DNA of 64,000 nt from Nymphaea colorata (Eukaryota > Streptophyta > Magnoliopsida > Nymphaeales > Nymphaeaceae). A program made the position numbers and the translations under genes. The stretch is from assembly GCF_008831285.2 (NCBI RefSeq), contig NC_045140.1:28290131-28354130 (forward strand), read 5' to 3'. Numbering within the stretch: the stretch's first letter is position 1; every line of letters starts with the position of its first letter. The notes beneath the pieces were generated by a model. That model had not been told where the DNA came from, ran no database searches, and was given only the letters and a program-made list of their open reading frames with translations. Below, in pieces: positions 1-64,000 of this stretch.

Positions 1-1460
1 CATCACTCGAAGTCGATTTACTCAGCTATCAGGTTGCGCAATATACTTCTTAAATAAAACTGTTCTATGAAGCCATGAATTCCTCCAATTACATTTTGCA
101 GAACGCTTCAACCCCTTCTTCTCCCAAAGCAGAAACCAGACGTCAACAAGGTGTTTAATTTTTCAAAGCATGCCTTAAGATTAAATTTGGGAGGACACTA
201 CTTCAACACAAACATCTTTAAGAGAAAATGAAACTTGGAAGTAAAAACATATCGCCAGACACTGCCAGTGCTTCGACGTTCCAACTACTTACATCATGAG
301 GCCATGGCAGCAGAGTTTAATTAAATCCTGACTCTAGCAAGGTCCTGTGTATTGGGTAGAAATTCAATACACTAGTGTAGCCAACCATTTATGTAACCTA
401 CCCCTGACTTAATTTCTTTCCCTTCCAGCAAGCTCGAAGAAAAAAATGTATGTACCAACGTTTAACAAGTGACGAAACTGATGATACCTAACTTTGAGAG
501 GAGAAACAAAGAGGAAGTTAGGTGCCGTCTGCTTGTGGTTGAGCAGTACCCCTCTCACCACCCGTGGAGCTCCGATGTGTTTCGTAATGTAGCCGTGGTT
601 ATCGGCAGCGACATCAACATCATCGGTTTGCTACTTCTGTTCTCTCCCGGAGACAGGCAGGCCGAAGTCTTCGACTTGACCCCACACTTTTCCAAAGCAG
701 GAGTCTTGTTATGCATAGTGTTGCAGAAGGGCAGCCTTCAATTGAACGCAACGAATTGAGCTAAATGGCGAGAGATTCAAGCCACTTGTTTTGATGGGGA
801 ATTCAATGTGTCGAGGCTACAAATACTAAAAAGTTGAAGTTATAAACTTATTAAACAGGTCCAGACCAACAGGTTTGAATCATAGTTTAAATTCTAAAAT
901 GTATTTGCCAAACAAGAGTAGTAATAACTTGTTTTACATTGATCAACTTGCAAAGCATATATAGAAGAATATGAAATTGGGAATACAGAGGAACTCTTCA
1001 TCGCAAGGAAATCCAAACCCATAGGCAAAACTAAAAAAAGGCTTAAAAGCCATGGCTACTTTGCCGGCCTTCCAGAAGTGAGCCTCTTTATCCTTGTCTG
1101 TTACCTTTAGCATCTCCCCAGTCCCCACGAAAAAGGATTACCGTGTCTTCGAGTTGAAACACACACACACTCTCTCTACCACTGTTGTTTCCAGAAGCTC
1201 TCTCTCTGCGCCACTGTGTCAGTAGTTGAGTCTTGAGTCGCCCGTACTCCAAAGACGACGAAGACTTCTTCTCTATCTTTCCACCTTCCAAAATTCTCTC
1301 ACCTACTATAAGAAACAACTCTCTCTAATCAGTGGTAATCAGCAAAATGGGAAATGAAAACAGAGAACTTTATCATGCAAGTACCTCTACCTTGCTTTCC
1401 TTACCTCTGATTTGATGGCGCATTCTCCTGCCATTGATCCATGACAATCTCTGCACCGCT
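1..1460. other. 5' flank, no gene recognised
   Basis: No recognisable gene lies here. An open stretch at 481-759 on the + strand could encode about 93 residues from ATG, but I do not recognise it and see no splice or promoter context. The last 350 bases are rich in CT tracts (about 1160-1325), typical of a plant 5' untranslated leader or promoter of the gene starting at 1509. Confidence 0.5.
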
Positions 1461-1508
1461 CAGAAACACGAACAGTGAACACACACAGGGAGAAAAAAAG
1501 AGAGAGAG

Positions 1509-3997
1509 ATGAAGGAGTCATCTCTGCCTTACATCTCTGGGAGGCGGAGCAACAGCTTCCGCGCCTCAGTGACGGAGGGCGCAGGGGACGGCGTTTCCAA
1601 GTCTCCGGCGTTTCTCTTCTGGCTTCTTCTCTATGGTCTCTGCTGCATCCTCAGCCTTGTCCTCGGGTTTCGCTTCTCCAGGCTGCTTTTCTATCTCCTG
1701 TTCTCCGCCACCGCCACCACCAGCAGGCTGTCCACTGCTACCATTCCCCCAACTACCGGTAGCGTCCACATTAAGCCGTTGCTCGACCTCCGGTTGAACA
1801 GGTTACCGGCATTCTCGTCTCCGCCGCCTCCATCCCCTCCACCACCGCCGGCGAGGAGCAAGGTGGTGGTCGGCCGTCATGGGATCAGGATCCGGCCGTT
1901 TCCCCATCCGAATCCGGAAGAGGTGATGAAGGCTCACGCGATTATTGATTGGGTTCAGGCGGAGCAGAGCAGGGTCTACGGTGTGAAGGATCGGAGGCGA
2001 GTGGTTGTGATCACCCCAACATACGTCCGAACATTCCAGACGGTGCATCTAACCGGTTTGATGCATACACTGATGCTCGTTCCGGGGGAGCTTGACTGGG
2101 TAGTCGTGGAGGCCGGCGGCGCCACCAACGAGACCGCCTCGTTGCTCGCGGATAGCGGGCTGAACATCTTCCATGTGGGCTTCAACGAACAGATGCCGCT
2201 TTCTTGGGAGGATAGGCATCGAACGGAGGCCCGGATGCGTCTTCGTGGCCTTAGGTATATCTCATCCTCACCTCTTCTTCTCTTCTTCGTTTCGACTTCC
2301 CCCCTGTATTCCTGTTCTCTTAGATAGATTCTAACGAGTTTTCATCGTGATGGTCTGTTTAGTTCCATACTTCTTTCCTAGTGTAGACGTTTTCGGGGAT
2401 TTTCTTCTCTAATATCTAACCATCTTTGAGGGGTCTTTTTCCTGTATGTCTGTTATACAGAGTTGTAAGGGAGCAGAGATTGGATGGTATCGTGATGTTC
2501 TGCGACGATAGCAACGTGCACAGTTTGGAACTGTTTGATGAAGTTCAATCGGTTAAGTGGATGGGTGCTCTCTCTGTTGGGATACTTGCTCTCCCTGGTC
2601 AATTGGAAAGAGAGAATGGCGATGTAAAAAGGAATGTTGGGGTTCCGAACAAGGAAGAGGAGAGTAATTTACCTCTGCCTGTTCAAGGCCCATCCTGCAA
2701 CTCTTCCCGCCAGTTGGTCGGCTGGCACGTCTTCAGTTCCCTCCCTCCGCGCGTTGACGATGGTGCTACTGTGTTGCCTAGGACGCTTGAATGGGCCGGA
2801 TTTGTTATGAACTCGAGGTTGGTATGGAAGATTGGTGATGAAGAGGAGGATGGAAGACCGAATTGGATGAAGGATTTGGATGAAATCAGTGAAAATGGGG
2901 ACGAGTTGGAGAGCCCATTGTCGCTTTTGAAGGATGCATCTTTCGTTGAACCGCTTGGCAAGTGCGGACGCAAGGTCATGCTATGGTGGCTGCGAGTAGA
3001 GGCTCGTGCAGACAGCAAATTCCCACGAGGGTAGGTTTCTTCCCGTCCCCTCCTCATTGGTTTTATTTTGTAATACTGTTCTAGTGTTGCAGTTGTACTG
3101 TGTTCAATCACGAGTGCTGTATCGAGAACCTTTTCATAGTCTCTTTTTACGTCTTTTGTCATTTGCTTATACATTGTTTGGACTTTTTTTTTTTTTAATG
3201 AGAAGGGTAAAGTAAAAACTGGATTATAGAGAGTTGAAGGGTAGAGCTTTAGGAAGTGTTCTGAACAAGTGTGTTCTATTACAAGTTCATTGATATGCGT
3301 AAAAAATAGTTATCTTATTGGACCCTACAATGGTGCGGGCATGAATCTCTTATCATGATATGTGCTTTCTCCAACAAAATTTTCATGAGGTTGGAACAAG
3401 CGTCACGAGTATCAGCCATGTATGGTGCTTCCAACGTCTGGAATTTGGCCTTATTGGTCTGCAATTATGTGAAACTACAATACTTCCTGTTCTGGTTTTG
3501 GTACTTTTGCTTTCTTCAACTTGATCAGGATTATCGTTGGCGAATAGCTATCTCTACTTTTAGTCCCTGTTTCCCTGTCCCTCTCTACTTCGGAGTTCGG
3601 ACCAAAGAATCCTGATGTCTTGGTGCGCATTCCGACCAGCTCCATCACCTCTCCTTGAACAATTCTTGTACGTTTTTTTTTCTCAGCTAGCGTATTCTTC
3701 TCGAGTGTATGCCTCTGTTGTTCATTGCCCATATAGGTTCTTCTATAGGTTGCGTACTTAGAGGTGCTTTAGTTTATTTTTAACGGATAAGAAGTGCTGA
3801 TTTATTTTCTCTTAGTTGCCTTGTTACACGTTATTGCTTTTGTCTGGTTTCGTTGGTGCAAACAGATATCTCCATGTAAATGAGATCATAACTTGGACCG
3901 TTCAAATAGAGGGCTTGTACATGATGGTGTGAGCGGCATTCTGTGAGTTTTTCTTTGGGTAAACCAGAACTTCAGACAGGAACCTGAATTCTACAAA

Positions 3998-4045
<48 letters not shown>

Positions 4046-4922
4046 GGAGAGCAGCTTTATGAAGTATATTTTTATCCGAAGATGATCAATGACACTGTGA
4101 TGATATTGTGTGTGTTCCATTGCTTCTTTACTGGGCTACTCAAGAACATTAAAATGTGTCTTGTTGGGAAACTTTTATTGATAAAATTTTTCCCTTTTCT
4201 AAGTGACAGCACTCTTTCAAAGTAATTCCTTGATTCTATTGGCTAATGCATAGTAATGCATGTGTCATATGTTAAACAATCTTTTAGATAGGTTGATTTA
4301 TGAATTCAAGTAATTGCTTCTCATATCAGAATCCAAAGGGGCATGCGCAGGATGTGGTAGCTATGAATTGCTGAGAACTAAGAGTCATGTCAAGCCCTGG
4401 CTCAGTCTGAAGAAAAAAAAAAACACTGACTCCTTGATAGACTCCCACAGAATACAAGCCAGACTGATTTTAGTGACTGCAGCTCTCTAGTCGAGACAAT
4501 GTAAATCACCGAGACGCAGACAATATCTATAGAACATGATCATGTAGGTTATTTCTGTAAGCCTGTAAGGGAACATTGTGGAACAGAAACACAATGCCTT
4601 GGGTTTAGTGTTGAAGTCACCAGGGCAGTAAATTGTTTACAATTAACTGATGATCCAAACAGCTCTTGTTGTAGTAGAGTTGTCTTTTACTTTCTTGTGG
4701 ATTACTATACTTTCTTACACTGTGAGGCCTTTGTGAAATTATTACAGGTGGATAATTGGCCATCCTCTGCAGATCACTGTGCGGGCGAAGCATACTCCCT
4801 GGCCCGATATGCGTCCTGAAGTGGTAACAGCTTCTACTCAAAGGAAGGGGATAATTGGAGATCATGCTGCGAAGCATAAAGCTCCAAGAACAACAAGGCG
4901 TGCGGCGTGCCTCCCATGCTAG
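1509..4922 (+). CDS. IRX14: GT43 beta-1,4-xylosyltransferase, IRX14-like
   Basis: Glycosyltransferase family 43 protein of the IRX14 branch, which works in the Golgi with IRX9 and IRX10 to extend the xylan backbone of secondary walls (family knowledge). Three exons join in phase: 1509-2254, 2461-3030, 4748-4922, giving 496 aa, close to the 490-525 aa of known IRX14 proteins. The product is a type II membrane protein: short cytosolic N-terminus, membrane segment at about residues 34-55, a proline-rich stalk near residues 104-115, then the GT43 domain (VVVITPTYVRTFQTVHLTGL and following). The GT43 donor/metal motif DDSN lies at residues 264-267. The ATG at 1509 is the first in frame after a purine-rich leader. 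The frame ends at TAG 4920-4922, but the next frame stays open to 4995 with a basic tail that looks more like a family C-terminus, so the last 5-10 residues are doubtful. Confidence 0.9.
3031..4747 (+). other. Large intron 2 of the IRX14-like gene
   Basis: A 1.7 kb GT-AG intron (donor at 3031, acceptor AG at 4746-4747) interrupting a glycine codon after its second base. It holds a (CT)n microsatellite at about 3999-4042 and no recognisable gene. Confidence 0.8.
3999..4042. repeat. (CT)n microsatellite
   Basis: About 20 CT repeats with a few interruptions at the left end, inside intron 2 of the IRX14-like gene. Confidence 0.95.
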
Positions 4923-5286
4923 GAGAAAGCGTGAGCAGCGAGTAGATGTACATCTTCCGATTGCCTCCAGATGGCATGTGGAGAAAAGACTGTAGCCGCT
5001 CCCGGTGTATGCAGTGAAGATCACAGAATCCAAGCATGATGCACTGTGCATTTGTACTGCAGCAATAGCTAAATGTCTTCTCCAACTGATCTTTCACCTA
5101 GAAGCTCCATGCCTTCCCACAAAATCTTTACCATATAAGTGAATAAGAAAATTGCGTAAGTTGATCACGTTCCTAAAATTTTGAAGCTTACTCAAGCTGA
5201 AGTTCCCATTTGGCTTGAACTTTTCAGTTTTCAGGCGTCTGAAAAGTCCAAAAGCAAGTATCTGCTTCAGAAATTTTCAATTCAAC

Positions 5287-5368
5287 GTGCCTGACAGGTA
5301 ACATAGAGCATGTCCTGCCTCATCTGTGTGCCTGACAGGTAACATAGAGCATGTCCTGCCTCGTCTTT
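5287..5368. repeat. 41-bp tandem duplication
   Basis: Two near-identical 41-bp units, each starting gtgcctgacagg, begin at 5287 and 5328. They lie about 365 bp past the IRX14-like stop codon, probably in its 3' untranslated region. They differ by only one or two bases, so the duplication is recent. Confidence 0.9.
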
Positions 5369-6160
5369 GTGCATTCTTTTTCTTTGTTCCTGTTAATTCT
5401 TGATTCGAACCTTACTGGGGGTTCGTTCTGTAGTATGTCACATAGTTGTATCAGTTGTAAATTGTAATCTGAAGGTTCCTTTCGGGACCTCTTGATGTGT
5501 GAAACCGATGATCATCCGGGAAGTTTTGTTGTCCTGATTTTGAACAGGTGAGATAAATATGAACATTTTTATGTTTCTGTTCCATGATTTATTTCCCTGA
5601 ACTGCAGTTCCATATAATCTGTTTTTCTGTGCGACCCATGAGGTCGTTGTTTGCGATCTGCCATCTAAAGTATGGTCGGAAGTCTGATATTGGACATAGC
5701 CCAGTTTCTGTTGAATCAGTTTTGGCTAAAAGAAATCCAATTAAATCTTTGCTTTCAAGATATTTTTTCTGTTCCTGTTCTTGTTACAATGAGAGTGAAC
5801 TCCAACCACCAAACTTCAACATATGAGAAAGTAAGAGGCAGGAGGTTGGACTTGATTTAGAATCTTCAACATGACATCCGTCACATTTCCCGCTCAACAC
5901 CTGTAACTGGTTCATTCATCGCTGAGATTGAATTTGAATATAAACCCTGAACTAAAATAAATAAACATTCACTGTTTAGTGGCTGACGTTGGATTCCTTC
6001 CAGCTAATCCCGTTAGCTTCTGCATCCGGACTTTAATGTCGTTCAGAAAACAAAGTCACGATCCTTCCGGTCGTTGGTCTTAAACTTCAAGAGTACCTCG
6101 ATCCTCTATATCTGACGTTCGTACTGCAAAATGAAAGGTCTGTCTCTGTTCTTGAAGTCG

Positions 6161-6537
6161 GGGGCTGCACACGAGTTCTGCCTTTGAACGAAAGAAAACT
6201 GACAGGCTCGCTCTGTTTCTACTGACTCATATGTTGCTGGGCTCGACCTTGAGTCAACCTATAGAAGGTCAGCTTAGGCTCGACTCACTTAAGTTTCTTT
6301 ACCAATCGCTTCATTTGATTTGATTTCCTTTTTTTTTTTTTTTTTAAGTTTGAAATTTAGAGAAGAAAAAGGATATAACCTAAGTTAAGCCACCTTACTC
6401 AAGTTTGATTGAGTCGAGTTCATTTATAAGCTCGAGTTTACAGTTAAGCTTGAGCTTGACTCGTTTGCAAGTGAGTCAAGTTCAAATTGAGCCAATTCAA
6501 GTCAAGCTCAAGTTGGCTCAACTTGTTGAGCAGGCCT
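6161..6537. mobile_element. MITE-like gagtcgagctc-rich element
   Basis: A stretch opening with ggggctgcac and filled with alternating forms of ctcgagtt, gagtcaag and cttgagctt, closing with gagcaggcct. The same style of short self-complementary words fills the element in introns of two dioxygenase copies (51231-51574 and 57349-57724). No coding capacity. The ends are inferred from that resemblance and are weak here. Confidence 0.4.
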
Positions 6538-6689
6538 ATAGTGCATGACAAAGAAATCTATGGATCAAGGAGTTTTGGTTATAAAGTTGATTCCTGTCCA
6601 TTCGTGCAGAACAAATTGTCTTGCTTCGGCCTACCAATAAAGATGCACGCCTTTTTCTCTTTCTGAACCGAAAAAAATTGAGGGTCGGA

Positions 6690-6965
6690 GAGTGGCAGGA
6701 AATAAGCTTGGGCATCGGGCCAGCCTGTTTCAATAAAGAGTTGGGCTTGACACCTGAAATTTGGGCCCGGCCCGACCATTCAAACCGTATTTCAAATTGG
6801 GCTCTATTAAATTTAAAAATATATTTTTAATATAAAATAATATATAAATATAATTAATTGTAATAAAATATTATATATTAATAAAATAAATCTTAAAAAA
6901 GTATTGGGCTTACTTGGGTTTATGGGGCCCAACCGAGCAGGCCTGTTTTCCGTGGCCTGGCTACA
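6690..6965. repeat. Possible degenerate MITE with gggcc/ggccc ends
   Basis: GC-rich gggccagcctg, cccggcccgacc on the left and ggggcccaacc, gcaggcctg on the right flank an AT-rich core at about 6790-6900. This is the usual look of a small non-autonomous DNA transposon remnant, but no clean terminal repeat or target duplication could be set. Confidence 0.3.
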
Positions 6966-7302
6966 CTTGCTTATTTAAAATATTTAAACGATTGCTGCGA
7001 TTGATGTCTCATTTGTGAGTAAATATTAAGTTTTCAGGAATGATGCGACTTATGAGGCTAAGGGATTTGTTGTGGGTGGCTAGAAAAATAGGATAAAATG
7101 CTCTTACTGTTTGTATTACTTGATTTTGGGTTGGGATGGGTGGGTGAAAAAGTCGAACCTCTCTGTTGAGAGAAAAATTTTCAGTCTCTTTCGAGAAGAG
7201 CATACAAAGCCAAATTTTCCTCTGGTAAAATATTCACTTTCTTTTTTACTGCTTTCAGAAGGTCACTCTGAAACTACAAATAAAACACCTGCGAGGAATT
7301 GT

Positions 7303-7601
7303 ATGTGCAATCAAACACAGGATACAAGAAAAGGAAGAGATAGAAGCTGACAAACCAGATATTTCAATCAAACCCAGGATACAAGAAAAGGAAGAGATAG
7401 AAACTGACAGAACCAGATATTTCAAGAAGGAAAAATAGATCTAGACACGTCCACAAATGCAACAAAAAGAGAAAGTTTTTATATGTGCAATCAAACACAG
7501 GATACAGGAAAAGGAAGAGATAGAAACTGACAAACCAGATATTTGAAGAAGGAAAGATAGATCTAGACACATCCACAAATGCTACAAACAGAGAAAGTTT
7601 T
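7303..7601. repeat. Compound minisatellite, 180-bp register
   Basis: The word tatgtgcaatcaaacacag begins at 7302 and again at 7482, exactly 180 bp apart. Inside the first period a ~59-bp subunit (caatcaaacmcaggatacaag to cagatattt) is doubled, so the array shows two levels of duplication. No coding signal. Confidence 0.85.
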
Positions 7602-8280
7602 CACCTTGCGATCATTAAAACAGGGAGATTTGGAAACCATTTTTTAGCCGTGACCTCAAATATGAGCATCACATTTCTCATTCTTTTGATGCAGGCATTA
7701 GAATTTGACGACGACTATCCAGTAAAGGGCAATCTTTACCATTGTCTTTTTAACTCTAGGTACGCTGGTAGTTGAGAAAAAGACAGGGTTTTTGTTTTCT
7801 TGCAAAAATTATGTTGAAACACATAATTTTGTGGCGCAGTAAGATGAGTTCAACCGAAAAGAAAAATAACGTTGAAATCCAAAATGTTTGCGGTCATCCA
7901 AGATGACACGGTTTGACTTGTGACCTTCTTCTTTGTAACACTTGTCTAACAAGGCATGACTAATACCAGAAACATCAGAAAATTAAGTGCCATTTTTAGG
8001 CGGCAAAATTCCATGGCTTTAATGGTGTTAAAATCTTTAAGAACTGGCTAATTCTGATCAAACCACTCTTTGACCGGATCCCATGGATCTCATATTTGGT
8101 GAGCACCAAGGTGATCTTCAAGAAACCGAAATTCAGGCCTCCGGTGGGCGGCGCCTGTCTTTAAATTTCTAGAGATGTATAGGTCTTCTTCTTCTTCTTC
8201 TTCTTCTTCCTCCCCGTCGTCCTCCTCCTGAGCCTTCTCCACCTGTAAATTATCATCCATCTTTGCCATCTGCAATCGAA
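7602..8280. other. Spacer and probable leader of the UGT gene
   Basis: No gene recognised. A cttcttctt run at 8187-8213 followed by a pyrimidine-rich stretch lies just before the UGT start and is probably its leader. Confidence 0.5.
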
Positions 8281-9732
8281 ATGGCTCCAGGTGATCGCCA
8301 GCGGCATGTGATCATCTTCCCGTTCATGGGTGCAGGCCACATGATCCCCTTCGTAGACCTGGCCATGCTGCTCTCTCAACGTGGCCTGGCGGTCACCATC
8401 GCCACCACGCCGCTCAACGTCGCCAGAATAGAGTCCACCATTGCCCACGTCAAGGCCTCCGGTCTAAAAATACAGACGGCCCAACTGCGGTTCCCTTCCA
8501 AGGACTACGGGTTGCCTGAGAACTGCGAGAATTTCGAAGTGCTAACCAACCACGAAATGGCAGTGAAGTTCTTGGTCTCCCTCAAGAATCTGAAGGCCCC
8601 ATTCGAGAGACTGCTGCAAGAGTCGTCTCCCGACTGTGTCGTGGTAGACGGTTTCTTCTACTGGGCCTTGAAGGTTGCCCGCGAGCGCAAAATCCCAGGC
8701 ATCGTCTTCACCATCACCTCCTGCTTCTCTCGCGTTCTGCTCGTCCACCTTCACAATCTCAGGCCGCAGGAGAGGGTGACGAGCGACTCTGAACCCTTCT
8801 TGGTGCCTGGTCTTCCTGACAAGATCGAGCTGACCAAGGCCCAGCTGCCGGATTCCCTGGGCTTCAGGAACACGAGCCACCAATCTGAGATGATGGAGAT
8901 GTTGGAAGGGATGGCGGCAGCCGACGACGAGAGTGACGGAATTGTTGTAAACAGCTTCGATGAGCTGGAGCCTACCTACTTGCAGTTTTACAGGGATCAC
9001 GTAAGGAAGCCCCTCTGGACTATTGGACCAGTTTGTCTGTGTCACAGTAGGCAGAGAAGTCAGAGAGGGAAGGAATCGGCCATTAACGAGGCGGAGTGCT
9101 TGCAGTGGCTGGATTCAAGGAAGGAAAGATCTGTTCTTTACGTCTCGTTTGGTAGTATTTATAACCTGTCTGAAGCCCAGTTGCTGGAGATTGAGATGGG
9201 TCTCAAGAATTCAGGAGTCTTCTTCATCTGGGTGATCAAGGGTCCAGCTGATGATGACAAGTTTGCTCATGGTTTTAGGAAGGAAGTAGGAGAAGCGGGA
9301 TTGATAATAAGAGGTTGGGCCCCTCAGTTTATGATTCTTTCACACCCATCTGTAGGGGCGTTTCTGACTCACTGTGGTTGGAATTCCACTCTTGAGGCCA
9401 TCTCCTTTGGTGTCCCAATGCTCACATGGCCTTTGTTTGCAGAGCAGCACTTAAATGAGAAGCTGGTAATCCAGGTCCTTGGCACTGGAGTGAAGGTTGG
9501 AAGTGCTGTTATCTCCATGGCTTTAGGGGAGGAAAATCAAGTGGAGGTCGTTAAGAGGGAGTGCATCGAGAAGGCGATAAGAAGAGTGATGGGGGATGGA
9601 CAGGAAGCAGCTGAGTTGGGAGAAAGAGCCAGGAGGCTCGGAGAGAGCGCAAGGAAGGCCATGGGAGAAGGTGGTTCTTCGTATCTGAACTTAAGTCGCT
9701 TTGTTGAAACTGTCAATGGCTATGATCGTTAG
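8281..9732 (+). CDS. UDP-glycosyltransferase, UGT73-like
   Basis: Family 1 UDP-sugar glycosyltransferase, a cytosolic enzyme that transfers sugar, probably glucose, to a hydroxyl of a small acceptor such as a phenolic, terpenoid or hormone; the acceptor cannot be read from sequence. The single exon encodes 483 aa, the usual length. The N-terminal motif FPFMGAGHMIP carries the predicted catalytic histidine at residue 20, with the paired aspartate near residue 123 (VVVDGFFYW). The 44-residue PSPG box runs from Trp346 to Gln389 with HCGWNS inside; the final Gln is usual for UDP-glucose users. FPSKDYGLPENCEN and SDSEPFLVPGLP are typical of the UGT73 group. The start is ATG 8281; an upstream in-frame TTG at 8263 has no support. 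No introns and no disruptions. Confidence 0.93.
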   Translation: MAPGDRQRHVIIFPFMGAGHMIPFVDLAMLLSQRGLAVTIATTPLNVARIESTIAHVKASGLKIQTAQLRFPSKDYGLPENCENFEVLTNHEMAVKFLVSLKNLKAPFERLLQESSPDCVVVDGFFYWALKVARERKIPGIVFTITSCFSRVLLVHLHNLRPQERVTSDSEPFLVPGLPDKIELTKAQLPDSLGFRNTSHQSEMMEMLEGMAAADDESDGIVVNSFDELEPTYLQFYRDHVRKPLWTIGPVCLCHSRQRSQRGKESAINEAECLQWLDSRKERSVLYVSFGSIYNLSEAQLLEIEMGLKNSGVFFIWVIKGPADDDKFAHGFRKEVGEAGLIIRGWAPQFMILSHPSVGAFLTHCGWNSTLEAISFGVPMLTWPLFAEQHLNEKLVIQVLGTGVKVGSAVISMALGEENQVEVVKRECIEKAIRRVMGDGQEAAELGERARRLGESARKAMGEGGSSYLNLSRFVETVNGYDR

Positions 9733-11476
9733 CATTTGCAGATCTAAATATATTTTGTTATCAGGTTATCTTATCTTGTTTGATGTTGACCTTTTCCGAC
9801 AACCTCATTGAAAAGAAAACTCAAATTTTGAATAATCAAGGATGATTAAACGTATGAAAAGAAAAGATGGATTTATCGATAACTCTACAATATATGGAAG
9901 AATATGTCCACAAACCAAATAAATGTTGGTGGTTCACATGCAATATTTGGACATTAAAGTAAATATCTATATTGATAGTAGGTTATTCAACATACTGACT
10001 GTCGTTATGTACATGAAGCAGCCTATAAAACTTGATCCTCCCTTCCCCCAAACAAGAATTTATGTGGCTCTCATGAAAACTGAGAGCGTCAACAATTTGT
10101 CATGTTTCTGATCATTTTTCGAGAAACAAGAGTAGGATATTTCTTTGCAAAATTGTAATTTCATATGTGGCAATTCCACCACAATCTCGCTGTTAGTCAC
10201 CAAATTTTTCAATTTCATATGTAGCAATTTCACCAAGATCTCTTAGTTAGTAATCCCATTTTTTGAAGAACGCATCGACAGATCTTGATTTGTTTTAGAC
10301 AATATGTCACCGAAGATCGGTTTTTTAGCATGGTGATAGTTAATTATAATTGTGGCAATAGCATTGCGGCTATTAACTTTTTATCATGCTTTAGGCTGTG
10401 GCCGCTACAAGCAAAAGCTTGATCATTAGTCATGGCCTTAGCCGTGGCTGTTAGCTGCAATGGCCACATCTTTCACTAACTACAGAATTACCATACCTAT
10501 ATATATAGAGAGAGAGAGAGGGAGAGAGAGAGAGTTATAACTTTATTATAAGAAAACGCAAATAGTATGAGGAAAAATTATATCTTTATTATAAGAAAAC
10601 ACAAATCGTGTGGGCAATTTGTTGTAGAGTTTATACTACAAAATGTATATACTACCAGCATAAATTAATAAACAGATACAATTTGATAGGTTAAAGAGTT
10701 TTTGCATTATTCTCAGCAGAAACTCTGTTTCCCTACTAGAAGTGCTCCTTGTTGATGTCAGCCTTGTGAGCCGTTAGAAACACAGGCAACCTTTCTTCTC
10801 TCCGGTAGCAACTGCTACTGATTGCCCATATCTGTTGCTCTTCAGTTTGGACATGCCCAGAATGCCATGAAAAAAATCAAAGGGAGATTGGAGGTGCACT
10901 ATCCCTGAAAATTACCCATGTTGAGCCAGAATAGACACGACAATGTTTGTCTGGGAAACCAGTACGCAATAGTCACTCTCATTTTCATGGCTGTTTCAGG
11001 GTTCGCAAAGGCTTGCAGCTCCTTCAAGCATATATACGCGCCTTAGCAGTTGGATGTGCCATGAAAGATGGCATTTCCATCATTTTTCACAACTATTCCA
11101 TTTAACAGACACAAAACCTTCCAATTGTCATTAAATGCAGGCTCTGAGTGCTTGAGATATACTCGTGAACTTCAAGATAATTTGCATGAACAACGTGAAT
11201 TGGAAAAACTAGGCAAAAAATTCAATGGAAGCAAAGAAAATTTCACTGCACTGGAGAATTTTCAACATGAACCGAGGACCCAAGGTAGTAAGTATCATGT
11301 CCGCCACAGCGTGTAAAATGACAATGTTAGAAGAAGGGAAATACTGTCATATACGTGCACCTAAACGTTAACATTAAAAAAGAAAGACTACCATTCACCA
11401 ATATCAGCAGGTACCCCTAAATATTATGGATTTCCATGAAAGGATGTGTTATTTGTCATTCTTATGGACCATGTAA
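9733..11476. other. AT-rich spacer
   Basis: Nothing recognised beyond a (GA)n tract near 10505-10534 and two near-identical phrases around aaaattatatctttattataagaaaac (10530-10605). Open frames are short and without family resemblance. Confidence 0.5.
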
Positions 11477-11577
11477 GGGCCCGTTTGATGGGCGGGTGAA
11501 ATTTAACGCGGTAAATTTATCATGGTAAATTTTTCTGGAAAAATTTACAGGATGAAATTTCTCCCTCTTCCAATTTG

Positions 11578-11710
11578 AGGCCTTGTTTGATGGGCGAGAA
11601 GAATTTACCGTGGTAAATTTAATCCTGTTTGATGCACAGGAAGAATTTAACATGGTAAATTTAACCATGTTTGATGCACATGAAGAATTTAACATGGTAA
11701 ATATTGTTTT
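11578..11710. repeat. Subterminal repeat block of the Harbinger-like element
   Basis: A secondary copy of the terminal word (ggccttgtttgatgggcgag) begins near 11579, followed by two direct copies of about 42 bp starting tgtttgatgcac. The pattern suggests internal reduplication of the element end or nesting of a related element. Confidence 0.6.
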
Positions 11711-12248
11711 TGTTGTGTTTTCTCCTCTCCAAATCTGACTTGGGAGATCACAAAGGAAGGCATCAAAAGGTTGTTCTTTGTTGTCTGGCATTCAAGACCA
11801 ATACATCAAGGTTCCTCAGAAAGCCCTCTTCCAACTCATCGATCACACCATTAATTTAGTTAAACATATCCAGAACGAACGCATAATCAACAAAAACCTT
11901 AATTTGAATATAGAGCGATTCAAAACTTGATGCATTCATAAAACCCAAGGTTCAATAAGATACGACCAACATATGTTTACCAATAAATTATCACTTCATT
12001 TCATTGTGTACAATACTACCAAATAACAGCATATGGTCGGCCATGAAACCAGAACAGAACGCAGATACACTCCAGACTCTGTATTAACGAGTACCAACTC
12101 CCCCAAACCCTAAAAATTCAACAACCAAACTCTACATCTTAGCCATAAAGTGCACTCCCTTGCTGTGAAACCTCTTCATGATCCTCCCCACCTCTCCACG
12201 GTCTCCATCGAAGCACGCCAAATCTTAATTCTTATCAAACCAATCTCT

Positions 12249-12347
12249 CTATTCCGGCAACAGAGAGGTCAGGAGATTGATGAACTCTTCCCTGGCTTGC
12301 TCCTTGGGCATGTCCCCAAGTGCCAGCCACGCCTGCTGCATCGCCAT
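12249..12347 (-). pseudogene. Possible acyl-CoA-binding-domain gene fragment
   Basis: Read on the minus strand, a stretch encodes AWLALGDMPKEQAREEF followed by INLLTSLLPE and a stop. This resembles the second half of an acyl-CoA-binding domain (W-x-x-L-G-x-M...E-x-A...). It is preceded by an acceptor-like gcag. A second minus-strand open stretch at about 12670-12790, basic and coiled-coil-like (NKKKIKAAVRTKKRRLEDAK), may belong to the same source gene. Both lie inside the Harbinger-like element, so this could be host sequence captured by it. Family assignment is tentative. Confidence 0.3.
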
Positions 12348-13170
12348 GAAGTTATGGTCAGTAAAGCAAGTAAAAAATATAGAACACATATACAAATGGT
12401 GACATATGTTTGACATATGTTTGCTTGGCAAAAAAAAGCATGACATAGACAAAAAAGTACATAAAAAGTTGCAGAAAAATTGAATGTCGAATCACATATG
12501 TTTCAAGGTAAGATTAACTTTAAAGTGACAAAACAGAGCACTGGAAAGTGGAAAAAAACCATTTCCTGATACATAAGCAGCCTAAAAGATCTTTAAAATC
12601 AAAACGAGACATCGTTTTGAAGATAAGACAAGAGGATTAACTGATCAGCTTGTTTCTCAAGGTTGAATTAATGAAAGAGAAAACCCTGCAAATGAATCAA
12701 CTTGGCATCTTCAAGCCTGCGCTTTTTTGTCCTAACAGCTGCCTTAATCTTCTTTTTATTTGCCCTGACTTCACTTTGTTTGCTGCTTTCAAGGCTTGCG
12801 CCTTCGCATCAGGTTTCTAAGCAGGAGCTGTACGCAGAAATTTCAAATAAGGTGACTTCTGTCAAGATTGCCACATGCACTGCAAGATCCTAAGAATTTA
12901 ATAAGGAGCCGAACATAGACAAGTGCCTCGCATGGTACTGGATCATAATCATAATCATAAAGGTTATCCCAAAAAGAAGTTGGAAGGAAAAGAATTTTAG
13001 GGAAAACAGCTGAAAAATGTCCCTTTTCAAGAAGCAAGGTGCCGGTGGAGATGATGAACTCCACAAGGGAAGCAGACCTAAACAAATTGTTGATGATATA
13101 AGACAGTTATCATGCCACCAAATACTGCACACACACATATACACAGATAGCGAGAGAGAAAGGAGCGACC

Positions 13171-13172
<2 letters not shown>

Positions 13173-13219
<47 letters not shown>
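13173..13219. repeat. (GA)n microsatellite
   Basis: About 23 uninterrupted GA repeats inside the Harbinger-like element. Confidence 0.95.
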
Positions 13220-13221
<2 letters not shown>

Positions 13222-13592
13222 GTAGGCGACTTAGCGACATTTGCTCACTGAAGCATAGCGATGGCTCTCTGAAAGGCCTGGTTTCCATTGTTGGTCCTCC
13301 TCGATCACGAAGGATAGAGAGGAACCATCTGGAACCGATTGCAAGAGAGAGACAGAGAAAAACAAATTGGGCGTTTTTGAAAAAGGGACACATCGAGAGC
13401 AAGAGAAACCCTTACATGAGAGGCGACTGTGGCGTTGGCGAATCGGCAGAGGAGCGGAGCAGAAATGGCGGAGCAGCGACGTTGAGAAAGGCCTTTGGTG
13501 CGACGGTGAGAAGACGGTGAGAAGTTTCTTTGTCAGGGAGGAGCAGCTGCAGAGAAGGAAAAGGGTGAAATACGACGGGAGGAGAGGGTGTC

Positions 13593-13669
13593 GAGCGGGT
13601 GAAATTCCACCCGCTCGAAAGTCCGAGGTGCGAGCTCGGACTTTCGAGCGGGTGGAATTTCACCCGCTC
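13593..13669. repeat. Perfect 35-bp palindrome
   Basis: Arms 13593-13627 and 13635-13669 are exact reverse complements around a 7-base loop. Each arm itself contains gcgggtgaaattccacccgc, which folds on itself, so the site can form a cruciform or branched hairpin. Confidence 0.95.
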
Positions 13670-13680
13670 TCTTTTGCATT

Positions 13681-13744
13681 AAACGGGGTGAAATTCACCC
13701 CGTTTGATGCGTTTTTGGTGGGGCGGGTGAAATTTCACCCGCCC
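13681..13744. repeat. Two further palindromes near the right end
   Basis: 13681-13705 has 12-base arms around one central base (aaacggggtgaa / ttcaccccgttt). 13721-13744 is a perfect 24-bp palindrome (gggcgggtgaaa / tttcacccgccc). Both repeat the terminal gggtgaaatt word of the element. Confidence 0.95.
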
Positions 13745-14723
13745 GTACCGTTTTTTCTCTCTTCTCTCATTTTTTCCCGCCTATCAAACGGGGCCTAAGA
13801 GATGGGCAGGAGAGAGGAGAAGGAAAAGCGAAAAAAGAAGTCCTTGTTGTATTCACAGCAAAAAAAGAGCTGTATATAGTCGTTAGATATCCGGCAGTGG
13901 TTTGCAGCCGTATATTTGGTTGTGTACTTTTAGAAAACAAAAAGGACTGCCAGAAGTTGTTGACAATGACATACCAACCTCAGGGAAGAAATACTTTTCT
14001 TTGAGCTTTTACAACCAAAAGAGCATTCAAGACGATGTGTTCAAATTAAACAAACCAAAAATATCACATTTTCATAAAAAATGTTACCAGTTCTACATGA
14101 TGAAGATTTTTTTTTTTCCCTTAGAACTTTGGAATGAAGAAATCGCACTAGCATAAGAGAGACTAATGGGGGAGGAGACGCCACCATTCCTATGCCACAT
14201 GGGTGTTATCCCGATAAGCATATGAAAATTGGAAAGGAAACAAAGCTTCCACATGCATTTCTGAGGTGGAAGTTAACCAATGTGTTAATGAGTTGCTGCA
14301 AAATATAGATTATTGAGCTTAGCGCCTGGCTTCATGGATCTCTCCCTAGGCTTCCATCCACCCAAACATTAAATCTCATCAGCATTTTCTTAGACAGTAT
14401 TGGAATGCATGTTAAATGAAACGGAAGATATGAATTTTGTTCCATACAAGTACCAAGAAAATAAAGTCAAAGCCTTAAGAAGGGCAAGGAAAGAGGGAGA
14501 ATAAGAAGCCTTAATCCTAACCTGCAGTGTTGTCAATGTTTTGTCCACTCTTCCACCAATAGAAAGATTATCTTTTGTTGAATGGTGAATAACACCTTCG
14601 TTATCAATCATAGAGATTCTTTCCCTGGCAATTAGAGAGAAAAGAAGAAAATGCATAGCTAAGAATTGTATTGAATACTGATGCAAATGTAATGGAGGAA
14701 ATTGTTCAAGGGTGCGCCATCCT

Positions 14724-14829
14724 ACACCTGTACCAGCACCCATTCTACTTGTCAAAGCAGATCATACACCTGCACCAACACCCATTCTACTTGTCAAAGC
14801 AGATCATACACCTGCACCAACACCCATTG
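14724..14829. repeat. 42-bp tandem repeat, 2.5 copies
   Basis: Units starting acacctgcac begin at 14724, 14766 and 14808; the third is partial (22 bp). Units 1 and 2 differ at two positions. Confidence 0.9.
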
Positions 14830-15217
14830 ATTTACTTGAATGGTGATTCAGGTTGGACATCAGTCCAATAGGATTTGACGTCAAATTCTTTATAGTTTTC
14901 TTTTTAATAATAATATTGTTTCATGATGAGGGGAATGGGTTCTCGCCTCCCACCGCCTGACAGTGGGTGCTACCGATCACCGGCACTGCTAGATGGGGTT
15001 CCGTCGAGGGGGCAGCCCCATCAGATGGAAGGGGAAGGAATCCCCTTGATGACGGACAGCGGTGGCGCCGGCGGGGAAACGGGCGCTGTTATAAGGTGGA
15101 GGTGGAGGAATTCGTCATGTGCAGGACCCAAAAAAAAATTATGAGAAACAAGAAAAGTAGCAAAATTTAAGGACAGTCCCCAGGTATCCAGGTTTTTAAG
15201 AGTCAACATTGTATATA

Positions 15218-15264
15218 CATTATGTTTATAAAAATATGTTACCAACCTGTTTTTTATCTCTCTC

Positions 15265-15324
<60 letters not shown>

Positions 15325-15349
15325 CCAACATATTTTTATAAACATAATG
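15218..15349. repeat. 23-bp inverted repeat enclosing AT/AG microsatellite
   Basis: 15218-15240 and 15327-15349 are exact reverse complements (cattatgtttataaaaat...). Between them lies a compound microsatellite, (AT)n at about 15266-15296 then (AG)n to 15324. Confidence 0.9.
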
Positions 15350-16016
15350 GGAATCAGCAGGTCATCAATTCTAAGTCAGAGAATATAGATTAAATAGAAA
15401 ATATGAAAGCTAACTAGTTCCTTCGAGAAGCAATGTATCCCTCTAAGGTAGAAACAGACTAAGTCACAAGATACTAGTACAGAGATGCTGGTGTGGGCAA
15501 CGACAATTTGAATAATTATGGATACCGGGATATAAGAAATTATATACACATATGTATGCAGGTGTAAAAAATTCTAGAAAAAATATCCAAAATTCAACAA
15601 TAAATATGGAAAACATCACAATAAAATTGCAGAATTCCATATTCTCGTGTCCATAAAATTGCAGAACTCCATAAAAAAATATGAAAATTTTCACAAATAA
15701 CCTGCAAATTTCCAAATTCTAGTGTCCAAGTGTATCACCTTACCCATGTTCATGTTGCCGTGTTGACATGCGTATGGTGGCCTTCCAATCGTGTCGGTGT
15801 CACTTAGGAATCAAGTTATTTCCTTTAAATGAAAATATTTGCCTCATTTGAAGAGTGTTTTGATTTTTGAAAAAACAGTTTGATTTCAATATTTTCAATC
15901 TGATTTTTTCCAAAAATCAAAGCTCAATTCCCCGTTAAATATGGTATGTAACGATCTGGTAGCTACATGTATATACTTGAGAGAAGTGAAATCCTTGAGT
16001 TATCTAGATCTCTATT

Positions 16017-16019
<3 letters not shown>

Positions 16020-16068
<49 letters not shown>
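16020..16068. repeat. (AT)n microsatellite
   Basis: About 24 uninterrupted AT repeats. Confidence 0.95.
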
Positions 16069-16072
<4 letters not shown>

Positions 16073-16727
16073 GAAGAAAACACACTGAGCTCACCAGCTC
16101 ACTTCCGATTCCAAATCCAGGGGTGTCAGTGCCCAATCATCCAGTATTATAAAATCAGTACGGATAGACCTGAATCTTGTCCCTTATTTCTTAGGTTTTT
16201 ATTAGGTTTTTTTTTTTAAAAATAAATGTTAATTTCATCTCATCTACAAAGGATACTGAATGCAATTTGATTCTGCCAATCTTTTGCAGTTTTTCATTGA
16301 CCAATTGTATTTAAAAGCCCACTCTAACAACAATATTTATCGGCAGTTGAGATAATCTTGCTCATCGATCAGTTTCCAAGTAATAACAATAACAAGTACC
16401 GAGGAAATGAAATTGGACATTTTGCGGTCATCAGTTTGGGTATACGGATCCCCAAAAATTTTCCCAACCATTGAAAAGTATGGTAGAAAATGGAAATAAT
16501 AATTGCTCAATGTCTTTACTTAAGTGAATGGGAGGTTAATAATCCACCACTGAAAATTAATGTTTGAAGGTTTCCCCATTTCCCATACTCAAGGGTTTTG
16601 AGTGTAGACAATGAGAATGATAATGATGCATTCTTTAATTTAGGTATGGAGCCCTACCACTTAAAATACAAAGGTATAATATCCACTAGAATCAAACTAG
16701 AGACACTATATCATACAGAGCCCCTCG

Positions 16728-16862
16728 CCGCTACCTCATGCATGGGGAAGCCACTCACCGCCATACTTAGCCGCTATCTCATGCATGGGAAGCCACTCGC
16801 CGCCATACTTAGCGGCTATCTCATGCATGGGGCAGCCACTCGCCGCCATACTTAGCCGCCAC
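16728..16862. repeat. 42-43-bp tandem repeat, three copies
   Basis: Units built on ccgctatctcatgcatggg and ccactcgccgccatactt start at 16728, 16771 and 16813. The GC-rich unit stands out from the AT-rich surroundings. Confidence 0.9.
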
Positions 16863-18712
16863 CGGTTTCGATCCGCCGTTTCCTCAGATCTCAAGACTAG
16901 ATATGATTTCAAAATAAAGGTTGTAATAAAAGTCTGAAGTTTGCTAGCATCGTGAGTTTATCAGCAAATCCAACCCGGGTTGCTAAACCAGTTCGATAAA
17001 AGTGGAACGATAAAGGGAGATGTTGCTGTTATTTTGAAAAGAAACGAAACCCCCGTAACATCCGACTCGGAGCTACATAGAGAGCCATGGTCAAGCTGGT
17101 GTCCCCGATTTTTCGAACATTGCCGTATCGAATCGCTCCTTGAGCAAGTGGCGTCATCCACGTGACGGCCTTGTTCCTCTTTTTCCACGCTCGAAGTTTG
17201 AAGGAGAAAGGGAAAGGGAATACCATTATTTTGTCCCTTCCTTCCCCTTCTCCCCCCTCACTCACGGCGTTATATATTGAATAATCATCTACCAAAATAT
17301 ATCTCGGTTGGCATCTAGAGGCATCTATATGGACGGTTGAAAAAAAAGGTAAACTAATAGTAAATAAACTTGTTTTTCTTTTAATATTTTAATTCATTAT
17401 ATTATATTGGTCTTCTCTTGGATGCAAATAGCTAGAGTCGTCGTTCAATGGACTGCATTAAGTACCGCCGCACTAATTCGAAAGAAGTCACTGTCGAGGA
17501 GACCAATTTATAGACGCCAACTTTAAGAGGGCGCTGGACACAACCCTCGTCTTCTTCACCGGCATTGACGTCTATAACTCTTGGCCAATAGTTTTTCACT
17601 CAACAGTCAACACTTCAGAAGGGCCATACGAAGGAATGTTGTTGTATTAGGTTAGGTGGGTACCCATGCTCCCGGCCTGACTTGCCAATATATATACCTA
17701 ATCGATAACTAGTTTACATATATATTTGTGCTTTCAGGCACTAAAATTTCATCTGCATGATCGCAGAAAAGAAAAGCGCATCCATCTCTCAGTCGGCGAC
17801 AAGGAAAAAAAATGGAAGCTCAAAAGGAGCAGGAAAGAGTTCAGACTGCAAAATACGCTTACAAGATTCAACCACCAAGTTTTCAATATTAATTGAAATA
17901 TGAACATTGATCTATAAAAGAAAAAGAAAGGCTGACGAATCCAAATAAAACACCTCTTCTTTTTTTGGACAAGTACAACTGGGAGAATCATCGGGGTAGA
18001 AGAGAAAAGAAGATAGAAGCTGGATTTCATCAATGGCAGCGGAACCTGGTTTCTTACTAGACGGGAGGGCGTCAACATCCCCACCGCCCGATCAGAGAGG
18101 GCGGTGGCAACCCCACCACGTTTACAGGACACGCAGAAGGCGCGGCCCACCTGCCCCCCCCCTCCCCCATTTGACCTCTGCGGCCCGTCCCCTTCCGTCA
18201 TCTTCTTTTCTTCTTTTCAACTCTTGTATCACCTCACCAGTAATGTGATCAGGTGATGGCTATTAAAGATGAGAAGAAATATAGAAGGGCGGGCCACTCG
18301 CCGCATCAATCATCCTCATCCACGCCATCTCCACCTCACTCCATCGTCGTTACTCTAAGACCAAAGTCACGCACAATTAATGACCACCAACAAATTCAAC
18401 GCCCACCACCACCGATTCTGCTCCATCCCTTCCAACCGACACACCATAAAATCTCTTCACCGATCCAAAAGTCGCTTCCAACAAAGAACAAAACAAGAAC
18501 CTCCCTCAATCAATCGATCGGTCGATCGAGAGGGTTCCCTTATCTTCAAAGACTACCGATGTTGGGAGGACGCGGCGTTCATCTTTTGCCGCTGCTTTCT
18601 TTTGTTCTTTGGATTTTGTGGTTGGTTGTTCGACGTGAGTGGAATTTTGAAAAGACGGGGATGGAGGAAAGAGATGAAGTTGCAAGATCCGTAGAATTAT
18701 TTATATATGAGA

Positions 18713-20062
18713 TCAATTTACAAGCAAGGCAGTAGGCTCAGAGAGAGTCGACTGCGAGTGGTTGTGCTCTCCCTCGTAAGTGACGACCAACATGGAGGGA
18801 TCGTCCAACGCCCTCTCTACGTGTTTTCTGGCAGGGCATCCTCTCACGCTGCTGCACTTGTAGTAACCCCTGCAAAAAGCAAGACCCACCGAAGCTCAAT
18901 AAACAAAACCCACATACCTCAAATAAAATAAACACATATAAATTGAGCCCAGCCTCTGCTGGTTTCATTTTTATCAGTCGAAGGAAACCATAGTCTTTTA
19001 CTTGGAGAAGGCCCCAAGGAAAGAATACGCAATCCCTGTATTAAAGAATTACAAAACGAGTAACAATCTTTTATATTAGGGGAAGATATACCTAGGGTGT
19101 GGAGATCCTTTGATGGGCTTCTGACCATACTTCCTCCATGAATACTCATCTGCAGGGATGTCTGACATCTTGAGGCTAATAGCAGGGACTCTCACTGTCC
19201 TTTTCACCTTTGATTTTCTGTAAATCGAACGACCAAGATCAACAACCGGAAATAATAATAAAAAAAACAGTAAAACACACAGACGAATCATCCACTGGAG
19301 AAGGAAAAGGTGAGGAAGAAGATAGTTTTACCTTCTCTTTGAGCAATGGCACCTAGCAGCAGGACCACACTTGGCACCAATATCCTCAGATTTGGCGTGG
19401 CCGTGGCACTTCTTCTTAGAGGAGGAAGACGAAAGGGGAGGCCTGCCGGAGGATACAGGGGAAGTACTCTGGTGCTTCTCTTTGGAGACGGTGGGCTCTC
19501 CGCTGAAAGAGCTCGTGAAGGAGCTGGTCATAGACAGAGACTGCGAATGATGAAGGAGGCGGTGGTGGTGGTGGTGGTTGCTATGTGCTGGTGCTGTTGG
19601 TGGTGGCGGCGGCGGCGGTGGAACGAGGGAAGGCGGCAGCCGTTGGATGGGGGTAGGACAGTATACCCTGGGTGCACAAGGCGGCGGAGGGGGAGGGGGA
19701 GGAGGAGCGGCGGCGCGGACATCTACGGGAGAATCTGGGGAGGTCCGGCACGAGGAAGGAGGCGAGGGGGTGTAAGAGGAGGAGGAGGCGGAGGAGGGCG
19801 GCGCCCTCCTGAACCTGGCGTGACCCGTCCGGCTCAACAACGAAATCACCTTCTTGAACTTGGCGACGGCAAGATCGGCGACGGCACCACAGTCCAACTC
19901 CATCGCAGCCGCCGTCGATTGCTGCTGCTGCTGCTGAGAGATGAGGCGAATCAGCTGCTCCATGCTCTCCAGTCCGGCCGTGGCGGCCTCCTTCACCGCC
20001 TTCTCTTCCATCTCGGTGGCGGCGGGCAAACTGTTCCTGTATGCCATCAACTCGACGGCCAT
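18713..20062 (-). CDS. WRKY transcription factor, group IId
   Basis: Nuclear DNA-binding protein recognising W-boxes (TTGACY); group IId members bind calmodulin and act in defence, senescence and stress. Three minus-strand exons join in phase: 20062-19332, 19217-19092, 18869-18713, giving 337 aa. Domains in order: MAVELMAY start typical of the group; poly-Gln at 43-48; calmodulin-binding C-motif at 68-86 ([16 protein letters not shown]); a Pro/Ser/His-rich linker; the Cys/His Zn-cluster ([14 protein letters not shown]) just before exon junction 1; a basic [14 protein letters not shown] stretch; WRKYGQK at 271-277; zinc finger C291-X5-C297-X23-H321-X-H323. Intron 2 splits the WRKY domain at the R codon after SPHP, the position conserved in groups I/II. 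Nine upstream in-frame codons precede MAVEL but do not match the family. No disruptions. Confidence 0.95.
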
Positions 20063-20114
20063 GGTTTCAGGTGGGAAGTGCGGGAGCAAATGAGGGATGT
20101 AGGGAAGCCCCCTT

Positions 20115-20121
20115 CTTTATA
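20115..20121 (-). promoter_or_regulatory. Candidate TATA box of the WRKY gene
   Basis: Minus-strand TATAAAG, about 53-59 bp upstream of the WRKY start codon. It would imply a short leader. Placement is by motif only. Confidence 0.5.
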
Positions 20122-20319
20122 GAACAAATCTCCCTGGGTTGGCTGACGGAAGGAAGTGGTTAGAGAGAGGAAAGTTGGAGAAAAAAAAAAAAAATTGAGT
20201 GGAAAAAGTAAACTCTGCACCATCGCAAGATAAGGGAGGAAAGAGCGGTGGACTTGTGTCCGTGGAAAGTTTGCATCGCAAAATGACGTTTCTATCCACA
20301 CGTTCTCATGACACAACAG

Positions 20320-20608
20320 AGTCAATCTCGAAGGGCAGAATAGGGCATTGGGTTTCGTCAGTCAAAGAGTCAAACGCCTTTCTCGAGAAGGGTCACTTCC
20401 ATCGGAGGGAGGATGGGGACCACTCGCTGCTTGACAATGGCCCTTTAATCATGACGGGTGACTGTCAGAATGTTGACCGCCTCTCCAGGTTGGCGTCACG
20501 GGCGAGACCCCTCCGATCGGTCGTCCCCAGGCGCAGGCGATCCAATCCCCACCGTCCAATTCTGAAGACGGGCGCGCTTCGCTGGTGCCAGGAGGGGGAG
20601 AGTTGACC
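20320..20608 (-). promoter_or_regulatory. W-box cluster upstream of the WRKY gene
   Basis: Five TTGACY cores lie 260-550 bp upstream of the start codon: AGTCAA on the + strand at 20320, 20360 and 20368 (TTGACT read with the gene) and TTGACC on the + strand at 20473 and 20603. Two are only 8 bp apart. WRKY genes are commonly auto- or cross-regulated through such sites. Confidence 0.6.
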
Positions 20609-23600
20609 TGCATTGCAGCCAGCTGAGTGGTGGCCGTGGGCCCCATGAACGGGCAGCCCGGGCAGCGATGACCAAATTTTCCACCACGCGGGCAGCCGCG
20701 GTCGAAATATAATATTACCGTGTTTACATTTTTATGGAATAATGTAATTTGCTTATTTTAGCTCTTGCTATATTTGAGAAATTTTCCTCAAATAAATTGC
20801 TTCCATGAATAAACTCAGCATTTTTTAATATTAATTTTTAATTAAAGGAAAAGTAGATATGTTAGTGGAGGCGTGTTTGGAGCTCACAAATCGAATCCTC
20901 TTGTGTTCACGGAGTCCGAACTTTATTGGGTGCGATTTAATTATGATGAAGCAGAAAGAGAAAAAGCGAAGGGTGGAGAGATATAAAGCAAAGCAGAAGA
21001 GGACGGACGCGACCTGCCGGCCATTTCAGTACCAAAGTCAAAGAGAGGAAGCCTGGTTTTTCACGCTACTGTCATTTTTCCCCTCCGTTTAATAATTTTT
21101 TATTATGTGATTTTTTTTTTTTAAAAAAATCTTTCGTGGTGCTGGCCTGGCCGTAATTGGATCGAGAAGCCTGCGCTTTGCAGAGGTTCCGATCCGGGTC
21201 ATTCAGGAAACCGATTTGTTTGAAAACCTTTTTTTTTTTTTTCTTCTCAGTTAGTTGCTAATAAAATAATAGTAACAACAAAAAATAACAGTTATTGGTA
21301 GATCTTAGGAAGGTACGGGATTTAATGGGTCGAACCCTATGTGGGTCCGAATCCAGCCGAGGAGATCTGTTCACGTGCACCTCCATGATTGACCTCAATG
21401 GAGTGCTGAGGTCTGCCTTTGCCTTGGAGCCTAGTCTCTCTTCCTTTTCCAAATTTCAAAATTGTTTTAAAAAAAGATATATATATATATCTTTTTGTAA
21501 ATAGACATCAAAATTGAAGAAGAAAAAAACAACGGTCGAAAAAGTGAAAAATCACGTGAAAACTGAAGGGGAGGGAGATGAAGATGTGCCGTAAGGTAGA
21601 AGCCGTTGTGGAAAATAGAGAGAGAAGGCAAAGGTTGACGATTGAAGGGAGGAGAAGCAGCAGCTTTCAATAACGATGGTGCCGTAGCCAACCAGCTAGG
21701 GGCGGTTGCCGCGGCTGGGTCCATGGTGGGTCCGTGCCCTCGGTGGGTTCTGTACGTCGACTAATCAACGTGGGTCAGGTTTCCCGGCCTTGTCTCCTTG
21801 CGCCTCCATAGGCTTAGCCTTGCTTGTTGGTCAAAAACACTAGGGGGGAACCGTTCCTAGCTTTTGACTTTTTTCGGCGTTAATTTGGGTTCTTGTCTTG
21901 AGCTTTTCCCTACCTTGTCTCCTCATATCACATAAATAATGTACTTGGATTTTAAAACATTTTGTATTAACAACAAGGAATAATTTACCCATCGAGTAGA
22001 GGAAGAGCTGCATGTAGTTTTTGGTACTTCAAGGTATCGCCCTCAACTTGGAGATTGGTGACTCTCAGCATAGAAAAACTTTACGGCATTGACACTTGAA
22101 CTGGAAAATTGACCGCCTGCCAGCCCCGACCCGAAGTGGTTGCGGCAATCCCTTATCGACAATTCATACATAAAGTAGTTTAAAATAGTTGATAATGAAG
22201 TGTTAAAGCAAAAAAGAGATAATGGACTTGTTTTAGTTCAAGTCAACTGTGGAAGCATGCATTATCATAGTTATGAATACATTGGGTCACTTTAATTTTT
22301 AAGTGTTGGGTTATTTTAGTGATTGAAGGTGCCCTCTGACCTGAAGATCAGGGTCCTCCACTGACTAGCAAAGATTCGATACTCATGGCTTACAACTCAT
22401 CAAGTTGGACTTTGAGAAAGTTGAAGAATTGGTAGCCCAAACATTATCTAAAACTCTTGCTTTTGTTTATTGCTTAATTTATTTGATCTGATTAGGCCAA
22501 GTTGCATAAAGCTTGACTGCCCACTTGAAAAAAATATTTTGCAGAGATTATATATATATGTTGGTGCGAGAAGTCCTACTTTTTTCTTGGCGTTAATGGA
22601 AGGGGAATTTCCATAAAGCAAGTCAACATGAAAACGCATAATGATGAAGCTCTTGAGATTTGATTCTTTGTAAACATGGATTGTGAAGTTGGGTGCAAAT
22701 AGACGCCATCAAGTGCAGTAAATATTTGGCAGCTGCGCACTCCTTTTAAACTTTTCCACTTGCCAATTTAATACCCTTCATGAAGTAATATATATATATA
22801 TATATATTCAACCTTCCATAAGTATATGTGTGTGTGTGAGAGAGAGAAAACAAGAGATGCGTCCTAATTCTAGGTTTGGTAAATTCGAGATCTTGGAAAT
22901 TTAATCAAACCATGAGCTTGAAATGGGCATTAGGGTAGTCTATCCCATGCTAGGATGGCTTGAAAATGGTCTAAAGAGAAATTAATGTTGAAATTTAATT
23001 AGTCAACCACCCAATTTAGTGCGAAAGTAAAACTCATCCGCATCTTTGACTTGCAATAATGTTCGTTTGAACCCAGTTGCATAAATAAAGAGCCTTAAAA
23101 GCAAGGATGGAGAAGCAAGTCACCAACTTTAAATGAGTCCCATCTCAGATGAGAGAGGATTCCTTCAATCCTTGACCTCAATTATTTTATTCTCACAATT
23201 TAGTCAAATGGGCTTTGCTGGCAAGCCCCATGTTTGTTTGATAGCCTCGAATCTAAGATCTAAAGTGAGATCCACCGTCTAATAGTTTTAGATCCACGGC
23301 ATTTCAGTTTTCACATTCAAAAGGAAAGGGTCAGACCAAAGATATGAAATTTTGTATCGATCCGAAGCAATTATCAAACACTTGAAAGTAGTTCAAATGA
23401 AATCCAGGGACCATCTTTTATTATGTTCCCGTTTGATCCTGATAGCATAAACGGGTAGGTGGTTCTATTCGGACCCACCGTTCAAACCGCACCGATGGGC
23501 AATGGGTCCCACAGTGTACGGGCACTTCCTGCCCACTTTGCTCGCTGTGAGTTTCAGACTTTAACCACCACGCCCACAAACACCACCCAATAGCTTCTCC

Positions 23601-23626
23601 CACCGTTTTTCTTTTCCAACTGATTG

Positions 23627-23690
<64 letters not shown>

Positions 23691-26600
23691 GGAGAGTAGA
23701 AATTTCATAAAAAACATAGACTTCATGAAGTTAAACACCTAGAAAACGTCAAATGAATATCTATACATACATATATATGTATGTCCAATATCATCTCTAA
23801 CGCGAAATTAAATTAAATACATATCACTTTGGCTAATGTTTTTCTTTCTTCAGATAACTTCAGGATTTTGTTTGATAGTTTCTATGAAAAGTATGACTTG
23901 TTGTGAAAATTATAAGCAAAGAACAATTTAGAAAAAAAAAAAAAAAAACTCCAAATGGGAAGACAAACCATGAAGCTGCTGACTAAACTACATCTGAACT
24001 GTTGAGATTCTATCTAGATCATGATGAAGCAACGCAGAGTCATACGAAGATCTTATAAGGTCGCAAATCACTCGGACTAAGCACCTCGAACATTGAATTC
24101 TTGACCATCTCCAAATTGAGGCTTTAATTCCAAAGCTAGGCTTCCTTTGCTTTCTTTGTAAGTGATCGTTTTTGAAAGCAGATACTTGTTGTAATAATCC
24201 ATGACACATATGAAAATGTATGTTCTTACTTAAAAAGAAACCAACACTGGGTCATGTCACGTTCATGCACTGTGCCCTATGTGGGTTAGGTGATGACCAT
24301 GACCATCATCAACCCGATGATACCATATTGAGGTTGGTATGAGACTTTATTGATTACCAGATGATCAGTCCTTAGAATTAATGGAGTAATATGGTTCAAT
24401 GGGCAGCTCAGGAAGATGACATGAAGCAAATGAATGAGACAAGTGGAGGAGTTTCATCTGCTTTTGAATTAATGCATGTAAAAGCGCCATATCTTCTTGT
24501 CAGTATTATGAGTTTGTATTTCTTGGTCAAATCCCACATGCCCGCACATGCCCTCTGGTTTATCTGCTCCTTCATTATGCACAAGTGAGCACGTGCAACC
24601 AAGATATGAAGGCACATGAGTTTGTTCAGTTTCTATGTAATGTCTACCGAAAGAGAGTTGATTTATGTCATTTTCTTTCCTGCCCACCCATCTTCTTTCT
24701 GTCAAACAAAGAAAAAAGAAACAGGGATTTTCTGTCCTGAAACCCAACTGCTTCAGCTATATAAAACTGTAGAAACCAGGGATGATTCCAAAGGTTTTTT
24801 TTTTTTGTTTTAGAGCAATTTGTTTCTAGTTTTACTGAGTCCAGTAAGAAGAAGAGAGAAGAAAAGCGCTATGCTTCTGTTATTAAAGCGAGGTTTTCAT
24901 ACGCAAAGTCACATGGGTGCAGGTACGAGTTGCGCGGGGGTGCAGGTGCGGGTATGGGTTGTTATAGAATTAATCAATCAAGAGTTGAAAATGAGCCACC
25001 TCATAATGCTGCTTATCCGCTGAGGCGCCTTTTTGCTGATACAAGAAGCCTTATCCCTTCTTGGTCAACCTTCTCCGACACCTGCTCCCTCTTCTAGTGC
25101 TTTTTTGCGAGACTTTGCTGGTCTCCCCTACCACTGAGGTGTACCGAGAAGTGAAATCTTACTCTCTGCCCCCGGGGTTCAAGACTACTTCAGGACTTAA
25201 GTGATCTTACGACCAAAGTACCTTTTGACTCCAGTATTTGTCGTATGTGCGACCATTTGCAGTCCAAAAAGCATAACGCGAATTCAAATTGGAGATGCCA
25301 TACTTATGCACCACCAGTCTGCCCTACTTGCGGTATGCATGCACCTTAGGATCCAGTCCCCCCAGATATTAGTTTTTGGTTTTTGACCTTTCTGTACACC
25401 AATAGCAACCTGCACTTATCTTTGAGACTAACCTGTTCTCAATACACCTAGAACCCTGATGGATTACTTGCTCTCTTTTCTGAGCCAATAAGCTAAAGTT
25501 TTAGCTCCACCTGCTACCCTTTTCAAATTGCACTGTGGGCTTCATGTTGGACCAAATCAAGTCTCAGGTTTCAATCAGATTGAAGTTAGATGACATTCTA
25601 TTGTGACATATTAGTGAATGAATATGGTAGATAATTCCTTAATACATATGACTATTGAGATATGATTGTTTTTCCAGTGGATTTCATAATCAAGTTAAGG
25701 CATATGGTAGTGCTAAACGAGTTTATGAGAGGCTCAGCCTCTTGCCAAGAGTGAGCCGTTAGGTGCACGCAAATCATATACACTAAAAAAAAAAAAAAGG
25801 ATATTTTGGTAATTATTGAAAGAAGAATGTCCTTTTCTATCTTTCACTTCTTTCAATTTCTTTTTTTGTATTTACATTTTTTTTCTATTAATCAAAGGTA
25901 TTTTCGTTATTAACCATACTGACACCCGTAAGAATGTACTGAGTAATTAAGTACCGTAATTAAAAATTCAAGTTGTTAAGGGCAACGTGTTTTCTCCATG
26001 GTCATCCTCAAGAAGTGGTTTGTTTCAGTGTTGTGAGTGGATCAAATACATCTAATTACTGATCTGATTTTTAATATCTTTAGTCACATTTGGCAAGAAA
26101 AATCTGAATTGGATTCTATGCAGTTTCCACCACTACCATATCTGAATCCAAGTCCGATATTAGATTTGCGGGAAGATAGAGATCGAACTGATCTCATGCA
26201 CTAATCGGATCCAAGTTGAGTTTTAAAAAAGTAGTCTGTAATCTGAAGTTGTACCGGCAAATGCTGGATCCAACTGGAATCCAGACATTTTACATCCCTA
26301 ATTTGCTTTATCAATATATGCATGACAAATTAATGCCAACAAAAACTAGTCCATAATAGCAAAAGACTTTAATCAGTTTAATGTGTCTAAGTTGGAATGG
26401 TGTGCACTGTCCAACCCACCATTTGCTTGATAAAAAATTACTGGAAGTACTTTACAAAAAACAAAGATTGTTGCTTAAAATTCTTGAATTTGCCGCCCTC
26501 CTTGGCCCTTATAGTTCCTGCAGCAACCAAGAAGACGAAGGCTACCGTCGCCTGATTTCCGGCTGGATCGGTGAGGTACTGGATGCTACATTGAATAATG

Positions 26601-27915
26601 AAGCCTAATTTCCATTAACAAATACCCAAACTCATTAAACTTGGATTGATCTTCAAAGGGGTTGGTGCAACAGTCGGAACAAAGACCGATAGACAGCCTT
26701 TGTTTCGAACTTTGTGGCGTTAATCTCCTATGCTGCAAAAAGGGAGCATTGATATGTAAGTTGAAGTATAATAGGGGGGCGTCACCCTAAGGCACTAAAA
26801 GTAGCCCTAGATCCTACAAGTATAAGGGAAAACAATGAGGCTTCGGCCTTCACTCAAGCAAAAGGATTAACCTCTCACTCATCCAAAATTAAACTTAGAT
26901 TGAACCTTCAGAACTCTTCAGTAACATCTGCGTCATTGATACCCCAACATGTAAGAAGAAATTTTGCGCCAATACTGATTAACCTATATGTGACCTCTAC
27001 CAACTCATGTCGACTAGACAGTTGATCCATCCTTACATGGCAATCCTCTCTGAGTTCCCTTGAATTTAGATCCGGCCTTCTTGTAATGGGTAAACTTAGG
27101 TCTTTTTTCCTATATGAAGGAATTATACCACTGATGACATGCCCATTGGTAAGCTTTGTATTTATCAAAACCCATTTTTCTAAATTGTTCTATCATGTTA
27201 CATTACATATAAAATCTGATGCTTATTTTTGTGCGCGATCTGTGCAACGATTAAGTGGTATTCATCTTGTTCGATCATGATGTTCTTAAATTTAATTTCT
27301 CTTGGTGATGGCCGCTGCGTCTGGCATTAATCGGTTATCTTCTATTTTTCGATGGATTGAGTATGCCCTCATTTGGATCCATATCCAGTACCTTTAAGAT
27401 CATGAAAAGTTTTTCCTTATTCTTTTGTCCCACACAGAAACTTTTGTTCTGACAAAAGTTTTGCAGGCGATGCCTTGAATCAAACAACTTTTTATGTCAG
27501 ATTTGAGCCCTCTTATTATTTTAACCACGTTAGGAGTCTACCATATGGTTGTCTATTTGACAAAATAAGTTTATAAACATGGACAGACGACGATGTTATT
27601 TTTGTTATAAGAACCCTGTATCGGCTTTGTTAAGTATCGGCCAACGGCGATATTGATGACATGGCATAAAACTTTGTCCATGAATGGCCTACGTTATAAT
27701 GCTAGTCAGATGTATGTGAGAAAGCCTGTGAGATGTGTGTTTGTTATTTGAGGGTTTTGAAGGCAAAATCATGCTATCTTTGCATGTAGTTAGACCTCTT
27801 AAATACCCAGTTCTTCACTTCTGCTTGATTGGAGCCACGGAAAGATTGTACATACTGATAAATTATTCATATCTTTATGTATATTGCCTGTGTCTTCACT
27901 CTAAGCATTGAACAG
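20609..27915. other. Long gene-poor spacer
   Basis: I find no gene in these 7.3 kb. It contains (AT)n runs (22789-22807, 23629-23683), poly-A/T tracts and short open frames without family resemblance. A 75-residue open frame at 26381-26608 (+) is unrecognised on both strands. Confidence 0.45.
23629..23683. repeat. (AT)n microsatellite
   Basis: About 27 AT repeats followed by a short gagaga tract. Confidence 0.95.
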
Positions 27916-29530
27916 GACGTGCATTAGAGGAGATTCGAGCTTCTATCTTTAATGATCTTCGAACTTCAGAAGGAGCTAGACGCCAGCAGGAGCGATTCTG
28001 CGGGCCTTTTGTAGCCATGACATTTAATGTTGAGGTGTCTGTTTGGCATTGTCATGACAAATAAATTGGTGGGTCTCTGTTCATCTGTTTTTCAGGGGTC
28101 AGATGTTGAGCCATAATCAAACATTTGGTCGAAGTGAATCTTTCCGACAGAACTTTTTCTTTTTCTCTTGTTTCAATTTCATCATGATACCGAGTTTTGA
28201 TGTGCATCCAGGTGCTGGGGAGAGTTGGTTTCAGCTTCCCCATCTTCCTCACGTTTATTCATTATTGCTATTGCTAGCTGTCTTGAGAGTAACCTCATTG
28301 CTGCCCGTTTCTCCTCTGTCGAGTACGACTCCATTTTCTTCATTGCCTGCTCTAGGTACAGTCATGGCCTCTCCAACGGCCTTGCTAATGTCAGCTTAAA
28401 ATACAACAGGTGAGGCCCTGTTTGCAATACCACATCCTTGGTGTCTCTCAACTGGACTAACTGATTGAGTGAAGCATTTGATATCAATCTTTTCTTTGTT
28501 CCTCAAATGCAGCGTGGGGTTTTATCAGATTGCTAAGGTTGCGGTCACACCCACCTTAGTCCTGGCAGAATTCGTATTGTTCAGGAAGACAGTCTCTCTG
28601 GCTAAGATATGAATTTGGGAAAAATTAAGATACTTGTTCTCTAGATAACCTGCACGAGGCTTTCCTATTGGGATTTAGGAGAAATTGTGTTCCCTTCTTC
28701 GTTAAGCATGAAAACCTTCTTTTGTTCTGTTAATTGCATGTTTCTTCAAGTCCCAGTGAAGAAAACTAGTGTTGCTTTATATGTTATTCTTATTCTATAG
28801 GTGTTGGCACTAACTGCGGCATCCCTAGGTGTTGCTCCGGCAACGTTACATATTTGCAATTTAACTATTTTGGTGCTTTTGTGGCACTGACATGTATAAT
28901 TCCCAGTGCCATCAACAAAACTTTATGGTCAAAATTGCAACAGCGTGAGAAATGGACAGCACTTGCGTAAGCAATTGCATTAAAATCCTCCCAGGTTGCT
29001 CCTCTAATTGTCTTTTATACGCCACTCTCTCAAGCAGCTTGATCTGGAAGACCATTCTTGTCACCTTTCTCTTCTTAGTTGGATTGATACCTTGGATAGA
29101 TCCACCTGGAGTATTGCTGTTTGACTGGAACTTACACAATACTGTTGCTATTCTTGTTTCAGCAGCTCTTGGTTTTCTTCTCCAATGGTCAGGGGCACTT
29201 GCACTTGGGTAAGGAACTTCAATAATCTTAGCCTCCCGTCATCGCCAGGGCAACTCCTTGCTACCACCCATGTTATTTTAGGGCAGTTCAAGGCGTGTAA
29301 TTCTTCTCGGAGGTTCTTTATGTTTCAATAAAAACCCAAGGTCGGTTAGCGTATGTGCGGCAGCTGTAGCTTTGTTTGCAATACTGTCTACAACTCGCTT
29401 AGCTTGAGGCAATCTCAGCCAGAGAACAAGCAACTTCCACGGTCTGCCATTCTTCCTCCACAACCGAGACCACAGGAAGAATCAGTCATCAACTCAAATG
29501 ATGGAGATGTTAAGGTGGAAAGTGTTTGAG
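27916..29530 (+). pseudogene. Nucleotide-sugar transporter (NST/TPT family) pseudogene
   Basis: Remnants of a multi-membrane-span Golgi nucleotide-sugar transporter of the plant NST-KT/TPT group. Fragments in order: RALEEIRASIFNDLRTSEGA (from 27916) and RFCGPFVAMTFN; VGFSFPIFLTFIHY (about 28220); GLANVSLKYN ending at 28410 with a GT donor; VGFYQIAKVAVTPTLVLAEF (28513 on); VLALTAASLGVAPATLH (28801 on); FGAFVALTCIIPSAINKTLW (about 28870); WKTILVTFLFLVGLIPWIDP to LGFLLQWSGALALG (29040-29208); a C-terminal tail to 29530. Introns and most splice sites persist, so it is a decayed duplicate and not a retrocopy. Damage includes a frame change after IVMTNKLV, another after FLTFIHY, loss of one base near 28842, a donor reading AT in place of GT after VSLAK (about 28606), and at least two frame changes in the last exon. 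Confidence 0.8.
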
Positions 29531-30980
29531 AAGATGAATGACACTTAGATATAAATGGCGTAGCAGAAAGTGCTGAGAAGATGAAAAAGGGACTTCAAAG
29601 GGACCCACATGGACTAATCTAGTTTTTTATAAACTTGGCTTTCAGTTCCCTTACATTTGAGTTCCCTTATATCAGGCAGTGATTTTTCAATCAATTACTG
29701 TCAGTGACTTGAAGTTTTAAAGCACTAGCATGTCGAGCTAATCAGCCTACAAGCCCAATTGAAACGCAAAGGACGATTTTTTATCATTTGCACAGTAACT
29801 GCTACCTGTAAATACTTAGTTTTTTCTTTTTGTGTCGTCCATGTTAATTCGACTGGATAAATCCCTTCTGGTAATGCACATGATCCAGAAGGATAGCTTG
29901 ACCTTTTTGTTCTTTTATTTTCTTATGACATGCTTAAAATTGCTGCGAAGAACACCATGTTGGTGTTCTGTAATTCCTATGTCCTTCCTTTTCGAGTTCG
30001 CAATCTAAGTATCTAACAGCTATATGAGTTCATAGGTGAAGCTGCCACCCAGATTTCCTCAACCCTGGAGTCATTGCTAAATGAGTGCAAGAACCCCTAG
30101 TCCTGGGTCAATTAGCACATATAATGTGAATTGGAACCAATAATAAGCTTGGCCGAAGTCCTTGACAAAATAAGGTTCACAAGGAAAGGTCTGAATTGAG
30201 TTCTTCTTCTTTCCAATGCATCAATTATTAATCTTTTTATATCAATATGGGAGTAAACGATAAAAAGAAATAACAATTAACAAGTATATTCTTCAGCAAT
30301 CAGTCTTGGCCAAGCACTTCCATACACAAACATTTCCTGGGGGCTGGGAGTCCAATCTAGAGTCACGACAACTTTGAAACTACAACCAAGAACGGTCTTC
30401 TGCAAATAAAAATAATGACGGTAAGAATGATAAACTCTTCTTAAGTTTTAACGTTTACTATTACATTCTCTCTCTGTACCAGACCCCCAAAACATGCATC
30501 TCTGGGATGTTAGGTCACATTACTACCACTAGGCGAGAGCACAGCTGGTATTTACTAATATATTCACAGGATTGAAGTAAACAAACTTATAATGGAAAAG
30601 TCTTTTGACCATGCTCATAGTCATGTTCTACCCCTGCTTGAGACAATGTTAGAGCAGTAAAAGTTGACCAGCAAACTGAAGCCATTGTATAGCACTCACG
30701 GAAATTAAATTTGTGAATTTCACAAGCACGGATTATCTCTTGTTTATCAAGGATGTCAGTGATGTTTCTAGAATTTCTCTAGTAAATGGCAAGAATAGGG
30801 CCACCATTTGTTTTCCCCTACTTGGCCTACAGGAACCAAATCAATCGAGTAATGGGTAGCGAAGACAATCGCAGCAGAAGCCCATCAAATAGCAGCATCG
30901 TTTACTCGAAACATACAGAGAATCAAGCTAAGATACATAAAAACAGGACTGCGACATGTTTCCAACAGATGCATTGCTCC
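29531..30980. other. Spacer between transporter pseudogene and PsbTn
   Basis: No gene recognised. The right part, about 30780-30980, would be the 3' untranslated region of PsbTn. Confidence 0.5.
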
Positions 30981-31337
30981 TCAATTGCGGCATATCCGAG
31001 CAGTGGGCATGGTCACACATATTGGAGCATACAGCTTCTTAGCCTCAGGGCTCCCTTTCTTGGGCTCTCCATCGGCTGCATTCGCCTCTCCGGTTGCCGA
31101 CACTGCCGACCAGAACATGGCAGCAGCGGCCACGCCGAACATGATATCCCTCCTGCTGTTGCTGCTCCTCTTCTCCGCCGCCTCTGCATCCCCTGCTTGT
31201 GCTCTGATCACTGCCCCCACCTTGGGCAGCTGTTTCAACGCTACACCCACTCTCTCTGCTGCTGCTGGGGACTTCGAGAGCTTGACGCCTCCAAGGGTTG
31301 ATGCAGGGCATGACGCAGTCGCTGTTACCGACGCCAT
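30981..31337 (-). CDS. PsbTn: Photosystem II 5 kDa protein (nuclear PsbT), chloroplast precursor
   Basis: Nuclear-encoded small lumenal extrinsic subunit of photosystem II. The single minus-strand exon encodes 118 aa. The layout is a bipartite targeting peptide plus a tiny mature protein: a Ser/Ala-rich stromal transit region (residues 1-45), then SRRDIMF with twin arginines at 62-63, a hydrophobic span ([13 protein letters not shown]) and an ANA cleavage site at 85-87. The mature peptide of about 30 residues ends with [18 protein letters not shown], the family signature with two cysteines (107 and 116) that can form a disulfide. The start is ATG at 31337. No disruptions. Confidence 0.95.
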
Positions 31338-31488
31338 TTTTTAGTCTTACCAAGTCTCTCTGCAACAGCGCCTCTCCTCTCCCTCTCTATCTCTTCACTG
31401 TCTCCGCATCTTAAGCATGGTTTTATGTGGGAGATTTTTTTCATCGCCCTCCTTTCTTGGTGCTTGCGATCCTTGTCGATCTGCTGCG

Positions 31489-31539
31489 TTATCCTAACCG
31501 GACCAAAGCCAATAATATGCATCCACGTGTCACGTTATC
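31489..31539 (-). promoter_or_regulatory. G-box flanked by GATAA I-box cores
   Basis: CACGTG at 31524-31529 (in ccacgtgtc), with GATAA on the minus strand at 31489-31493 and 31535-31539, and a CCAAT word at 31509. This lies 150-200 bp upstream of the PsbTn start. The G-box plus I-box pairing is the classic light-response arrangement of nuclear photosynthesis genes. Confidence 0.6.
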
Positions 31540-34500
31540 TAATTTCATAATAGAATAAGAATCGTTGCTGTTGCAGCCTTGCAATGAAAAAATCAACATA
31601 CAAACGACACGTATGCGTTCAAAAATAGCAGATGAGAAAGAACGACAAATGAATTTAACAAAAAAATGTCCTCATTTTTCCAAAACATCAGAACACCATG
31701 CTTTACCAATAAAGCAATGGCCAGTGGCGTGGATGAAGCAGAAGTGAGAATATAAAGCTAAGTTGGCTTGTGTGCAATATGAGATTCAAATTCAAAGCTC
31801 AACATGATTTAAGCCTCGCTGCTAGGAATCTGTGTCAGAGGAATATACTCCTTAATTACTTTCTACATGCAAATGTTTTTGTTTATAAACACCTCTCCAA
31901 GCAAGCGCGAGTTTTTTTTTACAATAGGAATATTATTCATGAAAGTAGTAGTGATAAGTCGTCATAATTATAGATCACAGTTTCATTAGCATTTCCAGAG
32001 GATGTTGTAGCAGAGAGAGATCAGAGTCCACCGACTCAGTAGTTCAATCTCTCTCTCTCTCTCTCTCTCTCTAAAAACACAGCATTTGAGGGGGTACCCA
32101 CAATAACCTGGTGGAGCCTACATGCTTGTTTTTGTTGGAGAAGAGAGAACTGGAACTACTGGATTCCAGTACTCTTTAACATCTCTCGGTTTTACCGAGT
32201 CATGAGGTTTCTTCTATCATAAACGTTTCAAATTAAAGAGAAAATGTTTACTTTGACATTGAATGGACAAGCTTCCTGACGACGCCTTCACAGCGAGTGG
32301 CTTGTGCTCTAGAGGCAAGCTTGCCCTTCTGAGAAGTATGAGCTTCTGATGACTATAATGCTTAGAATGACAGGTCCGGTCACCTTTTTCCGGTGGGCAT
32401 GCCGAGACATTCGGCTTAGGCTAGGACCGGAGCCCTACCTCAAAGTTGGCTTGCGCGAGCCTACGCTTGGTTCAGTTGGACTACAGTTTCATGCCTGATC
32501 ATGGCTAACCACACAACTGCAAGGTCTACTCCAGACAGAGTTGGCCCAGGAAGCACTGCATTACTGGTTGGGCTTGGGGAGGGGCGGGTTCAGCTACTAG
32601 ACATATGCGAAGTCTATCTTACCTCCCGCCATCTCCCTCTTACCTGTTAATCATCTCCCTCGGCAGAGACTGCCCGTGTTCAGGCGTCCTTCCCCGGCCA
32701 TCACTTTCAGTCGCCACTTCCACCTGCGGCACCTGCTAATCCCCTGGCCATCACCATGGCTTCACTAAGGACCTGGCCTCCCATCTCCAGATTTCCCACC
32801 GAAAAACACCCGCTGCTTCACCGTCGCCCGCTCCAGGTAAGCCATATTGTCCCTAAAATACCTTCAGCTTACTTAGTGCACCTGATAGCAAGATCAGACA
32901 TGGCATGACGGTAGGCAAAATCAAACAGAGTTGGTGAGCGCAACCAAGTGGGCTCTTCGGACTCGCATAAGACGCGCAGAGTCGCATTTAAAAGGGAGAG
33001 GGAAAGCAACTGCAGATTCGATTTGTGGGGAAGAAGAAGAGAGCAACAAGTCCTTTGCTTCCTCTAGCCCAAAACAGATTATCATATGAAATCTCTCTGT
33101 CAGTTTCATATATTACAATGTTGAGTATCAAATTTGGTCTTCATAGTGTTGCTAATGAAGAATCCAACATGTATAAAACGTTTGTAAAAATTTATTAAGG
33201 AGCCAATGTGATCCAAAATAGTTCCTCAAACAGATAAATTCCACGACTCATAAATCCTAATATAACATTAATCAATTCATAATACAATATGCAGTTCTGT
33301 TGGGCAAATGTGAATTGGGTGTGTGCCGCATCACGGTTAATTAGATAGAATTAGCAACTCCCCTACTTGACGTTGGATTGTTTATCTACTGGGCACACTA
33401 GTTGCGGAAAAAGCCTCTGCATGCAACACGCCTGATGCAAGTGTGGTCCTTAGAAGTTGGGGGCGTAATTTACGTTAGAAACTAAATAATCCCCAAATTT
33501 ATATTTCTCTAGCACAGCGTAAAACTAAGACTAATAGTTCAGCCATCTCATCGCAACCAGACTTCAGAATGCGAGGACCACCAGAAACACAATGCTTAAA
33601 CCTGAATCTATGCAAGACGCGGCGGTCCATCAGCTCCCAATCGGATGAACACATTTTACAAGGGAAATAAATATAACAGAACACATCCATTTTCAGGTCA
33701 TCTTCTCAACTGACTCGCCTCCAAGAGAATCCAATCTAACATTTCTACCAAAAAATTACTGGACTGGAAAAGAAAGGAAAACCTTACAGTAATACAACAT
33801 GCTTTTGGCTGCGCATCATAAGAGCTTATGGGAAGTTCAATGAATTTTTGTAATCCAGATTTCAGTAATACAACATTCAACGATGTGCCTGTGCTTATGA
33901 GAAGCAACTACAGTCATCCATGTCTGATTTTACTATCAGTAAGTAAGTTGAAGGTATTTTTTGGGGACAATATGTTGCGTAGGTGGTGGCGGAAGGAGGA
34001 TGCCTAAGCACGAAGCAATCTCAACCGGCTGAGATGGATTAACAGGTGATAGGGGGAGGAGGAGGGAAGAGTGGAAAGTGGGAGGGAAATGAAGAAAAGA
34101 GAGGGAGAGGGGGATTTGGGACTCTCCAACTTTTCAGGGAGAGAAAACTGTGCGGAAGGGAAAAAGGGGGTTACATCGCACCTGTTAACCTTTTTGGTAA
34201 CCTTTTTTGATCTTTCTAAAATGTTTTTTCAAACTTTCAATAATAAAGGTATTTTGGTCATTGCACACCACCATGCACAAATTTTTGTGAACAAGGGTGT
34301 ACACATCACCTATTTTGGGCAGCCGATTTCCTTAGAAACTCTTGGTGTTTTACCAATGATTTTCTTTAGAAACTTTTTGTTGCTTCGTTGAGTACTCCAT
34401 TAGAAACTCTTGATGTGTCGCAGAAGGTTTTTAAGGTATTAAAAAAATATATCAAGGACTTTAAATAAGAGTGGACATCATCAAACTGGGTAATCGATGG

Positions 34501-35146
34501 GCGTTAAGATGACAGTCAGACCCAGCCTGATAATTAAGCAGGTCAACCTTGAGCTGCCAACAAGATCAAGCCTGCTCGAGGCGGGCTTTGTCTAGCATCG
34601 GGCCAGTTTGGCACCCAGCCCTAGTTGCAGAGCAGAGTGACCAGAGACTCCCCTAACAATGAAATGGCTCCAAAATGAAACGCTGATGTGAAGCATAAGA
34701 TGACACAGTTTGCAAGTTAATGGTGGAGGTAAGCTAAAAACAGGCCCTTGGAAATTGACGAATTGACATAATATCTGTGCATACCTAGACTCCAGCAGCT
34801 ACCCTAATATGTTTATTAGTGGGCATAGGTTAAACTCTGTCTGACCGAACACTACCCAACGTTTGATGGGCTAGCACAGGATCAGCCAACTTAAACGTCA
34901 ACTTTGTGTCCAGCGTGAATCACGACTCTCTCTCTCTCTCTCTCGCTCGCAAAATAAAACAAGAAATGGACATAACAAGTTCGAATACATTATGTTCGGA
35001 TAGATAAGGACAAGGCTCCTAACCTTGTACCTTCTTAGAGCTACAACATTGGGATAGCCCATCTCTCAAAGGGCTAAGATGAAGCACCAGCATTGTTTCC
35101 ACTTACAATACACATAGTAATCACTTGTAACACAGAGATCAGAATC
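31540..35146. other. Spacer between PsbTn and the dioxygenase array
   Basis: No gene supported. Contents: (CT)n at 32046-32073; a stretch at 34470-34625 with gggcc/cagcct words resembling a small MITE remnant; (CT)n at about 34923-34944. A first-exon-like ATG (32756) running into CAG|GTAAG at 32837 has no following exon that I can find. Confidence 0.45.
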
Positions 35147-38100
35147 TCAATCCTCCGACACAAAATTTGTAAGAACCTTACGGACTAGATGCTCCCCATA
35201 CATCTTTGGCTCAAATATTGCAACCCGACCAGTCTTCTCCTTGCAGAAATCGAAAGGTTCTACAGCTGTGTCAAAGTTTGGCTGAAAGTGAAAGTCAAAG
35301 CTCACCAGTCAATCAAATTATGTACCACTACCATGGGCAACCTTTCAAAGAACGTAACCGCCAACAAGGACAAAAGATACTTAAGTCCTCTGTCATTTTT
35401 ATACGATTCAACCTACATGATAAGTCGAAATTGAGACCTATGCATGTTCTGTCGATGCATCGAGGTCAAGCTTCTTGCTTTTTACACCTGACATGGTGGC
35501 TGCAGATTCAGCTCTGGCCATGCATCCATACACAAACATGGTTGATATGAAGCTAACAACATGTTTTGGCTCGACTGATTTAATTGAACCTAGATAGCTA
35601 AGCGCCCAAAATCCTTGTGGACAATGACAGTTTAAATACTTGAAGGCAAGTTCTACCAACACAGTGTATTTGAATTGTTGGACACTGATCAAAGTTGAAG
35701 TACTAACCTCATAGAAAAATGCTATGGAAACCCGATACTTGGAGCTGTTATTGGTCACTCTATGCAATGTGGTCTCATATAAACCGTTTGAATAGGCCTG
35801 AGAATAGAAAAGGGTTTCAATCAACCAGAAGTCAGATCAGGTCCATATACATTGCAGAATGATTAAGCAGGAAGATTGAGGCAAACCTTTAGCATATCTC
35901 CTATGTTGCAGACAAATGTTCCAGGGACAGGAAAGGCCCATATCCATTCACCAGATCGGTTCTTTACCTATAACAGAACTAAGTGAAATTACCTTTAAAG
36001 AACTAAAGCAGTATAGGACATGGGTCATTCATTGGACAATTTCGCTGAATGATCATCGAAGTTTTTTCTTCTTAAAATGTTAATGTCAGCTCTATAAGTT
36101 GCTCCTTCTAAGCACTCAATAAAAAAGAAACGAAAAGGGAAACGATATAAGGTGCTGTATCCTATAATTTTGAAACTAAACCTTCAACAATATAAATCTG
36201 CTGATTTGTTGATAAAAGATCATCCTAGAAATGGAGATGGATGACCAAGGGTTGATGCTTGACTTCCATTTCATTAAGAATTACAAGCTATATATCAAAC
36301 TGAAACCATCTAGCTGAGACCCAAAACAAGTAATTGTTGCATAACAGATCATGAAAATAAATCACCTATCCGATTTGCAAATGCATTAGTGTAAGGGCCC
36401 CAGGCCCCAGTTATCATTATGGAACATACTAAGCTCTCTTTCCTGCGTTAATAGATGCCCACTCATGAGATTTGTATCATGACACCTTTCTACCTTGTTG
36501 ATGTTTATGATACTTCTTACCAGATGAGTGGTACCCCTGTTGGCACCATTAAGTAGACTAACCATCTAAAACATATGGATGTCTGGATGGAAAAGCATAA
36601 TCTTTAGAGTAAGAAATATCTTCAGAACTCAAGGATGAAAATTACCTGTAACGCAGTGATATCATCATCTTGATTTACCAAAGTCAGTAAACCTATATTC
36701 CAAGAAAATGATTAAATAGCTGTGACTAAGTAGGACAAAAAAATATCAATCTCTGAAGTGATGAGACCAGGAAACTACCATAGTCGGTATGTGCTCCACT
36801 GAATTTGTCGACAGAGAAAAACAGGGTGAAACATTAGTGGGACAGGAGATCATAAAAGCAATATATACTTCATTGTTCTTAATATTTACCATCCAACACC
36901 ATCATCTTGCATTTCCTCAGCAGAGCCAGGATAACCAATTAGGCGCATTCCCCAAAAAGTGTCTCCAGCTATTTTACCTTCAAATGCATATGGAGAACCA
37001 CCCAATGCTAAAGCTATTCCCCGCAGAAGGTTTTTTGAAAGTTCTGTACGTCATGGATAATAGTACAAAGTAAAACAGCTGAAAAATCTGAAGTATTATT
37101 TTTCAAAATAGTAAATCCATTCCATGCACGCAGGCCACATGCTGCTGAACATTGACATCTTGCCTTTTACAGCATTTATATACCCTTCAATTAATGGTCG
37201 GAAATCTGAGGGATTCTCAGGCCTGCAGATAAAATTCACAAAAAATAAAAAGGTTTCCAAAGTTGATTTGCAAACATAACTTTCCTGCAAAAATGAGGTA
37301 AATGAAACAGTAATTGACCACTCAAGAGTTGCTAATAGGCATGATAACACAAAAAATCACAAAAGTTGCTATGATGAATAGTTTAAAGATATGATAACTA
37401 ATTTGTTCTTTGCATATGGGAATGCGGCAATTTCACATCATTGCTTTCCTTTCTTGTGATGTTTCAGGACTTCAAGTACTCATTTGATGAATTTAATTTG
37501 AGCTGTGGATCACCATGGACATAAAAATATCCATATCAATAACTGGATGAATTCCAGGATTGAACCAAAAACGTGGATGACATGTTCCTATCTTTGATGG
37601 CATTGCAGTAGCAGGACTATAAACTAAAACATCTCTCTTCCCATGGCACTAAACACTTTTCCCCTCCCCAAGTATGCAAATGCAAGCAAACTTTACAGCT
37701 TATAGGAAAAGTTATATAATCCAATGTTATCTGTCTCGTACGATACGTATCGTATAGGTCGAAGAAACCTATACGTTACACTTGCGATACGCGATACGCT
37801 CGCGTATCGCCTGTATCGTACGATACAGGGAAAAAATTAAAAAGGGGCCCGAGGACCCCTTTTTGCATTATGTTCTAAAGACAAGCACTCTTCTCTCTCT
37901 CATTTCTTATTTCTAAATGCTGCAAGAGACGTGGGAGGGAGAGATTTTGCCCATTTTCATCAAAAATCACTAAGGATTCATCGATTTGGGAGACTCTAGT
38001 AGTTTGTGTATAAGCTTTCTCGTAGTGGGAACGGTGAGAAGCTTGGAGAAAGAGGGTTTTTTTGTTTCTAACACCAAGAAGGTAAAAAAATTTTCATTTT

Positions 38101-38602
38101 CACCGTTGAATCGTTCATTTCTCTTATTTCCTACAGTTAATTGTATGTTTTTACTTGTTTTGTGAAGATATAATGTCGGACCCTGCATGGCAGTGGTGTA
38201 CAAGGGTGAATCCCAAAGATAAGTTAAAAGTTATTTTTACTTATCATGTTATTTTGAATGTTTGATTTCTTAATGTGTTGTTCATACTTCATACTTCATA
38301 TACATGAATGTTCCTTTAAATACATTTTTCTTGATTTTTTCTTGTTTTTTCAGATTTTTTTGATTTTATATTTTTTTATATTTTTTAAAAAATAAAAAAT
38401 TAATTTTACGACACATTACGGTATGTTTAAGATACGTTACAATACGGCGTATAGGTCAGCCCAACCGATACTCGATACGCTACGCCTTTTATAACATTGA
38501 TATAAACATTACCAGAGATTTGGTCCTTCCATGACTGCACCAAGTTCTCCATAAGTACCAGGTTCCATAACCTTGTAACTCTGTTCCAAGAGAAGTTAGC
38601 AA

Positions 38603-38640
<38 letters not shown>

Positions 38641-41158
38641 GTGTGTATAAGAGAAGAAAAACAGAGATGCTATCCAAGACATACGTCAATTGCTTCATGC
38701 ATATCAGGTCTTCCCTGTGTTATGTTTTCTCCAACTCTCTGATATCCTCTGATCCAAGGAGAAACAAAAAACACCACAATTTATAGCCAACTAATGAACT
38801 CAGTGCATATAAGATGGGAGACACATACCTGAATCCAGTTGAAGATGACATTTTGATGCTGAGTTTCTCTGTATAAGGAAGATCAAAGAAGCTCCTTGTT
38901 GCATCCCTAACCCCTTTGTAAATAGAGTCAGGAATGCCATGACCTTTCTGGACAAGAAGAATCAACAGGTTAGAAAGAAAACAGCTTTCTGCACAACATC
39001 ATTGGCATAAAGATCTGATTCAATTCATTCAATCTTGTTCCCAGTTTCTTTACTCAGAGTCCACTCAGTACTAAAGCTCTGTTTCCTGAAGAGTTTGTTG
39101 TGAAAGAATATTGATAACACGATAGCAGCAGACACATACTAGCAAAAAGATAACCCCCCAGTTTTTATCAAGTCAATGACCTTCAGTAAATGGTTCACAA
39201 GTTCCCTGAATAAATATTTGAAATTCAGAAGATAACTATCTTTTGGCAGCCAAGCATTCGTAACGTTGATTTTTGACTACTAAGATTAGTTATCACCACC
39301 AACACCTTGGATCCCAGTTAAAGGAGCCTTTTTGCATCAAATGGCAGAACCAATTCATTTCTGACAAAGGTGACAGCAACCGAGTAAAGAGAATTACCAC
39401 ATAGAAAAAGCCAATCTCCTTGCAAGCCCTGTCTAACTGTCTGACAACCTCCAAGACACCTGAATCTTCAGCCATATTTGGATCACCACATTTTGCCAAT
39501 AGAGGTGCAACATCTAGCAAAGGAGAGGCAGAAAAGTACAAGGTGAAAAAAATATTAAGCAGAGCATTACATAATTTTTCTCATAGTGTGCCAGAAGGAA
39601 GTCTTCAGGAAAAAAGGTTGAAACCTACAGTGCCAACTTTAAAGGAAAATGGCCGTTGAAGTGGTAACAACTAAGAAGAGTGGAATTTTTCTGAAAATTT
39701 CAGCTGTGTTTGTTTCTGGTTGTACAAGTGGGTGACAATTCAACCCGTCCACCAAGCACAGAATACTTTTCAGTTTGATCTAATGGAACTTATGCATACC
39801 AAATACTGATAATTTCAATTTCACCAGTCCAACTACACAGATAGGACATGCAGAGTGCAACCAAGACAACAAAATGCAGGTGCTTGGGAACCCAACATAA
39901 TCTTGATAACTTAACCCTCAAATGCTAAGAACCCCAACTTCATTTATATCTATACTCGATACGGTGTAACCATTTACATGTTATAAGACAGATCAAACGT
40001 CAAATACAAGAACTCCAACTTCCTTTGAGTCTATAGCATATACTCGATATGGCTTAAATTTTGCCTTCTTATAAGACATATCATGCTGTGCTGCATATAC
40101 ATAACCAAATCATGAGCAGTCAACCAACTGTAAACATGGTAAAGGATTCTTCTACAAACCGCAGGAGTTGTTCGTCTCACACTGAACACATAACTTTATA
40201 TAATGGCTAGATATTATACTTATGTGTATATTCATCTAGTAAATTAAGACGACAAATGTAGGGGTGAGTGTGTGTTCGTGTAAAGTCCTAGACATGCTGG
40301 CTGTCTGGGGTCATCCAGCCTTTTCAGAATTTTGAGACTGCTTTTGATGGGTCCAATCGTATAGATGGTTTCTAAATGTCTAAAAATGTATTAATTAAGA
40401 AACAAGTGACGGAAGACCCATCTGCAGATTGGACTTTATATAAGGGTTTCCAATTCAACAGTCTTAATTTTGGTGGCTCCTAAATAAATTCATACGTGCA
40501 GTTAGATTTATCAAAAGTACATGAAAATACTAAACAGCGCGGTGGACGTAAAATTTGCATGAGGCCCAAGATTAAGATATACGACACTTCCCAAACCATG
40601 AGAAGATATTCAGGTATTAAAATGCCTGCATCTATTGCCCAAAGAAAACTGAAAAAATTAAGCCAAAACAGACTGCAGATTTAACTATCCTTATTCTCCC
40701 TGTTCACATCTCCACTCTAAACTCATAAATGTAGATTATGTCCACCCGTTGCACCCTCCCTAACCTCGTTTTTGACGCTCCTAACCTGTGCATCGTTCTT
40801 TCCCCTCCACGTTTGTGCCTATCCTAGTTTAAATTTCTGACCACATCGCTGCTTGAATCTGTAGTTATAGGCAACCGTGATTCATGCGGTACCTCTCCCA
40901 TTTCTACTCAAAACAAGATAAGTGGAAGTAGAAACCACGCAAGGAGAAAGGACTAAGTAAAAATGATTAGAAAAGCAGAATGGAGATAAACAAGTCATTC
41001 CACATTCCCGTGTTAATTGAGAGCCAATTCCAAAGACGTCGCGAGAAACACAAAACCCAAAAGGCAGAAACTGGATTCCTTTATGAAGAGGGACAGAAAG
41101 AGAGACAGAGATAGAGAGAGATACCGATTATCGGGATGGATTTAAAATCAGTAGCCAT
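35147..41158 (-). CDS. 2-oxoglutarate/Fe(II) dioxygenase, copy 1 (intact)
   Basis: DOXC-class 2OG-dependent dioxygenase of the Arabidopsis At3g50210/At3g49630 type, with an isopenicillin-N-synthase-like fold. It oxidises an unknown small substrate using 2OG, O2 and Fe(II). Twelve minus-strand exons join in phase: 41158-41125, 39513-39398, 38947-38829, 38748-38685, 38580-38513, 37222-37164, 37043-36890, 36798-36779, 36692-36646, 35967-35887, 35797-35708, 35281-35147, giving 328 aa. The N-terminal DIOX_N region spans [17 protein letters not shown] to GFFYVKGHGIP. Iron ligands are H208 and D210 (GAHTDYG) and H266 (TLHRVTNN); R276-x-S278 binds the 2OG carboxylate. Intron 6 uses a GC donor. A 778-bp cgatacg-rich element sits in intron 5. 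No stops or frame breaks; this is the most divergent of the three intact copies. Confidence 0.9.
37722..38499. mobile_element. Non-autonomous element with cgatacg subterminal repeats
   Basis: Both ends carry caatgttat as an inverted repeat (37722-37730 and 38491-38499). The first 110 bp and last 95 bp are packed with gatacg, cgtatcg and gtatcgtacgatac words in both orientations. The interior is AT-rich and non-coding. It lies in intron 5 of dioxygenase copy 1 and is absent at that position in copies 3 and 4. Dense subterminal repeats fit a hAT or Mutator-like non-autonomous element. A clear target duplication could not be set. Confidence 0.6.
38605..38638. repeat. (AT)n microsatellite
   Basis: About 17 AT repeats in intron 4 of dioxygenase copy 1, within 30 bp of the exon 5 acceptor (38580 side). 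Confidence 0.9.
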
Positions 41159-42179
41159 GACGAAAGGAGGAAGGGAGCCTAATGTTACTATGTTCTCACA
41201 TCTGCACGTTCAGCACTTCTGCACGTTTAGCACTTTCTAGAAACTGATCAGCCAGCGCTTCTTCCTCACACGATGGATCAGCATAGTGGGTGGTTTCTTC
41301 TTTCTCGCAGGATCAATATATCAGCACGTCTTTTTCACACGATCAGCCAGCCAGCAAGCACCACTCACACGATCAGCATAGTGGTGGTCTAGAAACATCT
41401 ATTTTAAGCAGTAAACCTACTCACAGCTTCCGCCCTCCGGTGGGGACGCACGACTAGATAGCGTGCCGATGGCGGCTACACTACAACACAGATTTTACAA
41501 ATTAGCACCAAGATTTTACCCTTTTATAGGCCCCCAGTCCCTCCACTTTTATTTTAATAAATTTCGAGTCAGATACGCCATTCTAAACGAGGAAATGGCA
41601 CTAAAATGCGAAGAAAAGCGTGCAGCACATATGGAGTTGGGGAACAGAACAAGTTGGCCCCATGGCCATGGAGCCAGGCCAAAGGCAGGAGCACATTTCC
41701 GCCCACATCCAGGTTCAAGCTAGTCTAACATGCTTACTTATAGGCTAAGCCGGGACTGTGAGAGACAGGGAGAGAGAGATTTAATGTTGGACAGGAGGGA
41801 GTGCACGATGTGCTAGGTGGTTCTTCACTTGGCACTCTTCACTCACCAACTGTTATGGCATGTTTGAGCGGAGCACAATATTAAGGATGTTTCCACGACC
41901 TTTTTCTCCTTCTATTATCTTGCACCATTGAGCTAATCGACCATGCCCTAGGATTGGCTGCCACCTGCTTTGTTGACTAGCCTCTCACTTATCTCTCTCC
42001 TCTCACTTGTTTGTTTTTTTTTTTTTTTTTCTTTGCCGAAATTCATAAGATTGGCGAACTACTTGTCACCGAATTCTTTCCTGCCTCTCAAACATTAGAG
42101 AACAAAAAAGAAAAGACAGAAAACAGTTTTAATAGGTCATGTTGGGAAGATATGATAGGAATTATGCGTTCGCAAATCT
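41159..42179. other. Intergenic spacer, copies 1-2
   Basis: Upstream flank of copy 1. Short cacacgatcagc words recur at 41270-41390. The part at about 41590-41820 is homologous to 47340-47550 (shared words aagttggccccatgg, aggagcacatttcc, gacaggagggagtgc), so the duplicated unit included intergenic DNA. Confidence 0.6.
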
Positions 42180-43996
42180 ACCACCCCAACAGAACCACAT
42201 CCATCTCTGAAAAGGCTGATGATGGAGTACCATCGTTGTTTCTGCTTATTACAAAGGCGAACAACAACTTGTTAAACCAATTTCAATACTTCATTCCAAC
42301 GTTCGCGTGGACCTTATCCAGTGCAAACAACTCACTATTGAAAATAAGAAAAAAATAAAATGTCTATATGTAAGTGATGAGACCTGGGAAGTACCATAGT
42401 CAGTGTGTGCTCCACTGGATTTGTTGAAACAGAAAGACAAAATGAAACATTAGTGACTCGTGGGAATGGCGAACTCAGAAAACCACTAATATATGCTTGA
42501 TAGTTCTGATTACTTACCATCCAACGCCATCTTCCAGCATTTTCTCAGTAGAGCCGGGATAACTATGTAACCGCATTGCCCATAAAGTGTCTCCAGCTCT
42601 TTCACTTTCAAAGGTATATGGTGAACCACCCAATGCTAAAGCTACCCTTCGAAGAATGTTTTTTGAAACTTCTGTACGTCATGGACAATAAAAACTCTTG
42701 CAAGGTAAAACAAATCAAGATCTGAAGTAATCAAAATAGTAAATCAATTGCAATTGCTCCTGAGAGCACGCTGCTGAATGTCAAATCTTGCCTTTTGCTG
42801 CAGTTATATACTTCTCGATTAATGGACTGAAATCTGCAGGTTTCTCGGGCCTGCAAGCAAAATTCACCGAAGTCCACTTTCAACAGGTGCGGTCCTGCAG
42901 AAGTATTCATGTGTTAGCTGTTTGAATATGAGAACAGAGAACTTTTTTCTTTTTCTTTTTTTCTGCAAATGCAAATGGTTAGAATTTTCCACACGACTTT
43001 TACCCCTTAAGTTTATATCACAGGACATCATATACTCATCTCATGGCTTCAATTTGAGCTACACCTCAGAGACGGAAATACCTGCATTAATTAGTGAATC
43101 CCAGGATTCAACAAAGACGTGAAGAAGTGGAGTTGCCCATCTGCGATGGGTGTCACACTTGTGAGAATGTAAGCTGAAACATATCTACATTGAGTCTCAA
43201 TAATTGACAAAGTCATTTAAAAGAAACTTCGTTCGGTGGCTTCTTGGCCATTGAAGGGATTTCCATCGCGAAATGAGAAGAGGAGATTAAGGCTTACTTC
43301 CCGCGTAAATTTATTTCCTCCATTCTCTCCTTCGCTCCAAATTTCACCAAACTGCATTCAAATTTAGGTTCTTGAGAAGAAAGTCCTTTTATCCCTCTCC
43401 CTACTAGGCGCACCTGTAAGTCATAAGAATGTATAGCAAAATTTAGGGATAATAAGTCCCCTAATCACAAAAATTGGGGAGTCATAGTTAATAAACCGCA
43501 GACAAAAACAAAAAACGAAATATAAAATATAACTCACAAAAAAAAACGAAAGAAAAGAGGGGGGAGAGATGTTGATGGATTTTTTAGTCAACGTGGCAAA
43601 AGAAGAAAATTTGAGAGCCTATACCATTAATTGCAATTTACACATACATTAATAGCTTCTTGCTTATCAAGTCAGCCGCCAGTCAAGTTTTCTCCAATTG
43701 TCTGATACACTCTCTGCTCCAAAGGAGAAACCAAAATAGAGATAAATTTATTGGCCAAAAGTGATTGGGAGATGCCACACCTAGGGGCGGACCCAAAATT
43801 TTCTTCAGGGGCGGGCCGACAGTCCAACCTCTGGATCCGGGTAGGGAGTGGGGCCATGGCCTAGGCGGCCCGCCCCCCTTCCCTTCACCCTGGCCACACC
43901 TGATCTTGACTTTTTCTTCATCAGGAAGACCAAAGAAGCGCCGCACAACATCCCTAACTCCTTCGCACATGGACTCGGAAATGCCATGCATTCTGC
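42180..43996 (-). pseudogene. 2OG dioxygenase, copy 2 (partial, broken)
   Basis: Recognisable minus-strand exons: exon 3 (start at 43992), exon 4 (43713-43648), exon 6 (42850-42792), exon 7 (42671-42518) and the 20-nt HxD micro-exon 8 (42414-42395). Exons 1, 2, 5 and 9-12 are missing. Near 42300 the flank that normally lies 3' of the stop codon runs straight into intron 8 sequence, marking a deletion of the whole 3' end. Exon 3 lacks two bases near its start and carries a ~120-bp insertion (43780-43899). Exon 4 has two extra bases at its acceptor. GC-donor sequence after exon 6 is kept. Clearly non-functional. Confidence 0.85.
43780..43899. mobile_element. Small GC-rich insertion in exon 3 of copy 2
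   Basis: About 120 bp starting aggggcggacccaaaatttt and ending in caccctgg is flanked on both sides by gccacacct, a likely 9-bp target duplication. Copies 3, 4 and 5 lack it. About 24 bp of exon next to the right flank are also missing compared with copy 3. The ggggcgga...aatttt start is common among hAT-type MITEs. Confidence 0.55.
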
Positions 43997-46405
43997 ATAA
44001 AAGTCACTTTATAGAGATCTTTTTGAATTCCTAATTTCTGTAGTCGTACTATCGTATTTTGTTTTGAAGGAACGTTTACGTAATTTTATGAATCATTTTA
44101 ACAAGTCAAAAAAATGTTTATAATTCATAAAAAAATTACAAGACAAAAAAAATTAAAGATTCAAGGTGTGTGTTATGATAATATATCTCTTTAAGCGATC
44201 ATTATTTTTTTTTATTTTTTAACTCTGCTCATAACATTATTCCATTATCTCATAAATATTTTATTATCTCATAAACATTATCTCATAGTTACGTTTAATG
44301 TTATCTTATATATTTGTTTATTATCTTATTAATTCATAAATATTTTATTATTTTATAAACATTATCTTATAATTATATTTAGCGTTATTTATTATAACCG
44401 CTGTTATCTTATTATCTCATAAAAAATATCTTTTATTTATTTGTTGTCTTAACTACATGCTGCATCTATATATTGATAGGAAGGTTCCTAGGTGGTGTAC
44501 GTACGCTCGTTACATACATCGTTACATACATGAATGAAATAGTTTGCTAAAACCCTTCTCATGAATCAGTTTGCTTAACTCTCCCGGTTACCTTAATTGG
44601 CTCTTTTTTGTTATCTAAAACGCCAAAAGATTGATATACTATGTATTTTTTAAAATGAACGACAACTAAGATATTCAGTTCACTATCAGGTTTAATCGTG
44701 AAGTTCGAATCAGGATCCATGTGCAGAATGGTTTCATTATCTCACTTCTCACTTTGAACCATAAAACCGTCACGGAGTTTGGTTTCTATTTCATGTAGAC
44801 CGAGCTTGAGTCAGCCCCATGTCAAACCATGCACAGGCTTATGATCCACTAGTTCAACGTGTATCACGGGCTTTTGAGGATCCAATCAAGCTTATACGAA
44901 TCTCAAAGTTGCATCATGTTTCCTATGCCCTAAAAAAAAAATCAAGTAAAAGAACACAAATGTGTTTTCTAAGCACCCGACCGTGTTGGATGTGTGACCA
45001 TAATTTAAATTAGATATACAATCAACGGTAAACTGAAATACAAATCCACATAGATATATAACTTTAGTAAATACTTGTTTTTTCAAGAATTATTTAGAGA
45101 AAATAGCCTCAATATTTGGATGTTTTACAAATAGCGCCAGATTTTGTGCTTTACCATTTGAGCACTTGGGTGCAAATTAAAAACTTTTTAGTTGGATTCA
45201 AAATTACAATTACACCCTCAAACAAAATGAAAACCCTTGCTCCGAAACCACGCTGTTGAATGGTTAAGTCACACTACTTCCAAACGAAGAATCATAGGTC
45301 GGCAGGAGAAACTCCATCACTATGGTGAGAAAGGGCCATGCCTCCTCTTTTCTCTTTTTCTCAGATTTAGAGGACCTACGTGAACTTACCAAACTCCAAC
45401 TCTATAATAACATCTGTCAACTTTTTGAAGTCTAAAAGAATAGAATCTATTGTAACATCTGCCATCTTCTCAAGTGAAGCCTAAAAGAATAGAATCGATA
45501 GTACCATCTGTCGAAGTCTAAAAAGAATAGAAGAGTGAATCAAATTAGTGACCAGACTTTTACCAACCTACCAGCTGCATCATTATGCTCCTTCTTAAGA
45601 ATTCAATTTACAAGGAATCAAATACCAATATAACTCCTTAAGAATTCAATTTACAAGGAATCAAATACCAAAAGAGGAGGTCGGCATCATCCAGGCGCAA
45701 GCGGAGATGCAACCTCAATACCACTTGGATTCCCTACTTGAAAGCTATGACGATTAACAAGTAAGTCAGCCACGCTAACCAAGCACAGCCCCCTCCCCTA
45801 CTTTCACAGTTTGCCTTCATTGCTGTTTCACTGAACATACTCGCGGCTGAAGGTTAGATGTTTTGCTCATTGATTTGGTTCACTTCTCTGTTCCAATTTA
45901 TTAGATGTTTTGCTCTGTACTTCCTGAGATCTAGGAATATAGTTTCAAGGACGGTGCTCACTTGGCTTTTAGGATAAAAGGGACCTACCCTTGCTCGATA
46001 TTAACATTTTCAATTATAACATGGAGCATATAGAAGAGAAGGAATTGTTTTCTTTCACGAAAAGAATCTACTGAATCCACTATTACTGTTAAGGCACATT
46101 CCTGCGCAGGTAAGGGATGTTATAGTGCCTCATCTAAAGAATCTTGGACAACATATTGCTAGGAACTGGAGAAACTGGAACATATGTAAGGCGCCTTTGT
46201 AAGTTGGAATTACATCAAAAATTAATTTAAATAATGGTGGAAAATTGCCTACTCGATAGGGAATTCCCAATCACTAAATCAACGCAAATGACACTTTTGG
46301 TCTCAGATCTGATCTAAAGTGGACTTCTCTGCGAACATAATCAAGCAGAGCAGGTATGGTTTTAACAGTTCACTGGAGCTTGGAAGGTTGATGTTCTCCC
46401 ACAAG
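43997..46405. other. Spacer between copy 2 and the GDSL remnant
   Basis: Contains what was probably intron 2 and upstream DNA of copy 2. 44580-45070 matches intron 2 of copies 3 (50620-51080) and 4 (56680-57195). The AT-rich attatctcataa stretch (44190-44440) is simple sequence. Degenerate repeats of taaaagaatagaatc occur at about 45405-45540. No gene recognised. Confidence 0.55.
45594..45673. repeat. 43-bp tandem duplication
   Basis: ccttaagaattcaatttaca and the following aggaatcaaataccaa occur twice, 43 bp apart (attcaattta at 45601 and 45644). Confidence 0.85.
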
Positions 46406-46419
46406 TTAAACCGGTTGTA

Positions 46420-46852
46420 TTGCTGATCTTCTACATGCTGTTTCTCGATCACATTTCAGATTTATGTTGGTCAAATAAACAGGTTGTATTACTGGTCCTC
46501 TACCTCCTCTTCTTCCTTCCTTCTTCAGGCTCCGGCAGGGTTGTTTTCCACTCAGCAGAGAAGAAGAAGAACGTGCCGCCCCTGTTCGTGTTCGGGGACT
46601 CGATGGTGGACAACGGGAACAACGTCTTCCTTCCGAACCCAGAAACCAAGTTCGATTTTCTGCCTTATGGGGTGGACTTTTGCGGAGGGTCCTACAGGGA
46701 GGCTCACCAACGGAACGAGCAGATGTCATGACCCAGCTGCTCAACCTCCCTGCCGCAAGGGACCCTCGGTCTAAGGGGGAGCGCATCCTCAATGGCGTCA
46801 ATTATGCCTCCGGTGGTTCCGGAATCCTCGACCGCGTTCCTGATATCGTGAG
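46420..46852 (+). pseudogene. GDSL esterase/lipase 5' remnant
   Basis: Opposite in strand to the dioxygenases. A hydrophobic signal-like stretch (VVLLVLYLLFFLPSSGS) is followed by PPLFVFGDSMVDNGNN, block I of plant GDSL lipases with the nucleophile Ser in GDS, then FDFLPYGVDF. The continuing homology changes frame twice: GPTGRLTNGT is in one other frame and DVMTQLLNLPAARDP, KGERILNGVNYASGGSGILD in a third. A donor-like gtgagt follows at about 46847. Blocks III and V, with the catalytic Asp-His, are not found downstream. It is a truncated, frame-broken copy of a secreted lipase gene. Confidence 0.8.
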
Positions 46853-47805
46853 TTTCTATTATCTTCTTCTTCTCTAATTGGCTAGCACTTCTTAATCGTG
46901 GGTCTTTTTCTGCTGGGTGATCTTCATGTTATTTGGATGTTGAGAGGTTAATACATTTCACTTATTAGGGGAAGGTTACTGTTTTCCGCTCAGTTGATCA
47001 TGAACTTGAGGACCTTCCATGTCTGTCTTGCCTGTTGATCATTTTCACAATTGCTTTCCGTTACCAGTTTCTGGAGGATTTACACGCTGAATTAATCTCT
47101 CAAAGGGATGATGTTCCATCAGGTTTTCTGACCCTGATTTTTTTTGCATCATGCCTACATGTTTATGCAGTGGCCTTACTGGGAAGAGTAGTACTGCAAA
47201 TTTTATTAAATTTTGCATGTCATTGGCTAACGTTTTACCGAGTACTTTTTTGTTTATTACAACTAGTCAGACAGAGAGATTTTGTCGGCTGCTTGCACTC
47301 ATCTGCAACAATGATACTGATAAGCTACGCAATTTGCATTGTCCAGACAAGGAAATGGCCCCAAAATGTGATCGAAGAGCGTGCAGCATAGATGGAGACG
47401 GGGAATATAACAAGTTGGCCCCATGGAGCTAGGACAAGAGTAGGAGCACATTTCCACCCACACCCAGGCTCAAGCTAGGCTAACATGTTTAGTTAGAGGC
47501 TAGCCATAGTGAGAGAGAGGCTTAATGTTAGACAGGAGGGAGTGCTCGAGCCCACTTGTGTAGAGTGAACAACTTATCACCCAATTATTTTCCTCTCCCA
47601 AACATTAGAGAACAGAAAAGAAAACAGTAAATAGACAGAAACGAGTTCTACTACGTCCTGTTGGGAAAGATACGATAGGGATTACAAAAGTGCAACACAT
47701 CTACCACACCGACACAACCACATGCATCTCTGGAAAAGCTGATGATGGAGCACCATCATTGCTTCTGCTTATTAGAAAGGCGAATAAGCACTTGTTACAC
47801 CAAGT
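46853..47805. other. Intergenic spacer, copies 2-3
   Basis: No gene. The stretch 47140-47400 recurs at about 53160-53340 and 58610-58850 (ggccttactgggaagagta and following), and 47340-47550 recurs at 41590-41820. It is part of the duplicated unit. Confidence 0.6.
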
Positions 47806-50800
47806 TCAATGCTTCATTCCATAGGTCTCGTGCATCTTGCGGACTAGATACTCCCCATGCATCGTTGGCTCAAACTTTGCAACCCCTCCAGTCTTTTCCT
47901 TGCAGAAATCCAAAGGTTCCACAACAGCGTCAACGTTCGTCTGAAAGAGAAAACCAAAGCTTTACCAGTCAATAGAATCATCTGCTGCTAAGAAAATAAA
48001 AGGCCAAAGGTTGAGTCCTATATCCCTTTTTATGGCGTTCAACTTACAAGGAAAGTTCAAGTTGAGATCTAGGCATGTTTTCTGACCAAGGCAGCCAGCA
48101 CAGGCTTTCTGCTTTCTAGATGCGTTAAGTGAACCTATTCATCTAATGTGTTCAAATACAGCCCCTTGAAGGCAGTCATGATTTCTGCTTAAGGCGAATT
48201 TTACCAACACACAGGACTTGTCTTGAGGAAATGAAAATACGTGGAAGTACTAACCTCATAAAAGAATGGTATCGAAACCCGATCATTAGGGCTGTGATTG
48301 CCCACTTTATGAATTACGCTCTCATATATGCCATTTGAATAGGCCTGAAAATTAATGAAAAAGGATTTATATCAAGCAAAAGTCTCATCGAGGACATTGC
48401 AGAAGATTGAGCAGGAAGACTGAGGCAGACCTTTAACATATCCCCTATGTTGCAGAGAAAAGTTCCAGGGACAGGCAAGGCCCACATCCATTCACCACAT
48501 CTGTTCATTGCCTACAACCGCATGAAAATGCGAAGAAAAGTTCAAATTTCCTTTCATTAGGTAGTTTGAGCCATCTAAAAACATGCAAGCTTTTATGGAT
48601 AGGCTAGATTTTTATTAGTAACAAATATTTTTAGAGTCGGTGTGCAAATTTTTACCTGGAATGCAGGGATTTCATCGTCTTGATTTACCACAGTCAATAG
48701 ACCTAATCTCCATTAAATTTTATCCCGTGCAAACAACTCAGTATTGAAAATTAAAGAAAATAATATATATATATGTAAGTGAAGAGGCCTGGGAAGTACC
48801 ATAGTCAGAGTGTGGTTCACTGGATTTGTTGAAACAGAAAAACAGAATGAAACATTAGTGACTAGTGAGAATGGAGAACTCAGAAAACAAACAATATATG
48901 CTTGACAGCTCTTATGGTTTACCCTCCAACGCCATCTTCCACCATTTTCTCAGTGGAGCCGGGATAACGAATTAACTGCATTGCCCAGGAAGGGTCTCCA
49001 GCTCTTTCACCTTCAAAGGTGTATGGTGAACCACCCAATGCCAAAGCTATCCCTCGAAGAATGTTTTTTGAAAGTTCTGTACGTCATGGACAACAGAAAA
49101 CTCTTCCAAGGTAAAACAACTAAAGATCTGTATTCAAAATAGTAAATCAATTGCATTGCTCCTGAGAGCACGCTGCTGAGTGTCAAAATCTTGCCTTTTA
49201 CCGCACGTATATACTCCTCGATTAATGGTCTCAAATCTGGAGGATTCTCGGGCCTGAAAGCAAAATTCACCGAAGTCCACTTTCAACGGGTGCGGTCGTG
49301 CAGAAATATTCATGTGTTAGCTGTTTGAATACGAGAACAAATAACTAATTTTTTCTTCTGCACATGCAAATGGTTTAGATTTTTTCCAACTTCTTTTCGC
49401 CATTAAGTTTATGTCCTACGACATCATAGACTCATCTCATGGCTTCAATTTGAGCTACAGGTCCTACCGCAGAGACGGAAATGCCTGCATTAATTAGTGA
49501 ACCCCAGGATTCAACAAAAACGTGAAGAAGTGGAGTTGACCATCTGCGATGGGTGTCACACTAGTGAGAACGTAAGCTGAAACATATCTACATTGAGTCT
49601 CAATAACTGGTAAAGTTATTTTTCGTTCGGTGGCGTCTTGGCCATTAATTAATGGGATTTCCATAACGAGATGAGGAGAGGAGATTAATGACTAATCCTT
49701 ACTTGCGGCCTAAACTCCTAATTTCACCACAGTGCATTCAAATTTAGCTTCTTGAGAAGAAAGGCCCTTTTACCCCACTTCCTACTAGGCCCAATTTTCT
49801 CAGTGAAGATTTAGTACCAAGTTTATAGCACACAGGAAATCCATATACACATTACCACAGGTTTGGTGCTTCCAAGGCCGCAGCGACGGCTCCATAAGTG
49901 CCGGGTTCCACAACCTTGTGAAACTGTTGAAAACAGGAGCACACAGAGAGACAGAGATGGTTAATGAATTTTCTCGTGAACCTGGCGAGAGAAGAAAATC
50001 TGAGAGCCTACATTTTTAATTACACATACATCAATAAATTCATGCTTATCAGGTCTGCCGCCAGCCAATGTTTCTCTCATTGTGTGATATCCTCTGTTCC
50101 AAGGAGAAAGGAAAACAGAGGTAAACCGATGGGCCAAATAATGAACTGAGTGAAAGGGAGATGCCACACCTGAATCCAGTCGATGGAGACAGTTTGATCT
50201 TGAGCTTTTCTTCATCAGGAAGACCGAAGAAGCTCCGCGCAACATCCCTAGCTCGTTTGCACATGGACTCCGGAATGCCATGACCTTTCTGCACAAGTAA
50301 ATCAGCAGATTGGGTTCTGCTTCTGCCTAAAATTCACTTTACAGAGATCTGATAGAATTCCTAGCTTCTGCACTCATCATATGTCAACTAAAAAAAGTCT
50401 CTTGCTGTATTTTGTTTCTAAAGGATATGCGCGATAACATAACCAAAGAATACGCATAGATTACATTATAAACTAGAGCAGCAGTAACATGCTGGTGAAC
50501 AGTAGAAGGCACCTTCAGTTTTCATTAAGCTCAGCCGGCAAGGCCGGGCTAAGATCAAGCTCGGGCCGGTGGTGGACCCTGTCCGACCTCATCTGGAGCC
50601 CGTCTTATGAACCAGTTTGGTTAACTGAACCCGGTTACTTTATTGGTTCTTTTTTGTTATCTGAAACGCCAAAAGTTCGATATACTATGTATTTTTGAAA
50701 ATGAACGATAACTAAGATATTCAGTCTTATTATCAGGTTTAATCGTGAACTTCGAATTAGGATCCATGAACAGAATGGATCCATTATCTCACTTTGAACC

Positions 50801-52830
50801 ATGGTCCCTTGTCAAACCATGCACAAGCTTATGAGCCGCTAGTTCAACATGCATCATGGGCTTTTGAGGATTCAATCAAACTTATATAAATCTCAAAGTT
50901 GCATCATATTTCCTATGCCGTAAAAAAAAAAATCAAGTAAAAGAACACAAATGTGTTTTGTAGGCACTCGACCGTGTTGAATGTGTGACCTGAATTTAAA
51001 TTAGAGATACAATCAACGGTAAGCTGAAATACAAATCCACATAGATAAATAACTTTAGTAAACACTTGTTTTTTCAGGAATTATTTGGATAAATAAATGG
51101 ATCACATACATTTAATTAAATTTGGAGCCCGTTGAACCAAATTAATTTGTTAAAAGAAATCTAGATTTGATTATAAATCAGATTTAGACTAGTGGAGTTG
51201 CATAACAAAATTTACAGAGTCATGTAATTAAGGACGCACAATGAGTCAAGCCAGCTCAAACTCAACTCAAACTTGTTCATCAAAACTCGACTGAGTCCAA
51301 AGGTATGCTCGATATGTTAAACAAGTTGAGTTCTCGGCTCGACTATATAATGAACGTTGAATTATAATGAGACAATAGTTAAATGATAGCAACTAAACAA
51401 GTCAACGAGCTAAACGAAACAAGACATGCTCAACAGAAATGAGTTAAACGAGTCAAACTCGAGCTTTGTGTTGTATCGTTGAGTCAAGTTCGAGCTTCGT
51501 CTATCTGGCTTGAGTTTTCTGAGTCGAGCTCAAGTTAGCCCAAATTGAGCTCGACGCTGCTTGTGTGCAGCCCTGCTGGTAATTAATTGAGATGCGAAAA
51601 AGTCAGAGACAAATACATCAAAGGCCTAGTCGGATCCAAATTAAATTTTCAAAAATAAGGTCCAAATCTGCATCTAATAAAAAATAGAATACAAGTAATA
51701 ATTGCATGCAGCTTGGGATTTTAAAATACATGCATGAACCCCATATGTCTCAAAATCCAGGCTAGAAAAGTATATGTCTTCACAAATATCACTCCACATG
51801 ACTTAGATGTCATAGCAATAAGGACACGATGCCCTTATTAACCAAAGTATTCACTTAGTCATGAATTGGAAAATGAATGTTTTTTTTTTTTTAAAACTAA
51901 TCTGTCTATGATGCAGTGTGGTTTAGAGATAGATCAGATCCCATCTTTGGATCCGTTTACAATTTCAGATTTGATTATGTTATCTTTGATGTAATTTTGG
52001 GTTTGGATCTTTTAATTTAGTAGACCCGAGATCCAATTCGGATCTAGGGGTCTGACCTCTTAAAAAGGCATTTTATCTTTTGTTTGTGGCTAATTGTTGA
52101 CGAAAAAACCTCAAGTGTCCGTCTGTTATTGAATTTCCATCATTTTTCCGTATTTTGCCTTTTGTTTTTTCTTTCTGGTGCTTTTTCCATGGAAATTTAA
52201 ACGGATCCAAAGTTGGGATCCGATCTATCTCTAAACCACACTGCATCATAGACAGATTAGTTTTTTTTTTAAAAAACATACATTCATTTTCCAGTTCATG
52301 ACTAAGTGACTACTTTGGTTGATGCCCTTAATTGCAAAAGTCGTGTCCTTATTGCTATGACATCTAAGTGATGTGGAGTGATATTTGTGAAGACATATAG
52401 CGTTCTAGCCTGGATTTTGAGACATATGGGGTTCATGCATGTATTTTAAAAACCCAAGCTACATGCAATTATTAATTGTATTCTCTTAAGAGCACGTCGC
52501 GAGACAGGGAACAACGTCCTCATATTTGCCTTCTTCAACAGTCAAGGGAATCTTTTCCACTTCCAATTTCACTTAACTTGAGGTGAGATAGGAACTAATT
52601 AACAAAGAGAATTACCACATAAAAGATTCCATCTCCTCTTCCGGCCTTGTCTAACTGCCTGACAACCTCTAACACGCCGGCGTCTTCCCCCATTCTCGGA
52701 TCTTCACATTTCTCGAGTAGAGGCCCTACATCTGCCAAAAAGAAAGTTACATATATATATATATATATATATGCGAGAAGAAGAGAGAGAGAGCAAGAGA
52801 GATACCGATTATGGGGATGGATGTAGCCAT
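47806..52830 (-). CDS. 2-oxoglutarate/Fe(II) dioxygenase, copy 3 (intact)
   Basis: Paralog of copy 1 with the same 12 exons and identical sizes except a shorter exon 1: 52830-52806, 52731-52616, 50288-50170, 50093-50030, 49923-49856, 49253-49195, 49076-48923, 48819-48800, 48702-48656, 48511-48431, 48344-48255, 47940-47806, giving 325 aa. Iron ligands H205 and D207 (EPHSDYG) and H263 (VIHKVGNH) and the 2OG ligand R273-x-S275 are kept. Oddities: HSD replaces HTD, and the conserved Cys before GAH is Gly (GVGGEPH). Others are KVGNH in place of RVTNN, and GRGDGIFYV where copies 1 and 4 keep a Cys. It is open throughout with standard splice sites plus the GC donor after exon 6, but these changes suggest relaxed or shifted selection. 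Intron 2 (2.3 kb) holds a MITE and a fold-back. Confidence 0.85.
51231..51574. mobile_element. MITE in intron 2 of copy 3
   Basis: Left end aggacgcacaatgag, right end ttgtgtgcagccct, with degenerate terminal inverted repeats. It is the same insertion as 57349-57724 in copy 4, with matching flanks (catgtaatta / ggtaattaattgag), so it predates the duplication that made copies 3 and 4. Confidence 0.65.
51686..52485. repeat. Fold-back inverted repeat in intron 2 of copy 3
   Basis: Arms of about 275-285 bp (51686-51959 and 52199-52485) are close reverse complements around a 239-bp spacer. Matching landmarks are agaatacaa...taataattgcatg at the outside and tttggatccgttt on the inside. Copy 4 has unrelated or shorter sequence between the same flanks, so the element arrived after duplication. 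No coding capacity. Confidence 0.85.
52750..52772. repeat. (AT)n microsatellite
   Basis: Short AT run in intron 1 of copy 3, between exon 1 and exon 2. Confidence 0.85.
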
Positions 52831-53573
52831 GGCGAGAGGTCGAAGAGATGCAGTAATCGCAGTCGATGATTTCGTTCTCCTACAGGGCTGGAGCTACGCT
52901 GCTTGAGGGCATAAATAAGGTCGGCATGGCGCGCAGTAGCCCTGGTGTCGGCAGTGTCGTCATAAATCTTACTGTAACGTTTCAAAATTACATTGTAAAT
53001 TACGTGCGGCGCTTACACCAAACTTAAAGATTACGTGCGCTTCTCGATTACGAAATCATGGATCCACATTGGTGTTCCTCGTGTTTTAATCACAAGCCAC
53101 CATATTTTGATAAATTTCTCCTTCCCAGGGGACCTTTTGCATTAGTTAACACCCTGTCTGATTTTCTGGCATCATGTTTACAGATTTAACTGGGAAGAGT
53201 AGTACTGCAAAGTTGAATATTTTTTGCACGTGATTGGCTGACGGTTTTCTGACTATTTTTTTGTTTTCTACCACTAGTCGACTGAAATCTTATCGGCTGT
53301 GGACTCATTTGCATCCCTGGCACTGACAAGCTACAGAATTTGTCATCCTCTTCTTTTCCTCTCTCCCAAACATTAGAGAACAGAAAAGAAAACAGTAAAC
53401 AGACAGAAACGTGTTCAAGGACGCCCTCTTGGGAATGACACGATAGGGACTACGCAACTGCAACTGGCAGCCTTTCCCACATCTACCACACCGACAAAAC
53501 CACATGCATCTCTGAAAGGCGGACGATGGAGCACCATCATTGCTTCGGCGAATAAGCACTTGTCACACCAAGT
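52831..53573. other. Intergenic spacer, copies 3-4
   Basis: Only about 0.74 kb separates the copy 3 start codon from the copy 4 stop codon, so the copy 3 promoter must lie here. Homologous to 58236-59041. No gene. Confidence 0.6.
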
Positions 53574-56500
53574 TCAATGCTTCATTCCAAAGGTCACGTG
53601 CATCTTGCGGACTAGATACTCCCCATACATCTGTGGCTCAAATTTTGCAACACCTCCAGTCTTTTCCTTGCAGAAGTCCAAAGGCTCCACAACAGCGTCA
53701 AAGTTCGTCTGAAAGAGAAAACCAAAGCTTTTACCAGTCAAGAGAATCATCATCTGCTACCAAGAAGATAAAAAGGCAAAAGATCGAGTCCTGTATCCCT
53801 TTTTATGGCATTCAACTTACAAGGGAAGTTCAAGTTGATATCTGGGCATGTTTTCTGCTCAAGGCAGCCAGCTCAGGCTTTCTGCTTTCTAGATGCGTTA
53901 AGTGAACCTATTCATCTAATGTGTTCAAATACAGCCCCTTGCAGGCTGTCATGATCTCTGGTTAAGGCAAATTTTACCAACACGCAGGACTTGTATTGAG
54001 GCACTGAAAATACGTGGAAGTACTAACCTCATAAAAGAATGGTATCGAAATCCGATCATTAGGGCTGTTATTTATCACTCTATGAAATGCGCTCTCATAT
54101 ATGCCATTTGAATAGGCCTGAAAATTAATGAAAAAGGATTTATATCAAGCAAAAGTCTCATCAAGAAGATTGAGCAGGAAGACTGAGGCAGACCTTTGAC
54201 ATGTCCCCTAAATTGCAGACAAATGTTCCAGGGACAGGCAAGGCCCATATCCATTCACCACATCTGTTCATTGCCTACAACCGCATAAAAATGTGAAGCA
54301 AAGGTCAAATTTCTTTTCACTAAGTAGTTTGAGCCATCTAAATCCATGGAAGCTTTTATGAATAAGCTTGATTTTTATTAGTAACAAATATCTTTAGAGT
54401 CATGGTGGAATTTTTTTACCTGTAATGCAGGGATATCATCGTCTTGATTTATCACAGTCAATAGACCTAATCTCCATTAAATTTTATCCCGTGCAGACAA
54501 CTCAGTATTGAAAATTAAAGAAAATAAAATGTATATATGTAAGTGAAGAGGCCTTGGAAGTACCATAGTCAGTGTGTGCTCCACTGGATTTGTTGAAACA
54601 GAAAAACAGAATGAAACATTAGTGACTAGTGAGAATGGAGAGAACTCAGAAAACAAACAATATATGCTTGACAGTTCTTATGGTTTACCATCCAACGCCA
54701 TCTTCCACCATTTTCTCAGTAGAGCCGGGATAACTAAGTAACCGCATTGCCCAGAAAGTGTCTCCAGCTCTTTCACCTTCAAAGGTGTATGGTGAACCAC
54801 CCAATGCTAAAGCTATCCCTCGAAGAATGTTTTTTGAAAGTTCTGTACGTCATGGACAACGGAAAACTCTTCCAAGGTAAAACAAGTAAAGATCTGTATT
54901 CAAAATAGTAAATCAATTGCATTGCCCGTGAGAGCATGCTGCTGAGTATCAAAACCTTGCCTTTTACCGCACTTATATACTCCTCGATTAATGGTCTGAA
55001 ATCTGCAGGATTCTCGGGCCTGAAAGAAAAATTCACCGAAGTCCACTTTCAACGGGTGCAGTCGTGCAGACATATTCATGTGTTAGCTGTAAGAAAGAAT
55101 GCTTGACTAATCCTGCTCGTGTATAGCCAACTCATCCATGGGGAGGGATAGTGAACCGAGGGGATTTTCTTACTATATCCGAATATCCAAGATTCTGTCT
55201 TCCTCAAGAGCAGTGCTCATGGAGGTGGGCGTATCTAACATGATTGACTCGGTCCTACCTACCCCATGACAAGCTGGGGAGTTGTCCGGGAGCGGCACGA
55301 GGAGCCTTAGCGGTGACCGACATCAAAGAAGGGGCTAGCGCTGCTTATCCATTCTGGCGCGCGTAGGCGGAAGCCGTAGCTTGCTTCAAATCAAAACGCT
55401 ATCACAAATCGCGCAGCTGCGGAAGCTAGCTGCTTCAAAAGAAGGCGCTAGCGCTGCTTATGCCTTCAATTTGAGCTACAGGTCCTTCCGCAGAGACGGA
55501 AATGCCTGCATTACTTACTGAATCCCAGGATTCAAAAAAAACGTGAAGAAGTGGAGTTGCCCATCTGCGATGGGTGTTACACTAGTGAGAACGTAAGCTG
55601 AAACATATCTACATTGAGTTTCAATAACTGGTAAAGTTATTTAAAAGAAACTTCGTTCGGTGGCGTCTTGGCCATTATTTTTTTCCATCACGAGACGAGG
55701 AGAGGAGATTAATGACTAATCCTCACTTCCAGCCCCTAAATGTATTTCCTCCGTTCTTTCCTTCGCTCCAAATTTCACCACACTGCATTCAATTTAGGTT
55801 CTTGAGAAGAAAAGTTCTTTTATCCCCCTCCCTAGCATCCCTACTAGCCGCAATTTCGCAGTGAAGATTTGGTACCAAGTTTATATCATACAGGTAATCC
55901 ATATACACATTACCACAGGTTTGGTCCTTCCACGGCAGCACCGACGGCTCCATAAGAACCGGGTTCCACAACCTTGTACATCTGTTGAAAACAGGAGCAC
56001 ACAGAGAGACAGAGATGGTTAATGAATTTTCTCGTCAACGTGGCAAGAGATGAAAATCTGAGAGACTATAATTTCAAGTGCACATACATCAATAGCTTCA
56101 TGCTTATCAGGTCTGCCGGCAGTCAAGTTTTCTCCAATTGTCTGATATCCTCTGTTCCAAGGAGAAAGGAAAACAGAGCTAAACCTATGGGCCAAATAAT
56201 GAACTGAGTGAAAGGGAGATGCCACACCTGAATCCAGTCGCTGGAGACAGTTTGATCTTGAGCTTTTCTTCATCAGGAAGACCGAAGAAGCTCCGCGCAA
56301 CATCCCTAACTCGTTGGCACATGGACTCCGGAATGCCATGACCTTTCTGCACAAGTAAATCAGCAGATTGGGTTCTGCCTAAAAATCACTTTACAGAGAG
56401 ATCTGATAGAATTCCTAGATTCTGCACTCATCATATAGCATTAAAAAAAGTCTCTTGCTGTATTTTGTTCCTAAAGGATGTGCACGATAACATAACAAAA

Positions 56501-58235
56501 GAATACGCATGATTACATTATAAAGTCGAGCAGCAGTAACATGCTGGTGAACAGTAGAAGGCACCTTCAGTTTTCATTAAGCTCAGCCGGCAAGGCCGGG
56601 CTAAGATCAAGCTCGGGCCGGTGGTGGACCCTGTCCGACCTCATCTGGAGCCCGTCTTATGAACCAGTTTGGTTAACCTAACCCGGTTACCTTATTGATT
56701 CTTTTTTGTTATCTAAAACGCCAGAAGTTTGATATACTATGTATTTTTGAAAACTAATGATAACTAAGATATTCAGTCTTATTATCAGGTTTGATCGTGA
56801 ACTTCGAATTAGGATCCATGAACAGAATGGATCCATTATCTCACTTTGAACCACAGAACTGTTGGCGGAGTTTGGTTTCTATTTCATGTTGACCGAGCTT
56901 GGGTCATTCGGGATGCCGAGCTCAGTCCAATGTCAAACCATGCATATGCTTATCAGCCACTAGTCCAACATGAATCATGGGCTTTTGAGGATCCAATTAA
57001 ACTTATATAAATCCCAAAGTTGCATCATATTTCCTATGCCCTCAAAAAATCAAGTGAAAGAACACAAATGTGTTTTGTAGGCACTCGACCGTGTTGAATG
57101 TGTGACCTGAATTTAAATTAGACATGCAATCAACGGTAAGCTGAAATTCAAATCCACATAGATATATAACTTTAGTAAACCTTTGTTTTTTCAGGAATTA
57201 TTTAGAGAAACTAATGGATCACATACATTTAATGAAATTTGGATCCCGTTGAACCGAATTAATTTGATAAAAGAAATCTAGATTTGATTATAAATCAGAT
57301 TTAGACTTGACTGCAGTTGCATAACAAAATTTACAGAGTCACGTAATTAGGGCTGCACAATGAGTTGAGTCAACTGGAACTCGACTCAAACTCGTTTGTC
57401 AAAACTCTACTCGAGCTCAACTCATTTATAAACGAAACAAGCTCAAGTCCAAACGTATGCTCGAAATGTTAAACAAGTTGAGTTCTCGGCTCGACTATAT
57501 AGTGAACGTTGAATTGTAATGAGACAATAGTTACAGGATAGCAACTAAACAAGTTAACGAGCTAAACGAAACAAGACTTGCTTAACAAAAATGAGTTAAA
57601 CGAGTCAAACTCGAGCTCAATGTTGTATCGTCGAGTCGAGCTCGAGCTTGTTCTATCCAACTTGAGTTTTCTGAGTCGATCAAGTTAGTTCAAATCTAGC
57701 TCTGCTTTACTCTTGTGCAGCCCTACTGGTAATTAATTGAGATGCAAAAAAGTCAGAGACAAATACATCAAAAGCCTAGTCGGATCCAAATTAAATTTTC
57801 AAAAGTAAAAAAAAGTAAGGCATCCGATCATGTCGAAATTAACCACAGTTATTGAGTTATTGGCATCGCTTAAAAGCATGTCACGAGACAGAGAACAACA
57901 TCTTCATATTTGCCTTCTTCAAAATAACCAACTCATTTTATTTCCTACGTCAAGGGAATGTTTTCCTTTTCCAATTTCAGTTAACTCGAGTGAGATAGGA
58001 ACTAATCAGCAAAGAGAATTACCACATAAAAGATGCCATCTTCTCTGCAGGCCTTGTCTAACTGCCTCACAACCTCTAACACGCCTGCATCTTCTCCCAT
58101 CCTCGGATCTTCACATTTCTCGAGTAGACGCCCTACATCTGCGAAAAAGAAAGTGCCTTCGGTATATATAATTATATATATGAGAAGAAGAGGGAGAGCG
58201 AGAGAGATACCGATTATGGGGATGGATCTAGCCAT
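53574..58235 (-). CDS. 2-oxoglutarate/Fe(II) dioxygenase, copy 4 (intact)
   Basis: Twelve exons in phase: 58235-58211, 58138-58023, 56346-56228, 56151-56088, 55981-55914, 55019-54961, 54842-54689, 54583-54564, 54466-54420, 54274-54194, 54117-54028, 53708-53574, giving 325 aa. It starts [17 protein letters not shown] and ends GMKH. The iron motif reads CGAHTDYG (H205, D207), the second His is H263 in AFHRVINN, and R273-I-S275 fits the RxS 2OG motif. These match the family consensus better than copy 3, so copy 4 is the likelier active partner of this recent pair. The GC donor after exon 6 is kept. Intron 5 (exon 5 to exon 6) carries a private ~365-bp foreign patch (55091-55457). Confidence 0.9.
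55091..55457. other. Foreign patch in intron 5 of copy 4, possibly organelle-derived
   Basis: Compared with copy 3 (about 49320-49440), intron sequence after catgtgttagctg is replaced by about 365 bp of more GC-rich DNA, rejoining at cttcaatttgagctacagg. It includes ggggctagcgctgcttat and a variant gcgctagcgctgcttat as direct repeats, and gtagcttgcttcaaatc / gctagctgcttcaaaa. The style recalls plant mitochondrial intergenic DNA, but I recognise no organelle gene in it. Confidence 0.4.
57349..57724. mobile_element. MITE in intron 2 of copy 4
   Basis: Ends agggctgcacaa and ttgtgcagccct form perfect 12-bp terminal inverted repeats. The interior is made of gagtcgag, actcgagc and ctcgagctt words. 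It is the ortholog of 51231-51574 in copy 3. The hAT-like gggctgcac end is common in angiosperm MITEs. Non-coding. Confidence 0.75.
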
Positions 58236-59041
58236 GGTGAGACGTCGAAGAGATGCAGCAATGGCAGTCGACTATTTCGTTCTTAAAAGACAACACGCGC
58301 ACAGGGATGGAGCTACACTGTTTGAGGGTATAAATAAGGAAGGCATGGCGGGCAGTCGAATTGTAGCGCCTGCTGCAGTAGCTCTGCCGCTGCGTTGGCT
58401 GGTGTCCGCAGTGTCGTCATAAATCTTATTATAATGTTTCAACTTCCATGACCATGTCATCAAATCAAGCTTATTTCGCCAACTCAGGTGGTTCTTGATT
58501 AAAAAATCATGGATCCACAGTGGTGTTCCTCGTGTTTTAATCACAAGCCACCATATTTTGATAAATTTATCCTTCCGAGGGGTCCTTTTGCATTAGTTAA
58601 CTACCTGATTTTCTGGCATCATGTTCACATGTTTATGTAGTGGCCTTACTGGGAAGAGTACTACTGAAAAGTTTAATATATTTTGCACGTGATTGGCCAT
58701 CGTTTTACTGAGTAGTTTTTTGTTTTTTACAACTATTCGACTGAGAGATTTTGTGGGCTGCTTGCTCTCATTTGCGACCCTGATACTGACAAGCTACACA
58801 ATTTGCATTATTCAGTAAGAGAACAAGTCAGACAAGGAAATTGCTCTAAAATAATAGATTGACAGAAACGAGTTCTAGTACGTCCTGTTGGGAAAGACAC
58901 GGTAGGGATTACAAAACTGCAACTGGGCGGCGCCTTGGCACAGCTACCACACCGACATAACTACATCCATCTCTGGAATGGCTGATGGTGGAGCACCATC
59001 ATTATTTCTGCTTATTACAAAGACGAATAAGCACTTGAAGT
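58236..59041. other. Intergenic spacer, copies 4-5
   Basis: Promoter side of copy 4. 58600-58980 repeats spacer sequence found before copies 3 and 4. No gene. Confidence 0.6.
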
Positions 59042-61738
59042 TCAATGCTTCATTCCATAGGTCTCGTGCATCTTGCGGACTAGATACTCCCCATGCATCG
59101 TTGGCTCAAACTTTGCAACCCCTCCAGTCTTTTCCTTGCAGAAATCCAAAGGTTCCACAACAGCGTCAACGTTCGTCTGAAAGAGAAAACCAAAGCTTTA
59201 CCAGTCAATAGAATCATCTGCTGCTAAGAAAATAAAAGGCCAAAGGTTGAGTCCTATATCCCTTTTTATGGCGTTCAACTTACAAGGAAAGTTCAAGTTG
59301 AGATCTAGGCATGTTTTCTGACCAAGGCAGCCAGCACAGGCTTTCTGCTTTCTAGATGCGTTGAGTGAACCTATTCATCTAATGTGTTCAAATACAGCCC
59401 CTTGCAGGCAGTCATGATTTCTGCTTAAGGCAAATTTTACCAACACACAGGACCTGTAATGCAGGGATATCATCTTTTCTTGATTTATCACAGTCAATAG
59501 ACCTAATCTCCATTACATTTTTTCCCGTGCAAACGAAATAGTATTGAAAATTAAGGAAAATAAAGTGTATATATGTAAGTGATGAGACCTGGGAAGTACC
59601 ACAGTCAGTGTGCTCCACTGGATTTGTTGAAACAGAAAAACAGAATGAAACATTAGTGACTAGTGGATCAGAAAACGACAGTTCTTATGGTTTACCATGC
59701 AACCCCATTTTCCAGATTTTTTCTCAGTAGAGCCGGGATAACTAAGTAACCGCACTATCCAGAAAGTGTCTCCAGCTCTTCCACGTTCAAAGGCAAATGG
59801 TGAACCTCCCAATGCTAAAGCTATCGCTCGAAGAATGTTTTTTGAAAGTTCTCTATGTCATCAGCAGTAGAAACTCTTACAGGGTAAAAAAACCAAAGAT
59901 CTGAAGTAATCAAAATAGCAAAGCAATTGCATTCCCCCATAGAGCAAGCTGCTGAATGTCAAAATCTTGCCTTTTACAGCATTTATATACTCCTCAATTA
60001 ATGGTCTGAAATCTGCAGGATTCTCGGCCTGCAAGCAAAATTCACCGACGTCCACTTTCAACAAACTTTCCCGTGCATGATATTAGATGAAATAAAGATT
60101 CAGAATTCATCTAACCCACCAGAATTGCTGATAGATTGCAACAGGTGCGGCCGGTGCAGAGATATTCATGACAGTCAGCTGTTTGAATATGAGAACAGAG
60201 TTTTTTTCTTCTGCATATGCAAATGGTTTTGATTTTTTCACACGTCTTTTCCCCCTTAAATTTATTTCCTAGGACATCATATACTCATCTCATGGATTCA
60301 ATTTGAGCTACGGATCCTACCGCAGAGACAGAAATACCTGCATTAATTAGTGAATCCAGGATTCAACAAAAACATGAAGCACAATAATTGGTAATGTCGT
60401 CTAAAAGAGACTTGGTTCTGTGGCTTCTCGGCCATTGAAGGGATTTCCATCACGAGATGAGGAGAGGAGATTAAGGGCTAATCCTTACTTCCTGCGTAAA
60501 TTTATTTTCTCCATTCTTTCCTTCCCTCCAAATTTCACCACAGTGCATTCATATTTAGCTTCAAGTTTCTTTCAGCTCCCCTCCCTACCAGGCGCAGTCT
60601 TGCACACAAGAACGGGTCCGAAGTTTATAGCATATAGGTAAATCCATATACACATTGCCACAGGTTTAGTCTGTTGGATAGTGGCCACTCAGCCCTATCC
60701 GAACATCTCTGCAGTTGCGAGATTAACTTGAAAACGGCTTACAAATGAAGGACAATTGTCAATAAATAAATATTTATCTTTACCTGTTTTCTCTCCGTAA
60801 AACTCTCGTACCTTAACCGCCCGCTGAGCTTCGGGAAAACCTATGAGGCTATGCCCAGCAACTCTCTGTTTTAGGGTTCAATCCCTCGGTTGATTTCCCT
60901 TAGAAGAACCTCATAGAAGGAAACTCCAGAATTATCACTTCCTTCTGTTTTGTTTTACTTCTCCTTCTTCTTCCCCTGTGGTGAACCTGCTGCGCAGACA
61001 CGAGCTGCTTCAGGCCACCGTTCCGCTGCTGCTTCACTTCCCAACATCAGCGGAACGGTGGCCTGAAGCAACTCCTCGTCTGCGCAGCAGGTGCACCATC
61101 GGATGCTCTAGGCGAGCGTCTGTAGGCAGAGACAGAGAAAGAAGAATAAGAAGTAAAACAAAACAGAAGGAAGTGATGATTTCTGGTTTCTTTGTATGAG
61201 GCTCTTCTAAGGCAATCTACCTAGAGATTGAACCCTAAAACAGAGAGTTGCTGGGCATAAATAGACCAGCCTCATAGGTTTTCTTGAAGCCCAGCGGGCG
61301 GTTAGGGTATGAGAGAGTTTTGAGGAGAGAAAACAGGTAAAGATAAATACTTCCAAGGTAGCACCAACGGCTCCATAAGTACCGGCTTCTACATCCTTGT
61401 AAATCTGTTGAAAACAGGAGTGCACATGGACAGGAGAGGCGGATGGTTAATGAATTTTCTCGTGAACCCAGCAATGGAAGAAAATCTGAGAGCCTATATT
61501 TTTATCAGGTCTGCCGCCAGTCAAGTTTTCTCCAATTCTCTGATATCCTCTGTTCCAAGGAGAAGGAAAAACAGAGCTGAACTTATTGGCCAAAGAATGA
61601 ACTGAGTGAAAGGGACGCCTGAATCCAGTCGATGGCGACAGCTTGATCTTGAGTTTTTCTTCATCGGGAAGACCGACGAAGCTCCGCGCAACATCGCAAA
61701 CTCGTTCGCACATGGACTCCGGAATGCCTTGACCTTTC
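59042..61738 (-). pseudogene. 2OG dioxygenase, copy 5 (broken)
   Basis: Exon 12 (59176-59042) is intact and identical to that of copy 3. Exons 10 and 11 are deleted, with the junction near 59452. Exon 9 (59502-59454) is 49 nt against 47. The HxD micro-exon (59617-59600) has 18 nt against 20, so the iron motif is lost. Exon 7 (about 59850-59696) and exon 6 (60028-59971, 58 nt against 59) also carry indels. Exon 5 is split by a 679-bp insertion (60672-61350) and its donor reads GC. Exon 4 (from about 61551) has lost its donor end. In exon 3 (61738-61620) the HGIP motif reads QGIP and the donor is GC. Exons 1 and 2 were not found. Certainly non-functional. Confidence 0.9.
60672..61350. mobile_element. 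679-bp insertion with long fold-back in copy 5
   Basis: It sits inside exon 5 of copy 5 (between ggtttagtc and ttccaagg). The inner part is a large inverted repeat: arms 60771-61028 and 61048-61349 around a 19-base loop. The 22 bases beside the loop match exactly; farther out the arms are closely similar with a few extra blocks in the right arm. The 100 bp before the left arm begins tgttggatagtgg, an LTR-like start, so a rearranged LTR fragment is possible. No coding capacity; family unresolved. Confidence 0.75.
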
Positions 61739-62959
61739 TGCACAAGTAAATCAGCAGATTGGGTTGTGCCTAAAAATCACTTAACAGGGATCTGATAGAA
61801 TTCCTAGCTAGCTTCTGTAATTACTAATTCCTAGCTTCTGCACTCTCCATATAAACCTCAAAGCTGCATCATAAAAAAATTAAGAACACAAATTTGTTTA
61901 TAGGCATTCGATCGTGATGAATGTGACCATCGGAATTTACATTAGACATACAATCAATTGTAAACTGAAATAGAAATCAACATAGATATATAACTTTACT
62001 CAATACTCTATGTTTTTTAAAGAATTATGTACAGAAATACATGGATCTGCCAAGTGAGTAAATATCGATTGGCATTAAAGCCTTCCTCTATTGCACGACC
62101 CTTATAAATGAAACCAGCGGAGACGGAGACGTATTAGAAAATTTGAACATCGATGACATGCTGATACCTCTATACCATGGTTTAGTCTTTCAAGAGAGAA
62201 CATATTCTACTAAACTGGTTCTCTAGGATTCAGACATTATGTCCATCCATTTAGGTGAGATTTCAGGAAACCACAGGCGACCAGGGATATCTACGAATAA
62301 AATGGTTGTGTCTTATTCCCAGCCCACAACACCTCATGCCTCTATTGACTATTCATGTCTAGGTGCATAAATACATAGCTTTACCACTATAACATACATA
62401 TAAATATATCTATCCACCAGAAATCAAACAGAAAATACCAAGGCTACAAGATCCATTCATAATTGAACATCTCCATACCTGTAAAATCCGAGATGAATTT
62501 CCAGTCGCAACCCTTCTATGCAGCTGGTTCTTTTCCAGCAGTCCCTTTCCTTGATCTCAACCGTGAGAGAGCAGAGATGAGGATCTCTCCCTCTCTTTCT
62601 CCCTCTTTCTCTCGAATTCTCTACTGTTGGATGTTCCCCTCTATGGCTGCAACACAATGAGTGATTAATTGCTGTAAAATAAGGTTAAATGCACCCTCTA
62701 CAAGGCCTTCCTCCTTGCCATACAAATTTTGTTTTAGTTCCTCTCGAGAATGGAATGATTTTTCAGTTTTCCCTCTTGCCATGTAATCTTTTCAGTTACT
62801 TACTCTCAGTTATGTTTAACTTAGGCAACACATTCGTTTCTTTCCAACACTGTCCCCTTGACAGTTTTCCTTTATTTCTTGCAACCATTTAGTCTACCAT
62901 TTTTAACTCCTCCCAATATCAACGTCTCAATAATTAAGGAAACAAAGGAAAAATTGTGG
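61739..62959. other. Flank of copy 5
   Basis: 61850-62040 resembles the intron 2 sequence of the other copies (gcatcata...aacacaaat, gaatgtgacc, catagatatataactttac). The rest is unassigned. No exon 1 or 2 of copy 5 was found. Confidence 0.5.
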
Positions 62960-63010
62960 GTCTTACACTTTATGTGCTGATTCGGGAATGCCATGACCTT
63001 TGTGTTCTGC
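62960..63010 (-). pseudogene. 2OG dioxygenase exon 3 fragment (copy 6)
   Basis: The minus strand encodes [11 protein letters not shown]-like sequence, the start of exon 3, followed upstream by intron-like sequence matching that beside copy 2 (ctgcataaaagtcactttatagag). Only this short end remains, cut off from the rest of the exon. Confidence 0.65.
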
Positions 63011-64000
63011 ATAAAAGTCACTTTATAGAGATCTCTTCGAATTCCTAGTTTCTGTACTCACCATGTAGCACTGTCGCAGTTTTTTGGTTTGAGGTTACGT
63101 TTACTTAATTTTTATGTGTCATTTTAGTAAGTCACAAAATGTTCACAATTAATAAAAAATTATAAAAAAATAAAAAAATTAAAGATTCAATAAAATTAAA
63201 ATTTGTCAATATATATATATATATAACAAAATAAAAATATTATGGAAACACGAGTTTTAATACATATATATATAGCCGATTTGGGCTCACAATACCCGAC
63301 TTGGGGCAGCCCGACCCTCGAGTTTTTTTAATTGACTAGCTCATGTGTCAAATAATCAGCTCAAGCTTGGTCCATACCTGAACTCATGCTTATTGATATT
63401 CAAATAATTGTTTTCCATTAAAATGACAAAATGGTCAGAGAAGTGTGAATGTGGAGACAGTCAAAAATTCATTTGTCATGAGTTTATGTTTCAGATCAAG
63501 AAACTTGAGAGAAATAGTTTTTTTATGGGCTAGCAAGCATAAGATGGCCAGTGAACATCGGGTAAAAGGGAAGGAGAAGGGTGTCACGTTGTAGGCCTTC
63601 CCAGATCTGGACTTTGCTATTTTGTTGTGTAACCTTTCCATTAAATTTTTGTAAACTTGGTGATCGGCTTTAAAGAAATAGAAAAGAAAATTGTGGGGAA
63701 AAAAGAAGCCAAACATTGATGGAGAAAATTTACATTTTCATCCAACTAACACCATTCTCACATTTCTCACACATATTACACCAATTTATACCATTATATT
63801 TATACAAATAACATCTTCAATTCCAAGCTCAACATTCTTCAAGACCATCAAGTCAAAATGAAAACCCTTGCTTCCGAAACCACGCTGTCGAATGATTAAG
63901 TCGCCGTCCTCCTAACCGAAGAATTCAAGGTCGGAAGGAAGGCCCAAGCCTCCTCTTTCCTCTTTTTCTCAGACTAAGAGTTGCTTTACAAGACCTATGT
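63011..64000. repeat. Diverged duplicate of the copy 2 upstream flank
   Basis: 63011-63200 matches 43996-44170, and 63850-64000 matches about 45222-45375 (aaaacccttgc, gaaaccacgctgt, ctcctctttcctctttttctcag), in the same order and orientation. The segment between is shorter and mostly unrelated, with an (AT)n run at 63208-63224. The duplicate runs off the window end. Confidence 0.7.

Follow-up and report, generated by a model that had tools for sequence, protein, structure and literature searches.

The water lily Nymphaea colorata carries a tandem array of seven copies and one relic of a Fe(II)/2-oxoglutarate (2OG) oxygenase gene, with four intact reading frames (copies 1, 3, 4 and 7), as counted over the window (the whole analyzed stretch of 64,000 nucleotides) and the next 20 kb. 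We consider it likely that this is a birth-and-death array with gene conversion, derived from a gene of the plant clade 2-ODD-C23 and composed of a single conserved founder with its recent duplicates. As a gene-family expansion it is ordinary, although the family is unusual. Splicing at consensus sites yields 12 exons per gene in copies 1, 3 and 4, with the same lengths of exons 2 to 12, ten of the 11 introns of the GT-AG type and a GC-AG intron 6 in each, and with products of 328, 325 and 325 aa, respectively. This anatomy agrees with the preliminary description of the region, which had also assigned HxD, His and RxS ligands to these copies, and which was right about the recent expansion, about the breakage of copies 2 and 5 (exons are unrecognized or cut in each) and about a further fragment at 63 kb, a relic made of an exon 3 piece and its flank. 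The extent of the array was described correctly for the copies inside the window but not for its end: the array continues beyond the window edge, since the next 20 kb contain one more complete copy, the fourth (copy 7), along with the broken copy 8 (Table 1).

Table 1. Positions of the array members and associated features (window coordinates, except for copies 7 and 8)
Feature	Position	Strand	Description	Basis
Copy 1	35147..41158	-	complete 12-exon gene, 328 aa, conserved founder type	splicing, Pfam, omega about 0.24
Copy 1 exons (high-low)	41158-41125, 39513-39398, 38947-38829, 38748-38685, 38580-38513, 37222-37164, 37043-36890, 36798-36779, 36692-36646, 35967-35887, 35797-35708, 35281-35147	-	exon 1 start 41158, stop 35147
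Copy 2	41900..45110 (approximate span)	-	pseudogene	exon matching
Copy 3	47806..52830	-	intact 12-exon frame, 325 aa, HSD/His/RVS present	splicing, residue and selection tests
Copy 4	53574..58235	-	complete 12-exon gene, 325 aa	splicing, residue and intron tests
Copy 5	59042..61737	-	pseudogene	exon matching
Foldback-type insertion	60768..61352	.	about 585 bp, within exon 5 of copy 5	outer arms of 40 nt with 93% complementarity, plus additional nested arms
Relic of a further copy	62979..63190	-	first 23 nt of exon 3 and flank	flank matching copy 2
Copy 7	within C3:28354131-28364130, directly beyond the window		complete, 325 aa	splicing model
Copy 8	beyond the window, after the copy 7 segment, within the next 20 kb		broken copy
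Tract shared by copies 3 and 5	47802..48126 = 59038-59362	.	325 bp, identical; covers exon 12 and a portion of intron 11
Tract shared by copies 3 and 8	48931..49037	.	107 bp in exon 7 of copy 3, identical to copy 8; includes the R187Q codon

Copies 2, 5 and 8 are dead, which means that three of the six young copies are already broken. Recognizable in copy 2 are exons 3 (partial), 4 (with one in-frame stop), 6, 7 and 8, as well as the last 33 nt only of exon 12 (27 identical); exons 1, 2, 5, 9, 10 and 11 went unrecognized in exon matching against reversed-exon controls. Copy 5 retains exons 3 (with a GC donor), 4 (3' end deleted), 5 (cut by the insertion), 6, 7 (+1), 8 (2 nt short, a weak match), 9 (+2) and 12, while exon matching did not recognize exons 1, 2, 10 and 11. 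In the 63-kb relic, 21 of the 23 nt of exon 3 are identical (score 38 vs. 26 for the reversed-exon control), and 188 bp match the corresponding part of copy 2 at 80%. Most exon matches in the broken copies lie far above the reversed-exon controls, which rules out chance similarity. An assembly error is likewise ruled out: the intact copies differ pairwise at 46 to 217 of 975 aligned coding bases (4.7–22.3%), and the broken copies have lesions of their own.

Copies 1, 3 and 4 contain the Pfam domains DIOX_N (E-values 3e-24 to 1e-27) and 2OG-FeII_Oxy (1.5e-16 to 3e-21), and these copies together with copy 7 possess the metal triad H208-x-D210, H266 and the 2OG motif R276-x-S278 (copy 1 numbering; the motifs read HSD and RVS in copy 3), as expected of plant DOXC-type Fe(II)/2OG oxygenases. 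Among the matches listed, the best solved relatives are 9ovh (Anc357, a reconstructed ancestor of the ethylene-forming enzyme, EFE; E-value 3e-64) and 6jyv (PaIPNS; 5e-54), and copy 1 matches natural EFE and EFE variants only distantly (1e-20 to 1e-18); in the best 60 of 70 matches of this solved-structure search none is named as a C23 enzyme. A search for related loci with the three copies alone returned no relative among 78 pattern matches; with the three copies and two solved-structure segments as the query it returned at least 572 relatives, and the top 80 of them were retained (34–41% identity in the best segment). These PaIPNS-type bacterial oxygenases have the same metal and 2OG residues as the array; PaIPNS itself is reported to have no known function (PMC12329707).

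Judging from the residues and from the At3g50210-type label given in the preliminary description, the array genes appear to fit the clade 2-ODD-C23. Its Arabidopsis members are At3g50210, At3g49630 and Din11/At3g49620. The At3g50210 type had been called poorly understood, which is out of date, because a 2024 report showed these enzymes to act as homoarginine-6-hydroxylases and thereby to liberate guanidine (PMC11018352). They resemble the array genes as Fe(II)/2OG oxygenases of subfamily C but differ in copy number, for which the same report gives one in rice (2-ODD33), one in soybean and three in Arabidopsis. The main text of PMC11018352 makes no use of the word "tandem", and a combined literature search on homoarginine and tandem duplication found no paper, which does not prove that C23 arrays are absent from print.

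The register of the array proteins relative to Din11 and EFE was set by spacing and not by structure. The residues reported for Din11 at its 2OG and substrate pockets include Y217, T238, C301, K345, V346, T348 and T349 (PMC12329707). Copy 1 is the same at five of these seven positions (not at C301 and T349), but this match is weakly discriminating, because four of the five are usual residues in the 70 bacterial relatives over which residue frequencies were counted (Y191 in 70/70, T215 in 70/70, K319 in 61/70 and V320 in 60/70); the remaining match, T322, is not among their common residues. Copies 3, 4 and 7 are the same as Din11 at four of the seven positions and carry Pro at 280. The EFE of Pseudomonas and Anc357 share the sequence family and the Fe and 2OG ligands with the array. 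EFE binds its arginine substrate with Glu84; at the corresponding position copies 1, 3 and 4 have Glu (E97) and copy 7 has Gln, in contrast to the bacterial relatives, where Gly (37 of 70) is more frequent than Glu (14) or Asp (12). Because Glu does occur in those 14, E97 too has little discriminating power. Membership in EFE was ruled out by the absence of the arginine-binding Arg316 from all four intact-frame copies (T322 in copy 1, Glu in copy 3, Val in copy 4, Ala in copy 7). The substrate of copies 3, 4 and 7 may differ from that of copy 1, because they combine Pro280 with changes at 320, 322 and 323, positions that in EFE/Din11 lie close to the site of 2OG or of the substrate.

Copy 1 keeps 35 family-invariant residues, eight of which, R187 among them, are lost in copy 3 and only one each in copies 4 and 7. 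Copy 3 lacks both the 2OG-orienting Arg (R187Q, at the place of EFE R171; Arg in 70/70 bacterial relatives) and the Tyr (Y312H, at the place of EFE Y306; Tyr in 61/70) expected of a working C23 member. The EFE variants R171A and Y306A are reported to be catalytically compromised (PMC11025135). Thus, of the "three intact genes" proposed for the window, three intact frames stand, but copy 3 has probably lost the ancestral activity.

The dN/dS ratios of the three intact window copies are not uniformly near 1, because copy 1 shows strong purifying selection (omega 0.24; 2dlnL 63.7 against 1); copy 3 does lie near 1, at 1.01 (grid interval 0.5–2.2), and copy 4 gave 0.70 (grid 0.2–10), or 1.85 (grid 0.3–10) without exon 12. 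For the young tips jointly omega was 0.87–1.03 depending on the tree (95% intervals 0.6–1.4 to 0.7–1.7), not below 1, and on the best tree (1.03) it did not differ from 1 (2dlnL 0.01). Introns were used as the neutral yardstick for expected amino-acid changes under eight filter settings; the intron and indel figures come from per-intron alignments, and the P values belong to several exploratory tests and are uncorrected. Copy 4 has 11 amino-acid changes vs. 25.3 expected (P 0.005; non-significant in three of eight settings) and copy 7 has 19.5 vs. 33.3 (P 0.03; non-significant in one). Their changes amount to between about one quarter and two-thirds of the prediction, and jointly the two copies fall below it with P 1.3e-4. 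Copy 3, on the other hand, has 42.5 changes vs. 22.9 expected (P 0.002), and its contrast with copies 4 and 7 reaches P 3e-6 (1.5e-6 to 2.7e-4 across the eight settings). On this measure, constraint acts on copies 4 and 7 but not on copy 3. The earlier suggestion that the array is under selection therefore holds for copy 1 and, by introns, for copies 4 and 7, but not for copy 3, and the new "specialised oxidation" attached to it is not established here. With their frames, active sites and reduced amino-acid change, copies 4 and 7 are probably working genes. The excess in copy 3 depends on the intron filter, and the contrast with copies 4 and 7 is independent of it. We also observed a cluster of changes between copies 3 and 4 in exons 4–5 (18 vs. 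9.5 at the intron rate, P 0.009, uncorrected; coding-sequence scan P 0.23).

The rapid change in copy 3 could instead reflect positive selection in the course of neofunctionalization, with copies 3, 4 and 7 oxidizing a substrate other than homoarginine, as Din11 of Brassicaceae took on arginine. This explanation would account for the excess over introns in all six filtered settings (ratio 1.77–2.61, P 7.7e-5 to 0.0032), for the changes near the 2OG/substrate site, which include positions 97 and 98, and for the survival of the frames: copies 3, 4 and 7 have neither indels nor stops in their exons and have lost no splice site, where 6.5–10.7 exon indels are expected per pair (none seen vs. 6.5 between copies 3 and 4, so that the frame of copy 3 has outlived the neutral prediction). 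Yet the ratio for copy 3 is only 1.06 and 1.12 in the two unfiltered settings (P 0.79 and 0.59), nonsynonymous and synonymous differences between copies 3 and 4 stand at the neutral 3:1 (55:19, P 0.89), the changes in copy 3 strike conserved sites no more rarely than chance (8 vs. 5.9 expected at 95% conservation, 7 vs. 3.9 at 100%), and R187Q is shared with the dead copy 8. We regard this explanation as unlikely. Rather doubtful, too, is a broader scenario in which an early-diverging flowering plant expanded C23 independently of Brassicaceae, with an altered substrate in copies 4 and 7 (280, 320, 322 and 323, and 97 in copy 7) and with a fast-changing, frame-kept but catalytically altered copy 3, in parallel to the switch of Din11 from homoarginine to arginine. 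That copy 1 alone works and copies 3, 4 and 7 are transitional pseudogenes is quite improbable: the joint tip omega, the broken half of the young copies and the simulated absence of stops, unsurprising under neutrality (P 0.13–0.16 for copy 3 and 0.39–0.46 for copy 4, on an alignment of the entire genes 3 and 4 in which the first exons were misplaced), are compatible with it, but the deficits relative to introns, the 34 of 35 invariant residues retained by each of copies 4 and 7 and the three undamaged frames argue against it.

Birth and death with gene conversion, the reading that we prefer, is further illustrated by two shared tracts. The 325-bp identity between copies 3 and 5 is a probable gene-conversion tract. 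The 107-bp tract lies in an exon 7 that is identical between copies 3 and 8 at 153 of 154 positions, apart from one inserted base. We propose that a copy-1-like gene was duplicated and that repeated unequal exchange and gene conversion then produced the younger copies 2–5, 7 and 8. Copy 1 most likely encodes the ancestral type of enzyme, a presumably cytosolic Fe(II)/2OG oxygenase, in which H208, D210 and H266 would bind the iron, R276 and S278 would hold 2OG, and R187 would orient it. Homoarginine could then be hydroxylated at C6 to give guanidine and 2-aminoadipate semialdehyde.

For the C23 family, an expansion outside Brassicaceae, apparently an independent one, offers naturally occurring substrate-site variants, and the array forms a series, within one species, from conserved to dead. 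A preserved reading frame does not by itself qualify a gene as intact, as illustrated by copy 3, which fails on the family-invariant residues.

Splicing by consensus sites reproduced the 328-, 325- and 325-aa products that the preliminary description had assigned to copies 1, 3 and 4 of the minus-strand tandem array of Fe(II)/2-oxoglutarate (2OG) oxygenase genes, and its start at 35147 agrees with the coordinates. Each of these copies has 12 exons (exons 2–12 equal in length), a GC donor at intron 6 and a single stop at the end of the frame, and Pfam finds both domains in all three. Copies 2 and 5, both broken, and the fragment at 63 kb were confirmed as well; copy 5 lacks recognisable exons 10 and 11, and its exon 5 is interrupted by a ~585-bp foldback element. 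Ten flanking 10-kb stretches, two on the low side and eight on the high side, were examined by tblastn with copies 1 and 4 as queries, which revealed array copies in L089 and L090, the two stretches nearest the window on the high side, and none in the remaining eight, three of which contain N runs. Copy 7, which has Q where the ethylene-forming enzyme (EFE) has Glu84, shares ~2.2 kb of 3' flank with copy 3 (86% identity). Copy 8 retains exons 3 and 7 (each with one additional base), 4, 10, 11 and 12, and its other exons were not recognised.

Array copies beyond the window and other features of the region
Feature	Location	Strand	Description	Evidence
Copy 7	L089 6489 to 2310		complete, 12 exons, 325 aa, GC donor	splicing
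Copy 8	L090 2728-7067		mosaic pseudogene with insertions	
Nested inverted-repeat (foldback) element	60768-61352		in exon 5 of copy 5	
Fragment between copies 2 and 3	46366-46877	+	apparent start of a GDSL-lipase gene; the 2.2-kb flank that contains it recurs beside copy 7	motif; no match in Pfam search
Glycosyltransferase family 43	1479-3034	+	gene fragments in two reading frames	Pfam E 2e-11, 1e-29
UDP-glycosyltransferase	8173-9732	+	open frame of 519 aa	Pfam E 2e-24
Open frame	19331-20116	-	262 aa; resembles the N-terminal region of group IId WRKY proteins	no match in Pfam search

Measured against the amino-acid changes expected from intron divergence, copy 4 has 11 unique changes vs 25.3, copy 7 has 19.5 vs 33.3 and copy 3 has 42.5 vs 22.9, which places copies 4 and 7 under constraint and leaves copy 3 unconstrained. 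Across eight filter settings the observed/expected ratio is 0.25–0.69, 0.39–0.67 and 1.06–2.61, respectively, and copy 3 differs from copies 4 and 7 together in all eight (P 1.5e-6 to 2.7e-4); the single-copy tests are non-significant in some settings (copy 4 P 0.41, 0.11 and 0.066; copy 7 P 0.14). The preliminary description had left to be checked whether dN/dS (omega) is near 1 in copies 1, 3 and 4. On the tree of these copies, omega is far below 1 for copy 1 and the stem (0.24, 2dlnL vs 1 = 63.7), 1.01 for copy 3 (grid 0.5–2.2) and 0.70 for copy 4 (grid 0.2–10); without exon 12 the values are 0.21, 0.91 and 1.85. With copy 7 added, the joint omega of tips 3, 4 and 7, whose branching order is poorly resolved, is 1.03 on the best tree and 0.87–0.88 on two others, with intervals from 0.6–1.4 to 0.7–1.7.

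At least 572 bacterial relatives came out of a genome scan, and the 80 best were used; all 80 loci have an open frame >270 aa, and a crude 85% rule removed 10 near duplicates. Forty columns are identical in all 70 remaining sequences, and copies 1, 4 and 3 keep 35, 34 and 27 of them. Eight of the 35 are lost in copy 3 (F47, T100, G130, R187, G206, T209, L226 and R267, copy 1 numbering), and copies 4 and 7 each lose one, F47 in both, so that the F47 change is common to all three. In a register set by spacing, R187 aligns with R171 of EFE, which according to PMC11025135 contacts 2OG at its C1 carboxylate and keeps it in place; that paper reports that the 2OG chelate chromophore is not formed in R171A and that arginine binding is lost in Y306A. 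Copy 3 has Q at the R171 place and H at the Y306 place, and retains every Fe ligand, R276 and S278. Thus, the "three intact genes" proposed earlier hold as far as the frames of copies 1, 3 and 4 are concerned, but not for the invariant residues of copy 3.

In copies 3, 4 and 7 the exons are free of indels and stops and have lost no splice site, where intron rates predict 6.5–10.7 exon indels, 3.2–3.8 splice hits and 2.1–3.6 stops per pair (the pairs are not independent); the lack of stops by itself is unremarkable (copy 3 P 0.13–0.16). The overall pattern of indels, stops, splice sites and changes suggests that copy 3 either kept its frame during much of its life or underwent selection favouring change inside a working frame. 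Compared with copy 4, pseudogene pieces of copy 2 (N:S 22:5 and one stop) and copy 5 (23:10) have ratios similar to that of copy 3 (42.5:11.5).

The array is a mosaic, and this weakens any single tree. A tract of 325 bp including exon 12 is identical between copies 3 and 5, with 79% identity in the flank below and 96% in the 95 bp above. Copy 4 and the tract are 92.3% identical; in the flank below, copy 4 has 87% identity with copy 3 and 75% with copy 5, so that the tract value lies closer to the former and leans towards copy 3 as the likelier donor. Exon 7 of copy 3, which carries R187Q, is identical to that of the broken copy 8 at 153/154 positions, consistent with exchange in either direction; exons 10–11 of copy 8 best match copy 4 (80/81 and 89/90) and its exon 12 best matches copy 7 (133/135). 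Neutral changes per codon amount to 1.73–1.87 between copy 1 and copies 3 and 4, and to 0.28 between copies 3 and 4. The divergence of copy 1 from copies 3/4 (~0.6 per site) is lower than the Ks of ~0.9 given in PMC7015852 for the Nymphaealean genome duplication, a rough comparison as the methods differ.

The At3g50210-type label proposed in the preliminary description probably applies. The best solved relatives are a reconstructed ancestor of the EFE lineage (9ovh) and the bacterial oxygenase PaIPNS (6jyv). The family had been called poorly understood, a view superseded by PMC11018352, in which At3g50210, At3g49630 and Din11 form the plant clade 2-ODD-C23; according to its Discussion, every C23 protein analysed there, including those from rice and soybean, hydroxylates homoarginine at C6, leading to guanidine release, and a longer Din11 variant is described as not inducing guanidine release in E. 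coli. Copy 1 matches five, and copies 3, 4 and 7 four, of seven Din11 positions given in PMC12329707 (register set by spacing). Since four of the five matches of copy 1 are also usual in the bacterial relatives (70, 70, 61 and 60 of 70), only T322 speaks for the C23 clade. The array is an ordinary birth-and-death array, probably in an enzyme family with a function established by now, and its young copies may differ in substrate.
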